Source: Vulcanimicrobiota bacterium
GTDB lineage: Bacteria > Vulcanimicrobiota > Vulcanimicrobiia > Vulcanimicrobiales > Vulcanimicrobiaceae
Assembly: GCA_027307235.1 (NCBI GenBank)
Contig: DAHUXH010000013.1
Span: forward strand, 62,001 to 126,000
Length of the DNA stretch: 64,000 bases
Direction: 5' to 3'
Both the position numbers and the translations under genes were made by a program. Within the stretch, counting starts at the first letter, position 1, and every line of letters starts with the position of its first letter. This document shows, in pieces, positions 1 through 64,000 of the stretch. The notes under the pieces are model-generated. The model searched no databases, was not told the DNA's origin, and worked only from the letters and a program-made list of their open reading frames with translations.

Positions 1-721
1 TAAAACGCGCGAATCGCGCGGGATTGTTCTTGAGATACTCTTCGAGTCGTTCGATGCGGTGTGCATTATCCGGATGATCGGAAAGGATCTCCGGCGGTGA
101 CTGAAGGTCGGCATTTTCGAAATCCTTCATCAGCCAGACTAGCCCCCACGGATTGAGCGCGGCGGCGGCACAGGTGTCGGCGCCTTCCAAGTCAGCGCGT
201 TCTTCGACGCTCCGGGAAAAATGCAGAGAATCCAAGTCGCCGAGTATCGACGCAGCGAGCGTCGTCCCGAAATCTGGACCCAATAGAATCTCTCCGATCA
301 TCTCGCGACGCTCGATCTCTTCGTCGTGCTTCATCTCATTCACCGAATCGTGATTGATCAGGTGAGACGTTTCATGGCACAGCGTTCCGGCAAGTTCTTC
401 ACGGTTGTGCACAAAATACATAAGCGAGTCGACAACGTATACGTTGCCCCCGGGGGCCGCGAACGCGTTTGGCTGCTTGCTGTGAACGATATAGAACTGT
501 ATCGGATAGTTGTATCGCTGCCGTGTAATGGGAACGAGCGCACGTTCTATGGGGCGAAGCTCGTCGTACAATGGCGATGAGGCGACGATGACGCCCTGGG
601 ACTTCAACTTTTCGAAGGTCTGCGCACCCAGTTGCGCTTCGTCGGCGGTGTCGGTATCTTGCGCTGATGCTGCTGCCGTAGCGAACAACGCCAGCGCAAG
701 AATGATTCTACCGATCTTCAT
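1..721 (-). CDS. M48 family metalloprotease, secreted (3' end outside window)
   Basis: Reading the minus strand from an ATG at 721 gives an open frame that runs off the left edge (240 codons visible). Residues 1-20 form a signal peptide ending ASA before QD. HETSH at residues 116-120 is the HExxH zinc motif. It follows a block reading NAFAAPGGNVYV, typical of M48 (BepA/LoiP-like) peptidases, in which a Glu further on supplies the third zinc ligand; an EERADLEGAD stretch fits that role. The protein should act in the periplasm on misfolded envelope proteins. It is the first of four minus-strand genes that look stress-related. The C-terminus, including any TPR region, cannot be judged here. Confidence 0.9.
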   Translation of the reverse strand, partial: MKIGRIILALALFATAAASAQDTDTADEAQLGAQTFEKLKSQGVIVASSPLYDELRPIERALVPITRQRYNYPIQFYIVHSKQPNAFAAPGGNVYVVDSLMYFVHNREELAGTLCHETSHLINHDSVNEMKHDEEIERREMIGEILLGPDFGTTLAASILGDLDSLHFSRSVEERADLEGADTCAAAALNPWGLVWLMKDFENADLQSPPEILSDHPDNAHRIERLEEYLKNNPARFARF

Positions 722-729
722 TGCGATGC

Positions 730-1302
730 TTATGCAAACTCCGGCGTGTAATCGTACGGGTACAGATAGTAGTCATAGTCCTCGCCAAGGAAAGACGCCT
801 TTCGTACGGCGCTCACGCTACGACGATACAGGACGCCGCCTAGGCGGCTCATCTCGGTGTCGATAGGCGTGGTCCAATCCTCGGCAACCTCCGCGATCAG
901 GGCGGCTTGTCCGGGCTTGAGGACGACCTGCGTTTCATAGCCGGCTTCCTCATGCTCCAACGCCTTGGCGCCCTCGGCAGTTAGGCCTGCGGCCCCTCCA
1001 GCCGCCGCGCCGATCCCCGCCGCGCTTCCGGCGGCGATCGCCGAAGCGCCCGCGATGCCCATAGCGCTTCCGACCGGGCCTGCGAGCGCGCCGAGGAGCG
1101 CGCCGACTCCCACGCCGACGATAGTCCGCAATCCGGCGTCCGTGTCCTTGGTCGCTACGTCAAGGTACCCGACGCGATCGCGATGGACTACTGCTGCTCC
1201 GTGCACGGTGATGTCCCCGCTAGCATCCAGTTTCCACAAGGCATGGAGCGCTTGATAAGCTTTTTCATCCGTGTCGAAAACGACCGTTACATAATTGTTC
1301 AT
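730..1302 (-). CDS. DUF1269 domain-containing protein with glycine-zipper core
   Basis: 190 residues. The N-terminal ~60 residues resemble the ferredoxin-like DUF1269 domain. Residues ~65-110 are a Gly/Ala-rich hydrophobic stretch (glycine zipper) that could form a membrane hairpin. The C-terminus returns to a soluble alpha/beta region ending in a Tyr/Asp-rich tail. Known members are stress-associated membrane-linked proteins with no established biochemistry. It lies 8 bp upstream of the M48 gene start and 10 bp downstream of the next minus-strand gene, so co-transcription is likely. Confidence 0.75.
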   Translation of the reverse strand: MNNYVTVVFDTDEKAYQALHALWKLDASGDITVHGAAVVHRDRVGYLDVATKDTDAGLRTIVGVGVGALLGALAGPVGSAMGIAGASAIAAGSAAGIGAAAGGAAGLTAEGAKALEHEEAGYETQVVLKPGQAALIAEVAEDWTTPIDTEMSRLGGVLYRRSVSAVRKASFLGEDYDYYLYPYDYTPEFA

Positions 1303-1312
1303 CTCTTGCGCC

Positions 1313-1690
1313 TCACTTAGCGGACTTTGCGGTAAATGCGCGTTCAGCCGCCTTACCGCTACTGATGTTTTTCAGCGCCGACCGTACCTTCGTCAGCATC
1401 ATTCTGTTGCGCTCTCGCAACTCGTCTGCACGAACGTGGGCCGTGTCTTTCGCTGACGCGACAGCGGATTCAAGTGACGCTGCAGCACTTGCAAGGTGCG
1501 CCGCTACTTCGCTCTGTTGACCCTTCGAATCTGACCGGAGCGAAGCTGCAAGCTGCTGTGCTTTGTCGGCTACTTCTTGCAGTTCTTTGCGTAGCGCGTC
1601 GTCATTCTTTGCCGTAGCAGCGGCGATCTTTTCGTGAAGTTTGCGCGCGTCGCTGCGCGCGCGATCGAGTGTGTCTGTTACTGTACTCAT
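1313..1690 (-). CDS. small helical hypothetical protein
   Basis: 125 residues, rich in Ala, Lys, Glu and Ser with heptad-like spacing and no signal peptide or membrane segment. It is predicted almost entirely helical, similar in character to apolipoprotein- or LEA-like stress proteins. I do not recognise a family. It starts with ATG and lies between the DUF1269 gene and hdeD in the same orientation, so a role in the same stress regulon is inferred from position only. Confidence 0.6.
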   Translation of the reverse strand: MSTVTDTLDRARSDARKLHEKIAAATAKNDDALRKELQEVADKAQQLAASLRSDSKGQQSEVAAHLASAAASLESAVASAKDTAHVRADELRERNRMMLTKVRSALKNISSGKAAERAFTAKSAK

Positions 1691-1712
1691 TTGTCTAGTA
1701 CTCCAATTTGAC

Positions 1713-2288
1713 TTAGTGCCCGATGGTCACGACAGGTGCGCTCCGGACACGAATCGCGAGAGCGATCCACGAAACGCCGATTATAACGAAGTTGATGCCC
1801 ACGGCGAATCCGAGGAACCAAGTTGCTGAAATCGGCCACTGTGCCCATAGCATGAGGCCGAGTGCCGCCATAACAATGCCACTGAATGCGACCCATCCGT
1901 ACTGCGGCAACTGCAGCCACAACGCGTAGATAACGCGATAAATGCCGCCTACGATGAAGTACGCCGAGAGAACGAGTGTGACGGCCAGTGCGCCGACGGC
2001 CGGATGCTGTATCAGCACAAATCCGATGACAAGGTCCAACGCTCCAAGCAGTAGATAGAGGATCACGTGTCCTGCGCCATGCGCTTGAAACATTAGGGCG
2101 AGTTGAACGATGCCGGCAGCGATCATGACGGCGCCGAGCGCGATGATCGAAGCGATCGTTGATGACCCCTGATAGAAAATGGCAATGGCACCGAGCACCG
2201 CGAGTGCGATCCCAAGCGCAAGGAACCAGCCCCATTCTTTGCGGACGGCGTCGATAGATGCGTTGATATCTGAGATGAAAAGTGTCAC
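1713..2288 (-). CDS. hdeD: HdeD family membrane protein (DUF308)
   Basis: 191 residues with six hydrophobic segments in paired hairpins, the HdeD/DUF308 pattern. HdeD of E. coli is an inner-membrane protein linked to acid resistance. The GTG start is chosen because a clear Shine-Dalgarno (GAAGGAG) lies 7 bases before it. It is the first gene of the minus-strand stress cluster. The ~215 bases upstream hold no gene and no promoter I can assign with confidence. Confidence 0.85.
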   Translation of the reverse strand: MTLFISDINASIDAVRKEWGWFLALGIALAVLGAIAIFYQGSSTIASIIALGAVMIAAGIVQLALMFQAHGAGHVILYLLLGALDLVIGFVLIQHPAVGALAVTLVLSAYFIVGGIYRVIYALWLQLPQYGWVAFSGIVMAALGLMLWAQWPISATWFLGFAVGINFVIIGVSWIALAIRVRSAPVVTIGH

Positions 2289-2505
2289 GTTGCGGCTCCT
2301 TCAAAAACTCGCCTGATGGTCGCTTGCGACCTGGAAGGAGCTATTTATGAGCGGACCATCAGTGGAGAAAAATCCACCCGTACGATGGAGCGTACCGATT
2401 CGTTGGGAAGAACTTAAGAACGGCTTTGGATGAGAAGTTGATGAAGTAGCTCAGATAATCGCGCTGTCGAATGCAGTAGCGCAGAAAGTCGCAATTGATG
2501 GCTTG

Positions 2506-2862
2506 CTAAACAACGACACGCGACGAAAAGGAATAAGCCCTGGATTGCTCTGAATCTGCAGTCGTGCAGCACCTGCAGTTGCTAGCGCGATGCAACGATC
2601 GGCGATGCACGCGACTGTTACGATCGAGCGCACCTATGATGCGCCAGCAGGCGGCTCTGAAATAGAAGACGAGCGAAAGCATCGCGTTACACTTGGTTGG
2701 ATCGACTGCTGTACCGGCCGGGCCGTTAAACTCATCGCTCCACACCAGGTGCAGACCCGGTGACGCGCTCGGGATCGGCGCCACCGGCGTCACGCTCGCG
2801 TTACCGCCGCTGCCGCATCCCGCGACGCAAAATGAAAAAAGTATGACAAGCAAAACCCGCAT
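2506..2862 (-). pseudogene. truncated GH16 (laminarinase-like) lipoprotein remnant
   Basis: The frame opens with a lipoprotein signal (lipobox VAGC, Cys16), a Ser/Pro linker, and LVWSDEFNGPAGTAVDPTK. That is the conserved N-terminal strand of glycoside hydrolase family 16 proteins, where Trp normally follows DPTK; here it is Cys. After this point the frame becomes Arg/Cys-rich and unlike GH16, and the catalytic ExDxxE region is absent. Only about 35 residues of GH16 survive, so I read this as a 5' remnant left by a deletion. The exact end of homology near 2690-2700 is approximate. Confidence 0.6.
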
Positions 2863-2924
2863 CGGTCGAAACTCCGCGCAACACACCCGTCCTCGGTTTT
2901 TGCTAGCCGCCGGTTACCCTTTGT

Positions 2925-4184
2925 CTATGGGTTTGCCGAAGTCTGCGAACACTCGGTGAGGCGCCGTTCGAGCAGGCGTCGCTCGGGCTCGGCATGTGTC
3001 AACGACAACGCGCGCTCGTACCAGGTGATTGCGCTCTGCGCTTGGCCGGCGCGCCGAAGAAGCTCGGCATGAGCAACGAGCGCCGGAGCGTACTCCGTCA
3101 GCATGTCGTCGCGCAACAATTCGTCGACCAGCGCAAGACCTTGGTCGAAACCACGCGCGTAGGCCACCGCAACGGCGCGGTTGAGCGCAACGACCGGCGA
3201 CGGTTCGATCGTGTAAAGCCCGTCGTACAATGCGAGAATTTGTTGCCAATCGGTTGCATCCCAGGACGGCGCGCTGGTGTGAACCCCAGCGATGGCTGCC
3301 TGCAATTGATACGGGCCGATCAGCCGGTGGCGCGCGGCTTGCGCAAGCAGCGCGCGCGCTCGCGCGGCGCTCACGATGTTCCACTGCTCGCGGTCTTGCT
3401 CTTCCAACGGAACGGCTGCGCCCGTGTCGTCAACGCGCGCGGCATGGCGCGCATGGTGAAAGAGCATCAGCGCTTGCAGGCCGAGCACTTCCGGTTCGGC
3501 AGGCAATAGTCGCTCGAGCACATTTGCGAGGTGTAGCGCGTCGGCGCAGAGATCCACGCGAATTAGATCAGAGCTGTGCGATGCGTGGTAGCCTTCATTG
3601 AAGATCAGGTAGATGACCGAGAGCACGTCGTTCAGCCGTTCGGGCATTTCGGAAGGCTCCGGAACCGCGAACGGGATTGCCGCCTCGACGATTTTGCGCT
3701 TCGCTCGCACCAATCGCTGGGCGAGCGTCGGAAGCGGAACCAAAAATCCTGAGGCGATCTCCTCCGTGCGCAGACCGGCCGCATACCGAAGCGTCAACGC
3801 GACGCGCGTCTCCGGCGCGAGCGCCGGGTGGCAGCAGGTAAAGATCATTGCGAGGCGATCGTCCGCAATCGGTTCGTCGTCCAACAGCGGGTCGGGCAGC
3901 GTGATGTTCTCCAGTCGCGCGAGCAACTCGTATTTGACGGCGGCGGTCTTGTCGCGGCGAAGGGTGTCGATGGCTCGGTTTCGCGCCGACCGCACGATCC
4001 ACGCCGCGGGATTGCGCGGTATCCCTTCTGCCGGCCACGTTTCCAGCGCGGCGATGTACGCCTCCTGAACTGCGTCCTCGGCGCGCTGAAAATCGCGGAA
4101 GACGCGTGCGAGCGTCGCGACCGCCCGTGCCGATTCGCGTCGGAACAGGCGGTCGATCTGCTCGCGGTCCTCGTTAGGCGCCAC
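2925..4184 (-). CDS. ECF42-type RNA polymerase sigma factor (SnoaL-less, TPR-like C-terminus)
   Basis: 419 residues, far longer than a simple ECF sigma factor. Region 2 lies at the N-terminus (DAVQEAYIAALETWP) and region 4 at ~125-175. It is followed by ~230 residues with the DUF6596/TPR-like extension typical of ECF42, including FTCCHPAL between regions 2 and 4. ECF42 factors are encoded beside DGPF/YciI proteins, lack a classical anti-sigma factor, and depend on the C-terminal extension for activity. The start overlaps the upstream YciI gene by 11 bp, which supports an operon. The target regulon is unknown. Confidence 0.92.
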   Translation of the reverse strand: MAPNEDREQIDRLFRRESARAVATLARVFRDFQRAEDAVQEAYIAALETWPAEGIPRNPAAWIVRSARNRAIDTLRRDKTAAVKYELLARLENITLPDPLLDDEPIADDRLAMIFTCCHPALAPETRVALTLRYAAGLRTEEIASGFLVPLPTLAQRLVRAKRKIVEAAIPFAVPEPSEMPERLNDVLSVIYLIFNEGYHASHSSDLIRVDLCADALHLANVLERLLPAEPEVLGLQALMLFHHARHAARVDDTGAAVPLEEQDREQWNIVSAARARALLAQAARHRLIGPYQLQAAIAGVHTSAPSWDATDWQQILALYDGLYTIEPSPVVALNRAVAVAYARGFDQGLALVDELLRDDMLTEYAPALVAHAELLRRAGQAQSAITWYERALSLTHAEPERRLLERRLTECSQTSANP

Positions 4185-4521
4185 GATCGGCGATCGGCCG
4201 AACCTCGACGCAGCCGTGGCGCGCGCCGGGAATCTTCGCGGCGAACGCGAGCGCCTCGTCGAGCGTCGGCACGTCGATGATCATGAAGCCGCCCAAGACT
4301 TCCTTGGTCTCGGCAAACGGTCCGTCGGTCGTGTAGCGTCGTCCGTCGCGTACTCGAACGGTGGTCGCCGATGCACTCGCGGCCAGCCGATCGCCCCCGG
4401 TCAATATCCCTCGCTTCATGGCCTCTTCGGACATCGAAGCGTATTCAGCCATCAGCGCGTCCATTTCGGCCGAGGGCGGTTGTCCGTCATTGGGCGTGTA
4501 GATCAGACACACGTATTTCAT
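4174..4521 (-). CDS. YciI/DGPF-family protein, ECF42 partner
   Basis: 115 residues starting MKYVCLIY. It carries the TDGPF signature (residues ~67-71) followed by KEVLGGFMIIDV, the DGPF/YCII fold with a ferredoxin-like core. The ATG at 4521 is preferred over longer frames because AAGGAGGG lies upstream at suitable spacing. Genes of this family are the standard neighbours of ECF42 sigma factors, and their biochemical role is unsettled. It is first in the two-gene operon. Confidence 0.9.
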   Translation of the reverse strand: MKYVCLIYTPNDGQPPSAEMDALMAEYASMSEEAMKRGILTGGDRLAASASATTVRVRDGRRYTTDGPFAETKEVLGGFMIIDVPTLDEALAFAAKIPGARHGCVEVRPIADRGA

Positions 4522-4550
4522 GGGGTTGGGTCCCTCCTTATGTACAGGAA

Positions 4551-4577
4551 GACGAACGAGCCCGCCGATTTTCGACA
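4551..4577 (-). promoter_or_regulatory. candidate ECF42 autoregulated promoter
   Basis: On the minus strand TGTCGA (4577-4572) is followed after 17 bases by CGTC (4554-4551), 30 bases before the YciI start codon. From memory, ECF42 target promoters carry a TGTCGA -35 and a CGTC-like -10, which this matches. A transcript start near 4545 would leave a ~24-base leader holding the Shine-Dalgarno. Confidence 0.6.
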
Positions 4578-4593
4578 ACGTCCGCTGACGGGA

Positions 4594-5064
4594 TCATCGT
4601 TGGCGCTGCCCGGCTGTCTCGTCTTTGTGGCACGCAACGCACAAGGTTTCGAGGTTGACGAGGTGATGGATGCAACTAAGCGAGCGATGCGCCCCGCGCG
4701 CCTGCTCGATGTGGTTGACCTCCAGCCGCTCGGTCTTGCGCCGCTTGCGATATTGAGGGTCGGTGCGCTTGGGCGGCTTGTGTCCGCAGCGGCGGCAGGC
4801 GTATTTGTCGCGGCGCTTGGCGGCGCGACGCGCGAGCGACCACCAGTGATTGTGCCAGAACCGGTCGGCGCACCGGTCGCTGCACCAGGTGCGGCGACGC
4901 TTGGGGAGCGGGCTGCCGCACCACGCGCAACCGTCACCGGTCTGGTTCGCGAGCACGCACTGACTCAAGAGCGCCGCGCTCTTCGTCAATGTCTCATCTC
5001 CGGCGATCCGGTCATGAGCGCTGCGTGTTTTCCATGCTCGCGTCCGCGTCCTGGAGGTTTTCAA
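4594..5064 (-). CDS. HNH endonuclease-like protein
   Basis: 156 residues. A first zinc-ribbon-like half has CAWCG and CSDRC. A second half has CRRCG, then LEVNHIEQ, and near the C-terminus NLETLCVACHK. The last three elements form the CxxC-H-N-CxxC core of HNH nucleases with structural zinc. The N-terminal ~35 residues are basic and poorly conserved in look, so the start is uncertain. No terminase, restriction or toxin partner is adjacent, so its role (mobile-element remnant, defence or repair) is open. It is divergent from the M28 peptidase gene. Confidence 0.75.
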   Translation of the reverse strand: MKTSRTRTRAWKTRSAHDRIAGDETLTKSAALLSQCVLANQTGDGCAWCGSPLPKRRRTWCSDRCADRFWHNHWWSLARRAAKRRDKYACRRCGHKPPKRTDPQYRKRRKTERLEVNHIEQARGAHRSLSCIHHLVNLETLCVACHKDETAGQRQR

Positions 5065-5184
5065 CGCTCGGCGCGTCGGCGCAATGACTGGCGTGCATCG
5101 CCCGAGAGCGGGGCTGGCTCTAGCGAGGAGCTAGGGGCGACCGATCGCTGCGGCGTAGCTAGGCCGGGAACGGAGGTGCCACCT

Positions 5185-7014
5185 ATGACGCGACGTTTCA
5201 GCGCGCTGGTTTGTATCGTATTCTTGACGCTCGGTGCGAGCCCGGGTTCGCGCTTGTCCGCGGACGAGGCGGCGTTCTTGAAGATTCCGAGCGCGGATGG
5301 TGCGCGCGAGACGTCGATGTTCATCAACGAGCAGATGCACTATCCGGGGACGCCCGGTGATCATCGTTTGGCGCTCTACATGCGCGATCGTATGCGTGAA
5401 CTCGGATTGAAAGCGCAGGTCGAGTCGTTCCAAGTGACCGTTTACACGCCCAAGACGCTGCAATTGCAGTTGCTGAGCAAACCGGCGGTGACGTTCGATC
5501 TGCATGAAGGGCGCATCGCGTCCGATCCGGACGGCTCGCGGCCCGACGCCGGCATTCCGTTCAACGCAGGCAGCGGAAACGGCGACGTTCGCGCCCCGCT
5601 CGTCTACGTGAGTCGCGGTTTGGAAGCCGACTACGGGACCGTGCAGCGTGCCGGGGTCGACGTGCGCGGAAAGATCGCGCTCGTGCGGTATGGTGCGGAA
5701 TTCCGCGGAAACCTTGCCAAACGCGCGCAAGATCACGGAGCCGCTGGCGTGATCTTCTACTCCGATCCCGCCGAGGACGGCTTCAAGCGCGGCGGGGTCT
5801 ATCCGGGCGGCCGGTTTCGTCCGGCCGAGTCGGTGCAGCGCGGCACGGTCGCCTTCAACGATAAAGAGCTGGCGATTCCGATTCTGCCGGTGACCTCGAT
5901 CACCGCGCGGCGCCTGCTCGCGGACATGACGGGCGTGGCGGGTCCCGCGACCTGGGCGGGCGGGCTGCCGGTGCCCTACGTGATCGGAACGAGCCGCTCG
6001 CCCGTGCATCTGCACGTCGAGATGAACGCGAAGCCGACGACACTGTGGAACAGCGTCGGCGAGATCACGGGAAGCGACCCGAGCCAAAGCGTGATTTTGG
6101 GCGGACATCGCGATGCTTGGGTCTACGGCGTGACCGACGACGGGTCGGGTATCGCAAGTCTGCTCGAAGTCGCGCGCGGGCTTGGTGCGCTGCATCGCCA
6201 GGGCTGGACGCCAACACGCAGCATTCGCATCGTCGGATTCGATGCCGAAGAGATCGGTGAACTGGGTTCGCACGCATACGTTCGCATGCATCATGACGAA
6301 CTCCAGCGGGGCTGCGTCGCGTACATCAATTTGGATGAAGTCGCCACCGGCACGCGTTTCAATGCGAGCGCGACCGCGGCCGTGTCGTCGGCGGTTGCCG
6401 ATGCCGCGCTGCGGGTGGACGGCCTCGCGAACGTCAAGGTCCGTACGCCCGGCGGCGGATCCGATTTCGAGCCGTTCATCTATGACATCGGAGCGCCGGT
6501 CATCAGCGTCGGCTTCAGCGGCCCGCTCGGCACGTATCACTCGTCGTACGACGACTTCGCGTACGCCGCGAATGTGGCCGATCCGGGGTTCGTCCACCAT
6601 CGCAAGATTGCGCAGACCGCCGGCGCGATGGCGCTGCAACTCGCCGACTCCGCTGCGATTCCCTACACGCTCCTGCCCTACGGGACGGTGCTGACGGCGG
6701 GCGCGACTGCAACCGGTGCGGCCGCTCAACTCGCGCACGTGCAGTTTGATGCAAGCTCGCTGAACGCAGCGATCGCGCGGTTCCAAACGGCGGCGCGCGC
6801 GTTCGATGCGGCGCACGCCGCGAAGGACAACGCCACGCTGCTGCGGGTGGTGCATCACCTCGACGCGCTCGCCTATGCGTCCAACGGCTATGCGGCCGTT
6901 CCGTTCCCGGCGCTTGCCGCGGCGATCGCGTCGGGCCGTCAGCAAGCCGTCGACGGCGCGATCCGGCAGACGGTGTCGTCGATCGACGCTGCAAGCGCGT
7001 TGCTCAAAGACTGA
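5185..7014 (+). CDS. M28 family glutamate carboxypeptidase II-like peptidase
   Basis: 609 residues with a signal peptide, a protease-associated (PA) domain around 130-250, an M28 zinc peptidase domain, and a C-terminal helical dimerisation domain, as in NAALADase/PSMA. Candidate co-catalytic zinc ligands by spacing are His308 (GGHRDAW), Asp318/319 (DDGSG), Glu355/356 (DAEE), Asp384 (NLDE) and His452 (TYHSSYDD). The ATG at 5185 is chosen for its GGAGG Shine-Dalgarno and signal peptide. The frame is open further upstream, but that stretch is antisense to the HNH gene. It probably trims peptides in the periplasm or outside the cell. Confidence 0.93.
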   Translation: MTRRFSALVCIVFLTLGASPGSRLSADEAAFLKIPSADGARETSMFINEQMHYPGTPGDHRLALYMRDRMRELGLKAQVESFQVTVYTPKTLQLQLLSKPAVTFDLHEGRIASDPDGSRPDAGIPFNAGSGNGDVRAPLVYVSRGLEADYGTVQRAGVDVRGKIALVRYGAEFRGNLAKRAQDHGAAGVIFYSDPAEDGFKRGGVYPGGRFRPAESVQRGTVAFNDKELAIPILPVTSITARRLLADMTGVAGPATWAGGLPVPYVIGTSRSPVHLHVEMNAKPTTLWNSVGEITGSDPSQSVILGGHRDAWVYGVTDDGSGIASLLEVARGLGALHRQGWTPTRSIRIVGFDAEEIGELGSHAYVRMHHDELQRGCVAYINLDEVATGTRFNASATAAVSSAVADAALRVDGLANVKVRTPGGGSDFEPFIYDIGAPVISVGFSGPLGTYHSSYDDFAYAANVADPGFVHHRKIAQTAGAMALQLADSAAIPYTLLPYGTVLTAGATATGAAAQLAHVQFDASSLNAAIARFQTAARAFDAAHAAKDNATLLRVVHHLDALAYASNGYAAVPFPALAAAIASGRQQAVDGAIRQTVSSIDAASALLKD

Positions 7015-7042
7015 GACTGAGGCGCTTCATGATGGTGCTGCC

Positions 7043-7708
7043 ATGCTAAACCCGCCGAAATCCGCGCACGGGCATTGGATCGCGGTCGTGCGCGACACGG
7101 TAGAAGTGGTGGCCATTATCGCGGCCGGCATCTGGGCAATCTACACGTTCATCTACGTGCAACAGATCAAGCCCGACAGCGAGGCTCCCTCGGTGAACAT
7201 GACCGGGACGCTCGATCGCGTCGGCGAGCGCGACGGCATGATCGCGCTGCGATACAACATCGCGATCCGCAACACGGGCACCGTGCCGGTGGTGATGGTG
7301 GCGGCGGGATTCACGGTGATGGGCGAGCGGTTTGCGGCGAGCGGCTTGCCGTTGCAACCGACCACCAGCGATGGAGCGCACAACGTGTACGCTCGCGACG
7401 CGCACGTCGATTCGAGTCAGACGGTCTATCGTCAGTATCGGCTGACGCGCAACGCGGACCCGCATTACCAGAACTCCTTCACGATTTTGCCGGGCGACAC
7501 GTTGCCTGAATCCGGTGTGATCGCCGTTCGTCGCGGACGATATGATGAAGTCGTGCTCGACAGCAGTATCGCGTATGGCAAGGACGATCGAGTCTATCCA
7601 GTCAGCGTGACACTTGACGTTGACTCCACCATATTCAACCCGATCACCCGGAGTGAAAAAGGTCTTGATACCGTCGAGGAGACTCTCGCTCGAACGGTGC
7701 TCTGGTAA
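7043..7708 (+). CDS. membrane-anchored hypothetical protein
   Basis: 221 residues. A single transmembrane segment at about residues 20-40 is followed by an extracytoplasmic domain rich in beta strands. The start is the first ATG after the M28 gene, 28 bp downstream. The soluble part has alternating hydrophobic strands (IRNTGTVPVVMVAAGF), suggesting an immunoglobulin-like fold, but I recognise no named family. It may be co-transcribed with the peptidase. Confidence 0.65.
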   Translation: MLNPPKSAHGHWIAVVRDTVEVVAIIAAGIWAIYTFIYVQQIKPDSEAPSVNMTGTLDRVGERDGMIALRYNIAIRNTGTVPVVMVAAGFTVMGERFAASGLPLQPTTSDGAHNVYARDAHVDSSQTVYRQYRLTRNADPHYQNSFTILPGDTLPESGVIAVRRGRYDEVVLDSSIAYGKDDRVYPVSVTLDVDSTIFNPITRSEKGLDTVEETLARTVLW

Positions 7709-7846
7709 CGGGTTCCGACAGCGACCGGATGCTCGTTGCGTGGGCCGCACGCCGAGCCGGGAAGACGAATGTCCTAGGTAGCCGGTCCGCAAGACTCTAC
7801 GACCGGGCATGCGCATTGTCGCGAGATGATGCAAGGAGGGTGCGCC

Positions 7847-7900
7847 GTGCGTCAATGCCGCCTGGTACGAAGAACGCCGACCGATCATCTTGTTGAGTGA
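7847..7900 (+). other. possible 17-codon leader ORF before the MBL gene
   Basis: A strong Shine-Dalgarno (AAGGAGGG, 7833-7840) sits 6 bases before a GTG at 7847, which opens a 17-codon frame ending TGA at 7898-7900. That stop overlaps the start region of the MBL hydrolase gene in another frame, whose own TTG at 7890 lacks a good ribosome site. Translational coupling or a misread start are both possible. Expression is not shown. Confidence 0.25.
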
Positions 7901-9236
7901 CGATGCTCCGGTCATCGAATGGGTGAACCATGCGTCGTTTGTGTTTGAATACGGCGACGTTCGCCTGATTTGTGATCCTTGGCTGCACGGAACCGCCTTC
8001 AATCGCGGATGGCGGCTTCTCTCCGAAAGCGCGTTTCGCCCCGAGGATTTCTCAGGGCTGACCCACGTGTGGTTTTCTCATCAGCATCCCGACCACTTCA
8101 GCCCGCGTGACGTGAAGCTGATCCCGCCCGCCATCCGAGCGCGCCTTGACGTACTCTATCAAGCCACGCTCGACAAGAAGGTCATCCGCTTCTGTCAAGG
8201 CTTGCATTTTGCGGGCTGCAGCGAGATGCCCGATCGTGTATGGCAACAGCTCGCCCCCGGTCTGCTCGCGATGTGCGGAAAATGGGACGACCGCGATTCG
8301 TGGATCGCCTTCAAGACACCCCACGCAACCTTTCTCAACATGAACGATTGCATGATCGAAACGCCCCGGCAGGCACGCGGCATCGCGAAGACGGTGGGAC
8401 CCGTCGATGTTCTCTTCACGCAGTACTCCTATGCGAGCTGGGCGGGTAACGACGGTGACACCGAAGCGCATCGTGCCCACGCTCAAAAGAAACTTACCGA
8501 GATGCGTTTGCAAGTCGAGACGTTCAATCCGAAAATCGTCGTGCCGTTCGCGAGTTATATCTATTTCTCGCATGAAGAGAATTTTTACAACAACGCTCAG
8601 ATGAATCGCGTCGGCGATGTGGCGCGGTTCATCGTTAACGGCCTTGGCCGTACGGCCGTGGTGCTCTATCCCGGTCAGCGTTGGCGTTTTGGCGATCCGC
8701 ATGACTGGAAACCGGCAGCCGAACGTTACGGGCGCGACTTTGACGCCATCCTCGAACGCGGGCCGTTGGATCGATCGCCGACCGTCCCATTCGAACGGGT
8801 TGCGCGCGCGGCGCTGGAGTATGTGACGCGCGTCAAAATGAGAAATCCCGTGATCGGATTTGTTCCAGGTTTGCGCACATCGGTCGATGTCACGGACTGG
8901 GACTGCGCGGTCGAATTGTCGATGTCCGGCATGCGCAGAATTCCGCGCAGCGCGCCGGTCGATCTGCGATGCGGATCCGATAGTCTCTTCTTTGCGTTGA
9001 AGATGCCGTGGGGGGCCAACGCGCTCTCGAATAACGGCCGCTTCGGCGTCCCGAGAAACGGCGACCGGCAACGATTCTTTCGATTCTTCCGGGCCGGCGA
9101 TTTGAACGATCATGGCTACGCGCTCGATCACCGCTGGGCGGCACGTCAAATCGCGAAACGACTGGCGCAGCGTGCAGCGACACTCGCACATCGACAAGCG
9201 CGAGCGAGTGTCACATCATCGTCCAGCGATCTGTAG
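7890..9236 (+). CDS. MBL-fold metallo-hydrolase
   Basis: 448 residues. SHQHPDHF places the HxHxDH metal motif at His64, His66, Asp68 and His69. The N-terminal half is a UlaG/CMP-Neu5Ac hydroxylase-like metallo-beta-lactamase fold, and the C-terminal ~170 residues form an extra domain without a recognised motif. The start is a TTG, since no ATG or GTG in this frame gives a full N-terminus; the best ribosome site lies about 50 bases upstream. The substrate is unknown. The ~180 bases before it hold no other gene. Confidence 0.8.
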   Translation: MLSDDAPVIEWVNHASFVFEYGDVRLICDPWLHGTAFNRGWRLLSESAFRPEDFSGLTHVWFSHQHPDHFSPRDVKLIPPAIRARLDVLYQATLDKKVIRFCQGLHFAGCSEMPDRVWQQLAPGLLAMCGKWDDRDSWIAFKTPHATFLNMNDCMIETPRQARGIAKTVGPVDVLFTQYSYASWAGNDGDTEAHRAHAQKKLTEMRLQVETFNPKIVVPFASYIYFSHEENFYNNAQMNRVGDVARFIVNGLGRTAVVLYPGQRWRFGDPHDWKPAAERYGRDFDAILERGPLDRSPTVPFERVARAALEYVTRVKMRNPVIGFVPGLRTSVDVTDWDCAVELSMSGMRRIPRSAPVDLRCGSDSLFFALKMPWGANALSNNGRFGVPRNGDRQRFFRFFRAGDLNDHGYALDHRWAARQIAKRLAQRAATLAHRQARASVTSSSSDL

Positions 9237-9350
9237 AACCGCCCGCCGCGTCTGCATGCGAAGGTGCGCCTCAATGAATGGGGGTGCGACAAAAGGGTCT
9301 GCCGTGGCGGGAGCCAATGGCCGGGCCATCAGCACGCTGGGAGGATCACT

Positions 9351-10592
9351 ATGAGCGCCCCGGTTCCTATCAATGTCGGTAATACGGCATTCATGCTTAT
9401 CTGTGCGAGCCTCGTCATGCTCATGACGCCCGGGCTCGCATTTTTTTACGGCGGTTTGGTGGGGCGCAAGAACGTCCTGACCATTATGATCCAGAGCTTC
9501 ATGTCGCTCGGTTGGACCACCGTTCTGTGGTTCGCGTTCGGCTACTCGATGTGTTTCGGACCGACGTGGCACGGGATCGTCGGGAACCCGATGACCTTCG
9601 CGTTCTTGCACGGCGTGAGCTTGCAGACCATGTTCACCGGCAACGATGCCGGGATTCCGTTGCTGGTTCATATCGCGTACCAAATGATGTTCGCGATCAT
9701 CACGCCTGCGCTGATCACGGGTGCGTTCGCCAATCGCGTCACTTTTAAGGCATACTTCCTGTTTCTGACCGGCTGGCTCATCTTCGTGTACTTCCCGTTC
9801 GTCCACATGATTTGGAGCCCCGACGGTATCCTGGCACAATGGGGCGTGCTCGATTTCGCCGGAGGACTGGTGGTACACGCCTCCGCGGGTTTCGCGGCGC
9901 TTGCGTCGGTGCTGTACATCGGACGCCGCGCGGTCGTCGAGAACAAGCCGCACAACGTTCCGTTGATTGCGCTCGGGACCGGATTGCTGTGGTTTGGATG
10001 GTATGGGTTCAACGCGGGTTCTGAACTGCGCGTCGATGCGGTCACTGCGGCGGCGTTCCTCAACACCGATGTCGCCGCGTCGTTTGCAGCGGTGGCATGG
10101 CTGCTGATCGAGTGGACCAACGGCCGTCAACCGAAATTCGTCGGACTGTTGACCGGGGCCGTGGCGGGCTTGGCAACGATCACGCCGGCGGCCGGATATG
10201 TCTCTCCGGTGACCGCCGTCATCATCGGCATCGCTGCCGGAGCCGTCTGCTACTATGCCGTTGCACTCAAGAACCGCTTGGGGTGGGACGATGCGCTCGA
10301 CGTGTGGGGAGTTCACGGGGTCGGCGGCTGCTTGGGGATCGTTCTCCTCGGCGTGTTCGCATCGAAGGCATGGAATCCCAATGGCGCCGACGGGTTGTTG
10401 TTGGGGGGCACCGCGTTCTTCGTCAAACAAGTCGCGGCCGTCGTTATCTGCAGCGTGTGGGCATTTGTTTTCACCTACGGCATGCTGCGCCTGATCGACT
10501 TCGTCACACCGACCAAGGTCGATCGAGAGGCTGAGGAAGCGGGGCTCGACATAGCCCTCCACGGCGAAGAAGCCTACCCCCTCGGGATATAG
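9351..10592 (+). CDS. amtB: ammonium transporter
   Basis: 413 residues with eleven hydrophobic segments. It carries the two pore histidines of Amt channels, in DFAGGLVVHASAG and DVWGVHGVGG. The ATG at 9351 has GGGAGG upstream; the longer frame from 9264 lacks support. It imports ammonium across the inner membrane. No glnK/PII gene adjoins it in this window. The TAG stop (10590-10592) shares its last two bases with the left end of the palindromic repeat array. Confidence 0.96.
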   Translation: MSAPVPINVGNTAFMLICASLVMLMTPGLAFFYGGLVGRKNVLTIMIQSFMSLGWTTVLWFAFGYSMCFGPTWHGIVGNPMTFAFLHGVSLQTMFTGNDAGIPLLVHIAYQMMFAIITPALITGAFANRVTFKAYFLFLTGWLIFVYFPFVHMIWSPDGILAQWGVLDFAGGLVVHASAGFAALASVLYIGRRAVVENKPHNVPLIALGTGLLWFGWYGFNAGSELRVDAVTAAAFLNTDVAASFAAVAWLLIEWTNGRQPKFVGLLTGAVAGLATITPAAGYVSPVTAVIIGIAAGAVCYYAVALKNRLGWDDALDVWGVHGVGGCLGIVLLGVFASKAWNPNGADGLLLGGTAFFVKQVAAVVICSVWAFVFTYGMLRLIDFVTPTKVDREAEEAGLDIALHGEEAYPLGI

Positions 10593-10866
10593 GAAGCCTG
10601 ATTTCCGCCATGCCTTCGTTGCGGAGAGGCTCGTGTACCGTAGTACACTGCGCCTCTCCGCGCCTCGGCCTGGCGAAAATCAGGCTTCCTATGCGGGACC
10701 CTTCGTTGCGGAGAGGCTCGTGTACCGTAGTACACTGCGCCTCTCCGCGCCTCGGCCTGGCGAAAATCAGGCTTCCTATGCGGGACCCTTCGTTGCGGAG
10801 AGGCTCGTGTACCGTAGTACACGTCGCCTCTCCGCGCCTCGGCCTGGCGAAAATCAGGACTTCCTA
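10591..10866 (+). repeat. tandem array of three palindromic units, 87-bp period
   Basis: Three direct copies start their shared CCTTCGTTGCGG block at 10613, 10700 and 10787. Each unit nests hairpins: outer arms of 20 bases (AGGAAGCCTGATTTcCGCCA against its complement, one mismatch), a middle stem GCGGAGAGGC/GCCTCTCCGC, and a core GTGTAC-cgta-GTACAC. The third unit differs slightly (ACGTCGCC for ACTGCGCC, and an inserted A in the last arm). The array fills the gap between amtB and the TM2 gene. The open frames across it are by-products of the repeat. Related single copies lie at 14289-14396 and 40803-40910. Confidence 0.95.
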
Positions 10867-10922
10867 GGCTGGTGAAACATGGCTGGCTTCTTGGGTGTAG
10901 GGGATGGTGAAGGAGAATCCAC

Positions 10923-11321
10923 ATGACACCCTATGTGCAGATGTTGGCCGGTCGGATGCGTCCCGAGGCGCAGGGCGCCTTCAGCTACGACTACAGCAGA
11001 TTCGCGAAAGACCCGGCGGTTGCGTTTGCCCTCACGCTGGTCTTTGGGATCGTCGGCGGTGAGTCGTACTACGTCGGTGACTACAAGCGAGGTATCCTGA
11101 TGACGCTCGGGCTTCTGAGCGGCATCGGTCTCTTCATCACGGTGCCGATGTGGATCACGCGATGCTGCACGATCGTTGGCGAGTGCGAAGCGTACAACGA
11201 TCACCTTGCATATGCCCTTGCGTGGCAGTACGGCGCGGCCGATGGACCGGCCCCGCAGCCGCCGGCGCCGAGCGCACGCCCGACCATTGGTGGCCTGCCG
11301 ATGCGCGCCCCCGCCCGCTAG
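10923..11321 (+). CDS. TM2 domain-containing protein
   Basis: 132 residues. After ~25 polar residues come two transmembrane helices joined by a short GD-containing turn (residues ~30-80), the TM2 pattern, then a Pro-rich cytoplasmic tail. GAAGGAG lies upstream of the ATG. TM2 proteins are small membrane proteins of mostly unknown role. Its promoter must lie in, or read through, the repeat array that precedes it. Confidence 0.8.
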   Translation: MTPYVQMLAGRMRPEAQGAFSYDYSRFAKDPAVAFALTLVFGIVGGESYYVGDYKRGILMTLGLLSGIGLFITVPMWITRCCTIVGECEAYNDHLAYALAWQYGAADGPAPQPPAPSARPTIGGLPMRAPAR

Positions 11322-11352
11322 GCTCGCTTCAGAAGAGAACGCTTTCCGTCAG

Positions 11353-11381
11353 GCGTGGGCCAAGGAGTCTTTGGCCCGCGC
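11353..11381 (+). terminator. GC-rich hairpin after the TM2 gene
   Basis: GCGTGGGCCAAG is followed by a short loop and CTTTGGCCCGCGC, an almost perfect stem 32 bases past the TM2 stop codon. No T-run follows, so it is not a classical intrinsic terminator. It could also be a 3' stabilising hairpin. Confidence 0.4.
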
Positions 11382-11453
11382 CTGCGAGAACGTGACGTTC
11401 GAAACCTCGCCCGTCGCGAGGCAACAAGCCGCAGTTGTCGGGAGGACTAAGGC

Positions 11454-14222
11454 TTGCCGGATACGCGCACCAGAATCATTGAACACCTGCAAGCGGCCTC
11501 CGCGCCGTTTGCATGTTTCATTGCGCCGGCGGGGTATGGCAAGACGTATTTGGCGCACGCCTATGCGGCGACGTTTGCGCGCTCGGTGAACGTCGAGGCT
11601 CAGGGTGGAATGGCGGCCGCCGACGTTCTTCACGAGGTGGTCACGGGTCTGGATGCCATTTCCGCGTCTTGGGATCGCGACGGCCAGGCGACCTGCATCG
11701 TGCTCGACGCCGTCGAGCGATTGGACGACGCGGCCTTGGAAGAGGTGCTCGACGCGATGGTGCGGCTACGGCCCTCCAACGGCGCGGTCGTCGTGTGCAC
11801 TCGCCGGGAACCGCTCGCATTCAAGCTCTCCGATTGCATCGAACCGCATCTGCTGGTCGTCTTCCGGCGCGACGACATCGCGTTGACGCTCGAAGAACTC
11901 AAGGCGAAGGTTTCCCCGGGAGCACTCGACGCGAAGACCTTCTATGCGATTCACTATCTGACGCTGGGTTGGCCGGTCGTAGCGCTCTATGTCGTGCGCG
12001 CGGCGGTGCGCGGCGCGTTCGAACAAGATCCGCTGCGCATAGGGCATCCGGCACTCAACGACATTCTGGACTGGATCGACACCAACGCGATGCGCACGCT
12101 CCCGGCGGAGCTGCGCGACATGCTCATCTATTGCATTGCCTGCGGTGACGTCAGACCTTCCGACTTCGATGAGCTGTATGCCGAAAACAATGCCCGTCCC
12201 GATATCATGCTCTGTCGCAACGCGCAGCGTGCCGACATCGGCTTCACCGGCGAGATTCGCGTGCATCCGATGCTCCGGTTCTTTATTCACGCGCGGTACG
12301 CGTCGGATCTCGAACTCGAAGCGCGCAGCGCCGCGCGCGACTTGCTCGACCAGGGCAACCCGGTCCGTGCCGCGCGCGCGCTCCTCACGATCGGGGATTT
12401 CAAAGGTGCTGCGGATATTCTTGATGCCGTCGAGTTCGAGAAAGCGATGGAGTGCGGGAGCTACGCCTATCCGGGCATGACGCTTGAGTTCTTCAATCCC
12501 ATCAAGCCGCCGTACGCGCTCTATCCGATGCTGTGGCTCAGTCTGATCCCGTGTCGCCGTTACGTCGAATCACCGTCGGTGCTGGCGCGCGAAGGCGCGG
12601 ACATCTTGGAATTGCACGTCACGAAGACGTCGGCACGCGCTCGTCTGTGGATCGTGGCGTCGGTGTCGATGCTCTTCGCCGAAGGCGGCGATCTCGAGTC
12701 GGCGCGGCGCTATCGGGAGCAACTCGATCGGATGGAGCCGACCGGCGAGAGCGATGACCTTGAACTCGAGACCGTGCGCGAGATCGCGAGCATGTACCTG
12801 GACATCCAGCGCGGGCAGTTCGTGTCGGCGCGCGATCGGTGGCGTAAGAACGGTCCGCGATTGGCACGATACCCGACCTTGTATGCGCTGCATCTGCGGG
12901 TTGCCATGCGGATCGCGACGGCGACCGGTGAGTATGCCTCGGGCGAAGAGCCGCTGCGGATGCTGTTGTCGTTTTCGCATCTGGGAGGATGTGCGTCGCT
13001 CGCGGCTTCGGGCGGACTGGAAGCGACATTCGTCGCCTGGCTCAAGAACGATGAGGCGAACTTCACGCTTCAGCGCAGCGAATTCGCTCGGCTGGTGCGC
13101 AGCTACGACGTCCCCGCCCTGTGGCGGTGCTTGGCGGCCTTCTTCGGGAACGATCTGCATCCGGGCATGCCGGCGGATCCCTTCGCCGACGCGCGTGCGG
13201 TCTTGATCCTCGCAGTCGACTGCGAAGACGAACGTTCCGTGCACTTGGCGCAACGGGTGGTGGACATCTCCAGAGACGCTTGGAACCCGGTGGTGCGTAT
13301 CGGGGCGCGCATGGTCGGGTATCTTCGCGAGCTACCCGGCCGTGAAGCGCTGCTGCGCGAAGCGGTCGAGATCGCACAGGCCACCGACTCCGAGCGCATT
13401 CGCGCGGCGGTGTCGGCGTTTGTCGACGGCGAACCCGGCTTTGACGTCATTCGGCGTCTGCGCGATCGCATGGCGCGCACGCAGCTTCAAGCGCCAGCCC
13501 CGCCGCCGCAGACCTCTCAAGCGATCATCATCGATCTTGCGAGCGGCGAAGTCTCGCGTGCCGGAAGCCGTGTGCGCGTTTCGGAAGGTACGCTCGAACT
13601 CTTGGCGTTGCTCGCGGTGCGCGCCCATCCGGTCAAGCGTGAGGTGTTGGTCGATCGCCTGTGGCCCGACCTCGACGCGGTCAGCGCCAACAACGCATTG
13701 AAGATGTGCGTTCGGCGCGCGCGTCTGCAACTGGGCACCGCGGATGCGATCGTGACGAGTCAGAGCGCCTATTGCCTGGGAAGTGCCGCTGTCTCGACGT
13801 TCGAGCGTATCACCGCGCTCGGACAGGCAACCTTCGATCTACCATTGAGCGACGGGCAACGTTCCGAACTCGCCGACACCTTCGCGCGTTTGCTGCGAGG
13901 TCAGCGCTCGGGCTGGGCGCCATGGGAATGGTTCGTTTCGATCGGCCGCCAGTTGCTCGAAGCGATGCGTCACATCGGTGCGCACCTGATTGCCGATGCC
14001 TGCGAGCGCGGCGAGTTTCAGCGCGCGCTGCTGGTCGCTCGCGAGATGGCCGAAGTCGACCCGATCGATGAATATGCGCGCACCCGCATCATCCAGGTCT
14101 ATCTCAAGATGAACAACTGGGGCTCGGCCGTGCAAGAATTTCGCGAATACAGCGCCCTGCTCAAACGCGAACTCGGCGAAGAACCCTCCGAAGAACTCCG
14201 CCGCCTAGTCGACGCCTGCTAA
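11454..14222 (+). CDS. ATPase/BTAD-domain transcriptional regulator
   Basis: 922 residues. The N-terminus is a STAND-type ATPase with Walker A PAGYGKT (residues 25-31) and a Walker B-like IVLDAVERL near residue 85. The middle is helical, probably TPR-like. From ~690 comes an OmpR-like winged helix (GTLELLALLAVRAHPV, LVDRLWPDL), and the last ~100 residues form a BTAD domain (EYARTRIIQVYLKMNNWGSAV). This is the MalT/AfsR/EmbR-like layout, except that the DNA-binding domain precedes BTAD near the C-terminus. A TTG start is used, with GGGAGG upstream. The inducer and targets are unknown. Confidence 0.85.
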   Translation: MPDTRTRIIEHLQAASAPFACFIAPAGYGKTYLAHAYAATFARSVNVEAQGGMAAADVLHEVVTGLDAISASWDRDGQATCIVLDAVERLDDAALEEVLDAMVRLRPSNGAVVVCTRREPLAFKLSDCIEPHLLVVFRRDDIALTLEELKAKVSPGALDAKTFYAIHYLTLGWPVVALYVVRAAVRGAFEQDPLRIGHPALNDILDWIDTNAMRTLPAELRDMLIYCIACGDVRPSDFDELYAENNARPDIMLCRNAQRADIGFTGEIRVHPMLRFFIHARYASDLELEARSAARDLLDQGNPVRAARALLTIGDFKGAADILDAVEFEKAMECGSYAYPGMTLEFFNPIKPPYALYPMLWLSLIPCRRYVESPSVLAREGADILELHVTKTSARARLWIVASVSMLFAEGGDLESARRYREQLDRMEPTGESDDLELETVREIASMYLDIQRGQFVSARDRWRKNGPRLARYPTLYALHLRVAMRIATATGEYASGEEPLRMLLSFSHLGGCASLAASGGLEATFVAWLKNDEANFTLQRSEFARLVRSYDVPALWRCLAAFFGNDLHPGMPADPFADARAVLILAVDCEDERSVHLAQRVVDISRDAWNPVVRIGARMVGYLRELPGREALLREAVEIAQATDSERIRAAVSAFVDGEPGFDVIRRLRDRMARTQLQAPAPPPQTSQAIIIDLASGEVSRAGSRVRVSEGTLELLALLAVRAHPVKREVLVDRLWPDLDAVSANNALKMCVRRARLQLGTADAIVTSQSAYCLGSAAVSTFERITALGQATFDLPLSDGQRSELADTFARLLRGQRSGWAPWEWFVSIGRQLLEAMRHIGAHLIADACERGEFQRALLVAREMAEVDPIDEYARTRIIQVYLKMNNWGSAVQEFREYSALLKRELGEEPSEELRRLVDAC

Positions 14223-14246
14223 TTCACACTTTCCTACCCCCGCCGT

Positions 14247-14287
14247 ACGTAGGAAGCTCTCAGGCACGTCAGGCCAAGGGCGAAAAT
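14247..14287 (+). repeat. partial copy of the palindromic repeat
   Basis: TACGTAGGAAG, CTCTCAGGC and CGTCAGGCC, then GGCGAAAATA, reproduce pieces of the repeat's left arm and of its other arm with the core missing. It sits directly before the full copy, which begins with the same TACGTAGGAAG. It looks like a deleted tandem unit. Confidence 0.7.
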
Positions 14288-14288
14288 A

Positions 14289-14396
14289 CGTAGGAAGGTC
14301 TCAGGCGCGTCAGGCCGAGGCGCGGAGAGCCGAAGTGTACTAAGGTACACGAGGCTTTTCGCAACGACGGCCTGGCGCGCCTGAGACCTTCCTACG
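14289..14396 (-). repeat. palindromic repeat, single full copy, inverted orientation
   Basis: 108 bp. Outer arms beginning CGTAGGAAGGTCTCAGGCGCG match perfectly over 21 bases. The middle stem is GCGGAGAGCC/GGCTTTTCGC, and the core is GTGTAC-taag-GTACAC with GGTACAC. By core sequence it is the reverse complement of the 10.6- and 40.8-kb copies. The end at 14396 overlaps the TAG stop (14394-14392) of the minus-strand lipoprotein gene. It lies between convergent genes. Confidence 0.93.
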
Positions 14397-14937
14397 CTCC
14401 GGTGGCGATGTAGAATTCGTAACTGCCCGCATTCAGTGTGGTTGCGCCGGCGGGGATGGTGAGGTAGCTGTTGACGATGCCGCCGGGGCCGGTGATGACG
14501 GTGGCGGGCACGATCGTGAGCGAACTCCAGTCGGCTTGCGCGACGGCGACCACGTAGAAGAAGCCGGCCGGATTTCCAATCGTGCTCCACACCGTGCAGC
14601 CGACCGCGACCGAGGCGGCTGAGACCGTCGCCGTCAGCGTCGTCGTTGTGGAGAACTGCATCGCTGAATTCGCCGGCACGCCGTTGCACGCGTGAATGCC
14701 GCCTTGCGGTCCGAGTACGATTTCGCTGCCGGCCAGGCTCGAATGCAAGGGATACAGTAAGCGATAGCTCGTGCAGTTCATGCAGTGCCCTGCGAACGCC
14801 GAGTATCCGGCATGCGCGCCCGGTGCGCTCAGCGGCGTCATCGGCGGTAGGGAGTGTGTGGATCCCCCGCAACCGGCCAAAGCGATCGCGGTCAGTAGTG
14901 AGAGGGCACCAACCAGGCGTGAGAAGGGCATGAACAT
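14392..14937 (-). CDS. putative lipoprotein, unknown function
   Basis: 181 residues with a lipoprotein signal (LAGC, Cys23), then a low-complexity linker and a beta-rich domain. The second half has repeated Thr/Ala-rich strands (GIVNSYLTIPAG), like small secreted Eremiobacterota-type proteins. AAGGAG precedes the ATG by 4 bases; an in-frame ATG two codons on is an alternative start. The TAG stop lies inside the palindromic repeat. No function is recognised. Confidence 0.65.
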   Translation of the reverse strand: MFMPFSRLVGALSLLTAIALAGCGGSTHSLPPMTPLSAPGAHAGYSAFAGHCMNCTSYRLLYPLHSSLAGSEIVLGPQGGIHACNGVPANSAMQFSTTTTLTATVSAASVAVGCTVWSTIGNPAGFFYVVAVAQADWSSLTIVPATVITGPGGIVNSYLTIPAGATTLNAGSYEFYIATGA

Positions 14938-14957
14938 AGCGCTCCTTGCAGTGGGTG

Positions 14958-15428
14958 TTAGCAGTATGCGGGGGTAGGCGGTTTGGCCGCTACAGCAATG
15001 CGGCCGACATCGGTGGACGTGCGGCGCGCGGTAGCGCTGCGTTTGCGGCTCGCGCGGCGATCGAGCCAGGCGGTCGTGCTGTGCAGGCGATCGAGACTGT
15101 CGTCGATGGCACGCAGCGCGACGTCATCGCGTCCGTCCAAGAACGCCGTCTCGATGCTGCGAGCGATGTCGATCAATTGACGCGCTCCGACGGTGCGTGC
15201 GCCTTCGGTGAGATGGTCGCATTGAAAGACGACGTCGCGCTCGGCATGCGTGTGAATGGCGCCGGCGAGCGCGTGGAGCGTCTTGATCGCATCCGGGAGC
15301 CAGACCGAGCGCACGAAGCGATACGCGGATTCGAGATTGCCCTCGAAGTACTCGGCGAGCCGGTGAACGTCAGAGGCCACGAACGGCAGAGCGATCGTTC
15401 TGTTGAAGCCGGGCCGCATGTAGACCAT
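14958..15428 (-). CDS. Hpt-like histidine phosphotransfer protein
   Basis: 156 residues, all helical up to ~125, then a basic, probably disordered tail. CDHLTEGARTVGARQL at residues 70-85 matches the Hpt pattern (His, x, Leu, then GA and a following Leu), with His72 as the candidate phosphoacceptor. A paired downstream helix (IETAFLDG) fits the same fold. It could relay phosphate from the histidine kinase at 17.6 kb, but nothing in the sequence proves the pairing. It lies 20 bp upstream of the lipoprotein gene on the same strand. Confidence 0.55.
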   Translation of the reverse strand: MVYMRPGFNRTIALPFVASDVHRLAEYFEGNLESAYRFVRSVWLPDAIKTLHALAGAIHTHAERDVVFQCDHLTEGARTVGARQLIDIARSIETAFLDGRDDVALRAIDDSLDRLHSTTAWLDRRASRKRSATARRTSTDVGRIAVAAKPPTPAYC

Positions 15429-15625
15429 GATGACGTTCTCTCCCCGTGAGTGTCCGCCGGACCGTCTGGCAGTCCGACTACGTTGAGGTTAACGCCTGGA
15501 GGGGGACAAACTCGGGTACGCCGTCCGGCAACATCGGGAACTCCGGGCGGACACCATGGTGTTACCGCCGGTTCCACCGCAGCGGCAAAGGAGGCGCGCC
15601 GTCGGCCGCTAAAGAGCGCGGCGTG

Positions 15626-16597
15626 ATGATGCGACGGGTGGTGGTGCTTGCCTTGGTCAGCGCGCTTGCGGGCTGCGGCTCTTCCTCTTCGTCGCCCGCC
15701 CCGGGACCGGGGACTCCGGCCGGCGGGGGAGGCGTATCGAGCAGTTCCTTGGTCATCTGTCCGGCCGCGGCGACCATCTCCATTCCGCCGGTCGGCACGC
15801 TCTCTTCGATCCAAATCGTGTTGCCCGCCGCGAGCGTCTCCGGCTGCGTCCCGGTGACCGCGGCAGCCAGCGTCACAGCTCCTTCGACGACCGCCTCGGC
15901 CGCGCGCGGCCTTCGCACGCAGAGCGCGGCGCCGTCGTCGGCACTGTTCTATCTCTCCGTGACCCCGAGTGCCGACGTCTCGCTTGCGGGGTTCCCGGGC
16001 TTTCAAGTGAGCCGTCCGGCCGGGTTTCCCGCCGGCGTGCAGTATTTCGGGGCGCTCTTCGATCCGACGGCCGGACAGTGGACGCTCGCGGAAGTCGGGC
16101 CCGGCACGATTCAAAATGGCTTGACGCTCGTCATTGTTCCGGGCTCGGGTAATCTGAAGCTCCTCGCGGGCAAGCAGTACACCTTCGCGATCTACGCGGT
16201 CACGAGCGCTGGAAGCACTCCGACGCCGCCGCCGGGCTCGACGCCGACACCGCCGCCGGGCTCGACCCCGACGCCGCCGCCGGGCCCGACTCCGACGCCG
16301 ACCCCAACGCCGACGCCGGTGCCGGGATCAGTCATGGTGAACCCGGGAACGCTGAGCTTCATCACCACCGGCGCGGCTGCGGCCCAAACGGCCACCGTTT
16401 CGCAGAACCCATCGTCCGGGGCGATCATTGAAAGCGATACCTGCAGCGGCATCGCCACCGTCGGCCCGCCGTCAAGCGGCGTCTACACGATCACGCCGGT
16501 GGGCGCGGGGACCTGCACCGCGACGTTCACGCCCCCGAGCGGGGCGCCCGGGACACTGCACATCTCGGTGACGACGACCTCCTTCGGCGTTCAATAG
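15626..16597 (+). CDS. lipoprotein with Pro/Thr-rich spacer, unknown function
   Basis: 323 residues from the first of two adjacent ATGs. The lipobox is ALAGC (Cys17), followed by a Ser/Pro/Gly-rich linker and a beta-rich domain. Residues ~205-235 hold three TPTPPPGS-type repeats leading into a TPTPTPTP run. A last ~80-residue domain has paired Cys (DTCSG, GTCTA), resembling a bacterial Ig-like fold. The frame is open upstream to 15446, but that part lacks protein character. The 197 bases before it hold only a distant AAAGGAGG at 15587. Confidence 0.65.
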   Translation: MMRRVVVLALVSALAGCGSSSSSPAPGPGTPAGGGGVSSSSLVICPAAATISIPPVGTLSSIQIVLPAASVSGCVPVTAAASVTAPSTTASAARGLRTQSAAPSSALFYLSVTPSADVSLAGFPGFQVSRPAGFPAGVQYFGALFDPTAGQWTLAEVGPGTIQNGLTLVIVPGSGNLKLLAGKQYTFAIYAVTSAGSTPTPPPGSTPTPPPGSTPTPPPGPTPTPTPTPTPVPGSVMVNPGTLSFITTGAAAAQTATVSQNPSSGAIIESDTCSGIATVGPPSSGVYTITPVGAGTCTATFTPPSGAPGTLHISVTTTSFGVQ

Positions 16598-16601
16598 GCC
16601 G

Positions 16602-17480
16602 TCACTCGGCGCGCCATCGTCTCCAAAACCGCCTGCCCGCCCGTGCGGTGATCTGCCAAGCGCGCCGCCAGCGTCGCCGTGCCCGATCGCGCGTCTCCGT
16701 TTCCAAACGCGCAAGCTCGCCCGCAACGAACGCCGTAGGGCCGCCCGCCGCGCTAGCACGCAGCCGCTGCCGCTCCACGACCGCGTCGTGCAGTTCGCCT
16801 AGCAGATCTTGCAACTCGACCAAGCGTCGCTGAAAGCGGCCCGAGCGCGCTCGCAGGACCGGCGCGACCGCCTCGAGCCCGTAACGGAATCTCTTGGCAC
16901 GGATACGCAGGACATGCAACTCGTCGTCGCTCGGATTGCTCCCCAATTTCCGTGTGGTTTTCTTCACGCGGCGCCACGCCCGGCGCACCTCGTCGATCAG
17001 CACCGTGACCGCGCCCGACCCCGCCTCGGGTACGAGCGCCGGGGTATGCGCGGCTGCCGTCAACCGGGCAAGCAACGCGGTGTAGCGCGGCTCGTCCATG
17101 GCTGCGCGCAGGCGGCGCTGCGCCTCGGCGCGGGCGGCCGCGATGCCGGCGCACATGACGCCGGTCTGCGCACGGTCCTGCGCCGGAAGGCGGCAGGCCA
17201 GCGACGCGATGTGCGCCAGCAGCACATCTGCGTCGCGAACGGGAGCCAACAGATCCGCCAGCCAGCGTAACTCAGCGCGCGTCTCTCGTACCCAGACCGG
17301 GTCGAAGAACGATGCGAACACACGAAGGTCGCTGCGCAGCCGGCGCACGGCCACGCGTGAGGAATGGACCCATTCCGGGTCCTCGTCGCGGCGAAGGTGC
17401 GGATCGGCCTCGAACAGAGCCCGTGTCGTGCGACCGATCGCATCCCGAACCACTTCGGCCAAGGTGGCGGTCGCGGGCAC
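16602..17480 (-). CDS. CHAD domain-containing protein
   Basis: 292 residues spanning a full CHAD domain: VHSSRVAVRRLRSDLRVF near residue 40, and LRIRAKRFRYGLEAV near residue 195. Both helical repeats are rich in conserved His, Arg and Lys that bind polyphosphate in this family. The tail is strongly basic. There is no CYTH partner. A GTG start is used. It is divergent from the histidine kinase, with 127 bp between them that hold no recognisable motif. Confidence 0.9.
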   Translation of the reverse strand: MPATATLAEVVRDAIGRTTRALFEADPHLRRDEDPEWVHSSRVAVRRLRSDLRVFASFFDPVWVRETRAELRWLADLLAPVRDADVLLAHIASLACRLPAQDRAQTGVMCAGIAAARAEAQRRLRAAMDEPRYTALLARLTAAAHTPALVPEAGSGAVTVLIDEVRRAWRRVKKTTRKLGSNPSDDELHVLRIRAKRFRYGLEAVAPVLRARSGRFQRRLVELQDLLGELHDAVVERQRLRASAAGGPTAFVAGELARLETETRDRARRRWRRAWQITARAGRRFWRRWRAE

Positions 17481-17607
17481 GATGCCCTACGCATTCTCGG
17501 ACCGGATCGATTCTCCGGCGGTGCGCGGCCGGTACGTCGCGTTAAGATTGGGCACGGGCTGAAAACGTTCGCCGGGAGTGTGGGTGTGCGAGCGATAACT
17601 CGTTCCC

Positions 17608-19545
17608 ATGGAGCCGCACGGGGCGCTGTGGATGCGCAAGCCGGATCTAGGCTTAGTGATCGAGCGCATCACCGACGGTGTACTTGCGATCGATGCGTCG
17701 TGGCGAGTCAGCTATATCAACCTTGCCGCCAAACGCATGTTGCGCATCGTCGATGAGTCCGATGTGCTCGGGCGTTTCTGGTTAGACGCATTTCCGAAGG
17801 CGCGCGGACGCCGCTTTGAGCACGAATACCGGCGTGCGATGCGCGAGCAGGTGACGATCGAACTGGTCGAGTTCTCGCCGACCGCGAATGCTTGGCTGGA
17901 AGAGAAGCTGTTTCCGTCGCAGGAAGGCTTGACGGCCATCTTTCGCGATGTGTCGTCACGCATCGAAGCGCAGCGTGAGATCGAACGGTCGTCATCACTG
18001 CAGCAGGCGGTCATCGATTTTGGCCGCCTCGCGCTGGCCGGTCTTCCCATCGAGGAGATCGGTGAAGAAGCGGTCGCGCTGCTGCGCGGCGGCGTCGGCG
18101 CAGACATCGCGGAGGTGTTTCTCTACGATTGGCAAGCGCAACGTTTTCATTGTCTGGCCGCGACCGGCTGGCCCGAACATGCCGCCCATCCATTGACGCG
18201 CTATTGCCTGGACCATTTTCTCTCCGCAGTCGAGAGCGGCCAGCCCGTCGTGATGACCGACATGCGCAACGACCGCCGTCTGCCGCAGATGGCGGAGTTG
18301 ACTGAATTGGGCATCACGTCCGGCGTCGTCGTGCCGATCGGGACCGCGTACCAGCCCCTCGGCGTGCTCGCCGGCTACGGCACCGTTCCGCGCAAATTTG
18401 AATTTGCCGACGTGCGCTTCATGGAGTCGATCGCGCAAACGCTGGCCGAAGCCCTGCGCACCTCCGAATCGAACCGCATGACGTTTCAAGTGATCGACAG
18501 CATTCGCGACGGCTTCGTCGCGGTCGATCGCGACCTGCGCATCACCTACGTCAATCAGATCATGGCGCAAGCGTATCGCCGCACGCCCGTGCAGATGATC
18601 GGCACCAAGATGCTCGAGTATGTCACCGATCCGGAGCTTGCCGCCGTGGCGCTGTCCAAGTCGCGAGAAGCGCTCGCGAGCAATCGCGCCGTCACTTTTG
18701 AGAGCTTGGTGGACGAGCGCTGGTACGAGGTCCGCATCTATCCGTTCGCCGACGGCGTGGCCGCGTACGTGCGCGACGTCACCGGGCGCAAGGCCGAGGA
18801 ACTTCGCGTGCGCGAGCTCAACGCGGAACTCGAACGCCGGGTCCAGGCGCGCACCAAGCAACTTGAATTGGCCAACGGCGAGTTGGAGTCGTTCTCCTAC
18901 TCGGTCTCGCACGATCTGCGCGCGCCGTTGCGTGCGATCGACGGCTTCAGCCAGGCGCTTGCCGACGATTACGGCGATCGTCTGGACGCTACGGCGACCG
19001 GGTATCTTCGCCGCGTGCGCGGCGCCGCGCAGCGCATGGCGGCGCTCATCGACGCGATGCTCACCCTCGCGCGCGTCGCCCGGCATGAGATTGCTTTCAG
19101 CCGCGTCGATCTTTCGCAGATGGCCGCTGCGATCGTCAACGACTTGCGCGACGACGATCCGAGCCGGACGGTCGACGCGATCATCGAGCCCAGCATCGTC
19201 GTCTTCGGTGAGCCCGTGCTGCTGCACGCGCTGCTGGCCAATCTCCTGAGCAATGCCTGGAAGTTCACGCGAAACACGCCGCATGCACGCATTGAACTCT
19301 ACCGAGGCGGCGGTGAAGTGGTCGTGCGCGACAACGGCGCCGGTTTCGACATGGCCTACGCGAACAAGCTCTTCGGCGCATTTCAGCGCCTCCACGGTGT
19401 CGACGAGTACGAGGGGACAGGGATCGGTTTGGCGACCGTCGCGCGCGTGGTCCATCGCCACGGCGGAAGCATCCGAGCGGAAGGCGAAGTCGGCCGGGGA
19501 GCGGCCTTCTTTTTCACGCTTCCGCCCGAGTTGCCCGAGGGATGA
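17608..19545 (+). CDS. PAS-GAF-PAS sensor histidine kinase
   Basis: 645 residues. PAS domain at ~12-120, GAF domain at ~135-285, second PAS at ~290-400, then HisKA with the H-box SVSHDLRAPLRA (His435). An HATPase domain follows with N-box LLSNAWKF, G1 DNGAGFDM and G2 GTGIGLA. There is no transmembrane helix, so it is cytosolic. The C-terminus resembles phytochrome-type kinases (Cph1 class), which pair with Rcp1 receivers. The gene overlaps the next one by 4 bp (ATGA), and that product is an Rcp1-like receiver. The signal sensed is unknown. Confidence 0.93.
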   Translation: MEPHGALWMRKPDLGLVIERITDGVLAIDASWRVSYINLAAKRMLRIVDESDVLGRFWLDAFPKARGRRFEHEYRRAMREQVTIELVEFSPTANAWLEEKLFPSQEGLTAIFRDVSSRIEAQREIERSSSLQQAVIDFGRLALAGLPIEEIGEEAVALLRGGVGADIAEVFLYDWQAQRFHCLAATGWPEHAAHPLTRYCLDHFLSAVESGQPVVMTDMRNDRRLPQMAELTELGITSGVVVPIGTAYQPLGVLAGYGTVPRKFEFADVRFMESIAQTLAEALRTSESNRMTFQVIDSIRDGFVAVDRDLRITYVNQIMAQAYRRTPVQMIGTKMLEYVTDPELAAVALSKSREALASNRAVTFESLVDERWYEVRIYPFADGVAAYVRDVTGRKAEELRVRELNAELERRVQARTKQLELANGELESFSYSVSHDLRAPLRAIDGFSQALADDYGDRLDATATGYLRRVRGAAQRMAALIDAMLTLARVARHEIAFSRVDLSQMAAAIVNDLRDDDPSRTVDAIIEPSIVVFGEPVLLHALLANLLSNAWKFTRNTPHARIELYRGGGEVVVRDNGAGFDMAYANKLFGAFQRLHGVDEYEGTGIGLATVARVVHRHGGSIRAEGEVGRGAAFFFTLPPELPEG

Positions 19546-19985
19546 TGAAAAAAGCGTACATTCTGCTCATCGAGGACAACCCCGACGACGTCGAATTGAC
19601 CAAGCGGGCGTTCGCCAAGAACCACATCGTCAACGACATCGTCGTCCTGAGCGACGGTGCGCTCGCGGCCGACTATCTGTTCGAGGGCGGGCGCGGTGAG
19701 CGCGGGCTGCCGCAGTTCATCCTGTTGGACTTGAAGCTGCCGAAAATCTCGGGCCTCGAACTGCTCGAACGGATTCGCAAACACCCCGAGACGCAGCTCT
19801 TGCCGACGGTGATCCTCACCTCGAGCAAGCAAGACGAAGACCTTATGGCCGGGTACCGCTTGGGCGTGAACAGCTACGTGCGCAAGCCGGTCGATTTCAA
19901 TGAGTTCGTCGACGCGGTGCGGCAAGTCGGGCTCTACTGGCTCATGCTCAACGAACCACCGCCGGATGGAAGTTTCGAGGTCTGA
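19542..19985 (+). CDS. Rcp1-like single-domain response regulator
   Basis: 147 residues, a lone receiver. Acidic pocket ED at 11-12, phosphoacceptor Asp63 in LLDLKLPK, Ser/Thr at TSS (93-95) and Lys115 in RKPVDF. The tail QVGLYWLMLNEPP is diagnostic of the Rcp1 family that partners cytosolic PAS/phytochrome kinases. The start overlaps the kinase stop, which implies translational coupling. Confidence 0.95.
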   Translation: MMKKAYILLIEDNPDDVELTKRAFAKNHIVNDIVVLSDGALAADYLFEGGRGERGLPQFILLDLKLPKISGLELLERIRKHPETQLLPTVILTSSKQDEDLMAGYRLGVNSYVRKPVDFNEFVDAVRQVGLYWLMLNEPPPDGSFEV

Positions 19986-19991
19986 CTAACG

Positions 19992-22085
19992 ATGCGATTA
20001 CGGGTGTTATGTGTCGATGATTCGAGCGATGACGCGGACCTCAATGTCCTCGCGCTGCAGCGTCACGGCTATACGGTCGAGCATCGCCGCGTCGACACGC
20101 GTGACGGCGCGCACGCGGCGCTGCAATCGGACCCGTGGGACCTCGTGCTCTGCGACTATTCGATGCCGCATTTTTCAGCGCCGGCGATGCTCGCGCTCCT
20201 CACCGGACATACGCACGATCTTCCGTGTCTGATCGTTTCCGGTGCGATCGGTGAAGAAGCGGCCGCGGAGACGATCCGCTTGGGCGCCTACGACTATATC
20301 TTCAAGAACAATCTGAAACGTTTGGGTCCGGCAGCCGAACGAGCCTTGCGCGATGCCGAGATCCGGCGCGCGCGGGCGCTCATGGAAGTGCAGTTGCGCG
20401 AGCGGGAGACGCGCTTGCGCTTGCTGTTTGAACAACTGCCGGCGCTGGTTATCTCGTGCGATTCCGACCTGACGGTGACCAGCGTCGAAGGCGCGCAGAG
20501 CGCGCAGATTCCGCTCGGCGCACAGGCGTTGATCGGCGCGCATGTATCGAGTTCGCCGTTACTCGCCGACGAATCGCGCTTTCCGATCCGGCATGCGCAT
20601 CTGCAAGCGCTGCAAGGAAGCTCGTCGCAATACGAGATGATCTGGAGCGGAAAGACGTTTCGCGCGCACGTGGAACCGCTGCGCGACGTCGACGGCCGCA
20701 TCGTCGGAACGATTGCCGTCGCCTTCGACATCACCGAGCGCAAAATCGCAGAGCAGCGGCTTGCGTATTTCGCGCAGTACGACCCGCTCACCGATTTGCC
20801 CAACCGCGCGTTGCTCGAAGACCGTTTGACACAGGCGTTGAACATGGCGCACCGGCACAACGGACCGATCGCGATGCTGACCGCGGACATCGACGCATTC
20901 AAGGACGTCAACGATCTCTACGGCAGTTCTCACGGCGATGAGGTGCTGCGCTTGATCGGTGCGCGTTTGCGACGCTTGGTCAACGGAAGCGGAACCGTTT
21001 CTCGCCTGGGCGAGGATCAGTTCGGCATTCTCATCGTTGACGCACCCGATCGTGCGAGCGTGGAATCGCTCGCGCGTCGCCTGCAAAGCGCGTTCGATGC
21101 GCCCTTCCTTGCGGGCGACATCGACGTCTACGTCACGGCCAGCGCCGGAATGAGCCTCTTTCCCGATGACGGCAGCGATGCTCAGTCGTTGATCCGGGCT
21201 GCGCAAGCCGCGCTGCTGGCCGCCAAGCAAGCCGGTGGAAACGCCGTCCGCTTCTTCGTGCCGAGTATGGTCGCGTCGTCGTCGGAACGGATCACCCTCA
21301 AGCGCGATCTGCGCAACGCCGCCGCCTCCGGCCAACTCGTGCTGCACTTCCAGCCGGTCTTTCGCGCGAGCGATCTCGGCTTTAGCGGCTTTGAAGCGCT
21401 GGTGCGGTGGGAACATCCAACGCTTGGCCTCTTGCCGCCCGATCATTTCATTCCGATCGCCGAGGAGTCGGGCGCGATCGACGAAATCGGCGCGTGGGTG
21501 CTGCGCGAAGTCTGCCGCAGCATCGCGCAGTGGGACCGCGCGGGCATGGGCGCGCCGCGCGTCAGCGTCAATATCTCGGCGCGGCAGTTCGAGCGTCCGG
21601 GGCTGCGCGAGAACATCGCCGCGATCTTACGTGAGAGCCGAGTCGATCCGGCCCGCATCGAGTTGGAGTTGACGGAAAGCTCGATCATGCGGGACATCAC
21701 TTCCGGCATCGCGATGCTGCATGAACTCAAGGGCCTGGGCGTACGGCTTTCGGTTGATGATTTCGGCACCGGCTACACGTCATTGAGCTATCTGCGCCGC
21801 TTTCCCATCGACGTGCTGAAGATCGACAAAGCATTCGTGCGTGACTTGCTGCCGGGCTCACACGACGAAGCGATCGTGAAAGCAATCGTGACGCTGGCGC
21901 GCAATCTTGGCCTCACTTCCACCGCCGAGGGCATCGAAAGCCGTGCCACGCTCGAACAGATTCGAGCGATCGGCGCCGATCAGGTGCAGGGATATTTCTT
22001 GAGTCAGCCGCTGACGCCGAGCGACTGCGTCGAGTTCCTGAAACGCCCGCTCGTCCCAGCCTTGGAGCCTCTCAGCGAAGCCTAG
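19992..22085 (+). CDS. receiver-PAS-GGDEF-EAL protein, likely c-di-GMP phosphodiesterase
   Basis: 697 residues. Receiver at 1-120 with Asp55 and Lys105; PAS at ~140-245; GGDEF domain at ~255-420; EAL domain at ~430-690. The GGDEF motif reads GEDQF (340-344), so cyclase activity is unlikely. The EAL side is intact: EALVRWEHP at 468, ELTESS, DDFGTGYTSL and KIDK. I expect phosphorylation by the adjacent kinase to tune c-di-GMP breakdown. It is the third gene of the operon, 6 bp after the Rcp1-like gene. Confidence 0.93.
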   Translation: MRLRVLCVDDSSDDADLNVLALQRHGYTVEHRRVDTRDGAHAALQSDPWDLVLCDYSMPHFSAPAMLALLTGHTHDLPCLIVSGAIGEEAAAETIRLGAYDYIFKNNLKRLGPAAERALRDAEIRRARALMEVQLRERETRLRLLFEQLPALVISCDSDLTVTSVEGAQSAQIPLGAQALIGAHVSSSPLLADESRFPIRHAHLQALQGSSSQYEMIWSGKTFRAHVEPLRDVDGRIVGTIAVAFDITERKIAEQRLAYFAQYDPLTDLPNRALLEDRLTQALNMAHRHNGPIAMLTADIDAFKDVNDLYGSSHGDEVLRLIGARLRRLVNGSGTVSRLGEDQFGILIVDAPDRASVESLARRLQSAFDAPFLAGDIDVYVTASAGMSLFPDDGSDAQSLIRAAQAALLAAKQAGGNAVRFFVPSMVASSSERITLKRDLRNAAASGQLVLHFQPVFRASDLGFSGFEALVRWEHPTLGLLPPDHFIPIAEESGAIDEIGAWVLREVCRSIAQWDRAGMGAPRVSVNISARQFERPGLRENIAAILRESRVDPARIELELTESSIMRDITSGIAMLHELKGLGVRLSVDDFGTGYTSLSYLRRFPIDVLKIDKAFVRDLLPGSHDEAIVKAIVTLARNLGLTSTAEGIESRATLEQIRAIGADQVQGYFLSQPLTPSDCVEFLKRPLVPALEPLSEA

Positions 22086-22091
22086 AGGAGG

Positions 22092-22373
22092 CTAAGGCTC
22101 GCGCAGCCGCGCGCGAGCGTCGCTTTCGGCGATGCCCGCGATGGAGAAGGTCTTGCGGCGCGACGTTTGGCCGCGCACGAGCGTGATCCGCGACGGCGCA
22201 ACACCCAGCCGGTCGGCCAGGGCGCGGATACAGGCGGCATTGGCGGCGCCTTCGACGGCTCGCTCGCGAACCCGCAGCTCGATCGTTCCGGCGACGCTGT
22301 TGAAGCCCGGCTGCTTGGAGCCCGGCTTGACGGTGAGGTCGATGCGGGCGGCGATATCGCTCGGCATGTGCAT
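22092..22373 (-). CDS. DUF167 (YggU-like) protein
   Basis: 93 residues. LTVKPGSKQPG, LRVRERAVEGAANAA and ITLVRGQTSRRKTF cover the whole DUF167 fold as in E. coli YggU. The ATG at 22373 fits family length; an ATG two codons on is equally possible, and neither has a clear Shine-Dalgarno. The open frame extends to 22448 but without family similarity. It is convergent with the EAL gene, 6 bp away. Function is unknown across the family. Confidence 0.88.
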   Translation of the reverse strand: MHMPSDIAARIDLTVKPGSKQPGFNSVAGTIELRVRERAVEGAANAACIRALADRLGVAPSRITLVRGQTSRRKTFSIAGIAESDARARLREP

Positions 22374-22446
22374 GCCGGCTTCGACGGGACGCGCAACGCG
22401 CCCCACGGTATGGGCCAACGGGAGGTGTGTCGAATGACCCGGCACC

Positions 22447-22752
22447 ATGGGTATCGCCGAACTGCTCGATCGCTACCTCCTCGAGGGAACTGCGAAGAAG
22501 GCGGATGTGATTGCCGCGCTTTTGCATGAGCGCGCGAAGTATCCGCATGCCGCCGCGTTCTTCACCGGCATTGAATCGCTCGGGGTTCGCGCGCCCGACC
22601 TCTCACTGATCGCGCTGCGGCTGGTCCTGGCGGGCAAGAAGGCGGATGACGGGGCGGTCGTGCGGATGCGCCACGCGATCGAACGTGTTCGCGCCAAGGG
22701 GGTCGACGTCGTGAGCGCGCGCGAGCAGTACTTTGCGGAGCTGGCGCCGTGA
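22447..22752 (+). CDS. hypothetical protein
   Basis: 101 residues, predicted helical, with no signal peptide or membrane segment and no family I recognise. An ideal GGGAGG (22420-22425) sits 8 bases before another ATG at 22434, which opens only a short frame. The real start at 22447 is 21 bases from the site, so its translation may be weak or coupled. Its end overlaps a possible GTG start of the next gene. Confidence 0.6.
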   Translation: MGIAELLDRYLLEGTAKKADVIAALLHERAKYPHAAAFFTGIESLGVRAPDLSLIALRLVLAGKKADDGAVVRMRHAIERVRAKGVDVVSAREQYFAELAP

Positions 22753-22802
22753 TCGCGGTACGTGGAAACGATCGCATCGGCGGGGACGTTGAACGTGTGA
22801 CC

Positions 22803-23147
22803 ATGATCATGCGCTCCGCGCTCGGGCTCTGTGCCCTCCTCGCGTGTGCTGCGGCGCCCGCCGCGTTGCCCGCGCAGACGCATGCCGCGTACACGACCAA
22901 CGTGCAATCGGAGCGGCCTCACGCCGCGGTGCGCGGAAAGGTCGTGTCGGTGGACTATTCCGTGGGCATGATCGTCGTCGATACGGGCAGCCGCCGTTTG
23001 ACCGTGTACGCGACGCCGAGCACGATGATCGTTCGCGCCGATCACCAATACGGCACGCTCTCGGACATTACGCGCGGCAGCCGCGTCGAGATGGATACGG
23101 TCGAGGTCAACGGACAGGTCTTCGCTCAGTCGATCAGCCTGCAATAG
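22803..23147 (+). CDS. small secreted protein, beta-barrel-like
   Basis: 114 residues. A signal peptide (to about residue 27, ALPAQTHA) is followed by ~75 residues of alternating strands (GKVVSVDYSVGMIVVDTGSRRLTVYA) that suggest an OB-like fold, as in DUF5666-type proteins. The frame opens earlier at a GTG overlapping the previous stop, and either start is possible. It lies 5 bp before the ABC ATPase gene. Confidence 0.6.
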   Translation: MIMRSALGLCALLACAAAPAALPAQTHAAYTTNVQSERPHAAVRGKVVSVDYSVGMIVVDTGSRRLTVYATPSTMIVRADHQYGTLSDITRGSRVEMDTVEVNGQVFAQSISLQ

Positions 23148-23152
23148 CCTTC

Positions 23153-24136
23153 GTGCCGACGCTCGAAGCGCACGACATCACGAAAACGTTTCGAGCGGGT
23201 CGTGCGCTTCGGCTCGTGCTCGACCGCGTCAGTCTCGACGTGGACGCCGGGCAAACCCTGGCCGTCGTCGGCCCGTCGGGAGCCGGCAAGACGACATTGT
23301 TGCGTGTGCTCTGCGGTCTCGAAGCTGCCGATGCCGGTCGCATCGCGATCAACGGCGACGAGGTGACGCACCGGATGCCGCAGCGCCGCGCGATCGCGCT
23401 CGTGACACAGAACGACGCGTTGCTGCCGCATCTCTCCATCGACGACAATCTCCGGCTGGTCGCTCGCAACGGCATGCACCGCATCGACGCGGTGTCGGCC
23501 ATGCTGCACGTCAACGCGATTCGCAAGCAGAAGACGCGCACCGTCTCGGGCGGCGAGCGCCAGCGCGCGTCGCTGGCGCGCGCGCTGCTCGCCGATCCGA
23601 GTGTGCTGCTGCTCGACGAACCGTTCGCGCATCTCGATCCGCCGTTGCGCGCCGTGGTGCGCCGGTCGCTCTTCGACGTGCGCTCGAGTTTCGGTGGACC
23701 GATGCTCCTGGTCACGCACGATCATCTCGATGCGATGGCGGTGGCGACGCGCCTGGCGGTGCTGATCGACGGGCGCATCGAACAGATCGGCGAGCCGCAC
23801 ATCGTCTTTGAACGACCGGCCAACGTGCGAGTCGCCGCCTTTCTCGGCGTTCCCGCGATGAATCTGCTTCCGGGTGAAACGTTTGCGATGCCGGGCTGCA
23901 TCGTCGGCATTCGGCCCGAGCGCATTGCGCTCGCGAGCGACGGTGCGATCCGCGTGCGGATCGAGCGCATAGAACGCGCCGGTTCCGACGCGCTCGTCAC
24001 CGGACGCGACGGCGGTGTCGCGATTACCGTGCGCGTCGATGCCGCCGCCATGCCGCGCGTCGGTGAGACGGTCGGATTGGCGTTTGATGCGTCTGCCTTG
24101 TTGCGATTCGATCGCGAGAGCGGCGAGGCGTTGTAA
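23153..24136 (+). CDS. ABC transporter ATP-binding protein (MalK/CysA-like)
   Basis: 327 residues from a GTG. Walker A GPSGAGKT (40-47), signature SGGERQR (132-138), Walker B VLLLDEP (151-157) and the H-loop His in VTHDH. A C-terminal TOBE-like region (~230-327) contains GIRPE, as in importers of sugars, sulfate or molybdate. No permease or binding protein lies nearby, so its partner must be elsewhere. Position at the head of the recycling genes suggests a role with sugar or muropeptide uptake, which is inference only. Confidence 0.88.
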   Translation: MPTLEAHDITKTFRAGRALRLVLDRVSLDVDAGQTLAVVGPSGAGKTTLLRVLCGLEAADAGRIAINGDEVTHRMPQRRAIALVTQNDALLPHLSIDDNLRLVARNGMHRIDAVSAMLHVNAIRKQKTRTVSGGERQRASLARALLADPSVLLLDEPFAHLDPPLRAVVRRSLFDVRSSFGGPMLLVTHDHLDAMAVATRLAVLIDGRIEQIGEPHIVFERPANVRVAAFLGVPAMNLLPGETFAMPGCIVGIRPERIALASDGAIRVRIERIERAGSDALVTGRDGGVAITVRVDAAAMPRVGETVGLAFDASALLRFDRESGEAL

Positions 24137-24137
24137 C

Positions 24138-25652
24138 GTGAACGACGTGATGCGCCTCGCGGCGCGAACGCTGATCGTCGGATGCGAGGGCTCGACCCTC
24201 GCCGCACACGAAGAATCGCTGTTGCGCGAGTACGAGTTCGCCGGACTGGTCGTCTTCGCTCGCAATTTAAACTCGCTGCGGGAAGGCCGCGGCTTTACCG
24301 ACGCGGTTCGCGGCGCCTACGCGCAGCGGCTCGACCCCATTCTGGCGATCGATCACGAAGGCGGGCGGGTTCTGCGTCTGCACGAGGGCATTGCGCCGAT
24401 TCCAGCGGCAATGGCGATCGGCGCCACCCGCGATCTCGAGCTTGCCGCGCACGCGGGTGAGCAGAGCGCGACCGACGTGCGACGGATCGGATGCAACGTG
24501 CTCTTCGCGCCGGTCTGCGACGTCGCTGCCGAGCCGCGCAACACGGTGATCGGAACGCGCGCGTTTTCCGGCGATCCCGATGTGGTGACGGCGCTCGCGT
24601 CGGCGTTCGGCGACGGCGCCGTGCGCGGCGGCGCACTGCCCGTTTTCAAACATTTCCCGGGGCACGGCGCGACGGTCGCCGATTCACATCTTGGGATCGC
24701 GCATGTCACGTCGAGCGCGCACCTGTGGCGAACGCGTGACCTCGCGCCGTTTGCGGCGGTCGCGCGTGACGCGCGGGCGATGATGACGGCGCACGTCATC
24801 GTCGACGCGGTCGATCCCGACGTTCCGGCGACGATCTCGCATCGCTTGTTGACCGATGTGTTGCGTGTCGAACTGGGGTTCGAAGGCGTGCTCTTCACCG
24901 ATTGTCTGACGATGGGCGCGATCGCCGCGAGCATCGGCAGCGTCGAAGCGGGATGGCGCGCGATCGCGGCCGGTGCCGACTGCATCATGGTCAGTCACGA
25001 TCTCACCCTCGCGGCGGCATGCGTCGACCGTCTCGTGGCCGCGGTCGAGTCGGGCGAGCTTTCCCGCGAACGTCTGCGTGAAGCCTCGGAACGCGTGGAT
25101 GCGCTGCGCGCGCGGCTGACGCCGCCGTTGCCTCTCGATACGGCCGGCCCCTATCCCGGCGTCGCCGGCGAGATCGCGGCCGCTGCGGTGACGTTGGTCC
25201 GCGGCGCGCCGTCGGCGAACGCCAATCGCTGCGTGGCGGTCTCGTTCCGTGGTGCGCTCGGGGACGGCATACGCGATCTGCGCGACACGGCGGCTCTCGA
25301 CGCGAGTTGGCGCAATGTGCGCGAACTTGCCTTGCCGCTCGATCCGGCGCTCGACGCGGTGGACGCGGCGTGCGCCTCGATCGCGTCGCAGGCGCGAAGG
25401 CCGATCGTGCTGCTGCGGCGCGCGCACGTTCACGATCTGCAGGCCGATGCGGCGCGGCGCATCGTCGAGCGCTTCCCCGATGCGATGATCGTTTCCACGG
25501 CGGAGCCGTACGAAGTGGCCTGCGTACCGCAAGCGCGCACCGTCCTGTGCACCTACGACGACGGCCCGGCGGCGTTGCACGCGCTGGCCGACGTGCTCTT
25601 CGAAGGACGCCCCGTGCGTGGGGCGCTTCCGGTCACGCTCGCACATGTTTGA
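24138..25652 (+). CDS. nagZ: GH3 beta-N-acetylhexosaminidase (NagZ-like)
   Basis: 504 residues. KHFPGHG (171-177) and DSH (182-184) form the NagZ catalytic loop with its His-Asp dyad. Asp255 in FTDCLTMG is the nucleophile. NagZ removes GlcNAc from muropeptides. The protein is ~160 residues longer than E. coli NagZ, and the extra part looks like a GH3 C-terminal domain. There is no signal peptide, which fits cytosolic recycling. The GTG start follows the ABC gene stop by 1 base, and the end overlaps the next gene by 8 bp. Confidence 0.9.
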   Translation: MNDVMRLAARTLIVGCEGSTLAAHEESLLREYEFAGLVVFARNLNSLREGRGFTDAVRGAYAQRLDPILAIDHEGGRVLRLHEGIAPIPAAMAIGATRDLELAAHAGEQSATDVRRIGCNVLFAPVCDVAAEPRNTVIGTRAFSGDPDVVTALASAFGDGAVRGGALPVFKHFPGHGATVADSHLGIAHVTSSAHLWRTRDLAPFAAVARDARAMMTAHVIVDAVDPDVPATISHRLLTDVLRVELGFEGVLFTDCLTMGAIAASIGSVEAGWRAIAAGADCIMVSHDLTLAAACVDRLVAAVESGELSRERLREASERVDALRARLTPPLPLDTAGPYPGVAGEIAAAAVTLVRGAPSANANRCVAVSFRGALGDGIRDLRDTAALDASWRNVRELALPLDPALDAVDAACASIASQARRPIVLLRRAHVHDLQADAARRIVERFPDAMIVSTAEPYEVACVPQARTVLCTYDDGPAALHALADVLFEGRPVRGALPVTLAHV

Positions 25653-26673
25653 TTTCGAGCGCGCCGATCGCGTCTTGATCGACGCCGCCGGACGGCGCTT
25701 CACCGCGTGCGTCGCACGCGTCGAACATCACGGCCGTGTGGTGTTCGAGCGCGCATACGGCGTGACGCGCGACGACGAACTCGGGCAGCGGGTCTTTGCG
25801 GACACGCGCTTCGATCTGGCGTCGTTGACGAAACTGTTCGTCGCGACGCTGGCGCTGCGAGCGGTTGACGATGGCGTGCTCGCACTCGACACGCCGCTGA
25901 CCGAGTTGATCGAGGAATGGCGCGAGCGGCCGCACGCGGCGATCACGCTGCGCAGGCTGCTGGCGCACACCTCGGGCATGAACTCGGGTGCGGATTATCG
26001 CGAACTGTTCGGTGAGTGCGTGGAACGCTTCGCGCTCGTTCGCGATCTGGTCGCCACGCCGGGTGAGCGCGTAATCTACAGCGATCTCGGCTTCATCGCG
26101 CTCGGCGTTTTGTTGCAGCGCGCGACGGGACGTTCGCTCGCGGCGCTGGTCGCGGCAGCTTTTCCGGGCGGCTGCCTGACCTATCGCCCGGCCATCGCCG
26201 AGCAGATTCCGGCGACCGAAGCCGATGCGTGGCGTGGACGCGTGCAAGGGTTCGTTCACGACGAGAAAGCGTATCTCATCGGCGGCGTCGCCGGACACGC
26301 TGGGCTCTTCGGAACAGCCGCCGACGTTGCTGCTCTGGGCGAGGCGTTTCTTGCTCCGTTGTGCGGCCGCGGGCGCACGTTGCTTTCGAACGAACTGGTG
26401 CGCGAAGCGGTCCGCGAGCAGGCATACGATCCGGTGCTGCGACGCGGCTTGGGATGGGCGCTCAAAACCAGCGACGAGAATTCGTGCGGCGCGCGCTTCT
26501 CGCCGGATTCGTTCGGGCATACCGGATTTGTCGGGACGTGCGTCTGGGCGGATGCGCACCGCGATCTGCAAGCCGTGCTGTTGACCAACAGCGTCTACTT
26601 CGGGCGCAATGACACGCGCGATCTGCGCGCCGCGTTCTACGAAGCGCTCGCACAGGAGATCGACGGCGCATGA
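25645..26673 (+). CDS. serine hydrolase, class C beta-lactamase family
   Basis: 342 residues. SLTK gives the SxxK nucleophile (Ser60, Lys63), YSD at 145-147 replaces YxN, and HTG in FGHTGFVGT fills the KTG position. The layout is that of class C beta-lactamases, DD-peptidases and esterases (Pfam Beta-lactamase). No signal peptide is seen, so it is likely cytosolic. Its place between nagZ and anmK suggests it acts on muropeptides or their peptides, rather than on antibiotics. Confidence 0.87.
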   Translation: MFDFERADRVLIDAAGRRFTACVARVEHHGRVVFERAYGVTRDDELGQRVFADTRFDLASLTKLFVATLALRAVDDGVLALDTPLTELIEEWRERPHAAITLRRLLAHTSGMNSGADYRELFGECVERFALVRDLVATPGERVIYSDLGFIALGVLLQRATGRSLAALVAAAFPGGCLTYRPAIAEQIPATEADAWRGRVQGFVHDEKAYLIGGVAGHAGLFGTAADVAALGEAFLAPLCGRGRTLLSNELVREAVREQAYDPVLRRGLGWALKTSDENSCGARFSPDSFGHTGFVGTCVWADAHRDLQAVLLTNSVYFGRNDTRDLRAAFYEALAQEIDGA

Positions 26674-27827
26674 TCGCGATCGGACTGATGAGCGGCACGT
26701 CGTTGGACGGCATCGACGCGGCGCTCGTCGAGATATGCCCGACGCCCGAAGGGTCGTACATGCTCGATCTGCGACGATTCAAAACGGTCGCCTTCGAGGC
26801 CGATCTCGAGCGCGATCTGCGCGCCGCGCTTGCGCCGCATGCGGGGAGCGTGCATGCGGTAGCGTCGCTGCATCGGCGGCTAGGCGCCGCGTTCGCGCAA
26901 GCCGCCGCGAACGTCGCCGGCGACGCGCACGTCGATTATGTCGCATCGCACGGTTTGACGATCTATCACGACGGCGCATCGTCGATCACGCTGCAGATCG
27001 GCGATGCGTTCGCGATCCGCGACGCGGTGCGCGCGACGGTCTGTTACGATTTTCGTTCGGCCGACTGCGCGGCCGGCGGCGAAGGCGCGCCGCTCGTGCC
27101 GTGCGTCGATCGCCTCCTCTTCGCACATGACGACGACGAGCGCGTCGCAGTCAATCTCGGCGGCATCGCCAATCTCACCGCGATGCCGCGCGGTTCGTGG
27201 AGCGACCCGTCGCGCATCGCCGCCTTCGATTCGGGCCCCGCCAACATGGCGATTGACGAACTGATTCGACGCCGCACCGGCGGCCTGCGGCGCTGCGATC
27301 AGAACGGCGAGTTCGCGCGCAGCGGACGTTGTGACGAAGCCGTGCTGGGGGCGCTGCGTGCCGATCCGTACTTCTCGCAGGCACCGCCGAAATCGACCGG
27401 GCGTGAACGCTTCGGCGGCGCGCTGCTCGATCGTTTAGCGACACGTTTGGATGCGCTATCGATCGAGGACGCGGCCGCGACGCTCACCGAACTCACGGCG
27501 TCGACGGTCGCCGATGCGATCGTATCGGTCGGTCTGGACCGGGGGCGCATCTTTCTCTCGGGAGGCGGCGTTCATAACGCGCACCTGCTCGCCCGCCTGA
27601 AAGCACGACTTCCCAATGCGCTCATCGAAACGACCGCTGCGATGGGAGTCGATCCGGATGCCAAAGAGGCGCTGGCCTTTGCCGTTCTCGGTTACGAGAC
27701 GCTGCGGGGCCGAGCCGTGAGTCTTGCGCAGGTGACCGGCGCGCGAACGGCCGTCGTGCTCGGCGCGATCGCGCCGTACCAGCTCGCGCCGCTGCTCGCG
27801 CGCATGGAGAACGAATGTCGTTTGTAA
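26670..27827 (+). CDS. anmK: anhydro-N-acetylmuramic acid kinase
   Basis: 385 residues opening MIAIGLMSGTSLDGIDAAL, the phosphate-binding motif of AnmK. A sugar-binding block reads AFDSGPANMAID near 190 and the adenosine-side motif FLSGGGVHN near 295. AnmK cleaves the 1,6-anhydro ring of anhydroMurNAc with phosphorylation, giving MurNAc-6-phosphate for MurQ. It overlaps the serine hydrolase gene by 4 bp and the next gene by 13 bp. Confidence 0.95.
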   Translation: MIAIGLMSGTSLDGIDAALVEICPTPEGSYMLDLRRFKTVAFEADLERDLRAALAPHAGSVHAVASLHRRLGAAFAQAAANVAGDAHVDYVASHGLTIYHDGASSITLQIGDAFAIRDAVRATVCYDFRSADCAAGGEGAPLVPCVDRLLFAHDDDERVAVNLGGIANLTAMPRGSWSDPSRIAAFDSGPANMAIDELIRRRTGGLRRCDQNGEFARSGRCDEAVLGALRADPYFSQAPPKSTGRERFGGALLDRLATRLDALSIEDAAATLTELTASTVADAIVSVGLDRGRIFLSGGGVHNAHLLARLKARLPNALIETTAAMGVDPDAKEALAFAVLGYETLRGRAVSLAQVTGARTAVVLGAIAPYQLAPLLARMENECRL

Positions 27828-28723
27828 TCGTCGGCGTCGATGCGGGCGGAACCCGGACGACGGCCGCTGCGCTCGGCGAGCGCGGCGAGCCGACGGTCGT
27901 GCGCGGTGAGGGCGCCAATCTCGTCACGCTTGGAAGCGAGCGTGCAGCACAGCGGATCGCGGCGCTGGCCCGCGCCGCGCTCGGCGGCGCACGCGCCGAC
28001 GCGCTCGTGGTCGGTGCGGCCGGCGCGTGGAATCCGGACATCGCGGCTGAGTTGCGCCAGGAGTTGACGCGGGCCACCGGCATCGTCAACGTCGAGGTCA
28101 CGCATGACGCGCGTATCGCGCTGCGCGCCGCCGTTCCCGACGGCGACGGGATCGTGGTGATCGCCGGAACCGGATCGATTGCCTATGGCGAAATCGGTGC
28201 GACGCATCTGCGAGCCGGCGGTTTTGGTCATCTGCTCGGCGACGAGGGATCGGGATATGCGATCGGTGCCGCCGCGTTGCGCCTCACGCTGCGTGCGCTC
28301 GACGAACGCTCGCCGCGCGATGCGCTGGTGGAAGAGGTGCTGCGAGGCTTCGAGGCGGCCGACGCCTGCGGGCTGCTCGCGCGCGTTCACGCTGAGAGCG
28401 ACGTGGTCGCGGCCATCGCATCGCTCGCGCCGAGCGTCATCGCGCTCGCCGGCAGCGGTGAGCGCTCCGCGCAGAAGATCGTGCAGCAGGCGGCGCTCGA
28501 TTTGGCTGACCTCGTCAAAACCGTCGTGAAGCGAGCCGCCCTGCGCGATGGCGCAACGCCGATCGCGTGTTCCGGCGGGCTGCTGCGGGAGAATTCGCTG
28601 CTCTCGTATCTGCTGGAGACGCGCTTGAGCAACGAATGTCCGGCGATGCCGATCGTCAAGGGTGGCCCGCCGCCGTATCACGGTGCGCTCGCGCTGGCAC
28701 GCCGCATGCTCGCAACCGCGTGA
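27815..28723 (+). CDS. BadF/BadG-family N-acetyl amino-sugar kinase (MurK/NagK-like)
   Basis: 302 residues. DAGGTRTT (residues 9-16) is the phosphate-1 motif, VIAGTGSIAY the phosphate-2 motif and LLGDEGSGYAIG the sugar-binding block of BadF-type GlcNAc kinases. Clostridial MurK, of the same family, phosphorylates both MurNAc and GlcNAc. Between anmK and murQ it probably handles GlcNAc released by NagZ and/or MurNAc. GTGA overlap links it to murQ. Confidence 0.85.
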   Translation: MSFVIVGVDAGGTRTTAAALGERGEPTVVRGEGANLVTLGSERAAQRIAALARAALGGARADALVVGAAGAWNPDIAAELRQELTRATGIVNVEVTHDARIALRAAVPDGDGIVVIAGTGSIAYGEIGATHLRAGGFGHLLGDEGSGYAIGAAALRLTLRALDERSPRDALVEEVLRGFEAADACGLLARVHAESDVVAAIASLAPSVIALAGSGERSAQKIVQQAALDLADLVKTVVKRAALRDGATPIACSGGLLRENSLLSYLLETRLSNECPAMPIVKGGPPPYHGALALARRMLATA

Positions 28724-29601
28724 GCGAGCTGACTCCGACCGAAGCGCGCAACGCGCGCACGCGTGGACTCGACACCCTCTCCACCCGCGAGTTGGTGGCC
28801 GTGCTGATCGACGAGCAGGTGCGCGCCGCCGCCGCAGTGCGCGCGGCCGCCGGCGCGATCGAGCGTGTCGTCGGCGAGATTGTCGAGAGGTTGAAGCGCT
28901 CCGGCCGTGTGCATTACGTGGGAGCGGGCACGAGCGGACGTTTGGGCGTGCTCGACGCGTCTGAGATTCCGCCCACGTTCGGAGCCGAGCCGGATCTGAT
29001 CTGCGCGCACATCGCCGGCGGCGACGACGCGGTGCGCCGCGCCGTCGAAGGCGCCGAAGACGATCGCGCGGCGGGTGCCGCGGCGATGCGCGGACACGTC
29101 GCGCCCGACGACGTGGTCATCGGAGTTTCCGCGAGCGGTGGTGCGCCGTTCGTCCTCGCGGCGCTCGACGAGGCGCGGGCGATCGGCGCGTTCACCGCGG
29201 CGCTGGTGAGCGTGCAAGGCTCGCCGCTCGTGCAGGCTGCCGACGCGGCGATCGTCGTCGAGACCGGTGCGGAAGCGATCGCCGGTTCGACACGTTTGGG
29301 AGCGGGCACGGCGCACAAGATCGCGTTGAACGTGATTTCCACCGCCGCGATGGTGCGATTGGGAAAAGTGTATGACCATCTCATGGTCGATCTCGTCGCC
29401 AGCAACGACAAGTTGCGCCGGCGCGCGCAACGCCTGATCGCGGAGATCGCCGGTGTGGACGACGAGCGCGCGCAAACGCTGCTCGCGCGCGCGGACGGCC
29501 GCGTGAAGGTCGCGATCGTGATGGCCAAACGCGGACTCGATGCGGATGCGGCACGCGCGCTGCTGGAACGGCACGCCGGGGTCTTGCGCGCGTGCATCTA
29601 G
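28720..29601 (+). CDS. murQ: N-acetylmuramic acid 6-phosphate etherase
   Basis: 293 residues from a GTG shared with the previous stop. GAGTSGRLGVLDASE (68-82) is the SIS substrate loop with the catalytic Glu82, and SASGGAPFV and AGSTRLGAGTAHK follow in order. MurQ cleaves the lactyl ether of MurNAc-6-phosphate to give GlcNAc-6-phosphate. Length and motifs match the family throughout. It overlaps the DUF4127 gene by 10 bp. Confidence 0.96.
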   Translation: MSELTPTEARNARTRGLDTLSTRELVAVLIDEQVRAAAAVRAAAGAIERVVGEIVERLKRSGRVHYVGAGTSGRLGVLDASEIPPTFGAEPDLICAHIAGGDDAVRRAVEGAEDDRAAGAAAMRGHVAPDDVVIGVSASGGAPFVLAALDEARAIGAFTAALVSVQGSPLVQAADAAIVVETGAEAIAGSTRLGAGTAHKIALNVISTAAMVRLGKVYDHLMVDLVASNDKLRRRAQRLIAEIAGVDDERAQTLLARADGRVKVAIVMAKRGLDADAARALLERHAGVLRACI

Positions 29602-31133
29602 GCGCGCTCGCAGTGCTGTTCTCGGCGCTGGTCGCGCCGATCGTGTACGTGCCGCTCGACGACCGGCCGGTGACGCGAGAGCTGCCGCAGATGCTCGGCC
29701 GCATCGCGGGACGTCCGGTCGTCGAACCGCCGCGTGCGCTGCTCGGCAACTACTTGAGTCCTGGACAGCCTGACGCGATCATCGCGTGGCTCAACGCGCA
29801 CGCGCCGTCCGGTGCGCGCGACGCGGTCATCTCCACAGACATGCTCACCTACGGTGGGCTGGTCGCCTCGCGCGTCCCGAACGTTGCGTATGACGGCGCG
29901 TTCTTTCGCATGCGCGCCCTCGCGCAGTTTCACGCGGCGCACCCCGATGCGCACATCAGCGCGTTCGCAACCGTCATGCGTCTGGCGCCGACCGGTGTCC
30001 CCGCTATCGGTCCGGCGGCATCGTTCTTCGCGGCCTTTCCGGTGTGGCAGTATCTCCAGCAGTACGCGAATCTGCACGATCCGCCGTTGCCCCAAGAAGA
30101 AGGGACGGCGGCGCACCTGCGTGCGTTGATCGGCGAGCCGGTTCTGCAAGCGTACCTCGACGCACGCGCGCGCAACGTGGCAGTCGATCGCATCCTGGTT
30201 CGCGACGTCGCCGCGAACATTGTCGAGCGCGCTGTGATCGGACAAGATGACGCCGGAGCCATCGGACTGCATGTGAAGGAAGTGCAGACACTGCAAGACG
30301 ACGTCGTTCAGTCGGGTGCCGGCGAGCGCATCACGGTTGAGCCGGGAGCCGACGAACTGGGCATGGCGTTAGTGGCGCGCGCGCTCGCTCGCGGCGTCGG
30401 CTGGCAGCCGCACGTCGCGGTGCGCTACTCGATGCCTGACGGCGCGGACCAGCGCGACCCGCTGGAGTTCGCTCCCTTCGCCACCACGATCAGCGATCTG
30501 ATCGCGCTCTGCGGCGGCGTCGTCGACGACGCGGCGCCCGATGTCGTCCTGTACGTGCGCGTTCCGTCCACCGACGCAGAACACGATGACGCGCTGCTGG
30601 TGGCGATGCAAGCCGACGTCAACGCGCATCATGCGGTGGCCTTCGCCGATCTGACCTTTCTCGAAAAGACGTTTGATGCGCAGGCGCGATTCGCGCAGAT
30701 GCTGATCGATCGCGGTGTGGCCGGGCGTCTGGATGCGTACGCCTCGTGGAATACCGATGCGAACACGGTCGGCACCGCGCTTGCCGAAACGATTGCCGCC
30801 GGCGTCGGTCGCCGCGCGCGAACCTACGATGCGCTGGCGCATGCGGAGTTCACGTTCGACCGGATTCTCGACGACGACGTGTTTCACACTCGCGTGCGGC
30901 CCGACCTGAATGCGACGCTCACCGCAAACGGGGTGGACGACCACACCTATCTGTTGCCGGAGGTTGCCGAGCCGATTGCGCTGCGCAACTCCGCGCAGCT
31001 TCACTACGCCGCCTTCACGCTCGCGCCGGTGATCTTTCCCGGCTACCATTTGGCAGCATTCTCGGCGACGCTGCCCTGGAATCGGACGTTTGAAACCGGG
31101 ATCGACGCGCGCCTCGCACCCGACGTGCGGTAG
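29592..31133 (+). CDS. DUF4127 family protein
   Basis: 513 residues. VPLDDRPVTRE near the N-terminus and AYASWNTDANTVGTAL near 385 are hallmark DUF4127 blocks. The first ~15 residues are hydrophobic and may be a signal peptide or membrane anchor; a GTG start is used. The family has no assigned activity that I can cite. Its tight overlap with murQ at the end of the operon ties it to amino-sugar or muropeptide metabolism. A short GCGGCGCCGC hairpin follows its stop. Confidence 0.88.
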   Translation: MHLGALAVLFSALVAPIVYVPLDDRPVTRELPQMLGRIAGRPVVEPPRALLGNYLSPGQPDAIIAWLNAHAPSGARDAVISTDMLTYGGLVASRVPNVAYDGAFFRMRALAQFHAAHPDAHISAFATVMRLAPTGVPAIGPAASFFAAFPVWQYLQQYANLHDPPLPQEEGTAAHLRALIGEPVLQAYLDARARNVAVDRILVRDVAANIVERAVIGQDDAGAIGLHVKEVQTLQDDVVQSGAGERITVEPGADELGMALVARALARGVGWQPHVAVRYSMPDGADQRDPLEFAPFATTISDLIALCGGVVDDAAPDVVLYVRVPSTDAEHDDALLVAMQADVNAHHAVAFADLTFLEKTFDAQARFAQMLIDRGVAGRLDAYASWNTDANTVGTALAETIAAGVGRRARTYDALAHAEFTFDRILDDDVFHTRVRPDLNATLTANGVDDHTYLLPEVAEPIALRNSAQLHYAAFTLAPVIFPGYHLAAFSATLPWNRTFETGIDARLAPDVR

Positions 31134-31142
31134 CGGCGCCGC

Positions 31143-31534
31143 TCAGCGCGGCTGACAGAGCTCGATCAGGACGCCGCCCGTGCTCTTGGGGTGGATGAAG
31201 GCGATGCGGTTGCCATGCGCGCCGTCGCGCGGATGCTGATCGATCATGCGCACGCCGTTCGCGGTGAGCTGCGCGATCTTCGCTTCTATGTCGTCAACGC
31301 GGTAAGCGGTGTGGTGCAACTTCGTCGGCGCGTCGCCGCGAAATTTCGCGATCGGCGACTCTTCGTCGAGCGGGCGCAACAACTCGATGATGGAATCACC
31401 GGCACGTAGTCCCACCACCTCGACACCCTGGTCGGCGATCGTCTCGCGATAGACCTGATCGAAGCCGAGCGTGTTCGTATAGAGAGCGATCGTCGCTTCC
31501 AGGTCTTTGACGACGATGGCGACGTGGTCGATGG

Positions 31535-31538
<4 letters not shown>
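31143..31538 (-). CDS. mce: methylmalonyl-CoA epimerase
   Basis: 131 residues, a single VOC (glyoxalase-like) fold opening [14 protein letters not shown]. Candidate metal ligands are His in IDHVAI, His in LHHTAYRV and Glu in GVLIELCQP. It interconverts the methylmalonyl-CoA epimers in propionate metabolism. The ATG at 31538 overlaps the mutase stop by 4 bp. It is the last gene of the minus-strand operon. Confidence 0.94.
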
Positions 31539-33112
<1,574 letters not shown>

Positions 33113-33158
33113 GATCTCCCCGCCTTAACCTCCGAACAATCCCGCTCCTGTACGTTTG

Positions 33159-34901
33159 CTAGCCGATCGTGACGAGCGGCGCGCCGGCTTCGACGGTATC
33201 GCCGAGGCTGACGTGAACGCGCTCGATGCTGCCGGCCTTATGCGCGCGAATCTCGTTCATCATCTTCATCGCCTCGACGACTGCGACGACCTCGCCGTGC
33301 TCGACGGTCGCGCCGGCGATTGCTTTCATCTCGACCACGACGCCGTGCAGCGGTGAAAGTACGTCATTTCCGGCTGCGGCAACGTTGTGTTTCTTTGCGC
33401 CGGCGCGTGGAGCGGGTCGTGCCGGCGCACGTCCCGCGCTCGCCGGACGATCGAGAACGCGGACGCGGAACAGCCGGTCGTTCACCTCGATGCGCAACAA
33501 TTCCGAGGCGACCGGTGCGGGCGCGGCGGGCGGCGCGGTGATGCCGTCGCTCGGATGCGCAAAGAGCGATGCGGCGAACGTCTCGAGTGTCGCGGTGCCG
33601 TAGGACGCATCGCGCACCGGTTCGTGGTCGCAGAGGGCACGCAGCAGCGGCAGCGTCGTCGGTACGCCTTCGATGACGAATTCGTCGATCGCGCGGCGCA
33701 GACGTGCAATCGCTTGATCGCGCGTCGGCGCCCACACCACGAGCTTAGCAATCATCGAATCGTAGTCGGGTGAGATGGTGGAACCCGCGCATGCGGCTGA
33801 ATCGACGCGCACACCGAGTCCGGCCGGTTCGCGGTACGCGGTGATCGTGCCCGGCGCCGGCCGAAAGTTTTGCGAAGGATCCTCCGCGTTCACGCGGCCT
33901 TCGATGGCGAAGCCGCGCAAGACGATCTGATCCTGCGTGATCCCGAGCGGTTCACCGGCGGCGACGCGAATCTGTTCGCGAATCAGATCGATGCCGGCGA
34001 TCATCTCGCTCACCGTGTGCTCGACTTGAATGCGCGTGTTCATCTCGAGAAAGAAGAAGTCGTCCCCAGAGACCAGGCATTCGATGGTGCCGACCGAGTC
34101 ATAACCGATCGCTTGCGCGGCGCGAATGCCGGCTTCTCGCATGCCGGTGCGAACGTGTTCGGAGATACGCGCCGGTGTCTCTTCCCAGAGTTTTTGATGG
34201 CGCCGCTGTAACGAGCAGTCACGTTCGCCGACGTGCAGCACGGTGCCGTGCTTGTCGGCGAGAATCTGTAACTCGACGTGCTTGGGGTTGTCGAGGTAGC
34301 GTTCGGCGTAGATGGTGCCGTTCTTGAAATAGGCCTCGGCTTCGCGTTTGGCGGTGGTGAACGCCGATTCGATGTCGTCGAGCGAACGCGCGACCTTCAA
34401 GCCTTTGCCGCCGCCGCCGCCCGACGCCTTGAGCGCGAGCGGCAACCCGTACGTCTGCGCCGCTTCGCGCGCCGCCGCGACGTCGTCGATGGCGTGGGTT
34501 CCGCCCGGCACGAAGGGAACGTTCGCGAGCTGCATCGCCTGACGCGCGCGCAGCTTGTCGCCCATCGCGTCGATGGCGTCGGGATGCGGTCCGATCCACG
34601 TCAGTCCAGCGCCGATCACGGCGCGTGCGAAGGCTGCGTTCTCGGCGAGAAAACCGTAGCCGGGGTGTATCGCGTCGGCGCCGGAACGCCGGGCCGCATC
34701 GAGAATCTTCTCGACGTCGAGATAGCTCTGCGCGGCGGCGGCGGGTCCGACCAGATAGGCTTCGCCGGCCATGCGCACGTGCATCGCGTCGCGATCGGGC
34801 TCGCTGTAGACGGCAACCGTCGCGATGCCCATCTCGCGCGCCGTGCGAAGAACGCGCACCGCGATCTCGCCGCGGTTCGCGATCAAGATTTTCGAGATCA
34901 T
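33159..34901 (-). CDS. acyl-CoA (acetyl/propionyl-CoA) carboxylase alpha subunit, BC-BCCP fusion
   Basis: 580 residues. Biotin carboxylase domain at 1-450 with the ATP-grasp loop GGGGGKG (161-167), then a Pro/Ala linker and a C-terminal biotin carrier domain. The biotinyl lysine is Lys546 in EAMKMMNE. This is the fused alpha chain found in actinobacterial-type carboxylases. The start overlaps the 51-residue epsilon gene (ATGA). The mutase gene follows after 46 bp, which points to propionyl-CoA as one substrate. Confidence 0.95.
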   Translation of the reverse strand: MISKILIANRGEIAVRVLRTAREMGIATVAVYSEPDRDAMHVRMAGEAYLVGPAAAAQSYLDVEKILDAARRSGADAIHPGYGFLAENAAFARAVIGAGLTWIGPHPDAIDAMGDKLRARQAMQLANVPFVPGGTHAIDDVAAAREAAQTYGLPLALKASGGGGGKGLKVARSLDDIESAFTTAKREAEAYFKNGTIYAERYLDNPKHVELQILADKHGTVLHVGERDCSLQRRHQKLWEETPARISEHVRTGMREAGIRAAQAIGYDSVGTIECLVSGDDFFFLEMNTRIQVEHTVSEMIAGIDLIREQIRVAAGEPLGITQDQIVLRGFAIEGRVNAEDPSQNFRPAPGTITAYREPAGLGVRVDSAACAGSTISPDYDSMIAKLVVWAPTRDQAIARLRRAIDEFVIEGVPTTLPLLRALCDHEPVRDASYGTATLETFAASLFAHPSDGITAPPAAPAPVASELLRIEVNDRLFRVRVLDRPASAGRAPARPAPRAGAKKHNVAAAGNDVLSPLHGVVVEMKAIAGATVEHGEVVAVVEAMKMMNEIRAHKAGSIERVHVSLGDTVEAGAPLVTIG

Positions 34902-35053
34902 GCGTCGATCGACTCGATTCGCGCGGCGCGATGCCAGTTGGACGTCGCCGCCACTGCGCTGACAGGTGTGGTGTCTTCGAGGATGACGGCGAGCGCGGCG
35001 GCGATCGCTGCCGCCTCGTCGCCTGTTGGCGGCGCGTTCTCGAAGACAATCAT
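34898..35053 (-). CDS. accE: probable acyl-CoA carboxylase epsilon subunit (51 residues)
   Basis: An ATG at 35053 opens a 51-codon frame that shares bases with the fabI stop (ATGA) and with the carboxylase alpha start (ATGA). The layout is that of AccE/PccE: a short N-terminal strand (MIVFENAPPT), a helix rich in Glu and Ala (GDEAAAIAAALAVI), a variable linker, then NWHRAARIES. In actinobacteria this small subunit joins the carboxyltransferase to the alpha subunit. It is too short for most gene callers. Confidence 0.72.
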   Translation of the reverse strand: MIVFENAPPTGDEAAAIAAALAVILEDTTPVSAVAATSNWHRAARIESIDA

Positions 35054-35835
35054 AGCGTTACATCCGGCGGGTACATACCCATGGCGTGATAACCTGCGTC
35101 GACGAAGTGCACGTCGGCGGTGATCGTCGAGGCAAGCGCGGAGGTCAGGTAGACGGCCACGTTGCCGACGTCCTCGATCGTGATGTTGCGCTTGAGCGGC
35201 GCGACCTTCGGAACGATCTCGAGGATCTTCGAGAAGCCGCCGACCTGGCGTGAACTCGCGGTCTTGATCGGACCCGCGGAGATGGCGTTGACGCGGATGC
35301 CGCGCTCGCCCAGGTCGAACGCCAGATAGCGGACGATCGATTCGAGGGCCGCCTTCGCGATGCCGGCCAGATTGTAGTTGGGAACGATCTGGGTCGCGCC
35401 GAGGTACGTCATCGCGAGCACACTCGCGCCGTCGTTGAGCGTTTCGCGCAGCGTCTGCACGAGCGCGATCAGAGAATACGACGAGACGTCCATCGAGAGT
35501 TTGAATCCGTCACGCGGAATTTCGTAGACCTTGCCGCTCAAACTGGCCTTGTCGACGAAGGCGATCGAATGCACCAGGCCGTCGAGCTTACCGTGCGCTG
35601 CCAGCGCGTCGCGCATTGCCGCGAGCGAAGCGTCCGACGAAACGTCGCATTCGATCACCGGTCCGCCGCCCAGTTCCGCCGCGATCTCCTCGACCGACGC
35701 CTTCACACGTTCGCCTTGATAGGTGAACGCGAGCTGCGCTCCGTGCTCGTGCATCTTGCGGGCGATGCCGGCGGCGATCGACCAACGATTGGCAACGCCG
35801 GTCACGAGGATACGTTTGCCTTCCAAGAGTTTCAC
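35050..35835 (-). CDS. fabI: enoyl-[acyl-carrier-protein] reductase (NADH)
   Basis: 261 residues. TGVANRWSIAAGIA near residue 12 is the FabI dinucleotide loop. Catalytic Tyr144/Tyr154 and Lys161 lie in the Y-x6-K pattern NYNLAGIAK, and the SAGPIKT block follows. It completes each fatty acid elongation cycle. Its stop overlaps the epsilon subunit gene, so fatty acid reduction and acyl-CoA carboxylation are encoded in one operon. It is divergent from the YciI gene at 35930. Confidence 0.96.
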   Translation of the reverse strand: MKLLEGKRILVTGVANRWSIAAGIARKMHEHGAQLAFTYQGERVKASVEEIAAELGGGPVIECDVSSDASLAAMRDALAAHGKLDGLVHSIAFVDKASLSGKVYEIPRDGFKLSMDVSSYSLIALVQTLRETLNDGASVLAMTYLGATQIVPNYNLAGIAKAALESIVRYLAFDLGERGIRVNAISAGPIKTASSRQVGGFSKILEIVPKVAPLKRNITIEDVGNVAVYLTSALASTITADVHFVDAGYHAMGMYPPDVTL

Positions 35836-35929
35836 GGCAGCCTAGGTACGTGGCAAGGTCGCGGCGTCCTCTGTGGACCGGTCCGGCTCGACGGGTGGCC
35901 GGGTAGTGTGGCGGCGAATAGGCGGCGCG

Positions 35930-36196
35930 ATGTTTGTCTTGCTTTCGAACTATCTCGCACCGCTCAATGAAGTCGACCGCGTCGTCGGCGAGCACCGCGC
36001 CTATCTCGACCGGTTCTACGCGAGCGGCGACCTCGTCGTCTCCGGCCCGCAGGACCCGCGCGTCGGCGGGGTCATCATCGCGCGCTTCGCGTCGCGCGCG
36101 CAGGTCGATACCTTTCTCGCCGGCGATCCGTTCGTGCGCGACGGCATCGCGCACTACCAAATCTTCGAATTCACCCCAACGCGCGGGTCTATCTGA
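35930..36196 (+). CDS. YciI-like protein
   Basis: 88 residues starting MFVLLSNYL. HRAYLDRFYASGDLVVSGP and DPFVRDGIAHYQIFEF are typical of the stand-alone YCII fold, in which a His and an Asp line a small active site. E. coli YciI is the family reference, with no settled substrate. It is convergent with pccB and divergent from fabI. The ORF is open to 35873, but family similarity begins at this ATG. Confidence 0.85.
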   Translation: MFVLLSNYLAPLNEVDRVVGEHRAYLDRFYASGDLVVSGPQDPRVGGVIIARFASRAQVDTFLAGDPFVRDGIAHYQIFEFTPTRGSI

Positions 36197-36203
36197 GTTT
36201 CGA

Positions 36204-37757
36204 TTACAACGGGATGTTGCCGTGTTTGCGCTTGGGGCGCTCGACGCGTTTGTCGCGCAGCATCTCAAGTGCGGTCGCGACGACGCGCCGGGTGTGGCGC
36301 GCCTCGATAACTTCATCCACGTAGCCGCGCTGCGCGGCGATGTAGGGGTTGGCGAAGCGTTCGGTATAGTCGTCGATGAGCGAGCGCATCTTCGCGTCTT
36401 TGTCGGAAGCGGCGGCGATCTCGCGGCGGAAGATCGTTTTGACCGCGCCTTCGGCGCCCATCACGGCGATCTCGGCCGTCGGCCACGCGACATTGACGTC
36501 GGCACGGATGTGTTTGCTCGCCATGACGTCGTACGCGCCGCCGTACGCCTTGCGCGTGATCACCGTGATTTTGGGAACGGTCGCCTCCGCGAACGCGTAG
36601 AGCAGCTTCGCTCCGTGCATGATGATGCCGCCGTATTCTTGATCGGTTCCGGGCAGGAAGCCGGGAACGTCGACGAACGTGAGCAGCGGGATGTTGAAGG
36701 CATCGCAGCAGCGCACGAAGCGGGCCGCCTTGATCGACGACGAGATGTCGAGCACGCCGGCCAGCACGTTCGGCTGATTGGCGACGACGCCGACGCTCTG
36801 CCCGTCGATACGCCCGAATCCGCAGATGATGTTCTGGGCGTAGAGCGGCTGAATCTCAAAGAAATCACCGTTGTCGAGCACCGCACCGACGACGTCGTGC
36901 ATGTCATAGGGCTTGTTCGGCGAGTCGGGCACGACGTCGTCGAGCTCGGGGATGTCGCGTCGCGGATCGTCGTCGCACGCAAAGCGCGGCGGATCGTCGA
37001 GGTTGTTCTGCGGGAGATACGAGAGCAGCGTGCGCGCGGTCTGCGTCATCTCGTCCTCGTCCGCGGCGACCAGATGCGCAACGCCGCTCTTGGTCGCGTG
37101 CGTGTGCGCACCACCGAGTTCTTCGAAGCTCACGTCTTCGCCGGTGACTGTCTTGATGATCTCGGGACCGGTGATGAACATCTGCGAGATGCCCTCGGTC
37201 ATGATGATGAAATCCGTGATCGCCGGGGAGTACACGGCGCCGCCCGCGCAGGGACCGGCGATCAAGCTGATCTGCGGAATCACGCCGCTTGCCTGCACGT
37301 TGCGCCAGAAGATCTCGGCGTATCCGCCTAACGAGACGACACCCTCTTGAATGCGCGCTCCGCCGGAGTCGTTGATGCCGATCACCGGCGATCCGGTCCG
37401 CAGCGCGAGGTCCATCACCTTGCAGATCTTCTCGGCGAAGACTTCGCCGAGCGACCCGCCGAGCACCGTGAAATCTTGCGAGAACAAAAAGACTTGCCGT
37501 CCGTCGATGGTCGCGCGCCCGGTCACGACCCCGTCGCCGAGAAATTCTTTTTCATCCAAACCGAACGCGCTGGTGCGATGCACCGCGAATCGATCGAGTT
37601 CGGTGAACGAACCGGGATCGACCAGCGCCTCGATGCGCTCGCGCGCCGTGCGTTTCCCGCGCGCGTGCTGCTTGTCGACGGCGTCGTCGCCCGCCGGCGC
37701 CAACGAGCGCTCGCGCTGGCGGCGCAATTCGGCGTATTTCTCCTCGTGCGTTCTCAT
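36204..37757 (-). CDS. pccB: acyl-CoA carboxylase beta (carboxyltransferase) subunit
   Basis: 517 residues, the fused N- and C-terminal carboxyltransferase halves of PccB/AccD5. [15 protein letters not shown] (~130) and the second oxyanion region [14 protein letters not shown] (~395) are intact, and the C-terminus reads [14 protein letters not shown]. With the alpha and epsilon genes at 33-35 kb it should form a propionyl/acetyl-CoA carboxylase. The YciI gene separates it from that operon. It follows the DUF59 gene on the same strand by 88 bp. Confidence 0.95.
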
Positions 37758-37845
37758 GCCGCCCCCATTGCGCGCCGCTCGCAGCGCGGCCCTCTTTACG
37801 CCGCGGCGACCGCAGCGCGCGATTGGCGTAGCGTCATCAGCGACG

Positions 37846-38157
37846 TTACCAGATGCCGAGCATCACCTTGACGTCGTCACTGGCCATCGTCTTGGGGTCC
37901 CAGGGAGGCGAGAAGGTGATCTCGGCCTTCGCCGTCTCCACACCCTCGACGGCCTTGACGTGATCCTCCACGGACTGTTTAAACATGGGGCCGACCGGGC
38001 ACATCGGAGAGGTCAGCGTCATGACGACGGTCACGTGCTCGCCGCGCTCGCCTTCCACGACGACGTCGTACACGAGACCGAGGTCCAGGATCCCGAGGTT
38101 CAACTCGGGGTCCTTGACGTCGGCGAGGGCTTGGCGGATTTGCTCTGTGCTGGGCAT
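37846..38157 (-). CDS. DUF59/MIP18 family Fe-S assembly-type protein
   Basis: 103 residues from the ATG at 38157, preceded by [22 protein letters not shown] and [11 protein letters not shown] with its conserved Cys are the SufT/PaaD/MIP18 signatures. Members help mature Fe-S proteins or, as PaaD, an oxygenase. No suf or paa genes are nearby. It is upstream of pccB and likely co-transcribed. Confidence 0.92.
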
Positions 38158-38305
38158 GGTCACCTCATCTTACACCGTTCGCCCAAGCGCCACGGCCACC
38201 AAGGGCGCAAGAGTCCCGGGGCGCTCGCCCCTGACGCAACCTATGCCGACAGATTAAGGTAGAACGATACGAGGGTTGCACGGCAGCCGAGGGAAGAGAC
38301 CAACT

Positions 38306-40801
38306 ATGTCGATGTGGGAACCGTTTACCGAGCGCGCGCGGCGCAGCATCGTGCTGGCGCAAGAAGAAGCCCAACGTCTCGGCAACAACTATATTGGTAC
38401 CGAGCACATCCTCTTGGGCATCATCTCCGAAGGCGAGAGCCTCGCGGCGAAGGTCCTGGAATCGCTCGGCGTCAACCTCGGCAAAGTCCGCCAAGAGGTC
38501 GAGGCCATCGTCGGCCGCGGCGGTCAGACCGTTCAGCAGGAGATGGTCTTCACGCCGCGCGCCAAACGCGTGATCGAACTCGCTTTCGAAGAGGCGCGCC
38601 AACTCAATCACAACTACATCGGCACCGAGCACCTGCTGCTCGGCTTGATTCGCGAAGGCGAAGGCGTCGCGGCGCGCGTGTTGACCAATCTCGGCGTCGA
38701 TCCCGCCAAGGTGCGCGTGCAGACGACCTCCTTGCTCGGGGCCGAAGGGCAGCCGCCCGCTCCCAAGGGGAAGAGCAAGACCCCGACGCTCGATGCGTAC
38801 GGCCGCGATCTCACGCAGCTAGCACGCGAAGGCAAGCTCGATCCGGTCATCGGACGCGCCAACGAGATCGAGCGCGTCATTCAAATTCTCTCGCGGCGCA
38901 CGAAGAACAACCCCGCGCTGATCGGCGAGCCCGGCGTCGGCAAGACGGCGATCGCCGAAGGCTTGGCGCAGCGCGTCATCAAGGGCGACATTCCCGAACC
39001 ATTGCGCGACCGCAGGGTGATCACGCTCGATCTCGCGGGGCTGGTCGCCGGAACCAAGTATCGCGGCGAGTTTGAAGAGCGCATGAAGCGCGTGATGGAC
39101 GAGATCCGCACGGCGGCCGGTGAGATCATCCTGTTCATCGACGAATTGCACACGCTGGTCGGCGCAGGCGCGGCGGAGGGCGCGATCGACGCAAGCAACA
39201 TCATTAAGCCGGCATTGGCGCGCGGCGAATTGCAGTGCATCGGCGCGACGACGCTCAACGAATTCCGCAAGCACATCGAGAAAGACTCCGCGCTCGAACG
39301 CCGCTTTCAGCCGGTGATGGTCGGCGAGCCGTCGATTGAAGAGACCATCGAGATACTCAAAGGCCTGCGCGATCGCTACGAAGCGCATCATAAGGTGCGC
39401 ATCACCGACGAGGCGCTCTCCGCGGCGGCGAAACTCGGCGACCGGTACATCACCGATCGCTTCTTGCCGGACAAAGCCGTCGATCTGATCGACGAGGCCA
39501 GTTCGCGCGTGCGCTTGCAAGCGACGCTTCCACCCAAAGAGATTCGGGACGTCGAAGCCGAGTTGCGTAAAGTGATCGCCGAGAAAGAGGCGGTCGTCAA
39601 GGGACAAGAGTTCGAAAAAGCGGCGTCGATTCGCGATCGTGAAGAGAAGCTGCGCGCGGAGAAGACCAAGCTCGATCAAGAGTGGCAAGCGCGACGCGCG
39701 CTCAGCGACGCGGTCGTCAAGGTCACGGCCGAGCACATCGCTGAGATCGTGTCGTCGTGGACGAAAATTCCGGTCAGCCGCCTCGCCCAGGCTGAGACCG
39801 AGAAGCTGCTCAACATGAAGGAAGCGCTGCACACGCGCGTGGTCGGACAAGACGAGGCGATCGAAGTCATCACGCGCGCCATCCGGCGCTCGCGCGCGGG
39901 CTTGAAGAATCCGAACCGGCCGATCGGCTCGTTCATCTTCCTCGGACCGACCGGCGTCGGAAAGACCGAAGTCGCGCGCAGCGTCGCGATGTTCTTGTTT
40001 GACGACGACGAGTCGATGATTCGCATCGACATGTCGGAGTACATGGAGAAGTACTCGGTGAGCCGCCTGGTCGGCGCACCTCCGGGTTACGTCGGCTACG
40101 AAGAAGGCGGTCAACTCACCGAAGCGGTGCGGCGCCGGCCGTACTCCGTGGTGCTGCTCGACGAGATCGAAAAGGCGCATCCCGACGTCTTCAATCTGTT
40201 GCTGCAAGTGCTCGACGATGGCCGTTTGACGGATTCGCAAGGCCGCCACGTCGATTTCAAGAACACCGTTATCATCATGACCTCGAACGTCGGTGCCACC
40301 GGCATGCAGACGACGACCGACATCGGCTTCCGGCCGCAGAAGACGCTGGAAGAAGATGAATCCAAGACCTACGAGCGGATGAAAAACAAGGTGCTGGAAG
40401 AGGTCAAGCACACGTTCCGGCCCGAGTTCCTCAATCGCGTCGACGAAGTGGTCGTCTTCCACCAATTGACGCGCGAACAGATCGAGGAAATCGTCGGTCT
40501 CGAACTCGAGAAAGTCCGGCGCGAAGTCAAAGCGCAAGAGATGGAACTCAAAGTTACCGACGCCGCCAAGGTGGTGCTCGCCAAGAAGGGCTGGGATCCG
40601 CAGTTCGGCGCGCGTCCGCTGCGCCGCGCGATTCAGCGCATGGTCGAGGACGAGATCGCCGAGGAGATGCTGCGCGGGATCTTCGGACCGGGCGATCACA
40701 TCTTGTGCGACGTCGCTCCCGACGATCCCGAGAAGCTGAAGTTCAGCAAGATCCCCTCACTAGAGCCTCCCGCGGTCCCCTCGGAAGTCGCGACAACCTA
40801 G
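38306..40801 (+). CDS. clpC: ATP-dependent Clp protease ATPase subunit ClpC
   Basis: 831 residues. Two Clp_N repeats (1-150), AAA+ 1 with Walker A GEPGVGKT (207-214), a middle domain with coiled-coil at ~400-470, and AAA+ 2 with Walker A GPTGVGKT (547-554). The pore loop motif [13 protein letters not shown] is present. It unfolds substrates for ClpP and acts with adaptors in stress response. The ATG at 38306 follows a GAGGGAAGAG stretch. I see no mcsA/mcsB/ctsR genes upstream. A palindromic repeat follows its TAG stop by 1 base. Confidence 0.97.
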
Positions 40802-40802
40802 G

Positions 40803-40910
40803 CTAGGGAAACTCTGATTTCCGCCAGGCCGTCGTTGCGGAGAGGCTCGTGTACCGTAGTACACTTCGCCTCTCCGCGCCTCGGCCTGACGAAAATCAGC
40901 GCTTCCCTAG
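40803..40910 (+). repeat. palindromic repeat, single copy after clpC
   Basis: 108 bp. Outer ends CTAGGGAA/TTCCCTAG, inner arm CTGATTTcCG/CGaAAATCAG, then CAGGCCG/CGGCCTG, the middle stem GCGGAGAGGC/GCCTCTCCGC and core GTGTAC-cgta-GTACAC. Same orientation as the 10.6-kb array. It lies between clpC and a convergent minus-strand gene. Confidence 0.94.
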
Positions 40911-40942
40911 TTTAAACTCCGACAGGCTCCTTAGGGGAGTGG

Positions 40943-42214
40943 CTATGGGGTGTCGAGGGAGTGACAGATCGGCATCTGGCTGTTTGGGACGCCGGCAGCG
41001 GTGATCGTTGCGCATGAGTCGTGAATGGTGTGCTGCAACGCGGTGATCGCGCCGGTCGTGAACGCATCGGGGTGCTGCAAAATAAACTGATAGACCGGCT
41101 GCAGCCGGGTCATGACTTGAACGGCGAACGCCTTTGCGCCGGCCTTTTGCGCGGCGTTTGCCGCGGATGTGGCCATGAGATAAGCGGATGCATAGGTGAG
41201 CGGGGCTTGATATGCCGGAGAGGCGGAGTTCACGCCCTGCAAATAGAGGCTTGCGACGAACAGATCGCGCGATGACTGCGCGCCCGGAAACGTCTGCGCA
41301 GCCGTAGTGAGCGTGCTTTTCACCCGCGCGCTCGATGCGTTTGATTCGTTGAGCAGATCGGCCAAGAGGCGATCGCTGATGGCTTTCGCGCCGTCCGACC
41401 AGTGCGGTGCGCTCCCCGCATTCCCAAACGCAGTGAAGAGCGACGTCACGTTGATCGAGGCAATCGCCGCATTCAAATTTTGAAAATACCCGATGAGTTG
41501 ATTCGAACGGTCGCCGTCATTGGACGCCGCTCCTCGTTCGATTCCCGCACCGGTTTCCGGAACCACCATCCCAACCGCGGTCGAGGTGTCGCCGCTCATG
41601 ATGGTGGCGAAGTTTCCGCTCTCCGTCCGCTGCTCCGCCGACGGGCCGTTATTCGCCGTCCCCGAGGGCGGCAGCACGACGGTGGACGCCTGCGGGGCGA
41701 GTGTGCTCTGGTTGTTGCACGTGCCGCTCATGGACCCGGTGATGGTGTTGCCGTGCGGACAGTTCATGGGGTTGAGCGCGGCGGAGCCCGACAGCGTCGC
41801 AAGACGAATGGCGACGACGACGGCGGTCGGCGGCGCGGAGCACGGAGCCTTCAAGCGGGCGGTGAACTGCGCGTCGTCGGGCGTCACGTCGGTCGGATTC
41901 AGCGTGATCGGCTGCGCCCAGCCGCTCGTACTGTCGGAGGCCGCCGTGCCCGGTTTTGCCGACGTGGCATACAGATTCCATTGAAACGCCACCGGCTGCG
42001 TCGCGTCATTGCGAAAGCGCACCCGGTACTCATGGCGGTCGTTCGCATCGGTCTGCATATCGCAGTTGATCGACGACTCGATGCCGCCGCCGACGTTGGT
42101 CCAACCGCTCCAGGCGACGGTTTGCGCGCGTGCTGGTGTCGCGACTGCGAGGATGATCGCCGGCGCGCCGGCCAAGACTGCTCCGATGCGCCCGATCGAG
42201 GCGAGGATGCCCAT
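40943..42214 (-). CDS. secreted hypothetical protein
   Basis: 423 residues. A signal peptide (cut near ATPARA-QT) leads into a beta-rich N-terminal domain of ~130 residues (WSGWTNVGGGIESSINC). A Ser/Thr/Pro-rich linker and a helical C-terminal half follow, with a few Cys (INCDM, APCSAPP, CPHG, CNNQ, DSCA). I recognise no family. It is convergent with clpC across the repeat and lies downstream of mtnC on the same strand, so the context gives no function. Confidence 0.65.
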   Translation of the reverse strand: MGILASIGRIGAVLAGAPAIILAVATPARAQTVAWSGWTNVGGGIESSINCDMQTDANDRHEYRVRFRNDATQPVAFQWNLYATSAKPGTAASDSTSGWAQPITLNPTDVTPDDAQFTARLKAPCSAPPTAVVVAIRLATLSGSAALNPMNCPHGNTITGSMSGTCNNQSTLAPQASTVVLPPSGTANNGPSAEQRTESGNFATIMSGDTSTAVGMVVPETGAGIERGAASNDGDRSNQLIGYFQNLNAAIASINVTSLFTAFGNAGSAPHWSDGAKAISDRLLADLLNESNASSARVKSTLTTAAQTFPGAQSSRDLFVASLYLQGVNSASPAYQAPLTYASAYLMATSAANAAQKAGAKAFAVQVMTRLQPVYQFILQHPDAFTTGAITALQHTIHDSCATITAAGVPNSQMPICHSLDTP

Positions 42215-42271
42215 GAAGTCCCTCCGTGAACCGGTGCCTTCTGCACCAATGACCTTAGCAAGGCGGCTCCG

Positions 42272-42967
42272 CTATCGCAAGAGCCGCACCTCGTCGAGGC
42301 CTCCAATGACCTGATGGACGCGGCTAGGAAGCGTCCCGTCGCTCTTTCGCGCGACCTGAATCGCCTGCATACCTGCCGCGCGCGCGGCGTCGAGTTCGGC
42401 CTCGATGTCGCTGAAGAAAACAACGGCTCCGGCGGCCTCACCGATCTCGCGCGCGATCGACGCGTACGAGGCCGCCTCACGCTTGGAACCGATCGTGGTG
42501 TCGAAGAAGCCGGAGAAGAGCGGCAGCAGATCGCCGGCGACGCTGTGTCCGAAGAGCAGCTTCTGCGCCTGCACCGAACCCGACGAGTAGACATACAGCG
42601 GGAATCCGGCGGCGTGCCAGTCCCGCAGCGCCGCGACCGCATCGTCGTAGAGATGACCGCGAACGCCGCTGTGCGTGAACCCTTGCGCCCAGATCATGCC
42701 TTGCAGCGCCTTGAGCGCGGTGCTCTTGCGATCGTCGCGCATCCAGCCGTGCAGCATCGCGAGCGTCGCGGTCTCGTCAGCAGCGATGCCTCCTTCGCGC
42801 GCTGCCTCAGTCATCCAGCGCCGCACCTCGGGCTCGTCGCGATGCCGCGCGACGAATGCATCGAGATGTTCGTCCGCGTACGGAAAAAGCACGTCGCGTA
42901 CGAAAGCGATCGATCCGGCCGTGCCCTCGATGTCGATGACGATCGCGCGCGCGCGAACGTCGATCAC
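42272..42967 (-). CDS. mtnC: acireductone synthase (enolase-phosphatase E1)
   Basis: 231 residues. The HAD motif reads IDIEGTAGSIAF (DxE in place of DxD), followed by YSSGSVQAQKLLFGHS and FFSDIEAELDAARAAGM. It enolises and dephosphorylates the 2,3-diketo-5-methylthiopentyl phosphate of methionine salvage. The GTG start overlaps the mtnD stop (GTGA). It is the last of three salvage genes. Confidence 0.94.
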   Translation of the reverse strand: MIDVRARAIVIDIEGTAGSIAFVRDVLFPYADEHLDAFVARHRDEPEVRRWMTEAAREGGIAADETATLAMLHGWMRDDRKSTALKALQGMIWAQGFTHSGVRGHLYDDAVAALRDWHAAGFPLYVYSSGSVQAQKLLFGHSVAGDLLPLFSGFFDTTIGSKREAASYASIAREIGEAAGAVVFFSDIEAELDAARAAGMQAIQVARKSDGTLPSRVHQVIGGLDEVRLLR

Positions 42968-43524
42968 GCGTCGAGCTTCGGGAAGCGTGCCGCGATCGGG
43001 TTGCCGGTGAAATCGGCGACCCAGCCTTCGGGCGTGATGAACAGGCGGATCGCGGTAAACTCTGGGTCTGGTCCCATGTCGAACCAATGCGTCGTTCCAG
43101 CCGGGACGGAGATCAAGTCGCCGCGCACGCACACGGTCTGATACACGCGATCGCCGGCGTGCAGGTAGAACGCGCCTTTGCCTTCGACGAAAAAGCGAAC
43201 TTCGTCTTCGCTGTGCCGGTGCTCGTCGAGAAATTTCTTGCGCAACTCAGCGGCATTCGGATTGCCGCGCTCGAGGCGAATCACGTCAACGGCTTGATAG
43301 CCGCATTCGTCGATCAATCGATCGATCGACGAACGGTACGCGGCGATGACCGCGTCTTGGCTCGCGCCGCGCGGCAACTCCGCGCCGGCGGCCCAACGCT
43401 CGAAGCGCACGCCGATCGCGCGCAGTTCCGATGCGATGCGCTCGCCGTCTGTGGTTTCGACCAACGGTGCGTGCGGAGTTGCGTCGTCATAGACGCGTAA
43501 GATCGTCGTTGCCGTCGTGGTCAT
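42964..43524 (-). CDS. mtnD: acireductone dioxygenase
   Basis: 186 residues, a cupin with metal ligands His102, His104 and Glu108 (EHRHSEDE) and His146 (TTHWFDMG). With Fe it makes the 2-keto-4-methylthiobutyrate precursor of methionine; with Ni it makes an off-pathway product. The start overlaps the mtnB stop, and the end overlaps the mtnC start. Confidence 0.96.
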   Translation of the reverse strand: MTTTATTILRVYDDATPHAPLVETTDGERIASELRAIGVRFERWAAGAELPRGASQDAVIAAYRSSIDRLIDECGYQAVDVIRLERGNPNAAELRKKFLDEHRHSEDEVRFFVEGKGAFYLHAGDRVYQTVCVRGDLISVPAGTTHWFDMGPDPEFTAIRLFITPEGWVADFTGNPIAARFPKLDA

Positions 43525-44144
43525 GAGCGCAACCTCCGTTCCTCAAGTGCGCAGCGCAGCAAAAACTCCACGCCCTCCAGATGCCGGCACGCTTCGTTCA
43601 TCGTGGCGCCCCATACATAGAAACCGTGTCCGGCCAGCAGATATGCGGGCACGCCGCGCTCGCCCGCGAGACGCTGCTCGACCACACGTGCGAGCGCGAG
43701 CGTGTCCTGCGCGTTCTCGAAGATGGGAATGCGCACGACACCCTCATGGGTGGTCACACCGCGCAGCGCCTTGTGCATCTCGTACCCTTCGAGAAGCACT
43801 TCACCGCGCGGCGCATCCAGACGAGAGAGCACGGTGGCCGCAAGGGTGTGAACGTGAAAGACCGCGCCGACGTCGGCACAGGCCGCGTAGCGCGCGAGAT
43901 GCAGCGGGGCTTCGGCGGAGATGCCGCTCGGCAGTGGGCCCGCGAGCGGGACGCCGATGACGTCGTCGAGGCCGATCGTTCCCTTGTCGAGGCCCGATCG
44001 GGTGATCGCCGCATGCGCGGCGTCGATACGGCGGGAGAAATTGCCGCTGGTGGCCGGCACCCAACCGCGCTCGGACGCGAAACGGCCGACCGCCGCGAGT
44101 TCCAGCGCGATCTCCTTGGGAACGGCCACGTGCGGCGTCGTCAT
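43521..44144 (-). CDS. mtnB: methylthioribulose-1-phosphate dehydratase
   Basis: 207 residues, an aldolase-class II fold. SGNFSRRID, FHVHTLAATV with zinc-binding HxH and LLAGHGFYVWG with the third His match MtnB. The ATG at 44144 fits family length better than the longer frame. It heads the mtnB-mtnD-mtnC operon. mtnA, mtnK and a final transaminase are not seen here. It is divergent from the WYL gene. Confidence 0.93.
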   Translation of the reverse strand: MTTPHVAVPKEIALELAAVGRFASERGWVPATSGNFSRRIDAAHAAITRSGLDKGTIGLDDVIGVPLAGPLPSGISAEAPLHLARYAACADVGAVFHVHTLAATVLSRLDAPRGEVLLEGYEMHKALRGVTTHEGVVRIPIFENAQDTLALARVVEQRLAGERGVPAYLLAGHGFYVWGATMNEACRHLEGVEFLLRCALEERRLRS

Positions 44145-44250
44145 GGCGAATACGATACCACGCCCCGTCAAGAGGGCGTCATCTTGCTCGCGGCGCAGTC
44201 ACTAGCGCATCGAACGCGCGACCGATCCAAAGATCGTTCTTCTGGTTCGA

Positions 44251-45189
44251 TTGCTCAATGCAATCGACGAAGGGCGCTATTCGTTCGAGGAACTCAAAGG
44301 GCGCATCACGCCGAGCGGGAGTCCGCCGTCGACCCGCTCGCTGCGGCGGTATCTCGCCATCCTCGCCGATGCGGGGTTTCCGTGGTTCTTCGATCGGCCG
44401 TCCAACGTCTACCGGTTCGCCGACGGCTACAGCCTCAAGCGTTTGGCGCTCACGCCGAGCGATCTCTTCGGCCTGGTCGCGCTGAAATCGCTCGGTGCGA
44501 GTGTGGGCGGTACGATCGGCGAGTACATCGACGATGTCACCGAGCGGCTGGTGGCGACCGCCGGCAGCGGCGCGCGCGAGCGCGTGCGCGGCCGTTCGCC
44601 GGTTGCCTTCCGGCTTCCCGAGACACGTCTGGACGAGGCGGGTGAGCGCGCGTTCGCGCTGCTCGCGTCGGCCGAACGGGATCGCCGCTCGGTCGAGTTC
44701 ACCTACCAAGATAAAGAAGGCCGTGCTTCGAAACGCCGTGCCGACCCGTACGGCTTCATCATGAGTTCCGGACGCATCTACTGCGTGGCCTTCGACCACG
44801 CGCGAAAGGCGATGCGCACGTTCGCGGTCGACAATGCGACCGACGTGCGCGTCACCGCGAAAACCTTCGTGAAGCCGAGCACCTTCGACGTCGAAGACTA
44901 CGCGTCGGCGTCGATCAGCGGCGTGCTGGCGGGCAGCGAGTCGATCGACGTGCGCGTGCGATTCGACCGGCGTGTCGCCAAGGCGGCGATCGCGGCGCGC
45001 GCCGTCGCCGAACAGCAGATCGCGCGGCGCGAGGACGGCGGGGTCGATATCACGTATCGCGTCAGTGACGTGGACGAACTCGTTCGGTGGGTGCTCGGAT
45101 GGGGCGCGCAGGCCGAGATCGTCGAACCGCCCGGCGCACGCCGCCGCATCGCAGAACTTGCCCGCTCGCTGGTCGAGCGATACCCGTAA
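44251..45189 (+). CDS. WYL domain transcriptional regulator
   Basis: 312 residues. An N-terminal winged-helix region (SFEELKGRI, TRSLRRYLAIL) is followed by a WYL domain with FTYQDKEGRASKRRADPYGFI, RIYCVAFD and a C-terminal WCX region. The reading frame is open to a TAG at 44203 and the ~15 codons before the TTG encode family-like residues (KIVLLVRLL), yet contain no ATG, GTG or TTG. The true start may be a rare codon at 44242 or before. It is divergent from mtnB and may sense nucleotides or DNA damage, as others do. Confidence 0.85.
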   Translation: MLNAIDEGRYSFEELKGRITPSGSPPSTRSLRRYLAILADAGFPWFFDRPSNVYRFADGYSLKRLALTPSDLFGLVALKSLGASVGGTIGEYIDDVTERLVATAGSGARERVRGRSPVAFRLPETRLDEAGERAFALLASAERDRRSVEFTYQDKEGRASKRRADPYGFIMSSGRIYCVAFDHARKAMRTFAVDNATDVRVTAKTFVKPSTFDVEDYASASISGVLAGSESIDVRVRFDRRVAKAAIAARAVAEQQIARREDGGVDITYRVSDVDELVRWVLGWGAQAEIVEPPGARRRIAELARSLVERYP

Positions 45190-45198
45190 AGGAACCGC

Positions 45199-45672
45199 AT
45201 GCACCTCTGGTTTTCAGCGATCTTGATTGCGCAGTCGTTCTTCGGCACGCTTCCGATCGACAAGATTCGTTGCGATTCGATGGAAGGCGCCGTCGAGCAT
45301 ATTCACGCGCACCTGCAGTTGTTTGATCGCGGTCACAAGGTGAGTGTGCCGGCGGGCATCGGCATTCCGAGCAACGGATCGTGCTTGTACTGGCTGCACA
45401 CGCATACCGACGACGGCTTCATTCACGTCGAATCGCCGATGGTCGCCACCTTCACGCTCGGCCAGTTCTTCGACATCTGGGGCATGACGCTCAGCCGAAC
45501 GCAAGCAGCGTCGCTGCGCGCCGCGCGCGGACGGCACCTGACCATCACCATCAACGGCAAGGCCTACACCGGCGATCCGCGGCGCATCGTGCTGCGCGAT
45601 CGGGAGGAGATCGTCGTTCAAAACGGTCCGCCGTTCGGCAAGCCGGTGCCGGGCGACTGGTCTCGCGTGTAG
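45199..45672 (+). CDS. His-rich conserved hypothetical protein
   Basis: 157 residues with a weak N-terminal hydrophobic stretch. HIHAHLQLF (His34, 36, 38 region with the upstream His) and WLHTHTDDGFIH (His67, 69, 76) place six or more His in two clusters. Cys62 lies just before the second. Strands and turns (VPAGIGI, FTLGQFFDIWG) suggest a compact beta fold, and the His pattern suggests metal binding. I recognise no named family. It lies 9 bp after the WYL gene and 12 bp before hutH. Confidence 0.7.
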   Translation: MHLWFSAILIAQSFFGTLPIDKIRCDSMEGAVEHIHAHLQLFDRGHKVSVPAGIGIPSNGSCLYWLHTHTDDGFIHVESPMVATFTLGQFFDIWGMTLSRTQAASLRAARGRHLTITINGKAYTGDPRRIVLRDREEIVVQNGPPFGKPVPGDWSRV

Positions 45673-45684
45673 AAGACAACCGCT

Positions 45685-47231
45685 ATGACCGTTGCCCCGC
45701 GGCGCGAACCCGTCGAGATCGACGGGCGGCATCTCGCGCTCGAATCCCTCGAAGCGATCGCCGACGGAGCTCCCGTTCGCCTCTCCGATGATGCGCGCCG
45801 TCGCGTCGCCGCCTGCCGCGCCTTCGTCGACGAGCAGTTTGCTCTCGGTGCGCCGATCTACGGCGTGACAACCGGGTTCGGCCGTCTCGCGAACGTGCCC
45901 GTCGCTCCGAAAGACGCGGCGCTGCTGCAGCTCAATCTCGTGCGCAGTCACGCTGCCGGTACCGGCGCGCCGCTCGACGAGCGCATCGTTCGTGCTGTCG
46001 GTGCGTTGCGCGCGGCGTCGCTCGCCGCCGGAAACTCCGGCGTGAACCCGGCGACGCTCGACCTTCTGCTGGAATTGCTCAATCGCGGCGTCACGCCGGT
46101 GGTGCCTTCACAGGGATCGGTCGGTGCGAGCGGAGACCTCGCGCCGCTCGCGCACATGTCGCTGACGCTGATCGGCGAGGGCGAGGCATGGTATCGCGGC
46201 GAGCGGATGCCGAGCGCACAAGCGTTGACGCGCGCCGGCCTGGAGCCGGTGACGCTCGGCGCCAAGGAAGGTTTGGCCCTGATCAACGGCACGCAGGTCA
46301 TGACCGCGATCGGTGCGCTCGGCGTACTGCGGGCGCAATGGTTAGTCGCTGCCGCCGACGTGATCGCCGCGATGTCGCTCGAAGCGTTTCTCGGCACGGA
46401 CCGCGCCTTCGATGCGCGGATCAACGCGCTGCGCCCGCATCCCGGGCAGAAAGCGTCGGCCGATCGTCTGCGCGCGCTGCTCGCACGATCGGAGATCATG
46501 CAGTCGCATCGCGAGTGCGGACGCGTGCAAGATCCGTATTCATTCCGTTGCATCCCGGTCGTTCATGGCGCGGTGTACGACACTCTCGCGCACGTGCGTC
46601 GCGTCACTGAGATCGAGGCCAACTCCGTCACCGACAACCCGCTGGTCTTCGCGGAAGATGGTGTGTTCTTGAGCGGCGGCAACTTTCACGGCGAACCGAT
46701 CGCGCTCGTGCTCGACATGCTCAAGATCGCGCTGTCGGAGATCGCGAACATCGCCGAACGTCGTTTGTATCTCTTGCTCAATGCCGAAGATCGCGGGTTG
46801 CCGTTGTTCTTGACCGGGCGCTCGGGATTGCAGTCCGGGCTCATGATCGTGCAATACACCGCAGCCGCGTTGTGTAACGAGAACAAGACGCTCGCGTATC
46901 CAAGCAGCGTCGATTCGATTCCGACGTCCGCCGGGCAAGAGGACCATGTCTCGATGGGCATGACGTCCGCGAATCACGTGCTGCGCGTGCTCGACAACGT
47001 CGAGCGAGCGCTGGCGTGCGAACTCTTGGGTGCGCTCGCGGCCACCGATTTCCGCCGCCCGCTGCGCTCGGGCATAGGAACGCAGGCGGCCTACGACCTG
47101 GCGCGCACGCGCATCGCACCGTGGACGGAAGACCGCGTCCCCGCGCCCGACATCGAAGCGGCGCGAGCGCTTATCGGCGACGGATCGCTCGTGCGTGCCG
47201 CCGAAGCAGCCATCGCAGGAGGTGTCTCATC

Positions 47232-47235
<4 letters not shown>
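45685..47235 (+). CDS. hutH: histidine ammonia-lyase
   Basis: 516 residues. The MIO triad Ala148-Ser149-Gly150 lies in [22 protein letters not shown] near residue 55, and NDNPLVF-like TDNPLVF and QEDHVSMG further on, complete the lyase core. It deaminates histidine to urocanate. ATGA overlap links it to hutU. Confidence 0.97.
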
Positions 47236-48877
<1,642 letters not shown>

Positions 48878-48890
<13 letters not shown>

Positions 48891-50113
48891 AGCGTCGTGC
48901 GCTGCTCGTTCGCGCGGGAACCGTCGTCACCAATCACAACGACGTCGCGCAGAACGGCGTGACCTTCGCCGATCTCGGCATTCTCCACGATGCCGAGATC
49001 GTGTGTGCCGACGGTGCGATCGTCGCGATCGGCAAGCGCGGTTCCATCGATCTCTCGCGCGAGGCGATCGCGCAGGAGGTGAACCTCGGCGATCGCGTGA
49101 TCGTCCCTGGGTTCGTCGACGCGCACGCGCACCCGCTCTTTGCCGGGGATCGCGAACCCGACTTCGCGGCGCGCATTCGCGGTGAGAGACCCACGCTCGG
49201 CATGCTGCATACCGTCGAGCAGACGCGCGCCGCGCTGCTGGACGGCGCGGCGTTCTACGAGCGCAGCGTCCGCCCGCGTTTGCACGCCCTGCTGATGCAC
49301 GGGACGACCACGCTCGAAACCAAGACCGGGTACGCATTGCACAAACCCGGGGAGGCCGAGTTGCTCGACCTCATCGCAACGCATCGCGACGACGCGGACG
49401 CACCGCGATTGGTGTCCACGTTCCTCGGCGCACACGCGCTTCCGCCCGAGTATGATGACGAGATTGCATTCGTCGATTACTTGATCGATCAATGTCTGCC
49501 GACTGCCAAGGCGCACGGCGCCGTCTATGCCGACGCCTTCTGCGAGCCCGGATTCTTCTCGCCGGAGCAGACCCGGCGGTATCTGGAGGCAGCGCGAGCG
49601 CACGGCTTGCGATTGCGCGTGCATTGCGATGAGATGCAGTTCGGTCACGCCGCCGAGATGGCAGTTGCGCTCGGCGTCGATGCGGTCGATCATTGCAACT
49701 GCATTCGCGAGCAGGACGTGGCCGCGATCGCCGAGCGCGACATCGTGACCGTTGCTTGTCCGGCGACGATCGCGTACCTCGATCTGCCGCAGCGCGCGCC
49801 CGTGCGCGCTCTGCTCGAACGCGGCGCGACGGTCGCGTTGGCGAGCGACTTCAACCCCGGCACGTCGCCCTGCTTCAATCTGCAGACGGTCGCGTATTTC
49901 GGCCGTAAGCTCTTCGGGCTCTCCGCCGCCGAAGCACTGTACGGCGTGACGGTGGCGGCGGCGCGGTCGCTGCGCGCCAATGCCGGACGCTTGCGCGTCG
50001 GCGCACCGGCCGACTTCGTCGCACTCGACATCGCGTCACCGCACGAATTCGGTTGGCAGCACGGTGGAAATCTTGCCTCGTTCGTGGTGCGCGCCGGGGT
50101 GATCGCGGCATGA
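48878..50113 (+). CDS. hutI: imidazolonepropionase
   Basis: 411 residues, an amidohydrolase with zinc ligands His83 and His85 in DAHAHPLF, a later [12 protein letters not shown] block and [11 protein letters not shown]. It opens the imidazolone ring to N-formimino-glutamate. A TTG start inside the last codons of hutU is used, because no ATG or GTG gives the conserved N-terminus. The end overlaps the next gene by 4 bp. Confidence 0.95.
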
Positions 50114-51399
50114 ACGAAATGGTGCGCGCGGCGCGCGCGCTGGTTGGCGGCAAGCTGCGCGAGGATTATGCGTTCGTCATCCGCGACGGCATGATCGCCG
50201 TCGCGGGTTCCTATGCGGAGTTGCGTGAACACGCCGCTGACTTGCCGGGCCGATCATTTCCGTCCGATCGCCTGATCGTGCCGGGATTCATCAACGGCCA
50301 CAGTCATGCGTATCAAATCTTGCTGCGCGGCTGGGCCGATGATTGGCCGTTCGCGCGCTGGCGCAGCGAGGCGCTGTACCGGGTCGTTCCGCAATTGACG
50401 CCCGACGACATCTTCACCGTGTTCGTCTGCGCGTTCTCCGAGATGCTGGCAGCGGGCATCACCACAGTGACCGAATTTTTCTATCTCAACGGCGCCGGCA
50501 ACGCGCACGCGCAGGCCGCGATCGCCGCCGCGCGCGAGACCGGCATACGGCTAATCCTAGCGCGCACCTGGATGGACGCATCGTATGCGCCCGTCGCGTT
50601 TCGCGAGTCGATCGACCAAGCCGCATCGCGCACCGATGCCTTGCGCGCCGAGTACCCGGATGCCAACGTGTGCGTGGCTCCGCATTCGCTGCACGCCGCG
50701 TCGCACGACATGATCCGCGCGGCCGCGCAGTATGCGCGCACCACCGGCTGCAAGTCGCATATCCACGTAGCCGAAGCGCAGTACGAAGGTCAGGAGACAA
50801 AAGAGAAGTTCGGCGCGACGCCGGTCGAGCTGTTGGAACGGCTCGGCGCACTGGACGAACGCACGGTCGCCGTACACGCGATCTACATAAGCGACGATGA
50901 AAAGCGCCTGCTCGCGCAGCGTGGGGCGGCGGTGATCCACAACCCGATGACCAATCAGTATCTCGGCGACGGTATCTGCGACGTGGTTGGATTGGATGCG
51001 CTCGGTGTGACGATCGGCTTGGGGACCGACGCCGACGTCAAACCGTCGATCATCGACGAGATGCGCGCGGCCTCGCTCTTGCAAAAAGTGGATCGGCGTG
51101 ACGGCGAAGCGCTGGGAGCGCAGCGTGCATTTGCACTGGGCACGTCGTCGGGTGCGCGGGCCGTTGGGATCACAGCCGGCGATCTGACGGCAGGCAATGC
51201 CGCCGATTACGTCGTGCTCGATGCCGGCCGCATCGATGCCTGGACGCCGCCGTGCAACGCGGTCGTCTATCGCGGCGAGTCGCGATGGGTGCAGGCCGCC
51301 TTTGTCGGCGGGCAACGCGTCTACACCGGCGAAGTATCGTTGGCCGAGCGGCGCGAGCGCGAACGGATCGGAGCGGTCGCGCGGCGCGTCCTTCCCTAG
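50110..51399 (+). CDS. amidohydrolase, probable formimidoylglutamate deiminase (HutF-like)
   Basis: 429 residues with His64 and His66 in GHSHAYQ, CVAPHSLH and GLGTDAD, the deaminase-type metal centre. Its ATGA link to hutI argues for HutF, which deaminates N-formimino-glutamate to N-formylglutamate. Canonical HutF has an FWTWR block after the first His pair; here it is WPFARWRSEALY, and overall the protein looks partly like SAH/atrazine-type deaminases. HutG (formylglutamate deformylase) is not in the window. An FTCD or HutG-type formiminoglutamase is also absent. Confidence 0.7.
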   Translation: MNEMVRAARALVGGKLREDYAFVIRDGMIAVAGSYAELREHAADLPGRSFPSDRLIVPGFINGHSHAYQILLRGWADDWPFARWRSEALYRVVPQLTPDDIFTVFVCAFSEMLAAGITTVTEFFYLNGAGNAHAQAAIAAARETGIRLILARTWMDASYAPVAFRESIDQAASRTDALRAEYPDANVCVAPHSLHAASHDMIRAAAQYARTTGCKSHIHVAEAQYEGQETKEKFGATPVELLERLGALDERTVAVHAIYISDDEKRLLAQRGAAVIHNPMTNQYLGDGICDVVGLDALGVTIGLGTDADVKPSIIDEMRAASLLQKVDRRDGEALGAQRAFALGTSSGARAVGITAGDLTAGNAADYVVLDAGRIDAWTPPCNAVVYRGESRWVQAAFVGGQRVYTGEVSLAERRERERIGAVARRVLP

Positions 51400-51433
51400 C
51401 TTCCGCTTCTAGCAATCATCACGGGAGGCCAAG

Positions 51434-51751
51434 ATGCAATCATCCGTTCGCTCGATCTTCGCCGTCGTGCTCGCGCTCACGCTCTGCGCGTGCGGCGGCA
51501 ACAAGAACGCCGCGCAGTCCCCGTCGCCGTCGCCGAGCGCTCCCGAACTGTCGCCGCCCGCCGGTGCGATGTCGACGATGGCGACCGTTCCTCCGAATCT
51601 GAACTGCGGCGCCGTCAAGCCCGTGTGGGTCAACCTCAGGACCAAGAAGTATCACGAACCCGGCGATCCGATGTACGGCATGACCAAGCACGGCGAGTAT
51701 CTCTGCCCGTCGCAAGCTGCGGCGCAAGGGTTCAAACGCGCAAGACCGTAG
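51434..51751 (+). CDS. small lipoprotein with YHEPGD domain
   Basis: 105 residues. Lipobox LCAC (Cys20), a Ser/Pro-rich spacer, then ~45 residues with VWVNLRTKKYHEPGD and MTKHGEYLCPSQAAAQGF. This short module recurs at the C-termini of secreted and DNA-uptake proteins, without an assigned role. A GGGAGG lies 10 bases before the ATG. It follows the hut genes but shows no link to them. It is convergent with the beta-lactamase-like gene 9 bp away. Confidence 0.72.
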   Translation: MQSSVRSIFAVVLALTLCACGGNKNAAQSPSPSPSAPELSPPAGAMSTMATVPPNLNCGAVKPVWVNLRTKKYHEPGDPMYGMTKHGEYLCPSQAAAQGFKRARP

Positions 51752-51760
51752 CGATCTTCG

Positions 51761-52552
51761 CTAGAGGTGCGGCCGCAGCGTCCGCATGAACGTGCCGAAC
51801 CGCGCGTTGTTCGCATCGGTTGAGGGAAGCGCGGCGTACACGACGATTGTGTAGCTGCGGCCTTGTGCCGTCGTCAGAATGCCGCCGTCGTGCGTGACCT
51901 CGTCGGTGTCTCCGGTCTTGTGTTCGAAGCGGTCGCCCGCCCCAAGCCCCTCGCTCAGCTTGTTGTTCCAGCGCTGACGCGCAAGCGCCGCGCGCAGCAC
52001 CGGTGCATGCGGAACCGCATTCGTTGCGATCAGTGTGAACATGCGCGCGGCATCGGCTGCGCTGTGCGCGTTGCGATGCACGCCGTCCCACTGCGGATCG
52101 TCGATGAGCGGCTCGCTGCCGGAGAGTTTGCGATGGAACGCCGTGCGCGCGAGACCGAAGCGCTCGCGCGCGATCTCGGTCGCACGCTCGCGGCCGACGA
52201 CGTCGAAGAGCATGTTGGTCGCGACATTGTCGGAGTTCGCGATCGCGAGCTCGATCAATTGGTGGAGCGACGCGCGGTAGCCGGGAACCAGCGGTGAGGA
52301 TGCGTCGTTGGCAGTCATGTTCTCCGGCATGACCGGGAACGTAGCGTCGTCGCGCAGGCGGCCGGCGGCGAGATCGTTCAAGGCCGCCGCCGCCAGCGGC
52401 ACCTTGATCATGCTCGCGGGATAGACGTACCGCTCTGCGTCGAGCGCCACCGCATCGCCGCCGTCGGATACGGGCGCCACGACGATCCCGCACGGGTCGA
52501 GCCCGGCCTCGTGGGCGGCCTGGACGAGGGTGTGCGGAGTGAGCGTGAGCAT
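51761..52552 (-). CDS. class A beta-lactamase-like protein without signal peptide
   Basis: 263 residues, the size of a mature class A enzyme. SMIK gives Ser47 and Lys50, SDN lies at 107-109 (60 residues on, as in Ambler numbering) and KTG at 212-214. By spacing, the deacylating Glu166 position falls on Leu143 and no ExxLN is seen, so hydrolysis of beta-lactams is doubtful. The ATG at 52552 is preferred; an ATG at 52573 adds seven residues, and neither start gives a signal peptide. The open frame upstream to 53248 is antisense to other genes. Confidence 0.82.
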   Translation of the reverse strand: MLTLTPHTLVQAAHEAGLDPCGIVVAPVSDGGDAVALDAERYVYPASMIKVPLAAAALNDLAAGRLRDDATFPVMPENMTANDASSPLVPGYRASLHQLIELAIANSDNVATNMLFDVVGRERATEIARERFGLARTAFHRKLSGSEPLIDDPQWDGVHRNAHSAADAARMFTLIATNAVPHAPVLRAALARQRWNNKLSEGLGAGDRFEHKTGDTDEVTHDGGILTTAQGRSYTIVVYAALPSTDANNARFGTFMRTLRPHL

Positions 52553-52576
52553 CCCACGGAGATACTCCGCCATGCG

Positions 52577-52590
52577 TGTAAGTACTTGCA
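52577..52590 (+). promoter_or_regulatory. operator-like palindrome 1
   Basis: TGTAAGTACTTGCA is a 14-base palindrome with one mismatch. It lies just upstream of the beta-lactamase-like gene's candidate starts, and shares the TACTTGCA half-site with the perfect palindrome 30 bases further on. Confidence 0.55.
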
Positions 52591-52620
52591 TACACCTCGA
52601 TCGTATGCTAGGGTGGTGCG

Positions 52621-52638
52621 TGCAAGTACATACTTGCA
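52621..52638 (+). promoter_or_regulatory. operator-like palindrome 2 (perfect)
   Basis: TGCAAGTA-CA-TACTTGCA is a perfect inverted repeat with a 2-base spacer, 2 bases before the Shine-Dalgarno (AAAGGAG) of the efflux operon. A TATGCT at 52604 could serve as a -10 for the plus strand. Location and symmetry fit binding by the TetR protein encoded two genes on. Confidence 0.65.
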
Positions 52639-52660
52639 TAAAAGGAGTCACCTGTTTTCT

Positions 52661-53332
52661 GTGGAGACCTTCGCCCTGATGCCGGGTAACGCGTTGTTGG
52701 CGCTCATCCTGCTGCTCGGCGGGGTGCAGGCAACGGCGCAACCTTCGTCGCCGCTCGACGCGGCGACGATCATTACGCGCATGGAGGCGCGCAACGTTTC
52801 GCTGAACTCTTACCGCTCGCGTGTGCATGTCAACGTCCGCATGCTGAATTTTCCATGGCTCGCACCCAAACTCGACGGGACCGCCTACTATAAACGCCCG
52901 GGCGCATTCGCCGTGGTTTTCGATCGCGTCCCGAGCTACGCGCACGGGATCACCAAACTCTTCACCGACATCGGCGATCCGAGCGCGTGGCGGAAGGATC
53001 AGACCCTGGAACTGATCGGAACGCAGACGTTGAACGATCGCCCCGTCTACGTGGTGAAGCTGACGAAGAAGATTTACTCGACGATCTTGGATCGCGCGCT
53101 CGTGTACGTCGATGCGCAGACCTACGAGCTTCCGCGCATGGAATGGTACTATCGTGACGGCGGCAAGGTCACGATGACGCAAGCATATCGCGACGATGGA
53201 GGTTTCCAGATGGTTGCCACGCAACACGCGGACATCGCCATTACCCACGTCCGAGCCGTCGCCGACTCTTCATACGGTCCGTATCAGACCAACATCGCGC
53301 TTGACGACGCGGTCTTTCAGCAGAGCAAATGA
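52661..53332 (+). CDS. LolA-like outer-membrane lipoprotein-sorting-fold protein
   Basis: 223 residues from a GTG, 14 bases after AAGGAG. A signal peptide (LLALILLLGGVQATAQ) is followed by a half-barrel of long strands (SRVHVNVRMLNFP, VYVVKLTKK, RALVYVDAQT), the LolA/LolB superfamily look. Such proteins bind hydrophobic ligands in the periplasm. It opens the efflux operon and overlaps the TetR gene by 4 bp, so it could be a periplasmic carrier for the pump's substrate. An ATG at 52679 is an alternative start. Confidence 0.72.
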   Translation: METFALMPGNALLALILLLGGVQATAQPSSPLDAATIITRMEARNVSLNSYRSRVHVNVRMLNFPWLAPKLDGTAYYKRPGAFAVVFDRVPSYAHGITKLFTDIGDPSAWRKDQTLELIGTQTLNDRPVYVVKLTKKIYSTILDRALVYVDAQTYELPRMEWYYRDGGKVTMTQAYRDDGGFQMVATQHADIAITHVRAVADSSYGPYQTNIALDDAVFQQSK

Positions 53333-53961
53333 TCTCCAACATCCATTCCGATCACAGCGACCGCCGTTCCGCTTCACCGGAGGAGACGCGCGAGCGCATC
53401 CTGCTTGCGGCGCGCGACGTGATGTCGCGCAAGGGCCGGCGCGGCGCCACCACCCGCGAGATCGCCGACGTCGCCGGCGTCAACGAGGCGACCTTATTTC
53501 GGCATTTCGGAAACAAGGACGGCTTGATGGCGGCGATCGCACAGCGGTTCTGCGCTGTTTTCGAATTGCAGTCGCTGATGGACCGCCTCTCGGGCAATCT
53601 CGAAGATGACATGTTTGAGATCGGCAAGACGCTGATGCAGAGCATGAACGCCTTGCGGGACATGATCGCATGGTCGCTCGTCGAGAACGATCCCGAGACG
53701 CCGTTTCAAGTGCGCATCGGCGATGAGGTGTGGCGCGTCCCTGAAGCGATTCACAAGGTCATTTTAGATTACATGGCCGGCCGCATCGCGTCCGGTGAAC
53801 TGCACGGTGACGCGCCGCTGCTCGCTCGGCTGCTCATGAACATCATCTTCGCGCACGTGATGTCGCGTCGAAAATTTCCCGACGCGCAGATCTACGACGA
53901 CGCCGACGCAGCCCTGCGATTCTACATAGACGTTTTTCTCAATGGTGTAAGGAGCAAGTAA
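53329..53961 (+). CDS. TetR/AcrR family transcriptional regulator
   Basis: 210 residues. The N-terminal helix-turn-helix reads TTREIADVAGVNEATLFRHFGNKDGL (split here by helix order), typical of TetR. The C-terminal ligand domain is family-diverse. Translationally coupled to the upstream LolA-like gene (ATGA) and directly before the pump genes, it probably represses its own operon through the palindromes at 52577 and 52621. Confidence 0.94.
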   Translation: MISNIHSDHSDRRSASPEETRERILLAARDVMSRKGRRGATTREIADVAGVNEATLFRHFGNKDGLMAAIAQRFCAVFELQSLMDRLSGNLEDDMFEIGKTLMQSMNALRDMIAWSLVENDPETPFQVRIGDEVWRVPEAIHKVILDYMAGRIASGELHGDAPLLARLLMNIIFAHVMSRRKFPDAQIYDDADAALRFYIDVFLNGVRSK

Positions 53962-55215
53962 ATGGCAACTCGCGATGTCGACCAAGAACGGGTCGAGACC
54001 GCCCCTCGTGGAACCGGAAACGGCGTGGCGACGCTCGACGCGCGCACCGGACCGCGCAAACGGATCATTTTCGGCGTGCTGGGAGCGATCGCCGGCATCT
54101 TGATCTTGGTGTGGGGCATGAAGTGGTATGCCTATGCTCACGTCCACGAGGGCACCGACGACGCGCGCGTCGACGCCGACGCCGTTCAGATCACGAGCAA
54201 GATCGGGGAACGGGTCGAGACCATCGTCGTTGACACCAACGAGCACGTCGCCAAGAACCAGACGCTGATCGTCCTCGACAACGCCGACGAACGTGCCAAG
54301 CTCAAACAAGCGCAAGCCAACTACGATCTCGCGCGCTCCAACCAATCGGCGACGACGCAGCAGAGTCAGGGCGGCCTCTCGCAAGCCCAGGCGGACGTGA
54401 TTGCGGCACAGACGCAACTGCCAATCACGCGCGCCGGTGTCGCGCAAGCGCAGGCCCAACTCGACCAAGCGCAAGCGCAGGTGCCGGCGGCGCAAGCGGC
54501 TGCCGACAAGGCGTCGGCGGACGAAGCGCGCGCGCAATCGCTCTTTGCTACCGGCGACGTTCCACGAGCGCAACTCGATGCGATGCGCGCGGCAGCCGCG
54601 GCGGCCGCGGCGCAACTACGCGCGGCGCGCGAGAGCGTGCTCGTCGCTTCGGCCAACCTCGATGCCGCGCGAGTGCGCATCGCTTCGGCGCAGGCGGGCA
54701 TCTCCGCCGCGCAGGGAGGCATGGCAACCGCGCAAGGAAAGCTGGCGCAGAATTCCGACCCCAGCAACGTCGAGGCGGCCGCAGCCGCGCTCGCGCTCGC
54801 GAAACAGAATCTGTCGTACACGTCGATCGTCTCCCCGATCGACGGGTACGTCGGCGAGAAGAGCGCTGAAGTCGGTCAGACCGTCGGTCCGGGGACGACG
54901 CTTCTGACGCTGATACCGTCAAACAAGATCTTCATCACCGCGAACTTCAAGGAAACGCAGCTCACCGACATGCGCGTGGGGCAGCCGGCCGACATTCACG
55001 TCGACGCCTATCCGAACGCCGGGTTCACGGGACACGTCGTCTCAATCAACCCCGCCTCGCAGAACACGTATGCGCTGGTGCCGGCGCAGAACGCCACCGG
55101 CAACTTCGTCAAGGTCACGCAGCGCATCCCCGTGCGCATCGCGATCGACAATGGCGATGCGGCGCACCCGCTGCGTCCCGGCATGAGTGTCGAGACGTAC
55201 GTGAAAGTCCGCTGA
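53962..55215 (+). CDS. HlyD/EmrA-type membrane fusion protein
   Basis: 417 residues. One transmembrane helix at ~34-53, a biotinyl-lipoyl half-domain, then a long Gln/Ala-rich coiled coil (~110-275), the second lipoyl half (SYTSIVSPIDGYVG) and a beta-barrel domain. It bridges the inner-membrane MFS pump and the outer-membrane channel. AAGGAG precedes the ATG, which adjoins the TetR stop. Confidence 0.94.
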   Translation: MATRDVDQERVETAPRGTGNGVATLDARTGPRKRIIFGVLGAIAGILILVWGMKWYAYAHVHEGTDDARVDADAVQITSKIGERVETIVVDTNEHVAKNQTLIVLDNADERAKLKQAQANYDLARSNQSATTQQSQGGLSQAQADVIAAQTQLPITRAGVAQAQAQLDQAQAQVPAAQAAADKASADEARAQSLFATGDVPRAQLDAMRAAAAAAAAQLRAARESVLVASANLDAARVRIASAQAGISAAQGGMATAQGKLAQNSDPSNVEAAAAALALAKQNLSYTSIVSPIDGYVGEKSAEVGQTVGPGTTLLTLIPSNKIFITANFKETQLTDMRVGQPADIHVDAYPNAGFTGHVVSINPASQNTYALVPAQNATGNFVKVTQRIPVRIAIDNGDAAHPLRPGMSVETYVKVR

Positions 55216-55224
55216 GAGCGGGCC

Positions 55225-56769
55225 ATGGCAGCCCAGATGCACGAGAGCGCAGTCGTGGAATACGGCGTGCGCAGATTCCTAGTGAGCTTGGCGGTCATCT
55301 CGGCGACGCTGCTGGAGATCATCGATACGACCATCGTCAACGTCGCGCTGCCGAACATCCAAGGCAACTTCGGCGTGCCGATCGATCAAGGCGCGTGGAT
55401 CGTGACCGGCTACATCATCGCCAACGTGGTCGTCATTCCGATCACACCCTGGCTGCAGATGCGCTTCGGCCGCCGCCAGTATTTCTTCGCGTCGATCGTG
55501 ATGTTCACGATCGCCTCGCTGATGTGCGGGCTCGCGCCGAATTTTGAGTCGCTCGTATTCTGGCGCGTCATGCAAGGGTTGGGTGGCGGCGGGCTGATCT
55601 CCACCTCGCAAGCGATCCTGCGCGACACATTCACGTTGCGCGAACAAGGACAAGCTCAAGGCATCTTCGCGATGGGCGTCATCGTCGGACCGGCCCTCGG
55701 TCCGGTCATCGGCGGGATTCTCACCGACAACCTGTCGTGGCGTTGGGCGTTCTTCATCAACTTGCCGGTGGGGATCATCGCCGCGATCCTGACGTGGAGG
55801 TATCTGCGCAACCCGCAGGCGCCCCGTTTCTCGAAACTCGACTGGTTCGGCCTGGGGTTTCTCGCGCTTGGGCTCGGTTCGATGCAGTACGTGCTCGACC
55901 AAGGGCAGCAATACGATTGGCTCGCCGATCCCAACATTCGGCTCTTCGCCGGTTTGGCCGTCGCGGGGCTCGGAGCGTTCGTGTTCTGGACGCTGCGCTC
56001 GAGGATTCCGGTCGTCGATCTGCACGTCTTGCGGTTGCGTCAAGTCGTGGCCGGCAGCATTCTGGGAGCCGTGCTCGGCATGAGTCTCTACGGAACGATC
56101 CTGGTTTTGCCGCAGTATCTTCAGAATTCGCTCGGCTTCACGGCGACGCTCTCCGGGCTGACGATTCTGGTGCGCGCGATCGCCGTCATGATCTTCACGA
56201 TTCCCACGGCTATCCTCGCCGGGCGCGGGCTCATCGACCCGCGCATCTCGACGGCGGCCGGATTCGTGCTGCTCGGTATCTCGAACTGGATCCTCGCCGA
56301 CGTCACCACGCCCAATTCGAGTTTCGGAACCTTCGTGATCGCGCTCGTCATCAGCGGCGTCGGGTTGTCGCAGATTTTCGTGCCGCTCTCGATCGCCGTG
56401 CTTGGCGGTGTCGCTTCGAAAGAAGTACCATCGACCTCCGCATTCTTCAATCTGTCACGTCAGGTTGGTGGAAGTATTGCAACCGCAGTGCTGGTGACGT
56501 TGCTCGTGCGCGGGGTCTCCGTCCATCAAACCGACTTGGCAGCGGCGATCAATCTCCGTAGCCCTGCAACGGCGGCGTACGTGCGCGCCAACGGCGGTGA
56601 GCGCTCGCGCGGTGCGCTCGGCAATCTCGAAGACATCGTGGAACGTCAAGCGCTGGTCCAGTCCTATGCCGACACGTCGCGCTGGGTCGCGCTCATCTCG
56701 GTCGCGCTCGCGCCGCTGGTTCTCTTGCTCAAACGTCCGCACTTGGGCGGCCCTGTCGTCGTCGAATAA
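55225..56769 (+). CDS. DHA2-family MFS multidrug efflux pump (EmrB-like)
   Basis: 514 residues with 14 hydrophobic segments. IIDTTIVNVALPNIQ, the motif A-type GRRQYFF and the motif C-type GPALGPVIGG identify the DHA2 drug/H+ antiporter family. It works with the HlyD and TolC proteins as a tripartite pump. It begins 9 bp after the HlyD gene. Confidence 0.95.
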   Translation: MAAQMHESAVVEYGVRRFLVSLAVISATLLEIIDTTIVNVALPNIQGNFGVPIDQGAWIVTGYIIANVVVIPITPWLQMRFGRRQYFFASIVMFTIASLMCGLAPNFESLVFWRVMQGLGGGGLISTSQAILRDTFTLREQGQAQGIFAMGVIVGPALGPVIGGILTDNLSWRWAFFINLPVGIIAAILTWRYLRNPQAPRFSKLDWFGLGFLALGLGSMQYVLDQGQQYDWLADPNIRLFAGLAVAGLGAFVFWTLRSRIPVVDLHVLRLRQVVAGSILGAVLGMSLYGTILVLPQYLQNSLGFTATLSGLTILVRAIAVMIFTIPTAILAGRGLIDPRISTAAGFVLLGISNWILADVTTPNSSFGTFVIALVISGVGLSQIFVPLSIAVLGGVASKEVPSTSAFFNLSRQVGGSIATAVLVTLLVRGVSVHQTDLAAAINLRSPATAAYVRANGGERSRGALGNLEDIVERQALVQSYADTSRWVALISVALAPLVLLLKRPHLGGPVVVE

Positions 56770-56780
56770 GGAAGTCATCT

Positions 56781-58583
56781 GTGAAAATGCGCATGTTTGT
56801 TCTCATCCTCGCAGCGGCAGTGATGATCGCGCCGTCGGCCGCGCTCGCGCAGGTCGCACCTTCGCCGACGCCGCCGCCCGCGCCGCAATTACCTGAAGTT
56901 CCGGCGGTCGCGCCCGGGTACGAAGCGCCGGCCCTCCCGCTCGCGCCTGCACAGATCGTCGGCATCACGCAGCAACCCTTCGTCGGCATCGCCTTGTCCG
57001 ACGCGGTCGCGATGGCGCTGGCGAAGAATCCCGATCTCGCGGTCGCGCAAGGGAACCGGCGCATCGCGGGTGATGACATTGTCGCCGCGAGCGGAGCGTA
57101 CGATATTCGCTTCTCGATTGTGCCGTCGGTCGCGCACAACACGACGCCGCCGCAAAACGCCTTCTTCGCCGGTCCGAACTTCGGCGCGATCGCGATCAAT
57201 CAGCAGACGGTGGGCGGGGGAGTGAGCGGTGAGATACCGACCGGCGGTCAGTACAAGGTCAGTCTCTCGGCGTCGAAGATCGACGACAACACCGTCATCA
57301 ACACGTTCAATCCGTACTATCCGTCGGTGTTCAGCGCGGTGGTGACGCAACCGCTCGGGAAGAATGCGGGCCTCGATGCCGCCAAACGCACGGTCGAGCT
57401 CGCGCGCATCAGCGCCGACACCTCGGATGCGCAAGCATTGGAAAATGCGTCGTCGACCATTTCGGAGGTCGAGAACGCGTATTGGGATCTGGTTGCCGCC
57501 TGGCGCAACGTCGCCATACAAGAAGATGCCCTCAAGGCGGCGGTTGCGCAACAGAACAGCAACCTCCGTTTGTACCGGAGCGGGCAAGCAGCGGCGATCG
57601 ATGCGGTGGAATCGAGCACGCAGGTCGACGTGTTTCAAAGCAACGTTTACGCGGCATTGCAAAACGTGGCCGGGCTGCAGAACCGCCTGAAGGCGCTGTT
57701 GACCAGCGATTCGGCCGACCCGATCTGGCCGGCGAACCTCGTCCCGACGACACCCGCGCTGCAGTTGCCGGCGGCGCCGACGCTCGAACATCTCGTGCAA
57801 TCCGCGCTGTCGCAGCGCCCCGAGGTGCAAGAGCTTCGCGATCTGCGCAGGAGCGCCGACGTGAACGTGGCCTATGCTCGCAATCAATTGCGCCCGCAGG
57901 TTGATGCTCAGGTCGCCTACATGAGCAACGGCCTTGCCGGGTCGGTGGTGCCATTTGCACAGCAAGGCTTCCTCGCGTCGAGCGCGCAGCAAACGATCGC
58001 GCTCAACGAACTGATCGCTGCGTTCAACAGAGGTGTTCCGCCGAATCAACAGATTCCACCGTTGCCGAATACGACCGCACCGGTTCCGCCCTACCTGAGC
58101 GGCGGCCTCGGCCAGTCGCTCGCCAACCTCTTCGCCGGGAAGTTCCCGTCGTATCAGGCCGGCATTACGATCAGCATTCCCATCGACAATCGTACCGCGC
58201 GCGGCGACCAACGGGCCGCCGACACACAGGAGCGCATCGCCGCGATTCGCGAGAGCGCGTTACTGGAACGCATCGCCTATGAGGCGCGCAACGCATTGCA
58301 GGCCTACCACGCGGCGCTCGCCCGGCTCTCGGCCGCACATGCGGCCCGCACGGCCAGCGAGCAAGTCTTGGCAAGCGAACAGCGGAAATTCCGCAACGGC
58401 TCGTCGACGACGTTCTTAGTTCTGCAACGCCAGGTGCAAGTCGCTCAGAACCGCGGACTCGAACTGCAAGCGCAAACGGACCTGAACAAGGCCGTCGTGG
58501 AGATACAACGCGTTAGCGGCGACATCATATCCTCGAACCACGTGACGCTCGAATCCCTCGGCACGCAAACCTTAGGAAAATAG
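56781..58583 (+). CDS. TolC-family outer membrane efflux protein
   Basis: 600 residues with a signal peptide (cut after ALAQ), a Pro-rich spacer and two OEP repeats. ALAKNPDLAVAQ near 75 and repeated helical blocks such as AYWDLVAAWRN are typical. It forms the outer-membrane exit duct of the pump. The GTG start has AAGGAAG upstream. The operon ends here, convergent with pgl at 14 bp. Confidence 0.93.
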   Translation: MKMRMFVLILAAAVMIAPSAALAQVAPSPTPPPAPQLPEVPAVAPGYEAPALPLAPAQIVGITQQPFVGIALSDAVAMALAKNPDLAVAQGNRRIAGDDIVAASGAYDIRFSIVPSVAHNTTPPQNAFFAGPNFGAIAINQQTVGGGVSGEIPTGGQYKVSLSASKIDDNTVINTFNPYYPSVFSAVVTQPLGKNAGLDAAKRTVELARISADTSDAQALENASSTISEVENAYWDLVAAWRNVAIQEDALKAAVAQQNSNLRLYRSGQAAAIDAVESSTQVDVFQSNVYAALQNVAGLQNRLKALLTSDSADPIWPANLVPTTPALQLPAAPTLEHLVQSALSQRPEVQELRDLRRSADVNVAYARNQLRPQVDAQVAYMSNGLAGSVVPFAQQGFLASSAQQTIALNELIAAFNRGVPPNQQIPPLPNTTAPVPPYLSGGLGQSLANLFAGKFPSYQAGITISIPIDNRTARGDQRAADTQERIAAIRESALLERIAYEARNALQAYHAALARLSAAHAARTASEQVLASEQRKFRNGSSTTFLVLQRQVQVAQNRGLELQAQTDLNKAVVEIQRVSGDIISSNHVTLESLGTQTLGK

Positions 58584-58597
58584 GATCGGCCTTCCCC

Positions 58598-59353
58598 TTA
58601 GGGTGTCGTCAGCGTGGCGGCTGCTTCGTCGGCGAGCCAGGTGAGGTCGTGGGTGGTGGGCGCGATGGATTGGGCGGGGGCGTCGATCGGGTCATAGGCT
58701 CCGTCGCGCACGCGCGCGAGCGCTTGCGCTTTGCTCGCGCCTTCGACCGCGAAGACGACCGCGCGCGCCGCATTGATGACGTAGGGCGTCAAGGTGATGC
58801 GGTGCGCGCGCAGGCTATCGACGTAGACGGCACGCACGAACGCTTCGTGGTTGAGAAACGGCGACGTGCCCGGAAAGAGCGATGCCGTGTGCGCGTCGGC
58901 TCCTAACCCCAACAGCACGAGATCAAAAACCGGAAGCGGACCGAGCTGTTCGCGTAACAGTTGGGCATATGCGAGTGCGGCGGCGACCGGATCGTCCTCA
59001 CCGCGCATGCGGTGAACGTGAGTCTCGGGAATCGGCACGTGCGCGAGCAGCGCTTCACGCGCCATGCGGTAGTTTGACTGCGCGTCGTCGGGCGGCACGC
59101 AGCGTTCGTCGCCGAAGAAGACGTGCGTGCTCGACCAATCCACGGCATGGCAGCGTGGCGCTTGCGCGAGCAGCGCATACGCTGCTGCCGGCGTCGTTCC
59201 GCCGGCTAGCGCGATCGCGAAGGTTCCGCGAGCCTCGCACGCCGCCCGTGCGCGTTCGACGATCAGATTGGCGAGCGCATCGGCGGCGGCCGGAGCATTG
59301 GGAACGATGCGAAGTGTGCCGCGCTGACGAGCGGTCACACGCGTGAGCCCCAT
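58598..59353 (-). CDS. pgl: 6-phosphogluconolactonase
   Basis: 251 residues of the DevB/NagB fold. ALAGGTTPAAAYALL, FFGDERCVPPDDAQSNYRMA and LLGLGADAHTASLFPG match the family; the usual DGHTAS is DAHTAS here. It hydrolyses 6-phosphogluconolactone. It overlaps the opcA end by 19 bp and is the last gene of the operon. Confidence 0.94.
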   Translation of the reverse strand: MGLTRVTARQRGTLRIVPNAPAAADALANLIVERARAACEARGTFAIALAGGTTPAAAYALLAQAPRCHAVDWSSTHVFFGDERCVPPDDAQSNYRMAREALLAHVPIPETHVHRMRGEDDPVAAALAYAQLLREQLGPLPVFDLVLLGLGADAHTASLFPGTSPFLNHEAFVRAVYVDSLRAHRITLTPYVINAARAVVFAVEGASKAQALARVRDGAYDPIDAPAQSIAPTTHDLTWLADEAAATLTTP

Positions 59354-60339
59354 ACCACCAGCAAATCGCGAGCGACGCGCGCCGACTCGATAAAGAGCGC
59401 GCTCGTGCTGCGTTCGCTCATGGCGCGCTCGATCAGCGTGGGCGTATCGGCGTTACCGAGCGGCGCGATCCGCCGCTCGCACGCGCGGCGGCCGGCGACC
59501 TCAAGCTGCACCGCATGCGGATCGTCGGAAAGCAGATGCGCACGATAGATCGAGCCGGCGGCGTGCAGAGTGATCCCGCGGATGCGGCGTGACTCGCCCT
59601 CGAGCATGATCGAAACCGGGATCGGTTCGCCGTCGGCAGCGCACAGCGCGCCGTCCTCGGTCGGGTGCCAGTCCAGACGTCCGGCAAGCCAGCCGAGCAA
59701 ATAATACGCCTCGGCCGACGATCCGGCGGTCACGTCGATGCGCTCGACGCGCGCGAGATCGATCGCGAAGCCGGCGTTATCGAAGAAGTGAGCGATCATC
59801 TCTTGCCAGGGCTCGATGCGTAGATAGGCGAGATCGTGCAATTGACGGTCGCCGGTGTGGAACAGCACGTCGACGACGTCTTCGAGCGTGCGTGAATCGC
59901 TGCGCAGCCGGGAGCTGTCGACGATCGCGGTGGTCGCGAGCGCGCGCAAGGCGGCGAAGCGCGGGTCACCGCGCAAACGCTCGGATGTCCACATCAGCAC
60001 CACCGGCATGCCGAGCACGGACAGGTCTTGAACGATCGAGGCGAGCGCGTCAGGACTCGCGCCGGCAACGCCGACTTCTAGGAACTCCAGCCGTGCGATC
60101 GACAGTTCGCCCAAGGCGACGTCTTCGATGACGACGTCGGCTGCGTCGCGCACCGCCCGGGTGTCGAGGACGATCACCCGCGCCGGATGGCGCTCCCCGA
60201 TCTCATGCGCGCGTTCGCGAATCCATTGGCGCACCAATTCGTCGTCGACGAAGACGACGAGGGTCATCGTAACCGCATTCACCGAGTTGGCGCGCTGTTC
60301 GCTGAGCGCGTCGAGCAACTCCGCGATCTTGGGAGTCAC
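59335..60339 (-). CDS. opcA: OpcA-like G6PD assembly protein
   Basis: 334 residues from a GTG that overlaps the zwf stop (GTGA). VVFVDD near 30, LPVVLMWTSERL-like LGMPVVLMW near 120 and LGWLAGRLDW near 225 match OpcA. In cyanobacteria OpcA allosterically activates G6PD; in actinobacteria it accompanies zwf. The open frame upstream of 60339 lies inside zwf and is not used. Confidence 0.92.
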   Translation of the reverse strand: MTPKIAELLDALSEQRANSVNAVTMTLVVFVDDELVRQWIRERAHEIGERHPARVIVLDTRAVRDAADVVIEDVALGELSIARLEFLEVGVAGASPDALASIVQDLSVLGMPVVLMWTSERLRGDPRFAALRALATTAIVDSSRLRSDSRTLEDVVDVLFHTGDRQLHDLAYLRIEPWQEMIAHFFDNAGFAIDLARVERIDVTAGSSAEAYYLLGWLAGRLDWHPTEDGALCAADGEPIPVSIMLEGESRRIRGITLHAAGSIYRAHLLSDDPHAVQLEVAGRRACERRIAPLGNADTPTLIERAMSERSTSALFIESARVARDLLVVWGSRV

Positions 60340-61898
60340 AAGAGTCGCCAATCCGGTGTCAGCATACGCGCCGCATCGGGTCCTTGGCTTCCGGCCGGAT
60401 AGTTCGGGAAGCCCGTAGCGCGTCCGTTCTCCCAAACGTCGAGCATCGGGGTCACGATCTCCCACGCCAGTTCGACCGCGTCCCAACGTGTGAACAGCGT
60501 CGGGTCTCCGCGCATCGCGTCGGCGATAAGGCGCTCATACGCGGGGGGCGATTGCACGCTGAAACCGCTGCCGTAGTTGAAATCCATGAAGACGCTGCGG
60601 ATGTGGCTCTTTGGCCCCGGTACCTTGGCTTCAAACCGCAGCGAGATGCCTTCGTCCGGCTGAATCTTCACGATCAGCATGTTGGGATCAATCGCGTCGG
60701 TCTTCTCGCCGTACAGCCGATGCGGAATCGGTTTGAAGGTGACTGCGATCTCCGACATCTTGCGTGCCAGACGCTTGCCGCTGCGTAAATAGAACGGTAC
60801 GCCGGCCCAGCGCCAGCTGTCGACGAAGAGCCGGAGCGCGGCGAAGGTCTCGGTGTTGGAATCGGATGCGACGTCGGGTTCGTCACGATAGCCGGGAACC
60901 GCGGCTCCGCTGATGGTTCCCGCGCCGTATTGTCCGCGCACGGCGCAGTTGCCGACGTCATCCTTGGCGATGGGACGGATCGCGGAAAAGACCTTGTATT
61001 TTTCGTTGCGAATGGCTTCGCCGCCGTCGTTGGCGGGTGGCTCCATCGCGACCAACGCCAACAGATTGAGCACATGATTTTGAATCATGTCGCGCAACGC
61101 GCCAGCGTTGTCGTAATAGCCGCCGCGGCCCTCCACGCCGATGCTCTCCGCCGAGGTAATCTGAACCGAATCAATGTATGTGCGATTCCATATCGGCTCA
61201 AAGATCACGTTGGCGAAGCGCAGCGCGAGAATGTCTTGAACGGTCTCCTTGCCGAGATAGTGGTCGATGCGGTAGACCTGCGGCTCGTTGAAGACGTGTT
61301 CGATCTCACGCTGCAAGGCGCGCGCGGATTCCAAGTCGGTGCCGAACGGCTTCTCGACGATCAAGCGCGTCCAGCCCGTGGTATGGCTGCGCGGATCGAG
61401 CCCCGCATCGCGCAACTGCGTGACGATCTGCGGAAACACCGCCGGCGGCGTCGAGAGGTAGAAGAGCCGGTTGCCGCGTGTCCCGAGTGCCTGATCGTTG
61501 ACCTCCAAACGTTTGCGAAGATCATCAAAGTGGCGGCGGTCGGTGAAGTCGGCGCAAATATAGAAGATGCGCGAAGCAAAATCGTTCCATACCGCATCCT
61601 GGGGTGCGCCCGAGGGGGAGAACGCCGTCAACTGCGTTTTGCAGTACTCGCGAAACGTTTCGTCGGTGTAGGCGCTGCGTGAAAAACCGATCAGCGAAAA
61701 ATCGTGGGGGAGGATGCCGCGCAGCCGCAGCGCGTAGACGGCAGGCAGCAGCATACGCTTGAACAGATCGCCGCTTGCGCCGAAGAAGACCAGGCTGCAG
61801 GGATCGGAGATGCGGTCGGTCTGCAGGCCGGCGCGTAGCGGATTGACGACCGCGCCATCGGTCGTGACCGCGGCGGTAGCCGTGGCGCTCTCAGACAT
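60336..61898 (-). CDS. zwf: glucose-6-phosphate 1-dehydrogenase
   Basis: 520 residues. GASGDLFKRMLLPA is the NADP loop, RIDHYLGKE the substrate/catalytic block with its His. An N-terminal ~35-residue extension is typical of the OpcA-regulated class. It oxidises glucose 6-phosphate to the lactone. The start overlaps gnd by 8 bp. Confidence 0.97.
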   Translation of the reverse strand: MSESATATAAVTTDGAVVNPLRAGLQTDRISDPCSLVFFGASGDLFKRMLLPAVYALRLRGILPHDFSLIGFSRSAYTDETFREYCKTQLTAFSPSGAPQDAVWNDFASRIFYICADFTDRRHFDDLRKRLEVNDQALGTRGNRLFYLSTPPAVFPQIVTQLRDAGLDPRSHTTGWTRLIVEKPFGTDLESARALQREIEHVFNEPQVYRIDHYLGKETVQDILALRFANVIFEPIWNRTYIDSVQITSAESIGVEGRGGYYDNAGALRDMIQNHVLNLLALVAMEPPANDGGEAIRNEKYKVFSAIRPIAKDDVGNCAVRGQYGAGTISGAAVPGYRDEPDVASDSNTETFAALRLFVDSWRWAGVPFYLRSGKRLARKMSEIAVTFKPIPHRLYGEKTDAIDPNMLIVKIQPDEGISLRFEAKVPGPKSHIRSVFMDFNYGSGFSVQSPPAYERLIADAMRGDPTLFTRWDAVELAWEIVTPMLDVWENGRATGFPNYPAGSQGPDAARMLTPDWRLL

Positions 61899-62796
61899 GC
61901 TCGCTCTTGACGGCGTGTCCGCCGAACTGATTGCGCAGCGCCGCCACCACCTTTGCGCTGAACGATTCGTCCTGGCGCGACGCGAAGCGCGCCAGCAGCG
62001 AGAGCGTGATCACCGGCGCCGGAACGTTCTCGTCGATCGCCGCCTGCACCGTCCAGCGTCCTTCACCGGTGTCGTCGACGTAGCCGCGAATCTGCGAGAG
62101 GTTCTTGTCGTCGGCGAATGCGCGTACCGCAAGTTCCAGCAGCCACGAGCGCACGACGCTGCCGTGACACCACACGCGCGCGAGTTGTTCGAGATCGAAT
62201 GCGAACGGCGATTTTTCGAGAATTTCGAAGCCCTCGCCATACGCTTGCAGCAGGCCGTACTCGATGCCGTTATGCACCATTTTCGAGAAATGGCCGGAGC
62301 CGGCCGGACCGACGTGAGCATATCCGTCGGGCGGCGCGAGCGCACGAAAGATCGGCTCGCAGAGTTTGACGGCGTCCGTGTCGCCGCCGACCATGAGGCA
62401 GTAGCCTTCGGTTAAGCCCCACACGCCGCCGCTCGTGCCCGCGTCGACCAAATGCACGCTTTTGAGTTTGCAGCGGTCGTACGCGCGCAGACCGGCTTGC
62501 CAGTTGGTGTTGCCGCCGTCGACGATCACGTCGCCGGGAGAGAGCAGCGTGAGCAGTTCATCGATGGTCTGATCGGTCGGCGCACCCGAGGGCACCATGA
62601 TCCAGACGACGCGCGGTGTGTCGTGCAGCCGCTTCACCAGGTCCGCGAGCGAACTCGCGCCGTCCGCGCCGCCCGCTACCGTGCGCGCCACCGCGTCCCC
62701 GTCGCGGTCGAAGGCGACAACCGCGTGTTTTTCGCGCAACAGGCGCGTCGTCATGTTGGCGCCCATCTTGCCGAGGCCCACCATCCCCAGGTGCAC
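61891..62796 (-). CDS. gnd: 6-phosphogluconate dehydrogenase, short (GndA-type)
   Basis: 301 residues, the decarboxylating short form. GLGKMGANM (7-15), VDGGNTNW, DAGTSGGVWGL and KMVHNGIEYG are cofactor and substrate motifs. This size class is often NAD-specific. It makes ribulose 5-phosphate. It lies 26 bp after the tal-pgi gene. Confidence 0.95.
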   Translation of the reverse strand: MHLGMVGLGKMGANMTTRLLREKHAVVAFDRDGDAVARTVAGGADGASSLADLVKRLHDTPRVVWIMVPSGAPTDQTIDELLTLLSPGDVIVDGGNTNWQAGLRAYDRCKLKSVHLVDAGTSGGVWGLTEGYCLMVGGDTDAVKLCEPIFRALAPPDGYAHVGPAGSGHFSKMVHNGIEYGLLQAYGEGFEILEKSPFAFDLEQLARVWCHGSVVRSWLLELAVRAFADDKNLSQIRGYVDDTGEGRWTVQAAIDENVPAPVITLSLLARFASRQDESFSAKVVAALRNQFGGHAVKSEHV

Positions 62797-62822
62797 GATG
62801 TAACTCTTCCCTTCTTACGTTG

Positions 62823-64000
62823 CTACGTTTTCGCTGTGAGTGCGTCGTCGACGATCGCGCCGAGCCGGCGCAGCCCGGCCTCGAGTGCGCCGGAGATGAC
62901 GATGCGAAGGCCGCGCCGTTTGCGGCTATCGAGTGCTTGGAAGTCGCCGATCGACTGTGCGTCGATCAGCGTGCGAAAACCGACGTTCATTCCGGGAATC
63001 ATCGGGTCGCCGGCGGCCTCGTGAACCAGTTGCAGCGTCACGATCGAGTCGGGCCCGCCCTTATGTAACTGTCCGGTGGAGTGTAAGAAGCGCGGTCCGA
63101 AACCGACCGTGGTCGCCACCTTCCGCGCATCGCGAATCTTCACGCGCAGGTCCCGCAGCAAGCGTTCGTGCGCGGCGTTGTGATCGAGGTAGGCGGTGAT
63201 CGCGACGTAGTCGCCGGAGCGAATCTGGGCGAGCACGTCGGCGAGGGCATCGGCCGGTGACGACGTGCGCGCGTTCGCACTTCCGGAGAGCAGCGCTAGC
63301 GCGAACGCGTCGTCGCGGGTGCCGATGCGCGGTTGCGGGAGCGCTCCCGTCGATGCGAACGTCGCCAGCAGCGCCTTCGTATTGTCCTTGGATTCTTGAA
63401 CGTTGGGTTGGTCGAACGGGTCGATGTGCAATAGCGCGCCGGCCGCTGCCGTCGCGATCTCCCAAAGATAGAATTGCTCGCCCAGATCGTAGGCGTCGTT
63501 GAGCGCTAAACGGATCACCGGATGTCCGGCCGCTTCAAGCGCCGCGATCGCGCTGTCGGTGGAAGGATCGCTCGCGGGCAGATGCGCGCCGACATAGACG
63601 AAGACGCGATCACTTCCGTACACGGACGGATCGCCGAGCGGTTCTCCCTCAATCGGAATGACACCGGTGCCGAGCTTTCCGGTTGATTCGGCGATCAGCT
63701 GTTCGCACCATTGACCGAACGCAGCGATGCGGGGATGCGTCACGATCGTGAGCTTGTCGCGGCCGGCCTTCGCGCACGCGCCGATCGCCGCGCCGAAGCG
63801 CGTGCCGGGCGCCGTGCGTACGTCGACGATCTTGTCGTTGGCGTGCATCGCTCCCAGACCGCGGTCGAGCAGCAGATTGACGTCGTACCCGGCGATCGCC
63901 GCCGGCAGCATGCCGAAGAACGAGAGCGCGGAGTAGCGTCCGCCGATGTTGGGGTCGTTCTCGTAGACCGCACGGAATCCGACGCTCTTGGCTTCCACGG
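62823..64000 (-). CDS. transaldolase/glucose-6-phosphate isomerase fusion, C-terminal part (5' end outside window)
   Basis: The minus-strand frame runs off the right edge; ~392 codons are visible. NIGGRYSALSFFG, the PGI sugar block, and HIDPFDQPNVQESK match the phosphoglucose isomerase half of Tal-Pgi fusions known from Actinobacteria and Cyanobacteria-like gene sets. The missing N-terminus would hold the transaldolase. A stand-alone PGI of this family is the alternative. It leads the pentose phosphate operon. Confidence 0.85.
   Translation of the reverse strand, partial: VEAKSVGFRAVYENDPNIGGRYSALSFFGMLPAAIAGYDVNLLLDRGLGAMHANDKIVDVRTAPGTRFGAAIGACAKAGRDKLTIVTHPRIAAFGQWCEQLIAESTGKLGTGVIPIEGEPLGDPSVYGSDRVFVYVGAHLPASDPSTDSAIAALEAAGHPVIRLALNDAYDLGEQFYLWEIATAAAGALLHIDPFDQPNVQESKDNTKALLATFASTGALPQPRIGTRDDAFALALLSGSANARTSSPADALADVLAQIRSGDYVAITAYLDHNAAHERLLRDLRVKIRDARKVATTVGFGPRFLHSTGQLHKGGPDSIVTLQLVHEAAGDPMIPGMNVGFRTLIDAQSIGDFQALDSRKRRGLRIVISGALEAGLRRLGAIVDDALTAKT

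What the first reader, a model, noticed from the sequence alone, without database searches (positions are those of the whole stretch)
10591..40910. Dispersed palindromic element with covarying arms, found at three loci
Copies at 10591-10866, 14289-14396 and 40803-40910 share a nested hairpin with core GTGTAC/GTACAC. At 14.3 kb the outer ~10 bases change from the CTGATTTTCG type to GTCTCAGGCGCG, yet the opposite arm changes to match. In the middle stem GCGGAGAGGC/GCCTCTCCGC becomes GCGGAGAGCC/GGCTTTTCGC: one base pair is swapped by a compensated double change, and two G-C pairs become G-T, which pair only as RNA (G-U). That pattern argues for selection on an RNA structure, not just a mobile palindrome. 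I know of no named family it fits.
Basis: partly seen in the sequence, partly recalled or inferred. Interest (0 to 1): 0.78.

Follow-up and report, generated by a model that had tools for sequence, protein, structure and literature searches.

The report
Gene-end hairpin repeat, widespread in bacteria
The three repeats belong to an apparently undescribed family of about 100-base hairpins found in at least nine bacterial phyla, which sit exactly at the 3' ends of protein and tRNA genes in one fixed orientation, keep their folded shape while their letters change, and probably spread as mobile elements that fold as a single strand.

Summary
The window holds three full 102-base hairpins, plus two tandem core repeats beside the first. 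Their genome (Eremiobacterota-like, 2.4 Mb) holds 73 apical sites. A covariance model finds strong matches (E<=1e-10) in about 58 of 117 genomes of the class. The same anatomy occurs in Alpha- and Gammaproteobacteria, desulfobacteria, Eggerthellaceae, Lentisphaeria, Endomicrobia, Patescibacteria, Clostridia and Cloacimonadota. Nothing matched in Rfam.

Covariation is overwhelming: 1309 two-sided changes against 351 in shuffles. Two internal loops carry near-invariant tandem G.A motifs. Wobble pairs (300 GT against 52 AC) show which strand folds.

The unexpected rule is position. The hairpin's foot usually lies within a few bases of the 3' end (stop codon or tRNA end) of the upstream gene, in one orientation, with the folding strand antisense to that gene. 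This holds across phyla and at orthologous sites between genera (rpsD). Outer arms are site-specific yet pair.

My best reading is a trans-mobilised single-strand-hairpin element targeted to, or retained at, gene ends, ERIC-like in kind. The enzyme is unknown: G000 has no detectable Y1 transposase or reverse transcriptase. RNA versus ssDNA is undecided. ERIC membership was tested and is inconclusive.

The parts
10590..10691 (-). Full hairpin element (strand given = the folding GAA strand); abuts the stop codon of the ammonium-transporter gene ending at 10592 (+)
   Evidence: R2 104.9 bits; fold -78.4 kcal/mol; Pfam Ammonium_transp
10700..10755 (-). Tandem core repeat (second unit; 87-bp spacing)
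   Evidence: R2 54.7 bits; direct repeat D1
10787..10842 (-). Tandem core repeat (third unit); followed by a right arm ending near 10866
   Evidence: R2 56 bits
14292..14393 (+). Full hairpin element with replaced, still paired outer arms; abuts the 3' end of the predicted gene 14392-14841 (-)
   Evidence: R2 103 bits; fold -86.4 kcal/mol; gene
14252..14288 (.). Partial second copy of a left arm (AGGAAGCTCTCAGGCACGTCAGGCC...), a truncated or partly duplicated element
   Evidence: Direct reading of the sequence
40806..40907 (-). Full hairpin element between the ClpC-like gene ending at 40801 (+) and the convergent gene 40943-42214 (-)
   Evidence: R2 103.4 bits; fold -78.7 kcal/mol; Pfam Clp_N/AAA_2

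Best explanation
These are copies of a non-autonomous mobile element of about 102 bp whose unit of recognition is one folded single strand (the GAA strand). Its anatomy: an outer stem of about 25-27 bp; an internal loop RA/G/GC against AA/C/GAM with tandem G.A; a middle stem of about 10 bp; a GAA/GA internal loop with tandem G.A; a 6-bp apical stem; and a short variable loop. An unidentified enzyme acting in trans recognises that hairpin and places it at the 3' end of a gene (stop codon or mature tRNA end), with the folding strand antisense to the gene. The outermost roughly 11 bp of the stem are specific to each site and complementary to each other, as if one arm were copied from the other on arrival or later. 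Shown: anatomy, covariation, strand preference, position and orientation rule, dispersal within genomes, persistence at orthologous sites. Inferred: trans-mobilisation, single-stranded DNA as the recognised form, copying of the arm. At gene ends the element is tolerated, and may be useful as a strong 3' hairpin.
For: 73 apical sites and about 44 full copies in one 2.4-Mb genome, while related genera carry fewer and more diverged ones. 0 of 64 inspected G000 sites lie in genes or divergent gaps. Foot at the 3' end of the upstream sense gene: 78 of 86 class loci within -17..+13 nt, mode -3..+2; 43 of 51 within 15 nt in G000 against 13 of 40 on the other side; the same for tRNA and protein genes in other phyla. 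Covariation: 1309 two-sided cells against 351 shuffled. GT 300 against AC 52 on the GAA strand, 32 against 11 in a set chosen without structure. Near-invariant tandem G.A (107/109 and 97/109) and a C.A/A.G alternating pair. Outer-arm pairs 18-27 vary far more than the middle stem within G000 yet pair, and pairing ends at pair 27. Variable loop length excludes a dimeric double-strand site.
Against: No mobilising enzyme was found: no Y1 transposase or reverse transcriptase in G000, and neighbouring genes are housekeeping genes. No clean insertion with a target duplication was seen. The one with/without pair in a genus (rpsD, G120/G118) looks like a deletion leaving arms. Retention at orthologous sites between genera fits a host function as well as a selfish element.
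Confidence: 0.45

Rival explanations
1. A functional 3'-end RNA element. In the mRNA or tRNA transcript (CTC strand) the strong hairpin right after the stop codon or tRNA acts as a U-tract-less, possibly bidirectional terminator or as a block to 3' exonucleases, and selection keeps it paired. Dispersal is secondary.
For: The foot lies exactly at gene 3' ends. Convergent gaps are strongly enriched in G000 (30 of 40 carry it against 25 of 178 tandem gaps; regions were chosen round elements, so the fractions are inflated but the contrast stands). Hosts include rpsD, tuf, clpC-like and tRNA genes. Pairs are kept at orthologous rpsD sites, nine compensated and none broken between two genera. The CTC strand also folds strongly (-63 to -73 kcal/mol).
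Against: The wobble bias and the G.A motifs belong to the opposite strand. No U tract follows (3 of 59 in G000). A terminator needs no conserved inner core. Copies sit inside operons (rpsD-rpoA) and in an rRNA spacer. In Eggerthellaceae a separate terminator-like hairpin precedes the element.
Confidence: 0.3
2. An antisense RNA family: the GAA strand is transcribed and works as a structured RNA, for example as a protein-binding or antisense RNA against gene 3' ends.
For: GAA-strand GT bias and near-invariant purine loops; convergent gaps are enriched.
Against: Many copies lie between co-directional genes, where the GAA strand would need its own promoter; the flanks are not conserved between copies.
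Confidence: 0.12
3. A plain dispersed palindrome: arms kept complementary by template switching and correction between arms during replication, with no function of the folded strand.
For: Partial tandem duplications break at the apex in several G000 copies, and whole arms are replaced together, both typical of hairpin-driven replication errors.
Against: Does not explain the conserved unpaired G.A motifs, the GT:AC bias, the fixed orientation at gene ends, or the shared core across phyla.
Confidence: 0.08

Closest known systems
ERIC / IRU / RU-1 (enterobacterial repetitive intergenic consensus)
   Same: Dispersed intergenic palindromic element of about 100-130 bp with unknown mobiliser. In the E. 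coli copy examined, at cusC, it follows the upstream gene's end with the same orientation rule, and the model's best hit in that 5-kb locus is the ERIC itself on the expected strand. Orientation is reported to matter for ERIC's effect on mRNA (PMC2229807). From my own knowledge, not read here: De Gregorio et al. 2005 report one preferred orientation next to stop codons.
   Different: The model score for ERIC (14.7-15.7 bits) is not distinguishable from chance palindromes. ERIC has TA ends and TA target duplications, whereas only 30 of 102 of our elements have TA near both ends. Arms are site-specific here; ERIC's are conserved (own knowledge).
REP / BIME with RAYT (TnpA-REP)
   Same: High-copy extragenic palindromes of which one strand is thought to be recognised.
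   Different: REPs are 20-40 bp and tag-based (abstract of PMC3733652); G000 has no Y1 transposase; ours shares a core across phyla and a gene-end rule.
Integron attC sites
   Same: A single-strand hairpin on the strand antisense to the gene, right behind the gene, with variable stems and unpaired recognition bases (attC features from my own knowledge).
   Different: No conserved outermost core site: outer pairs vary freely. Found behind ordinary chromosomal and tRNA genes, not cassettes.
Intrinsic transcription terminators
   Same: Strong hairpin at the 3' end of genes.
   Different: No T tract, a conserved inner motif, and in Eggerthellaceae an ordinary-looking terminator hairpin precedes the element.

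Membership tests
ERIC/IRU | Sequence/structure similarity to ERIC | tested here: inconclusive
   Best model hit in a 5-kb E. coli locus is the ERIC, same strand, 14.7 bits, E 0.035, but chance palindromes score as high or higher
ERIC/IRU | TA at the ends / TA target duplication | tested here: not met
   TA within 4 nt of both ends in only 30 of 102
ERIC/IRU | Fixed orientation next to stop codons (feature itself recalled from De Gregorio et al. 2005) | tested here: met
   one ERIC locus agrees
REP/RAYT | A Y1 (RAYT/TnpA-REP) transposase in the carrier genome | tested here: not met
   None in G000, while the search rings in control genomes
Retroelement (reverse-transcriptase-mobilised) | A reverse transcriptase in the carrier genome | tested here: not met
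   PF00078 absent from G000 and present in only 12 of 117 class genomes
Integron attC | Conserved core-site boxes at the outer ends | tested here: not met
   Outermost pairs take all Watson-Crick types
Intrinsic terminator | T tract after the hairpin | tested here: not met
   A run of four T within 15-20 nt in 3 of 59 G000 copies
Any Rfam family | Match above gathering score | tested here: not met
   None in the window and none at the elements in 20 loci from many phyla; only rRNA and tRNA matched

The most novel reading that the evidence does not exclude
A bacteria-wide mobile system that appends a recognisable single-strand hairpin to the 3' ends of genes, with the recognised strand antisense to the gene and the outer arm copied from the gene end. 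It would be a new mobilisation chemistry, and a possible model for how attC-like sites come to sit right behind genes.
Probability: 0.25. Interest if true: 0.93.

Novelty: new variant of a known kind. Interest (0 to 1): 0.77.

Why it matters
Dispersed palindromes are usually described genome by genome, with no shared core. Here one folded core and one position rule (foot at the gene's 3' end, folding strand antisense) hold from Patescibacteria to Gammaproteobacteria. That makes an old open question testable: what mobilises and keeps ERIC-like elements, and why near stop codons. The near-invariant G.A loops give a concrete ligand for finding the protein. The covarying arms also warn that covariation in palindromic repeats need not mean RNA.

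Tried and rejected
RAYT/Y1 transposase or reverse transcriptase as partner: absent from the high-copy genome. A transposase among neighbouring genes: neighbours are housekeeping genes. A dimeric double-strand regulator site: the loop length varies. TA-targeted insertion: only 30 of 102. blastn of a Rickettsiales copy in E. coli genomes and of a Thiomicrorhabdus copy in plasmids: no match. Viral contigs: one match, inside a gene, judged chance. Several exact-pattern hits are chance sites inside genes and were dropped. R1/R2 give about 35 bits to perfect palindromes with no G.A loops (L088), so weak matches (about 40 bits or less) and the E<=0.001 tallies are upper limits. Literature searches found no description of this family, but the library holds open-licence papers only.

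Full report
Observation. The three loci are as described. A covariance model places full hairpins at 10590-10691, 14292-14393 and 40806-40907, and two tandem core repeats at 10700-10755 and 10787-10842. All fold far below shuffles, and one strand always folds better than its complement (DNA energies for two copies).

Copies in the genome. A blastn-type search finds about 44 full-length or nearly full-length copies, and the apical pattern GTGTACN{2,6}GTACAC occurs at 73 places against none for the reversed control. I fetched regions round 64 sites and called genes with a simple codon-usage script. None of the 64 lies inside a gene and none in a divergent gap.

Anatomy in G000. On the strand reading GAAGTGTAC: an outer stem of 26-27 bp, after which pairing falls to the random level; internal loop GAGGC/AACGAM; a 10-bp middle stem; GAA/GA; a 6-bp apical stem; and a short loop. 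The middle stem is nearly uniform among copies, but outer pairs 18-27 vary strongly and still mostly pair. Whole arms are replaced together in some copies, e.g. L148. In L004 the arms extend into the end of the upstream coding sequence, and a partial duplicate that breaks at the apex precedes the full copy.

Spread. An exact 18-base pattern with a variable loop hits many phyla. About 50 chance hits are expected for such a pattern in 257 Gb (my estimate), so I kept only hits with paired flanks and the internal-loop motifs. These include isolates (Rheinheimera, Thiomicrorhabdus arctica, Adlercreutzia) as well as MAGs of Rickettsiales, Enterousia, Desulfobulbaceae, Eggerthellaceae, Lentisphaeria, Endomicrobia, Patescibacteria, Clostridia and Cloacimonadota. 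Several of these genomes hold many model matches, e.g. 12 in Thiomicrorhabdus and 22 in one Rickettsiales MAG, weak ones included.

Covariation. On 21 diverse sequences, 244 cells changed on both sides against 96.6 in shuffles, and sliding the partners destroys the signal. In the class of this genome, model R1 finds the element in 70 of 117 genomes at E<=0.001, about 58 of them at E<=1e-10; no family f3 genome is among those listed with a match. On 109 matches, 1309 cells changed on both sides against 351, covariation score 0.779 against 0.196; even the apical stem covaries. That alignment was fitted to the model, so the test made without structure counts more: 214 Watson-Crick cells against 118 in shuffles (maximum 140) in the middle stem of 43 diverse sequences.

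Which strand folds. On the GAA strand, non-Watson-Crick stem cells are GT far more often than AC: 300 to 52 in the class set and 32 to 11 in the set chosen without structure. Tandem G.A pairs are near-invariant, and one non-canonical pair alternates between C.A and A.G with two exceptions in 109. This is the signature of a structured single strand, DNA or RNA.

Position rule. Read in the opposite (CTC) sense, the element starts at the 3' end of the gene before it. In 86 class loci outside G000 with an upstream sense gene, 78 lie between -17 and +13 nt, mode -3 to +2. In G000, 43 of 51 are within 15 nt on that side against 13 of 40 on the other. In other phyla the stop codon or tRNA end typically lies 28-47 nt before the apical stem, or 79-89 nt in Eggerthellaceae, where an ordinary-looking terminator hairpin lies in between. 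In Rheinheimera it follows tRNA-Ile inside a ribosomal-RNA operon. The folding strand is therefore antisense to the host gene.

Orthologous sites. At the rpsD 3' end, elements occur in genera g9, g14, g16, g17, g19 and g29, while most genera have none. Between g14 and g17, nine pairs changed on both sides, three on one side and none broke; the arm includes the last codons and the stop of rpsD. G120 and G118 (without), of one genus, differ by the inner hairpin, with the arms left behind, which looks like a deletion. Genus g24 keeps a near-identical single copy right after a stop codon. Long retention with compensation argues for selection or arm-to-arm correction.

Interpretation. I commit to a trans-mobilised single-strand-hairpin element placed or retained at gene ends. 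The anatomy, strand, position and dispersal are shown; the enzyme, the nucleic-acid form and the arm-copying step are inferred. The main rival is a functional 3'-end RNA hairpin; the two can both be true, with mobility through the GAA strand and tolerance or benefit through the mRNA hairpin.

Comparison. ERIC is the closest known kind. The one E. coli copy examined follows the same orientation rule, but similarity at model level is not distinguishable from chance and TA ends are not met, so I do not file the element as ERIC. REP/RAYT, attC and intrinsic terminators each fail a tested feature.

Limits. Gene calls are from a home-made script; many carriers are MAGs; both models reward any long palindrome to about 35 bits; orientation in the class set was chosen by the model; the apical GTGTAC is invariant in the cross-phylum set only because the search pattern required it.

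Noticed in passing
L288-L345, between rpsD and rpoA (e.g. L301, L312): Most genera of the class carry a different conserved sequence upstream of rpoA (about CCGCTAGGCGTACGATCG...GCGGATAACGTAAGCGG), looking like a structured mRNA leader; no Rfam match at E<=1 in six loci.
   Followed up: partly
window 12293-12384: ARAGORN calls a tRNA-Thr inside the predicted BTAD-domain gene 11454-14222; probably a false positive.
   Followed up: no
L004, L012, L022 (G000): Partial tandem duplications of the element's 5' half that break exactly in the apical loop and restart at the arm, as expected from replication slippage at a hairpin.
   Followed up: partly
L107 (4686-4792) and L111 (6987-7071): Two Enterousia genomes carry the element behind what looks like the same gene, with largely different but paired stems; tandem in L107.
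   Followed up: partly
L130, L087 (Lentisphaeria), L092, L124: Tandem arrays of the element at about 190, 110 and 188 bp spacing behind tRNA or protein genes.
   Followed up: partly
L088 2755-2851: A near-perfect 97-base palindrome without the G.A loops, on a Fibrella contig; useful as a negative control for palindrome models.
   Followed up: no

Follow-up and report, generated by a model that had tools for sequence, protein, structure and literature searches.

A cell-wall amino-sugar salvage operon of Eremiobacterota that includes a DUF4127 protein, possibly a secreted enzyme

The window analysed here is a stretch of 64,000 nucleotides from the genome of an Eremiobacterota member, which carries at positions 23153-31133 (+ strand) an operon encoding a UgpC/MalK-type ABC ATPase, NagZ, a PF00144 serine hydrolase, AnmK, a BadF-family kinase, MurQ and a DUF4127 protein. 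All seven genes lie on the + strand and display full-length profile matches. In the original prediction the operon started at position 22803; the operon is present, but at this position begins the gene of a small predicted exported protein, which was not mentioned in that prediction, lies just 5' of the operon and shows conservation in roughly half of the relatives; the ABC ATPase begins at 23153. The features are as follows.

22803..23147, + strand: small predicted exported protein, 114 aa (ORF with a hydrophobic N-terminus; tblastn in related loci)
23153..24136, + strand: UgpC/MalK-type ABC ATPase with TOBE domain (PF00005, 5.6e-34; TOBE_2, PF08402, 3e-10)
24138..25652, + strand: NagZ, two-domain GH3 beta-N-acetylglucosaminidase (PF00933, 1.2e-70; PRK05337; PDB 6k5j)
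25645..26673, + strand: PF00144 (class C beta-lactamase/S12-type) serine hydrolase, AmiE-like by context (PF00144, 2.8e-47)
26670..27827, + strand: AnmK (PF03702, 6.9e-91; PDB 3cqy, 1.1e-62)
27815..28723, + strand: BadF/BadG-family sugar kinase, MurK/NagK-like (PF01869, 1.3e-31; PDB 8zo3, 4.3e-27)
28720..29601, + strand: MurQ, MurNAc-6-phosphate etherase (TIGR00274, 304.2 bits; solved MurQ, PDB 4lzj, 1.4e-66)
29592..31133, + strand: DUF4127 protein, 513 aa (PF13552, 1.6e-101)

The ABC ATPase and NagZ genes are separated by a 1-base gap, and the five junctions from NagZ to DUF4127 overlap by 8, 4, 13, 4 and 10 bases, respectively, confirming the head-to-tail overlap first described for these genes. 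Because the same gene order was found again in dozens of Eremiobacterota contigs, the arrangement is not due to chance.

NagZ scored above the NCBIfam PRK05337 cut-off (219.7 bits vs 207), aligned over its whole length with PDB 6k5j (1e-61) and has intact KHFPGHG...DSH and TDCLTM motifs (the latter with the TD nucleophile) and no signal peptide. MurQ exceeded the 302-bit cut-off of the equivalog TIGR00274, and AnmK is full-length to PF03702, with NCBIfam equivalogs narrowly below cut-off (best 368.6 vs 387). The families of these three proteins bear out the proposal of a muropeptide recycling operon, and its assignment to muropeptide/MurNAc salvage is supported. According to the established roles of their families, NagZ takes off GlcNAc, AnmK phosphorylates anhydro-MurNAc and MurQ converts MurNAc-6-phosphate to GlcNAc-6-phosphate and D-lactate.

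Both the serine hydrolase and DUF4127 had been considered to be without an assigned step, which stands for DUF4127 but not for the hydrolase, given the amiE and RmNag3 precedents. The hydrolase displays the motifs SxxK (SLTK), YSD and HTG, lacks a signal peptide and fits the marks of the AmiE type (SxxK, YxN/D and HxG motifs and a nagZ neighbour), B. subtilis AmiE being presumably a PF00144 protein; its best NCBIfam match, PBP4B, is partial and below cut-off. In the role of AmiE it would strip the peptide. Substrates differ widely among S12-type hydrolases. The best solved relative of the BadF kinase is the MurNAc/GlcNAc kinase 8zo3, aligned over the whole length (residues 5-296), and its score against the NCBIfam GlcNAc kinase model was 92, far under the cut-off of 370; it may phosphorylate free MurNAc and/or GlcNAc, as MurK does. 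With AmiE of B. subtilis and MurK, a kinase for MurNAc/GlcNAc, as precedents, neither protein is an orphan, and DUF4127 is the sole unexplained enzyme of the operon.

Regarding uptake, it had been suggested that the orphan MalK-like ATPase belongs to an unlinked importer. No permease gene adjoins the ATPase gene, and no importer was found: MalFG-type permease partners were recognised nowhere in the genome, its recognised permeases being of the Opp, Opu and Pst types. In some 21 of 35 related loci the ATPase gene immediately precedes nagZ, which makes it a recurrent part of the locus; its product may drive an importer encoded elsewhere. No match to AmpG (TIGR00901) was detected in this 96.6% complete genome, the E. 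coli control being positive. NamZ is an exo-muramidase, and a homologue with an export-type N-terminus (Pfam NamZ_N) is encoded in the genome, unlinked to the operon. Since the genome encodes an export-type NamZ and lacks AmpG, it is plausible that fragments are first broken down outside the membrane and then taken up.

The PF13552 profile matched the DUF4127 protein with 340.8 bits (gathering cut-off 27), covering positions 1-488 of 489. Members of the family occur in six or more phyla and share a strictly conserved core of polar residues, and no published work naming DUF4127 or PF13552 was found in the literature searched. The window copy has a hydrophobic N-terminus (LGALAVLFSALVA) that is short and without a charged N-region, and a simple hydrophobicity test detected export-type hydrophobic N-termini in 44 of 47 DUF4127 copies of the murQ lineage. 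The family tree comprises a branch with signal-like N-termini, which includes the window copy, and a cytosolic branch; all 34 members tested from other phyla in the same half of the tree had a hydrophobic N-terminus, as opposed to 2 of the 38 from the other half. Because of its signal-like N-terminus DUF4127 is unlikely to work alongside the cytosolic enzymes of the operon. The substrate class may be broader, as action outside the membrane is not open to the cytosolic half of the family.

Across 124 DUF4127 sequences from several phyla, exported as well as cytosolic, approximately 29 positions are near-invariant, mostly charged, amide or aromatic. They include D12, R14, D72, R83, R119, R181, D209, D243 and E281 as well as D342, N376, T377, N380, R413, D417, R425, W485 and R487, and many fall just after beta strands of the AF2 model, which is confident (pLDDT 90, pTM 0.92). 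Judged from the sequences, this set looks enzyme-like, the pattern that would be expected of an active site. Foldseek retrieved no PDB match to the model at E <= 0.001 (best TMq 0.25, rmsd at least 10 Å), no sequence relative was found in the PDB, and the comparison with BFVD gave one homologue only, a nameless viral-database entry. A TIM-barrel, Rossmann or glycosidase fold is not claimed.

Its tight coupling to murQ had made DUF4127 a candidate for a recycling function, and co-occurrence with murQ/anmK was followed across genomes. In the window's order the association holds, as 93 of 98 DUF4127 copies have a murQ on their own strand at most 5 kb upstream, and among genomes at least 90% complete the two genes are present or absent together with one exception (G102), in which the contig ends 109 bases past murQ. 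In the class as a whole, murQ is upstream of DUF4127 in 90 of the 95 genomes holding both. These counts support that DUF4127 is a constant member of the MurNAc salvage operon in the window's lineage. In another order of the class several murQ/anmK genomes lack DUF4127; in the class's other order murQ and DUF4127 are 7-14 kb apart, and an ABC importer lies between them, next to DUF4127. The reading of murQ, importer and DUF4127 as one operon was rejected there, the genes being real and interrupted by an opposite-strand gene. Beyond the class the association does not hold: murQ adjoins DUF4127 in 0 of 19 genomes with both genes in the rest of the phylum, a murQ/anmK link was found in 0 of 31 DUF4127 loci of other phyla, and in Armatimonadota DUF4127 and AnmK did not co-occur (22/51 vs 41/70, odds ratio 0.54, p 0.10). 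On these results DUF4127 as a general murQ/anmK partner was rejected beyond the class.

A complete lack of amino-sugar association elsewhere, set out beforehand as the finding that would count against a recycling role, was observed only in part, because a subset of DUF4127 genes adjoins N-acylglucosamine 2-epimerase, NanE, ROK or GH20 genes. Among the 77 outside loci only a dozen or so have such neighbours; other loci adjoin SMC, RuvAB, apgM or undescribed genes. Bacteroidota loci encode an N-acylglucosamine 2-epimerase (above the curated cut-off) beside a NagP/FucP-like transporter, as well as SusC/D and GH20; NanE, PTS and MurR/RpiR are found in Priestia and Carnobacterium, the Bacillota loci sampled being plasmid loci only; Deinococcus loci carry GH20-like and NagZ genes, and Armatimonadota loci NanE and ROK. 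The substrate of NanE is N-acetylmannosamine-6-phosphate. Culturable carriers of DUF4127 include Dyadobacter (Bacteroidota), Spirosoma and Siphonobacter. The cytosolic branch is often paired with an undescribed protein, c1, modelled as a TIM barrel. Its identity as a true NanE was rejected, the profile link being weak (prob 40%, E 3e-4), and the best matches of the model are TrpA homologues, ThiE and Pdx1; c1 is therefore termed just 'phosphate-barrel-like'. A scenario in which c1 was lost and DUF4127 recruited to murQ was also discarded, as c1-linked and Eremiobacterial copies are in different halves of the tree.

Tentatively, and with a probability somewhat short of even, the locus is interpreted as a seven-gene cell-wall amino-sugar salvage operon in which DUF4127 would most likely be a secreted enzyme that readies fragments for it. 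It could be a hydrolase or lyase that attacks N-acetylhexosamine-containing fragments outside the membrane, the products of which would be taken up and then enter the NagZ/AnmK/MurQ route. The linkage to murQ, the export-type N-termini, the amino-sugar neighbours elsewhere and the enzyme-like near-invariants argue for a secreted amino-sugar enzyme; against it stand the lack of a fold relative hinting at its chemistry, the short signal of the window copy without a charged N-region and, as to amino sugars, the absence of murQ adjacency beyond the class and of AnmK co-occurrence in Armatimonadota together with the few amino-sugar neighbours outside, the cytosolic half of the family and the murQ/anmK genomes without DUF4127 in another order of the class. 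Within the lineage the protein may be a fixed accessory of MurNAc/GlcNAc salvage, and some relatives in other phyla may serve GlcNAc/ManNAc epimerisation routes.

It is possible, if doubtful, that DUF4127 has instead a general function, in the envelope or on glycans or phosphosugars, that is not restricted to amino sugars, and was captured once beside murQ in the ancestor of the order, being kept there for expression reasons. This would agree with the murQ-linked copies forming one clade (support 100) in a family with diverse neighbours, with most outside loci having no amino-sugar gene, with the absence of AnmK co-occurrence in Armatimonadota and with the distant position, by an ABC importer, in the class's other order, whereas the amino-sugar epimerases with which DUF4127 is separately paired in Bacteroidota, Bacillota and Armatimonadota and the retention of DUF4127 directly after murQ in nearly all genomes of the order argue against it. 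The overlap with murQ, the near-universal adjacency of both genes in the order, the shortness of the hydrophobic N-terminus in the window copy and the cytosolic relatives adjoining NanE would also suit a cytosolic MurNAc recycling step beside MurQ, e.g., on MurNAc-6-phosphate, GlcNAc-6-phosphate or the released D-lactate; this is improbable considering the clear export-type N-termini of the close relatives (44/47), the position of the window copy in that half of the tree and the absence of a murQ link beyond the class. Lastly, the lack of a catalytic assignment or fold relative might point to a non-enzymatic binding or structural protein, a very improbable explanation in view of near-invariants shared by exported and cytosolic sequences.

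With the secreted enzyme as the preferred interpretation, DUF4127 in the murQ-linked branch is a good lead for a missing amino-sugar recycling step, and with MurNAc/GlcNAc salvage this branch places PF13552 in a metabolic setting that can be tested; where an experimenter should look is indicated by the signal-like N-terminus and by the split into secreted and cytosolic halves. A precedent is ybbC, the once-obscure last gene of a B. subtilis cluster, which belongs to the family now named NamZ. In its widest and rather unlikely form, the proposal would make DUF4127 a new enzyme family of unsolved fold acting on N-acetylhexosamine glycans, with one branch secreted, for cell-wall or glycan salvage, and the other cytosolic, cooperating with 2-epimerases or an undescribed phosphate-barrel-type partner, and would add a missing extracytoplasmic step of muropeptide recycling in Eremiobacterota.

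Gram-negative recycling of anhydro-muropeptides involves NagZ, AmpD, LdcA, AnmK, MurQ and AmpG. Cytosolic NagZ, AnmK and MurQ are likewise encoded by the window operon, whereas AmpG is lacking in the genome, the operon additionally encodes an ABC ATPase and DUF4127, and the PF00144 hydrolase may stand in for AmpD. The MurNAc recycling cluster of B. subtilis is murQ-murR-murP-amiE-nagZ-ybbC, in which amiE adjoins nagZ and murQ (PMC5061867). NagZ and MurQ are clustered there, as in the window, with a MurNAc-L-Ala amidase that is likely a serine hydrolase of the same type, and the last gene, ybbC, was then without known function, like DUF4127; an unlinked ybbC homologue (Pfam NamZ_N) occurs in the window's genome. 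In contrast to that cluster, neither the MurP PTS nor MurR was found among the operon members, NagZ and the hydrolase are without signal peptides, AnmK and the BadF kinase are added, and the extra gene is DUF4127 and not NamZ.

Among MurK-type kinases, PDB 8zo3 gives a full-length alignment with the BadF kinase (4e-27), a predicted MurNAc/GlcNAc kinase, and the Tannerella enzymes match it only weakly (4e-4; Tannerella MurK, PMC10465942). RmNag3 of Rhodothermus, from an AmpG-less genome, combines GH3 (NagZ) and a beta-lactamase domain in one protein (PMC6987092) and is a fused precedent of the NagZ-PF00144 pair; in the window the two are separate genes, and their products lack signal peptides. 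As for PF13552, the DUF4127 protein of the window is a full-length member.

The seven genes of the operon were confirmed as real, all encoded on the + strand of the window (G000:C10:62001-126000), in a genome of 2.41 Mb, 96.6% complete, whose nearest relatives by sequence are Candidatus Eremiobacterota:

23153-24136, +, ABC ATPase (MalK-type)
24138-25652, +, NagZ
25645-26673, +, PF00144 hydrolase
26670-27827, +, AnmK
27815-28723, +, BadF kinase
28720-29601, +, MurQ
29592-31133, +, DUF4127

A gap of 1 base separates the ABC ATPase from NagZ, and the following junctions are overlaps of 8, 4, 13, 4 and 10 bases; translational coupling of these genes is likely. The operon originally predicted to run from nagZ to DUF4127 was thus borne out, with head-to-tail overlaps from NagZ onward. 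NagZ contains the motifs KHFPGHG, DSH and TDCLTM and aligns lengthwise with a solved two-domain GH3 N-acetylglucosaminidase, and both AnmK and MurQ match solved enzymes. The best solved relative of the BadF kinase is a MurNAc/GlcNAc kinase, so that a MurK role has precedent. The locus is thereby confirmed as a muropeptide salvage operon conserved in Eremiobacterota. It represents a variation on a known kind, and its putative novelty resides in DUF4127 (PF13552). No RNA elements were found in the 64-kb window (Rfam, gathering thresholds). The convergent genes adjoining DUF4127 (31143-33112, -) resemble those for methylmalonyl-CoA epimerase and mutase. DUF4127 has comparable neighbours in a further order of the class (loci L135 and L136), which makes this border of the locus an old one.

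PF13552, MurQ and AnmK were searched in the same 149 genomes of the phylum, 117 of which form the class of the window. In this class, 95 genomes encode both scored genes, and murQ lies upstream of DUF4127, on the same strand and within 5 kb, in 90 of them; at the order level this arrangement holds for 93/98 DUF4127 copies. Among genomes of the order with a completeness of 90% or more, those without DUF4127 are also without murQ, with one exception, in which the contig stops 109 bases past murQ. This joint absence is supportive, not independent, since linked genes can vanish together through a single deletion or when one contig is missing. Most murQ/anmK genomes of a further order of the class are devoid of DUF4127, and three that encode it have it 7-14 kb from murQ.

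Conversely, the coupling did not extend to the rest of the phylum, where murQ adjoins DUF4127 in none of the 19 genomes holding both, nor to other phyla. No MurQ, AnmK or PF00144 hydrolase was found near DUF4127 (~9 kb, or the whole contig if shorter) in 31 contigs of Bacteroidota, Acidobacteriota, Armatimonadota and Verrucomicrobiota. Among 121 Armatimonadota genomes, AnmK occurs in 22/51 with DUF4127 vs 41/70 without it (odds ratio 0.54, p 0.10). Thus, the proposed murQ/anmK co-occurrence was not sustained beyond the lineage. DUF4127 is rare in the Bacteroidota sample (1/148, namely the centre genome).

Part of the family does show a wider amino-sugar link: such neighbours occur in about a dozen of the 77 outside loci (a raw count, approximate because genes were called by a simple longest-ORF rule). 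Bacteroidota loci encode an N-acylglucosamine 2-epimerase (708 bits vs a cut-off of 600; 6/13 loci) together with a NagP/FucP-like transporter, SusC, SusD, a PF12831 oxidoreductase (cluster in 9/13) and GH20 or ROK proteins. NanE, PTS and MurR/RpiR genes accompany DUF4127 on Priestia and Carnobacterium plasmids, NagZ, a GH20-like protein, sugar permeases and an FAD oxidoreductase on a Deinococcus plasmid, and NanE, ROK or epimerase in three Armatimonadota loci. The PF12831 FAD-dependent oxidoreductase recurs by DUF4127 in Bacteroidota (L083-L109; for example L109:15536-17248), and the plasmids of Deinococcus and Priestia likewise encode FAD-dependent oxidoreductases in its vicinity. In Acidobacteriota, and in a single contig of Bacteroidota, DUF4127 is adjoined by a ~430-aa protein without a Pfam match, often accompanied by a hydantoinase/oxoprolinase (L082, L094, L096, L099, L107, L110).

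About 29 residues of DUF4127 are at least 93% conserved among 124 sequences, including D12, R14, D72, R83, R119, R181, D209, D243, E281, D342, W375, N376, T377, N380, R413, D417, R425, W485 and R487 (residue 1 being the first of the domain alignment, at window base 29625). The AlphaFold2 model (15-row alignment; pLDDT 90, pTM 0.92) is an alternating strand-helix protein in which many conserved residues directly follow strands. Neither Foldseek nor profile search found a solved relative; judging from context, it may be a hydrolase or lyase. It is the operon's one genuinely uncharacterised enzyme, and is probably secreted. A viral database entry (BFVD A0A346TNQ6, 693 aa) aligns with the model from end to end (TMq 0.84, 22% identity), suggesting that virus-associated DUF4127 may exist.

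In a quick, midpoint-rooted tree of 95 rows the family splits into two halves (support 97). In the first half, the Eremiobacterial copies (22 rows, support 100) group with those of Bacteroidota, Verrucomicrobiota, Acidobacteriota and Fimbriimonad-type Armatimonadota; the second comprises copies from the deep families of the phylum, from the remaining Armatimonadota, and from Bacillota and Deinococcus. A hydrophobic stretch precedes the first strand in 44/47 copies of the murQ-linked lineage and in 34/34 tested from the other phyla of the first half vs 2/38 in the second. The N-terminus of the window copy, VHLGALAVLFSALVAPIVYVPL, is hydrophobic yet short and uncharged, so that export is likely but not certain. 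Since NagZ and the PF00144 hydrolase lack such an N-terminus, the operon probably combines salvage enzymes of the cytosol with a single protein that is secreted.

A second undescribed protein, c1 (~240 residues), is encoded 5' of DUF4127 in 4/20 sampled Armatimonadota regions and additionally in L104; among the deep families of the phylum, 20 genomes have it in this position (loci L104, L119, L126, L129, L138, L139, L142 and L144; alignment A4). It is present in 29/149 genomes of the phylum and in none of the class. Without a Pfam or usable NCBIfam match, c1 is confidently predicted as a TIM barrel (pLDDT 94; closest folds TrpA-like, ThiE and Pdx1). In Armatimonadota and the deep families, c1 and a cytosolic DUF4127 form a tight two-gene unit.

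Regarding import, the permease AmpG was not found in the genome; the binding-protein permeases recognised are an OppBC pair, an osmoprotectant-type system, PstAC by context and one unassigned hit. At a distant, unlinked site (G000:C15:13281-13883; L169:1330-2574) the genome encodes a NamZ, of the family of B. subtilis YbbC (PF07075), whose N-terminus is of the export type.

The PF00144 serine hydrolase retains intact SLTK, YSD and HTG motifs, and B. subtilis AmiE is presumably a member of the same family. Although the hydrolase had been regarded as having no assigned step, one appears assignable in principle, given two precedents. In B. subtilis, amiE (MurNAc-L-Ala amidase) adjoins nagZ and murQ (PMC5061867), as the PF00144 hydrolase accompanies NagZ and MurQ in the window; in Rhodothermus, a GH3 NagZ is fused to a beta-lactamase domain (PMC6987092), resembling the pairing of NagZ with the hydrolase in this operon, and that genome is likewise devoid of AmpG.
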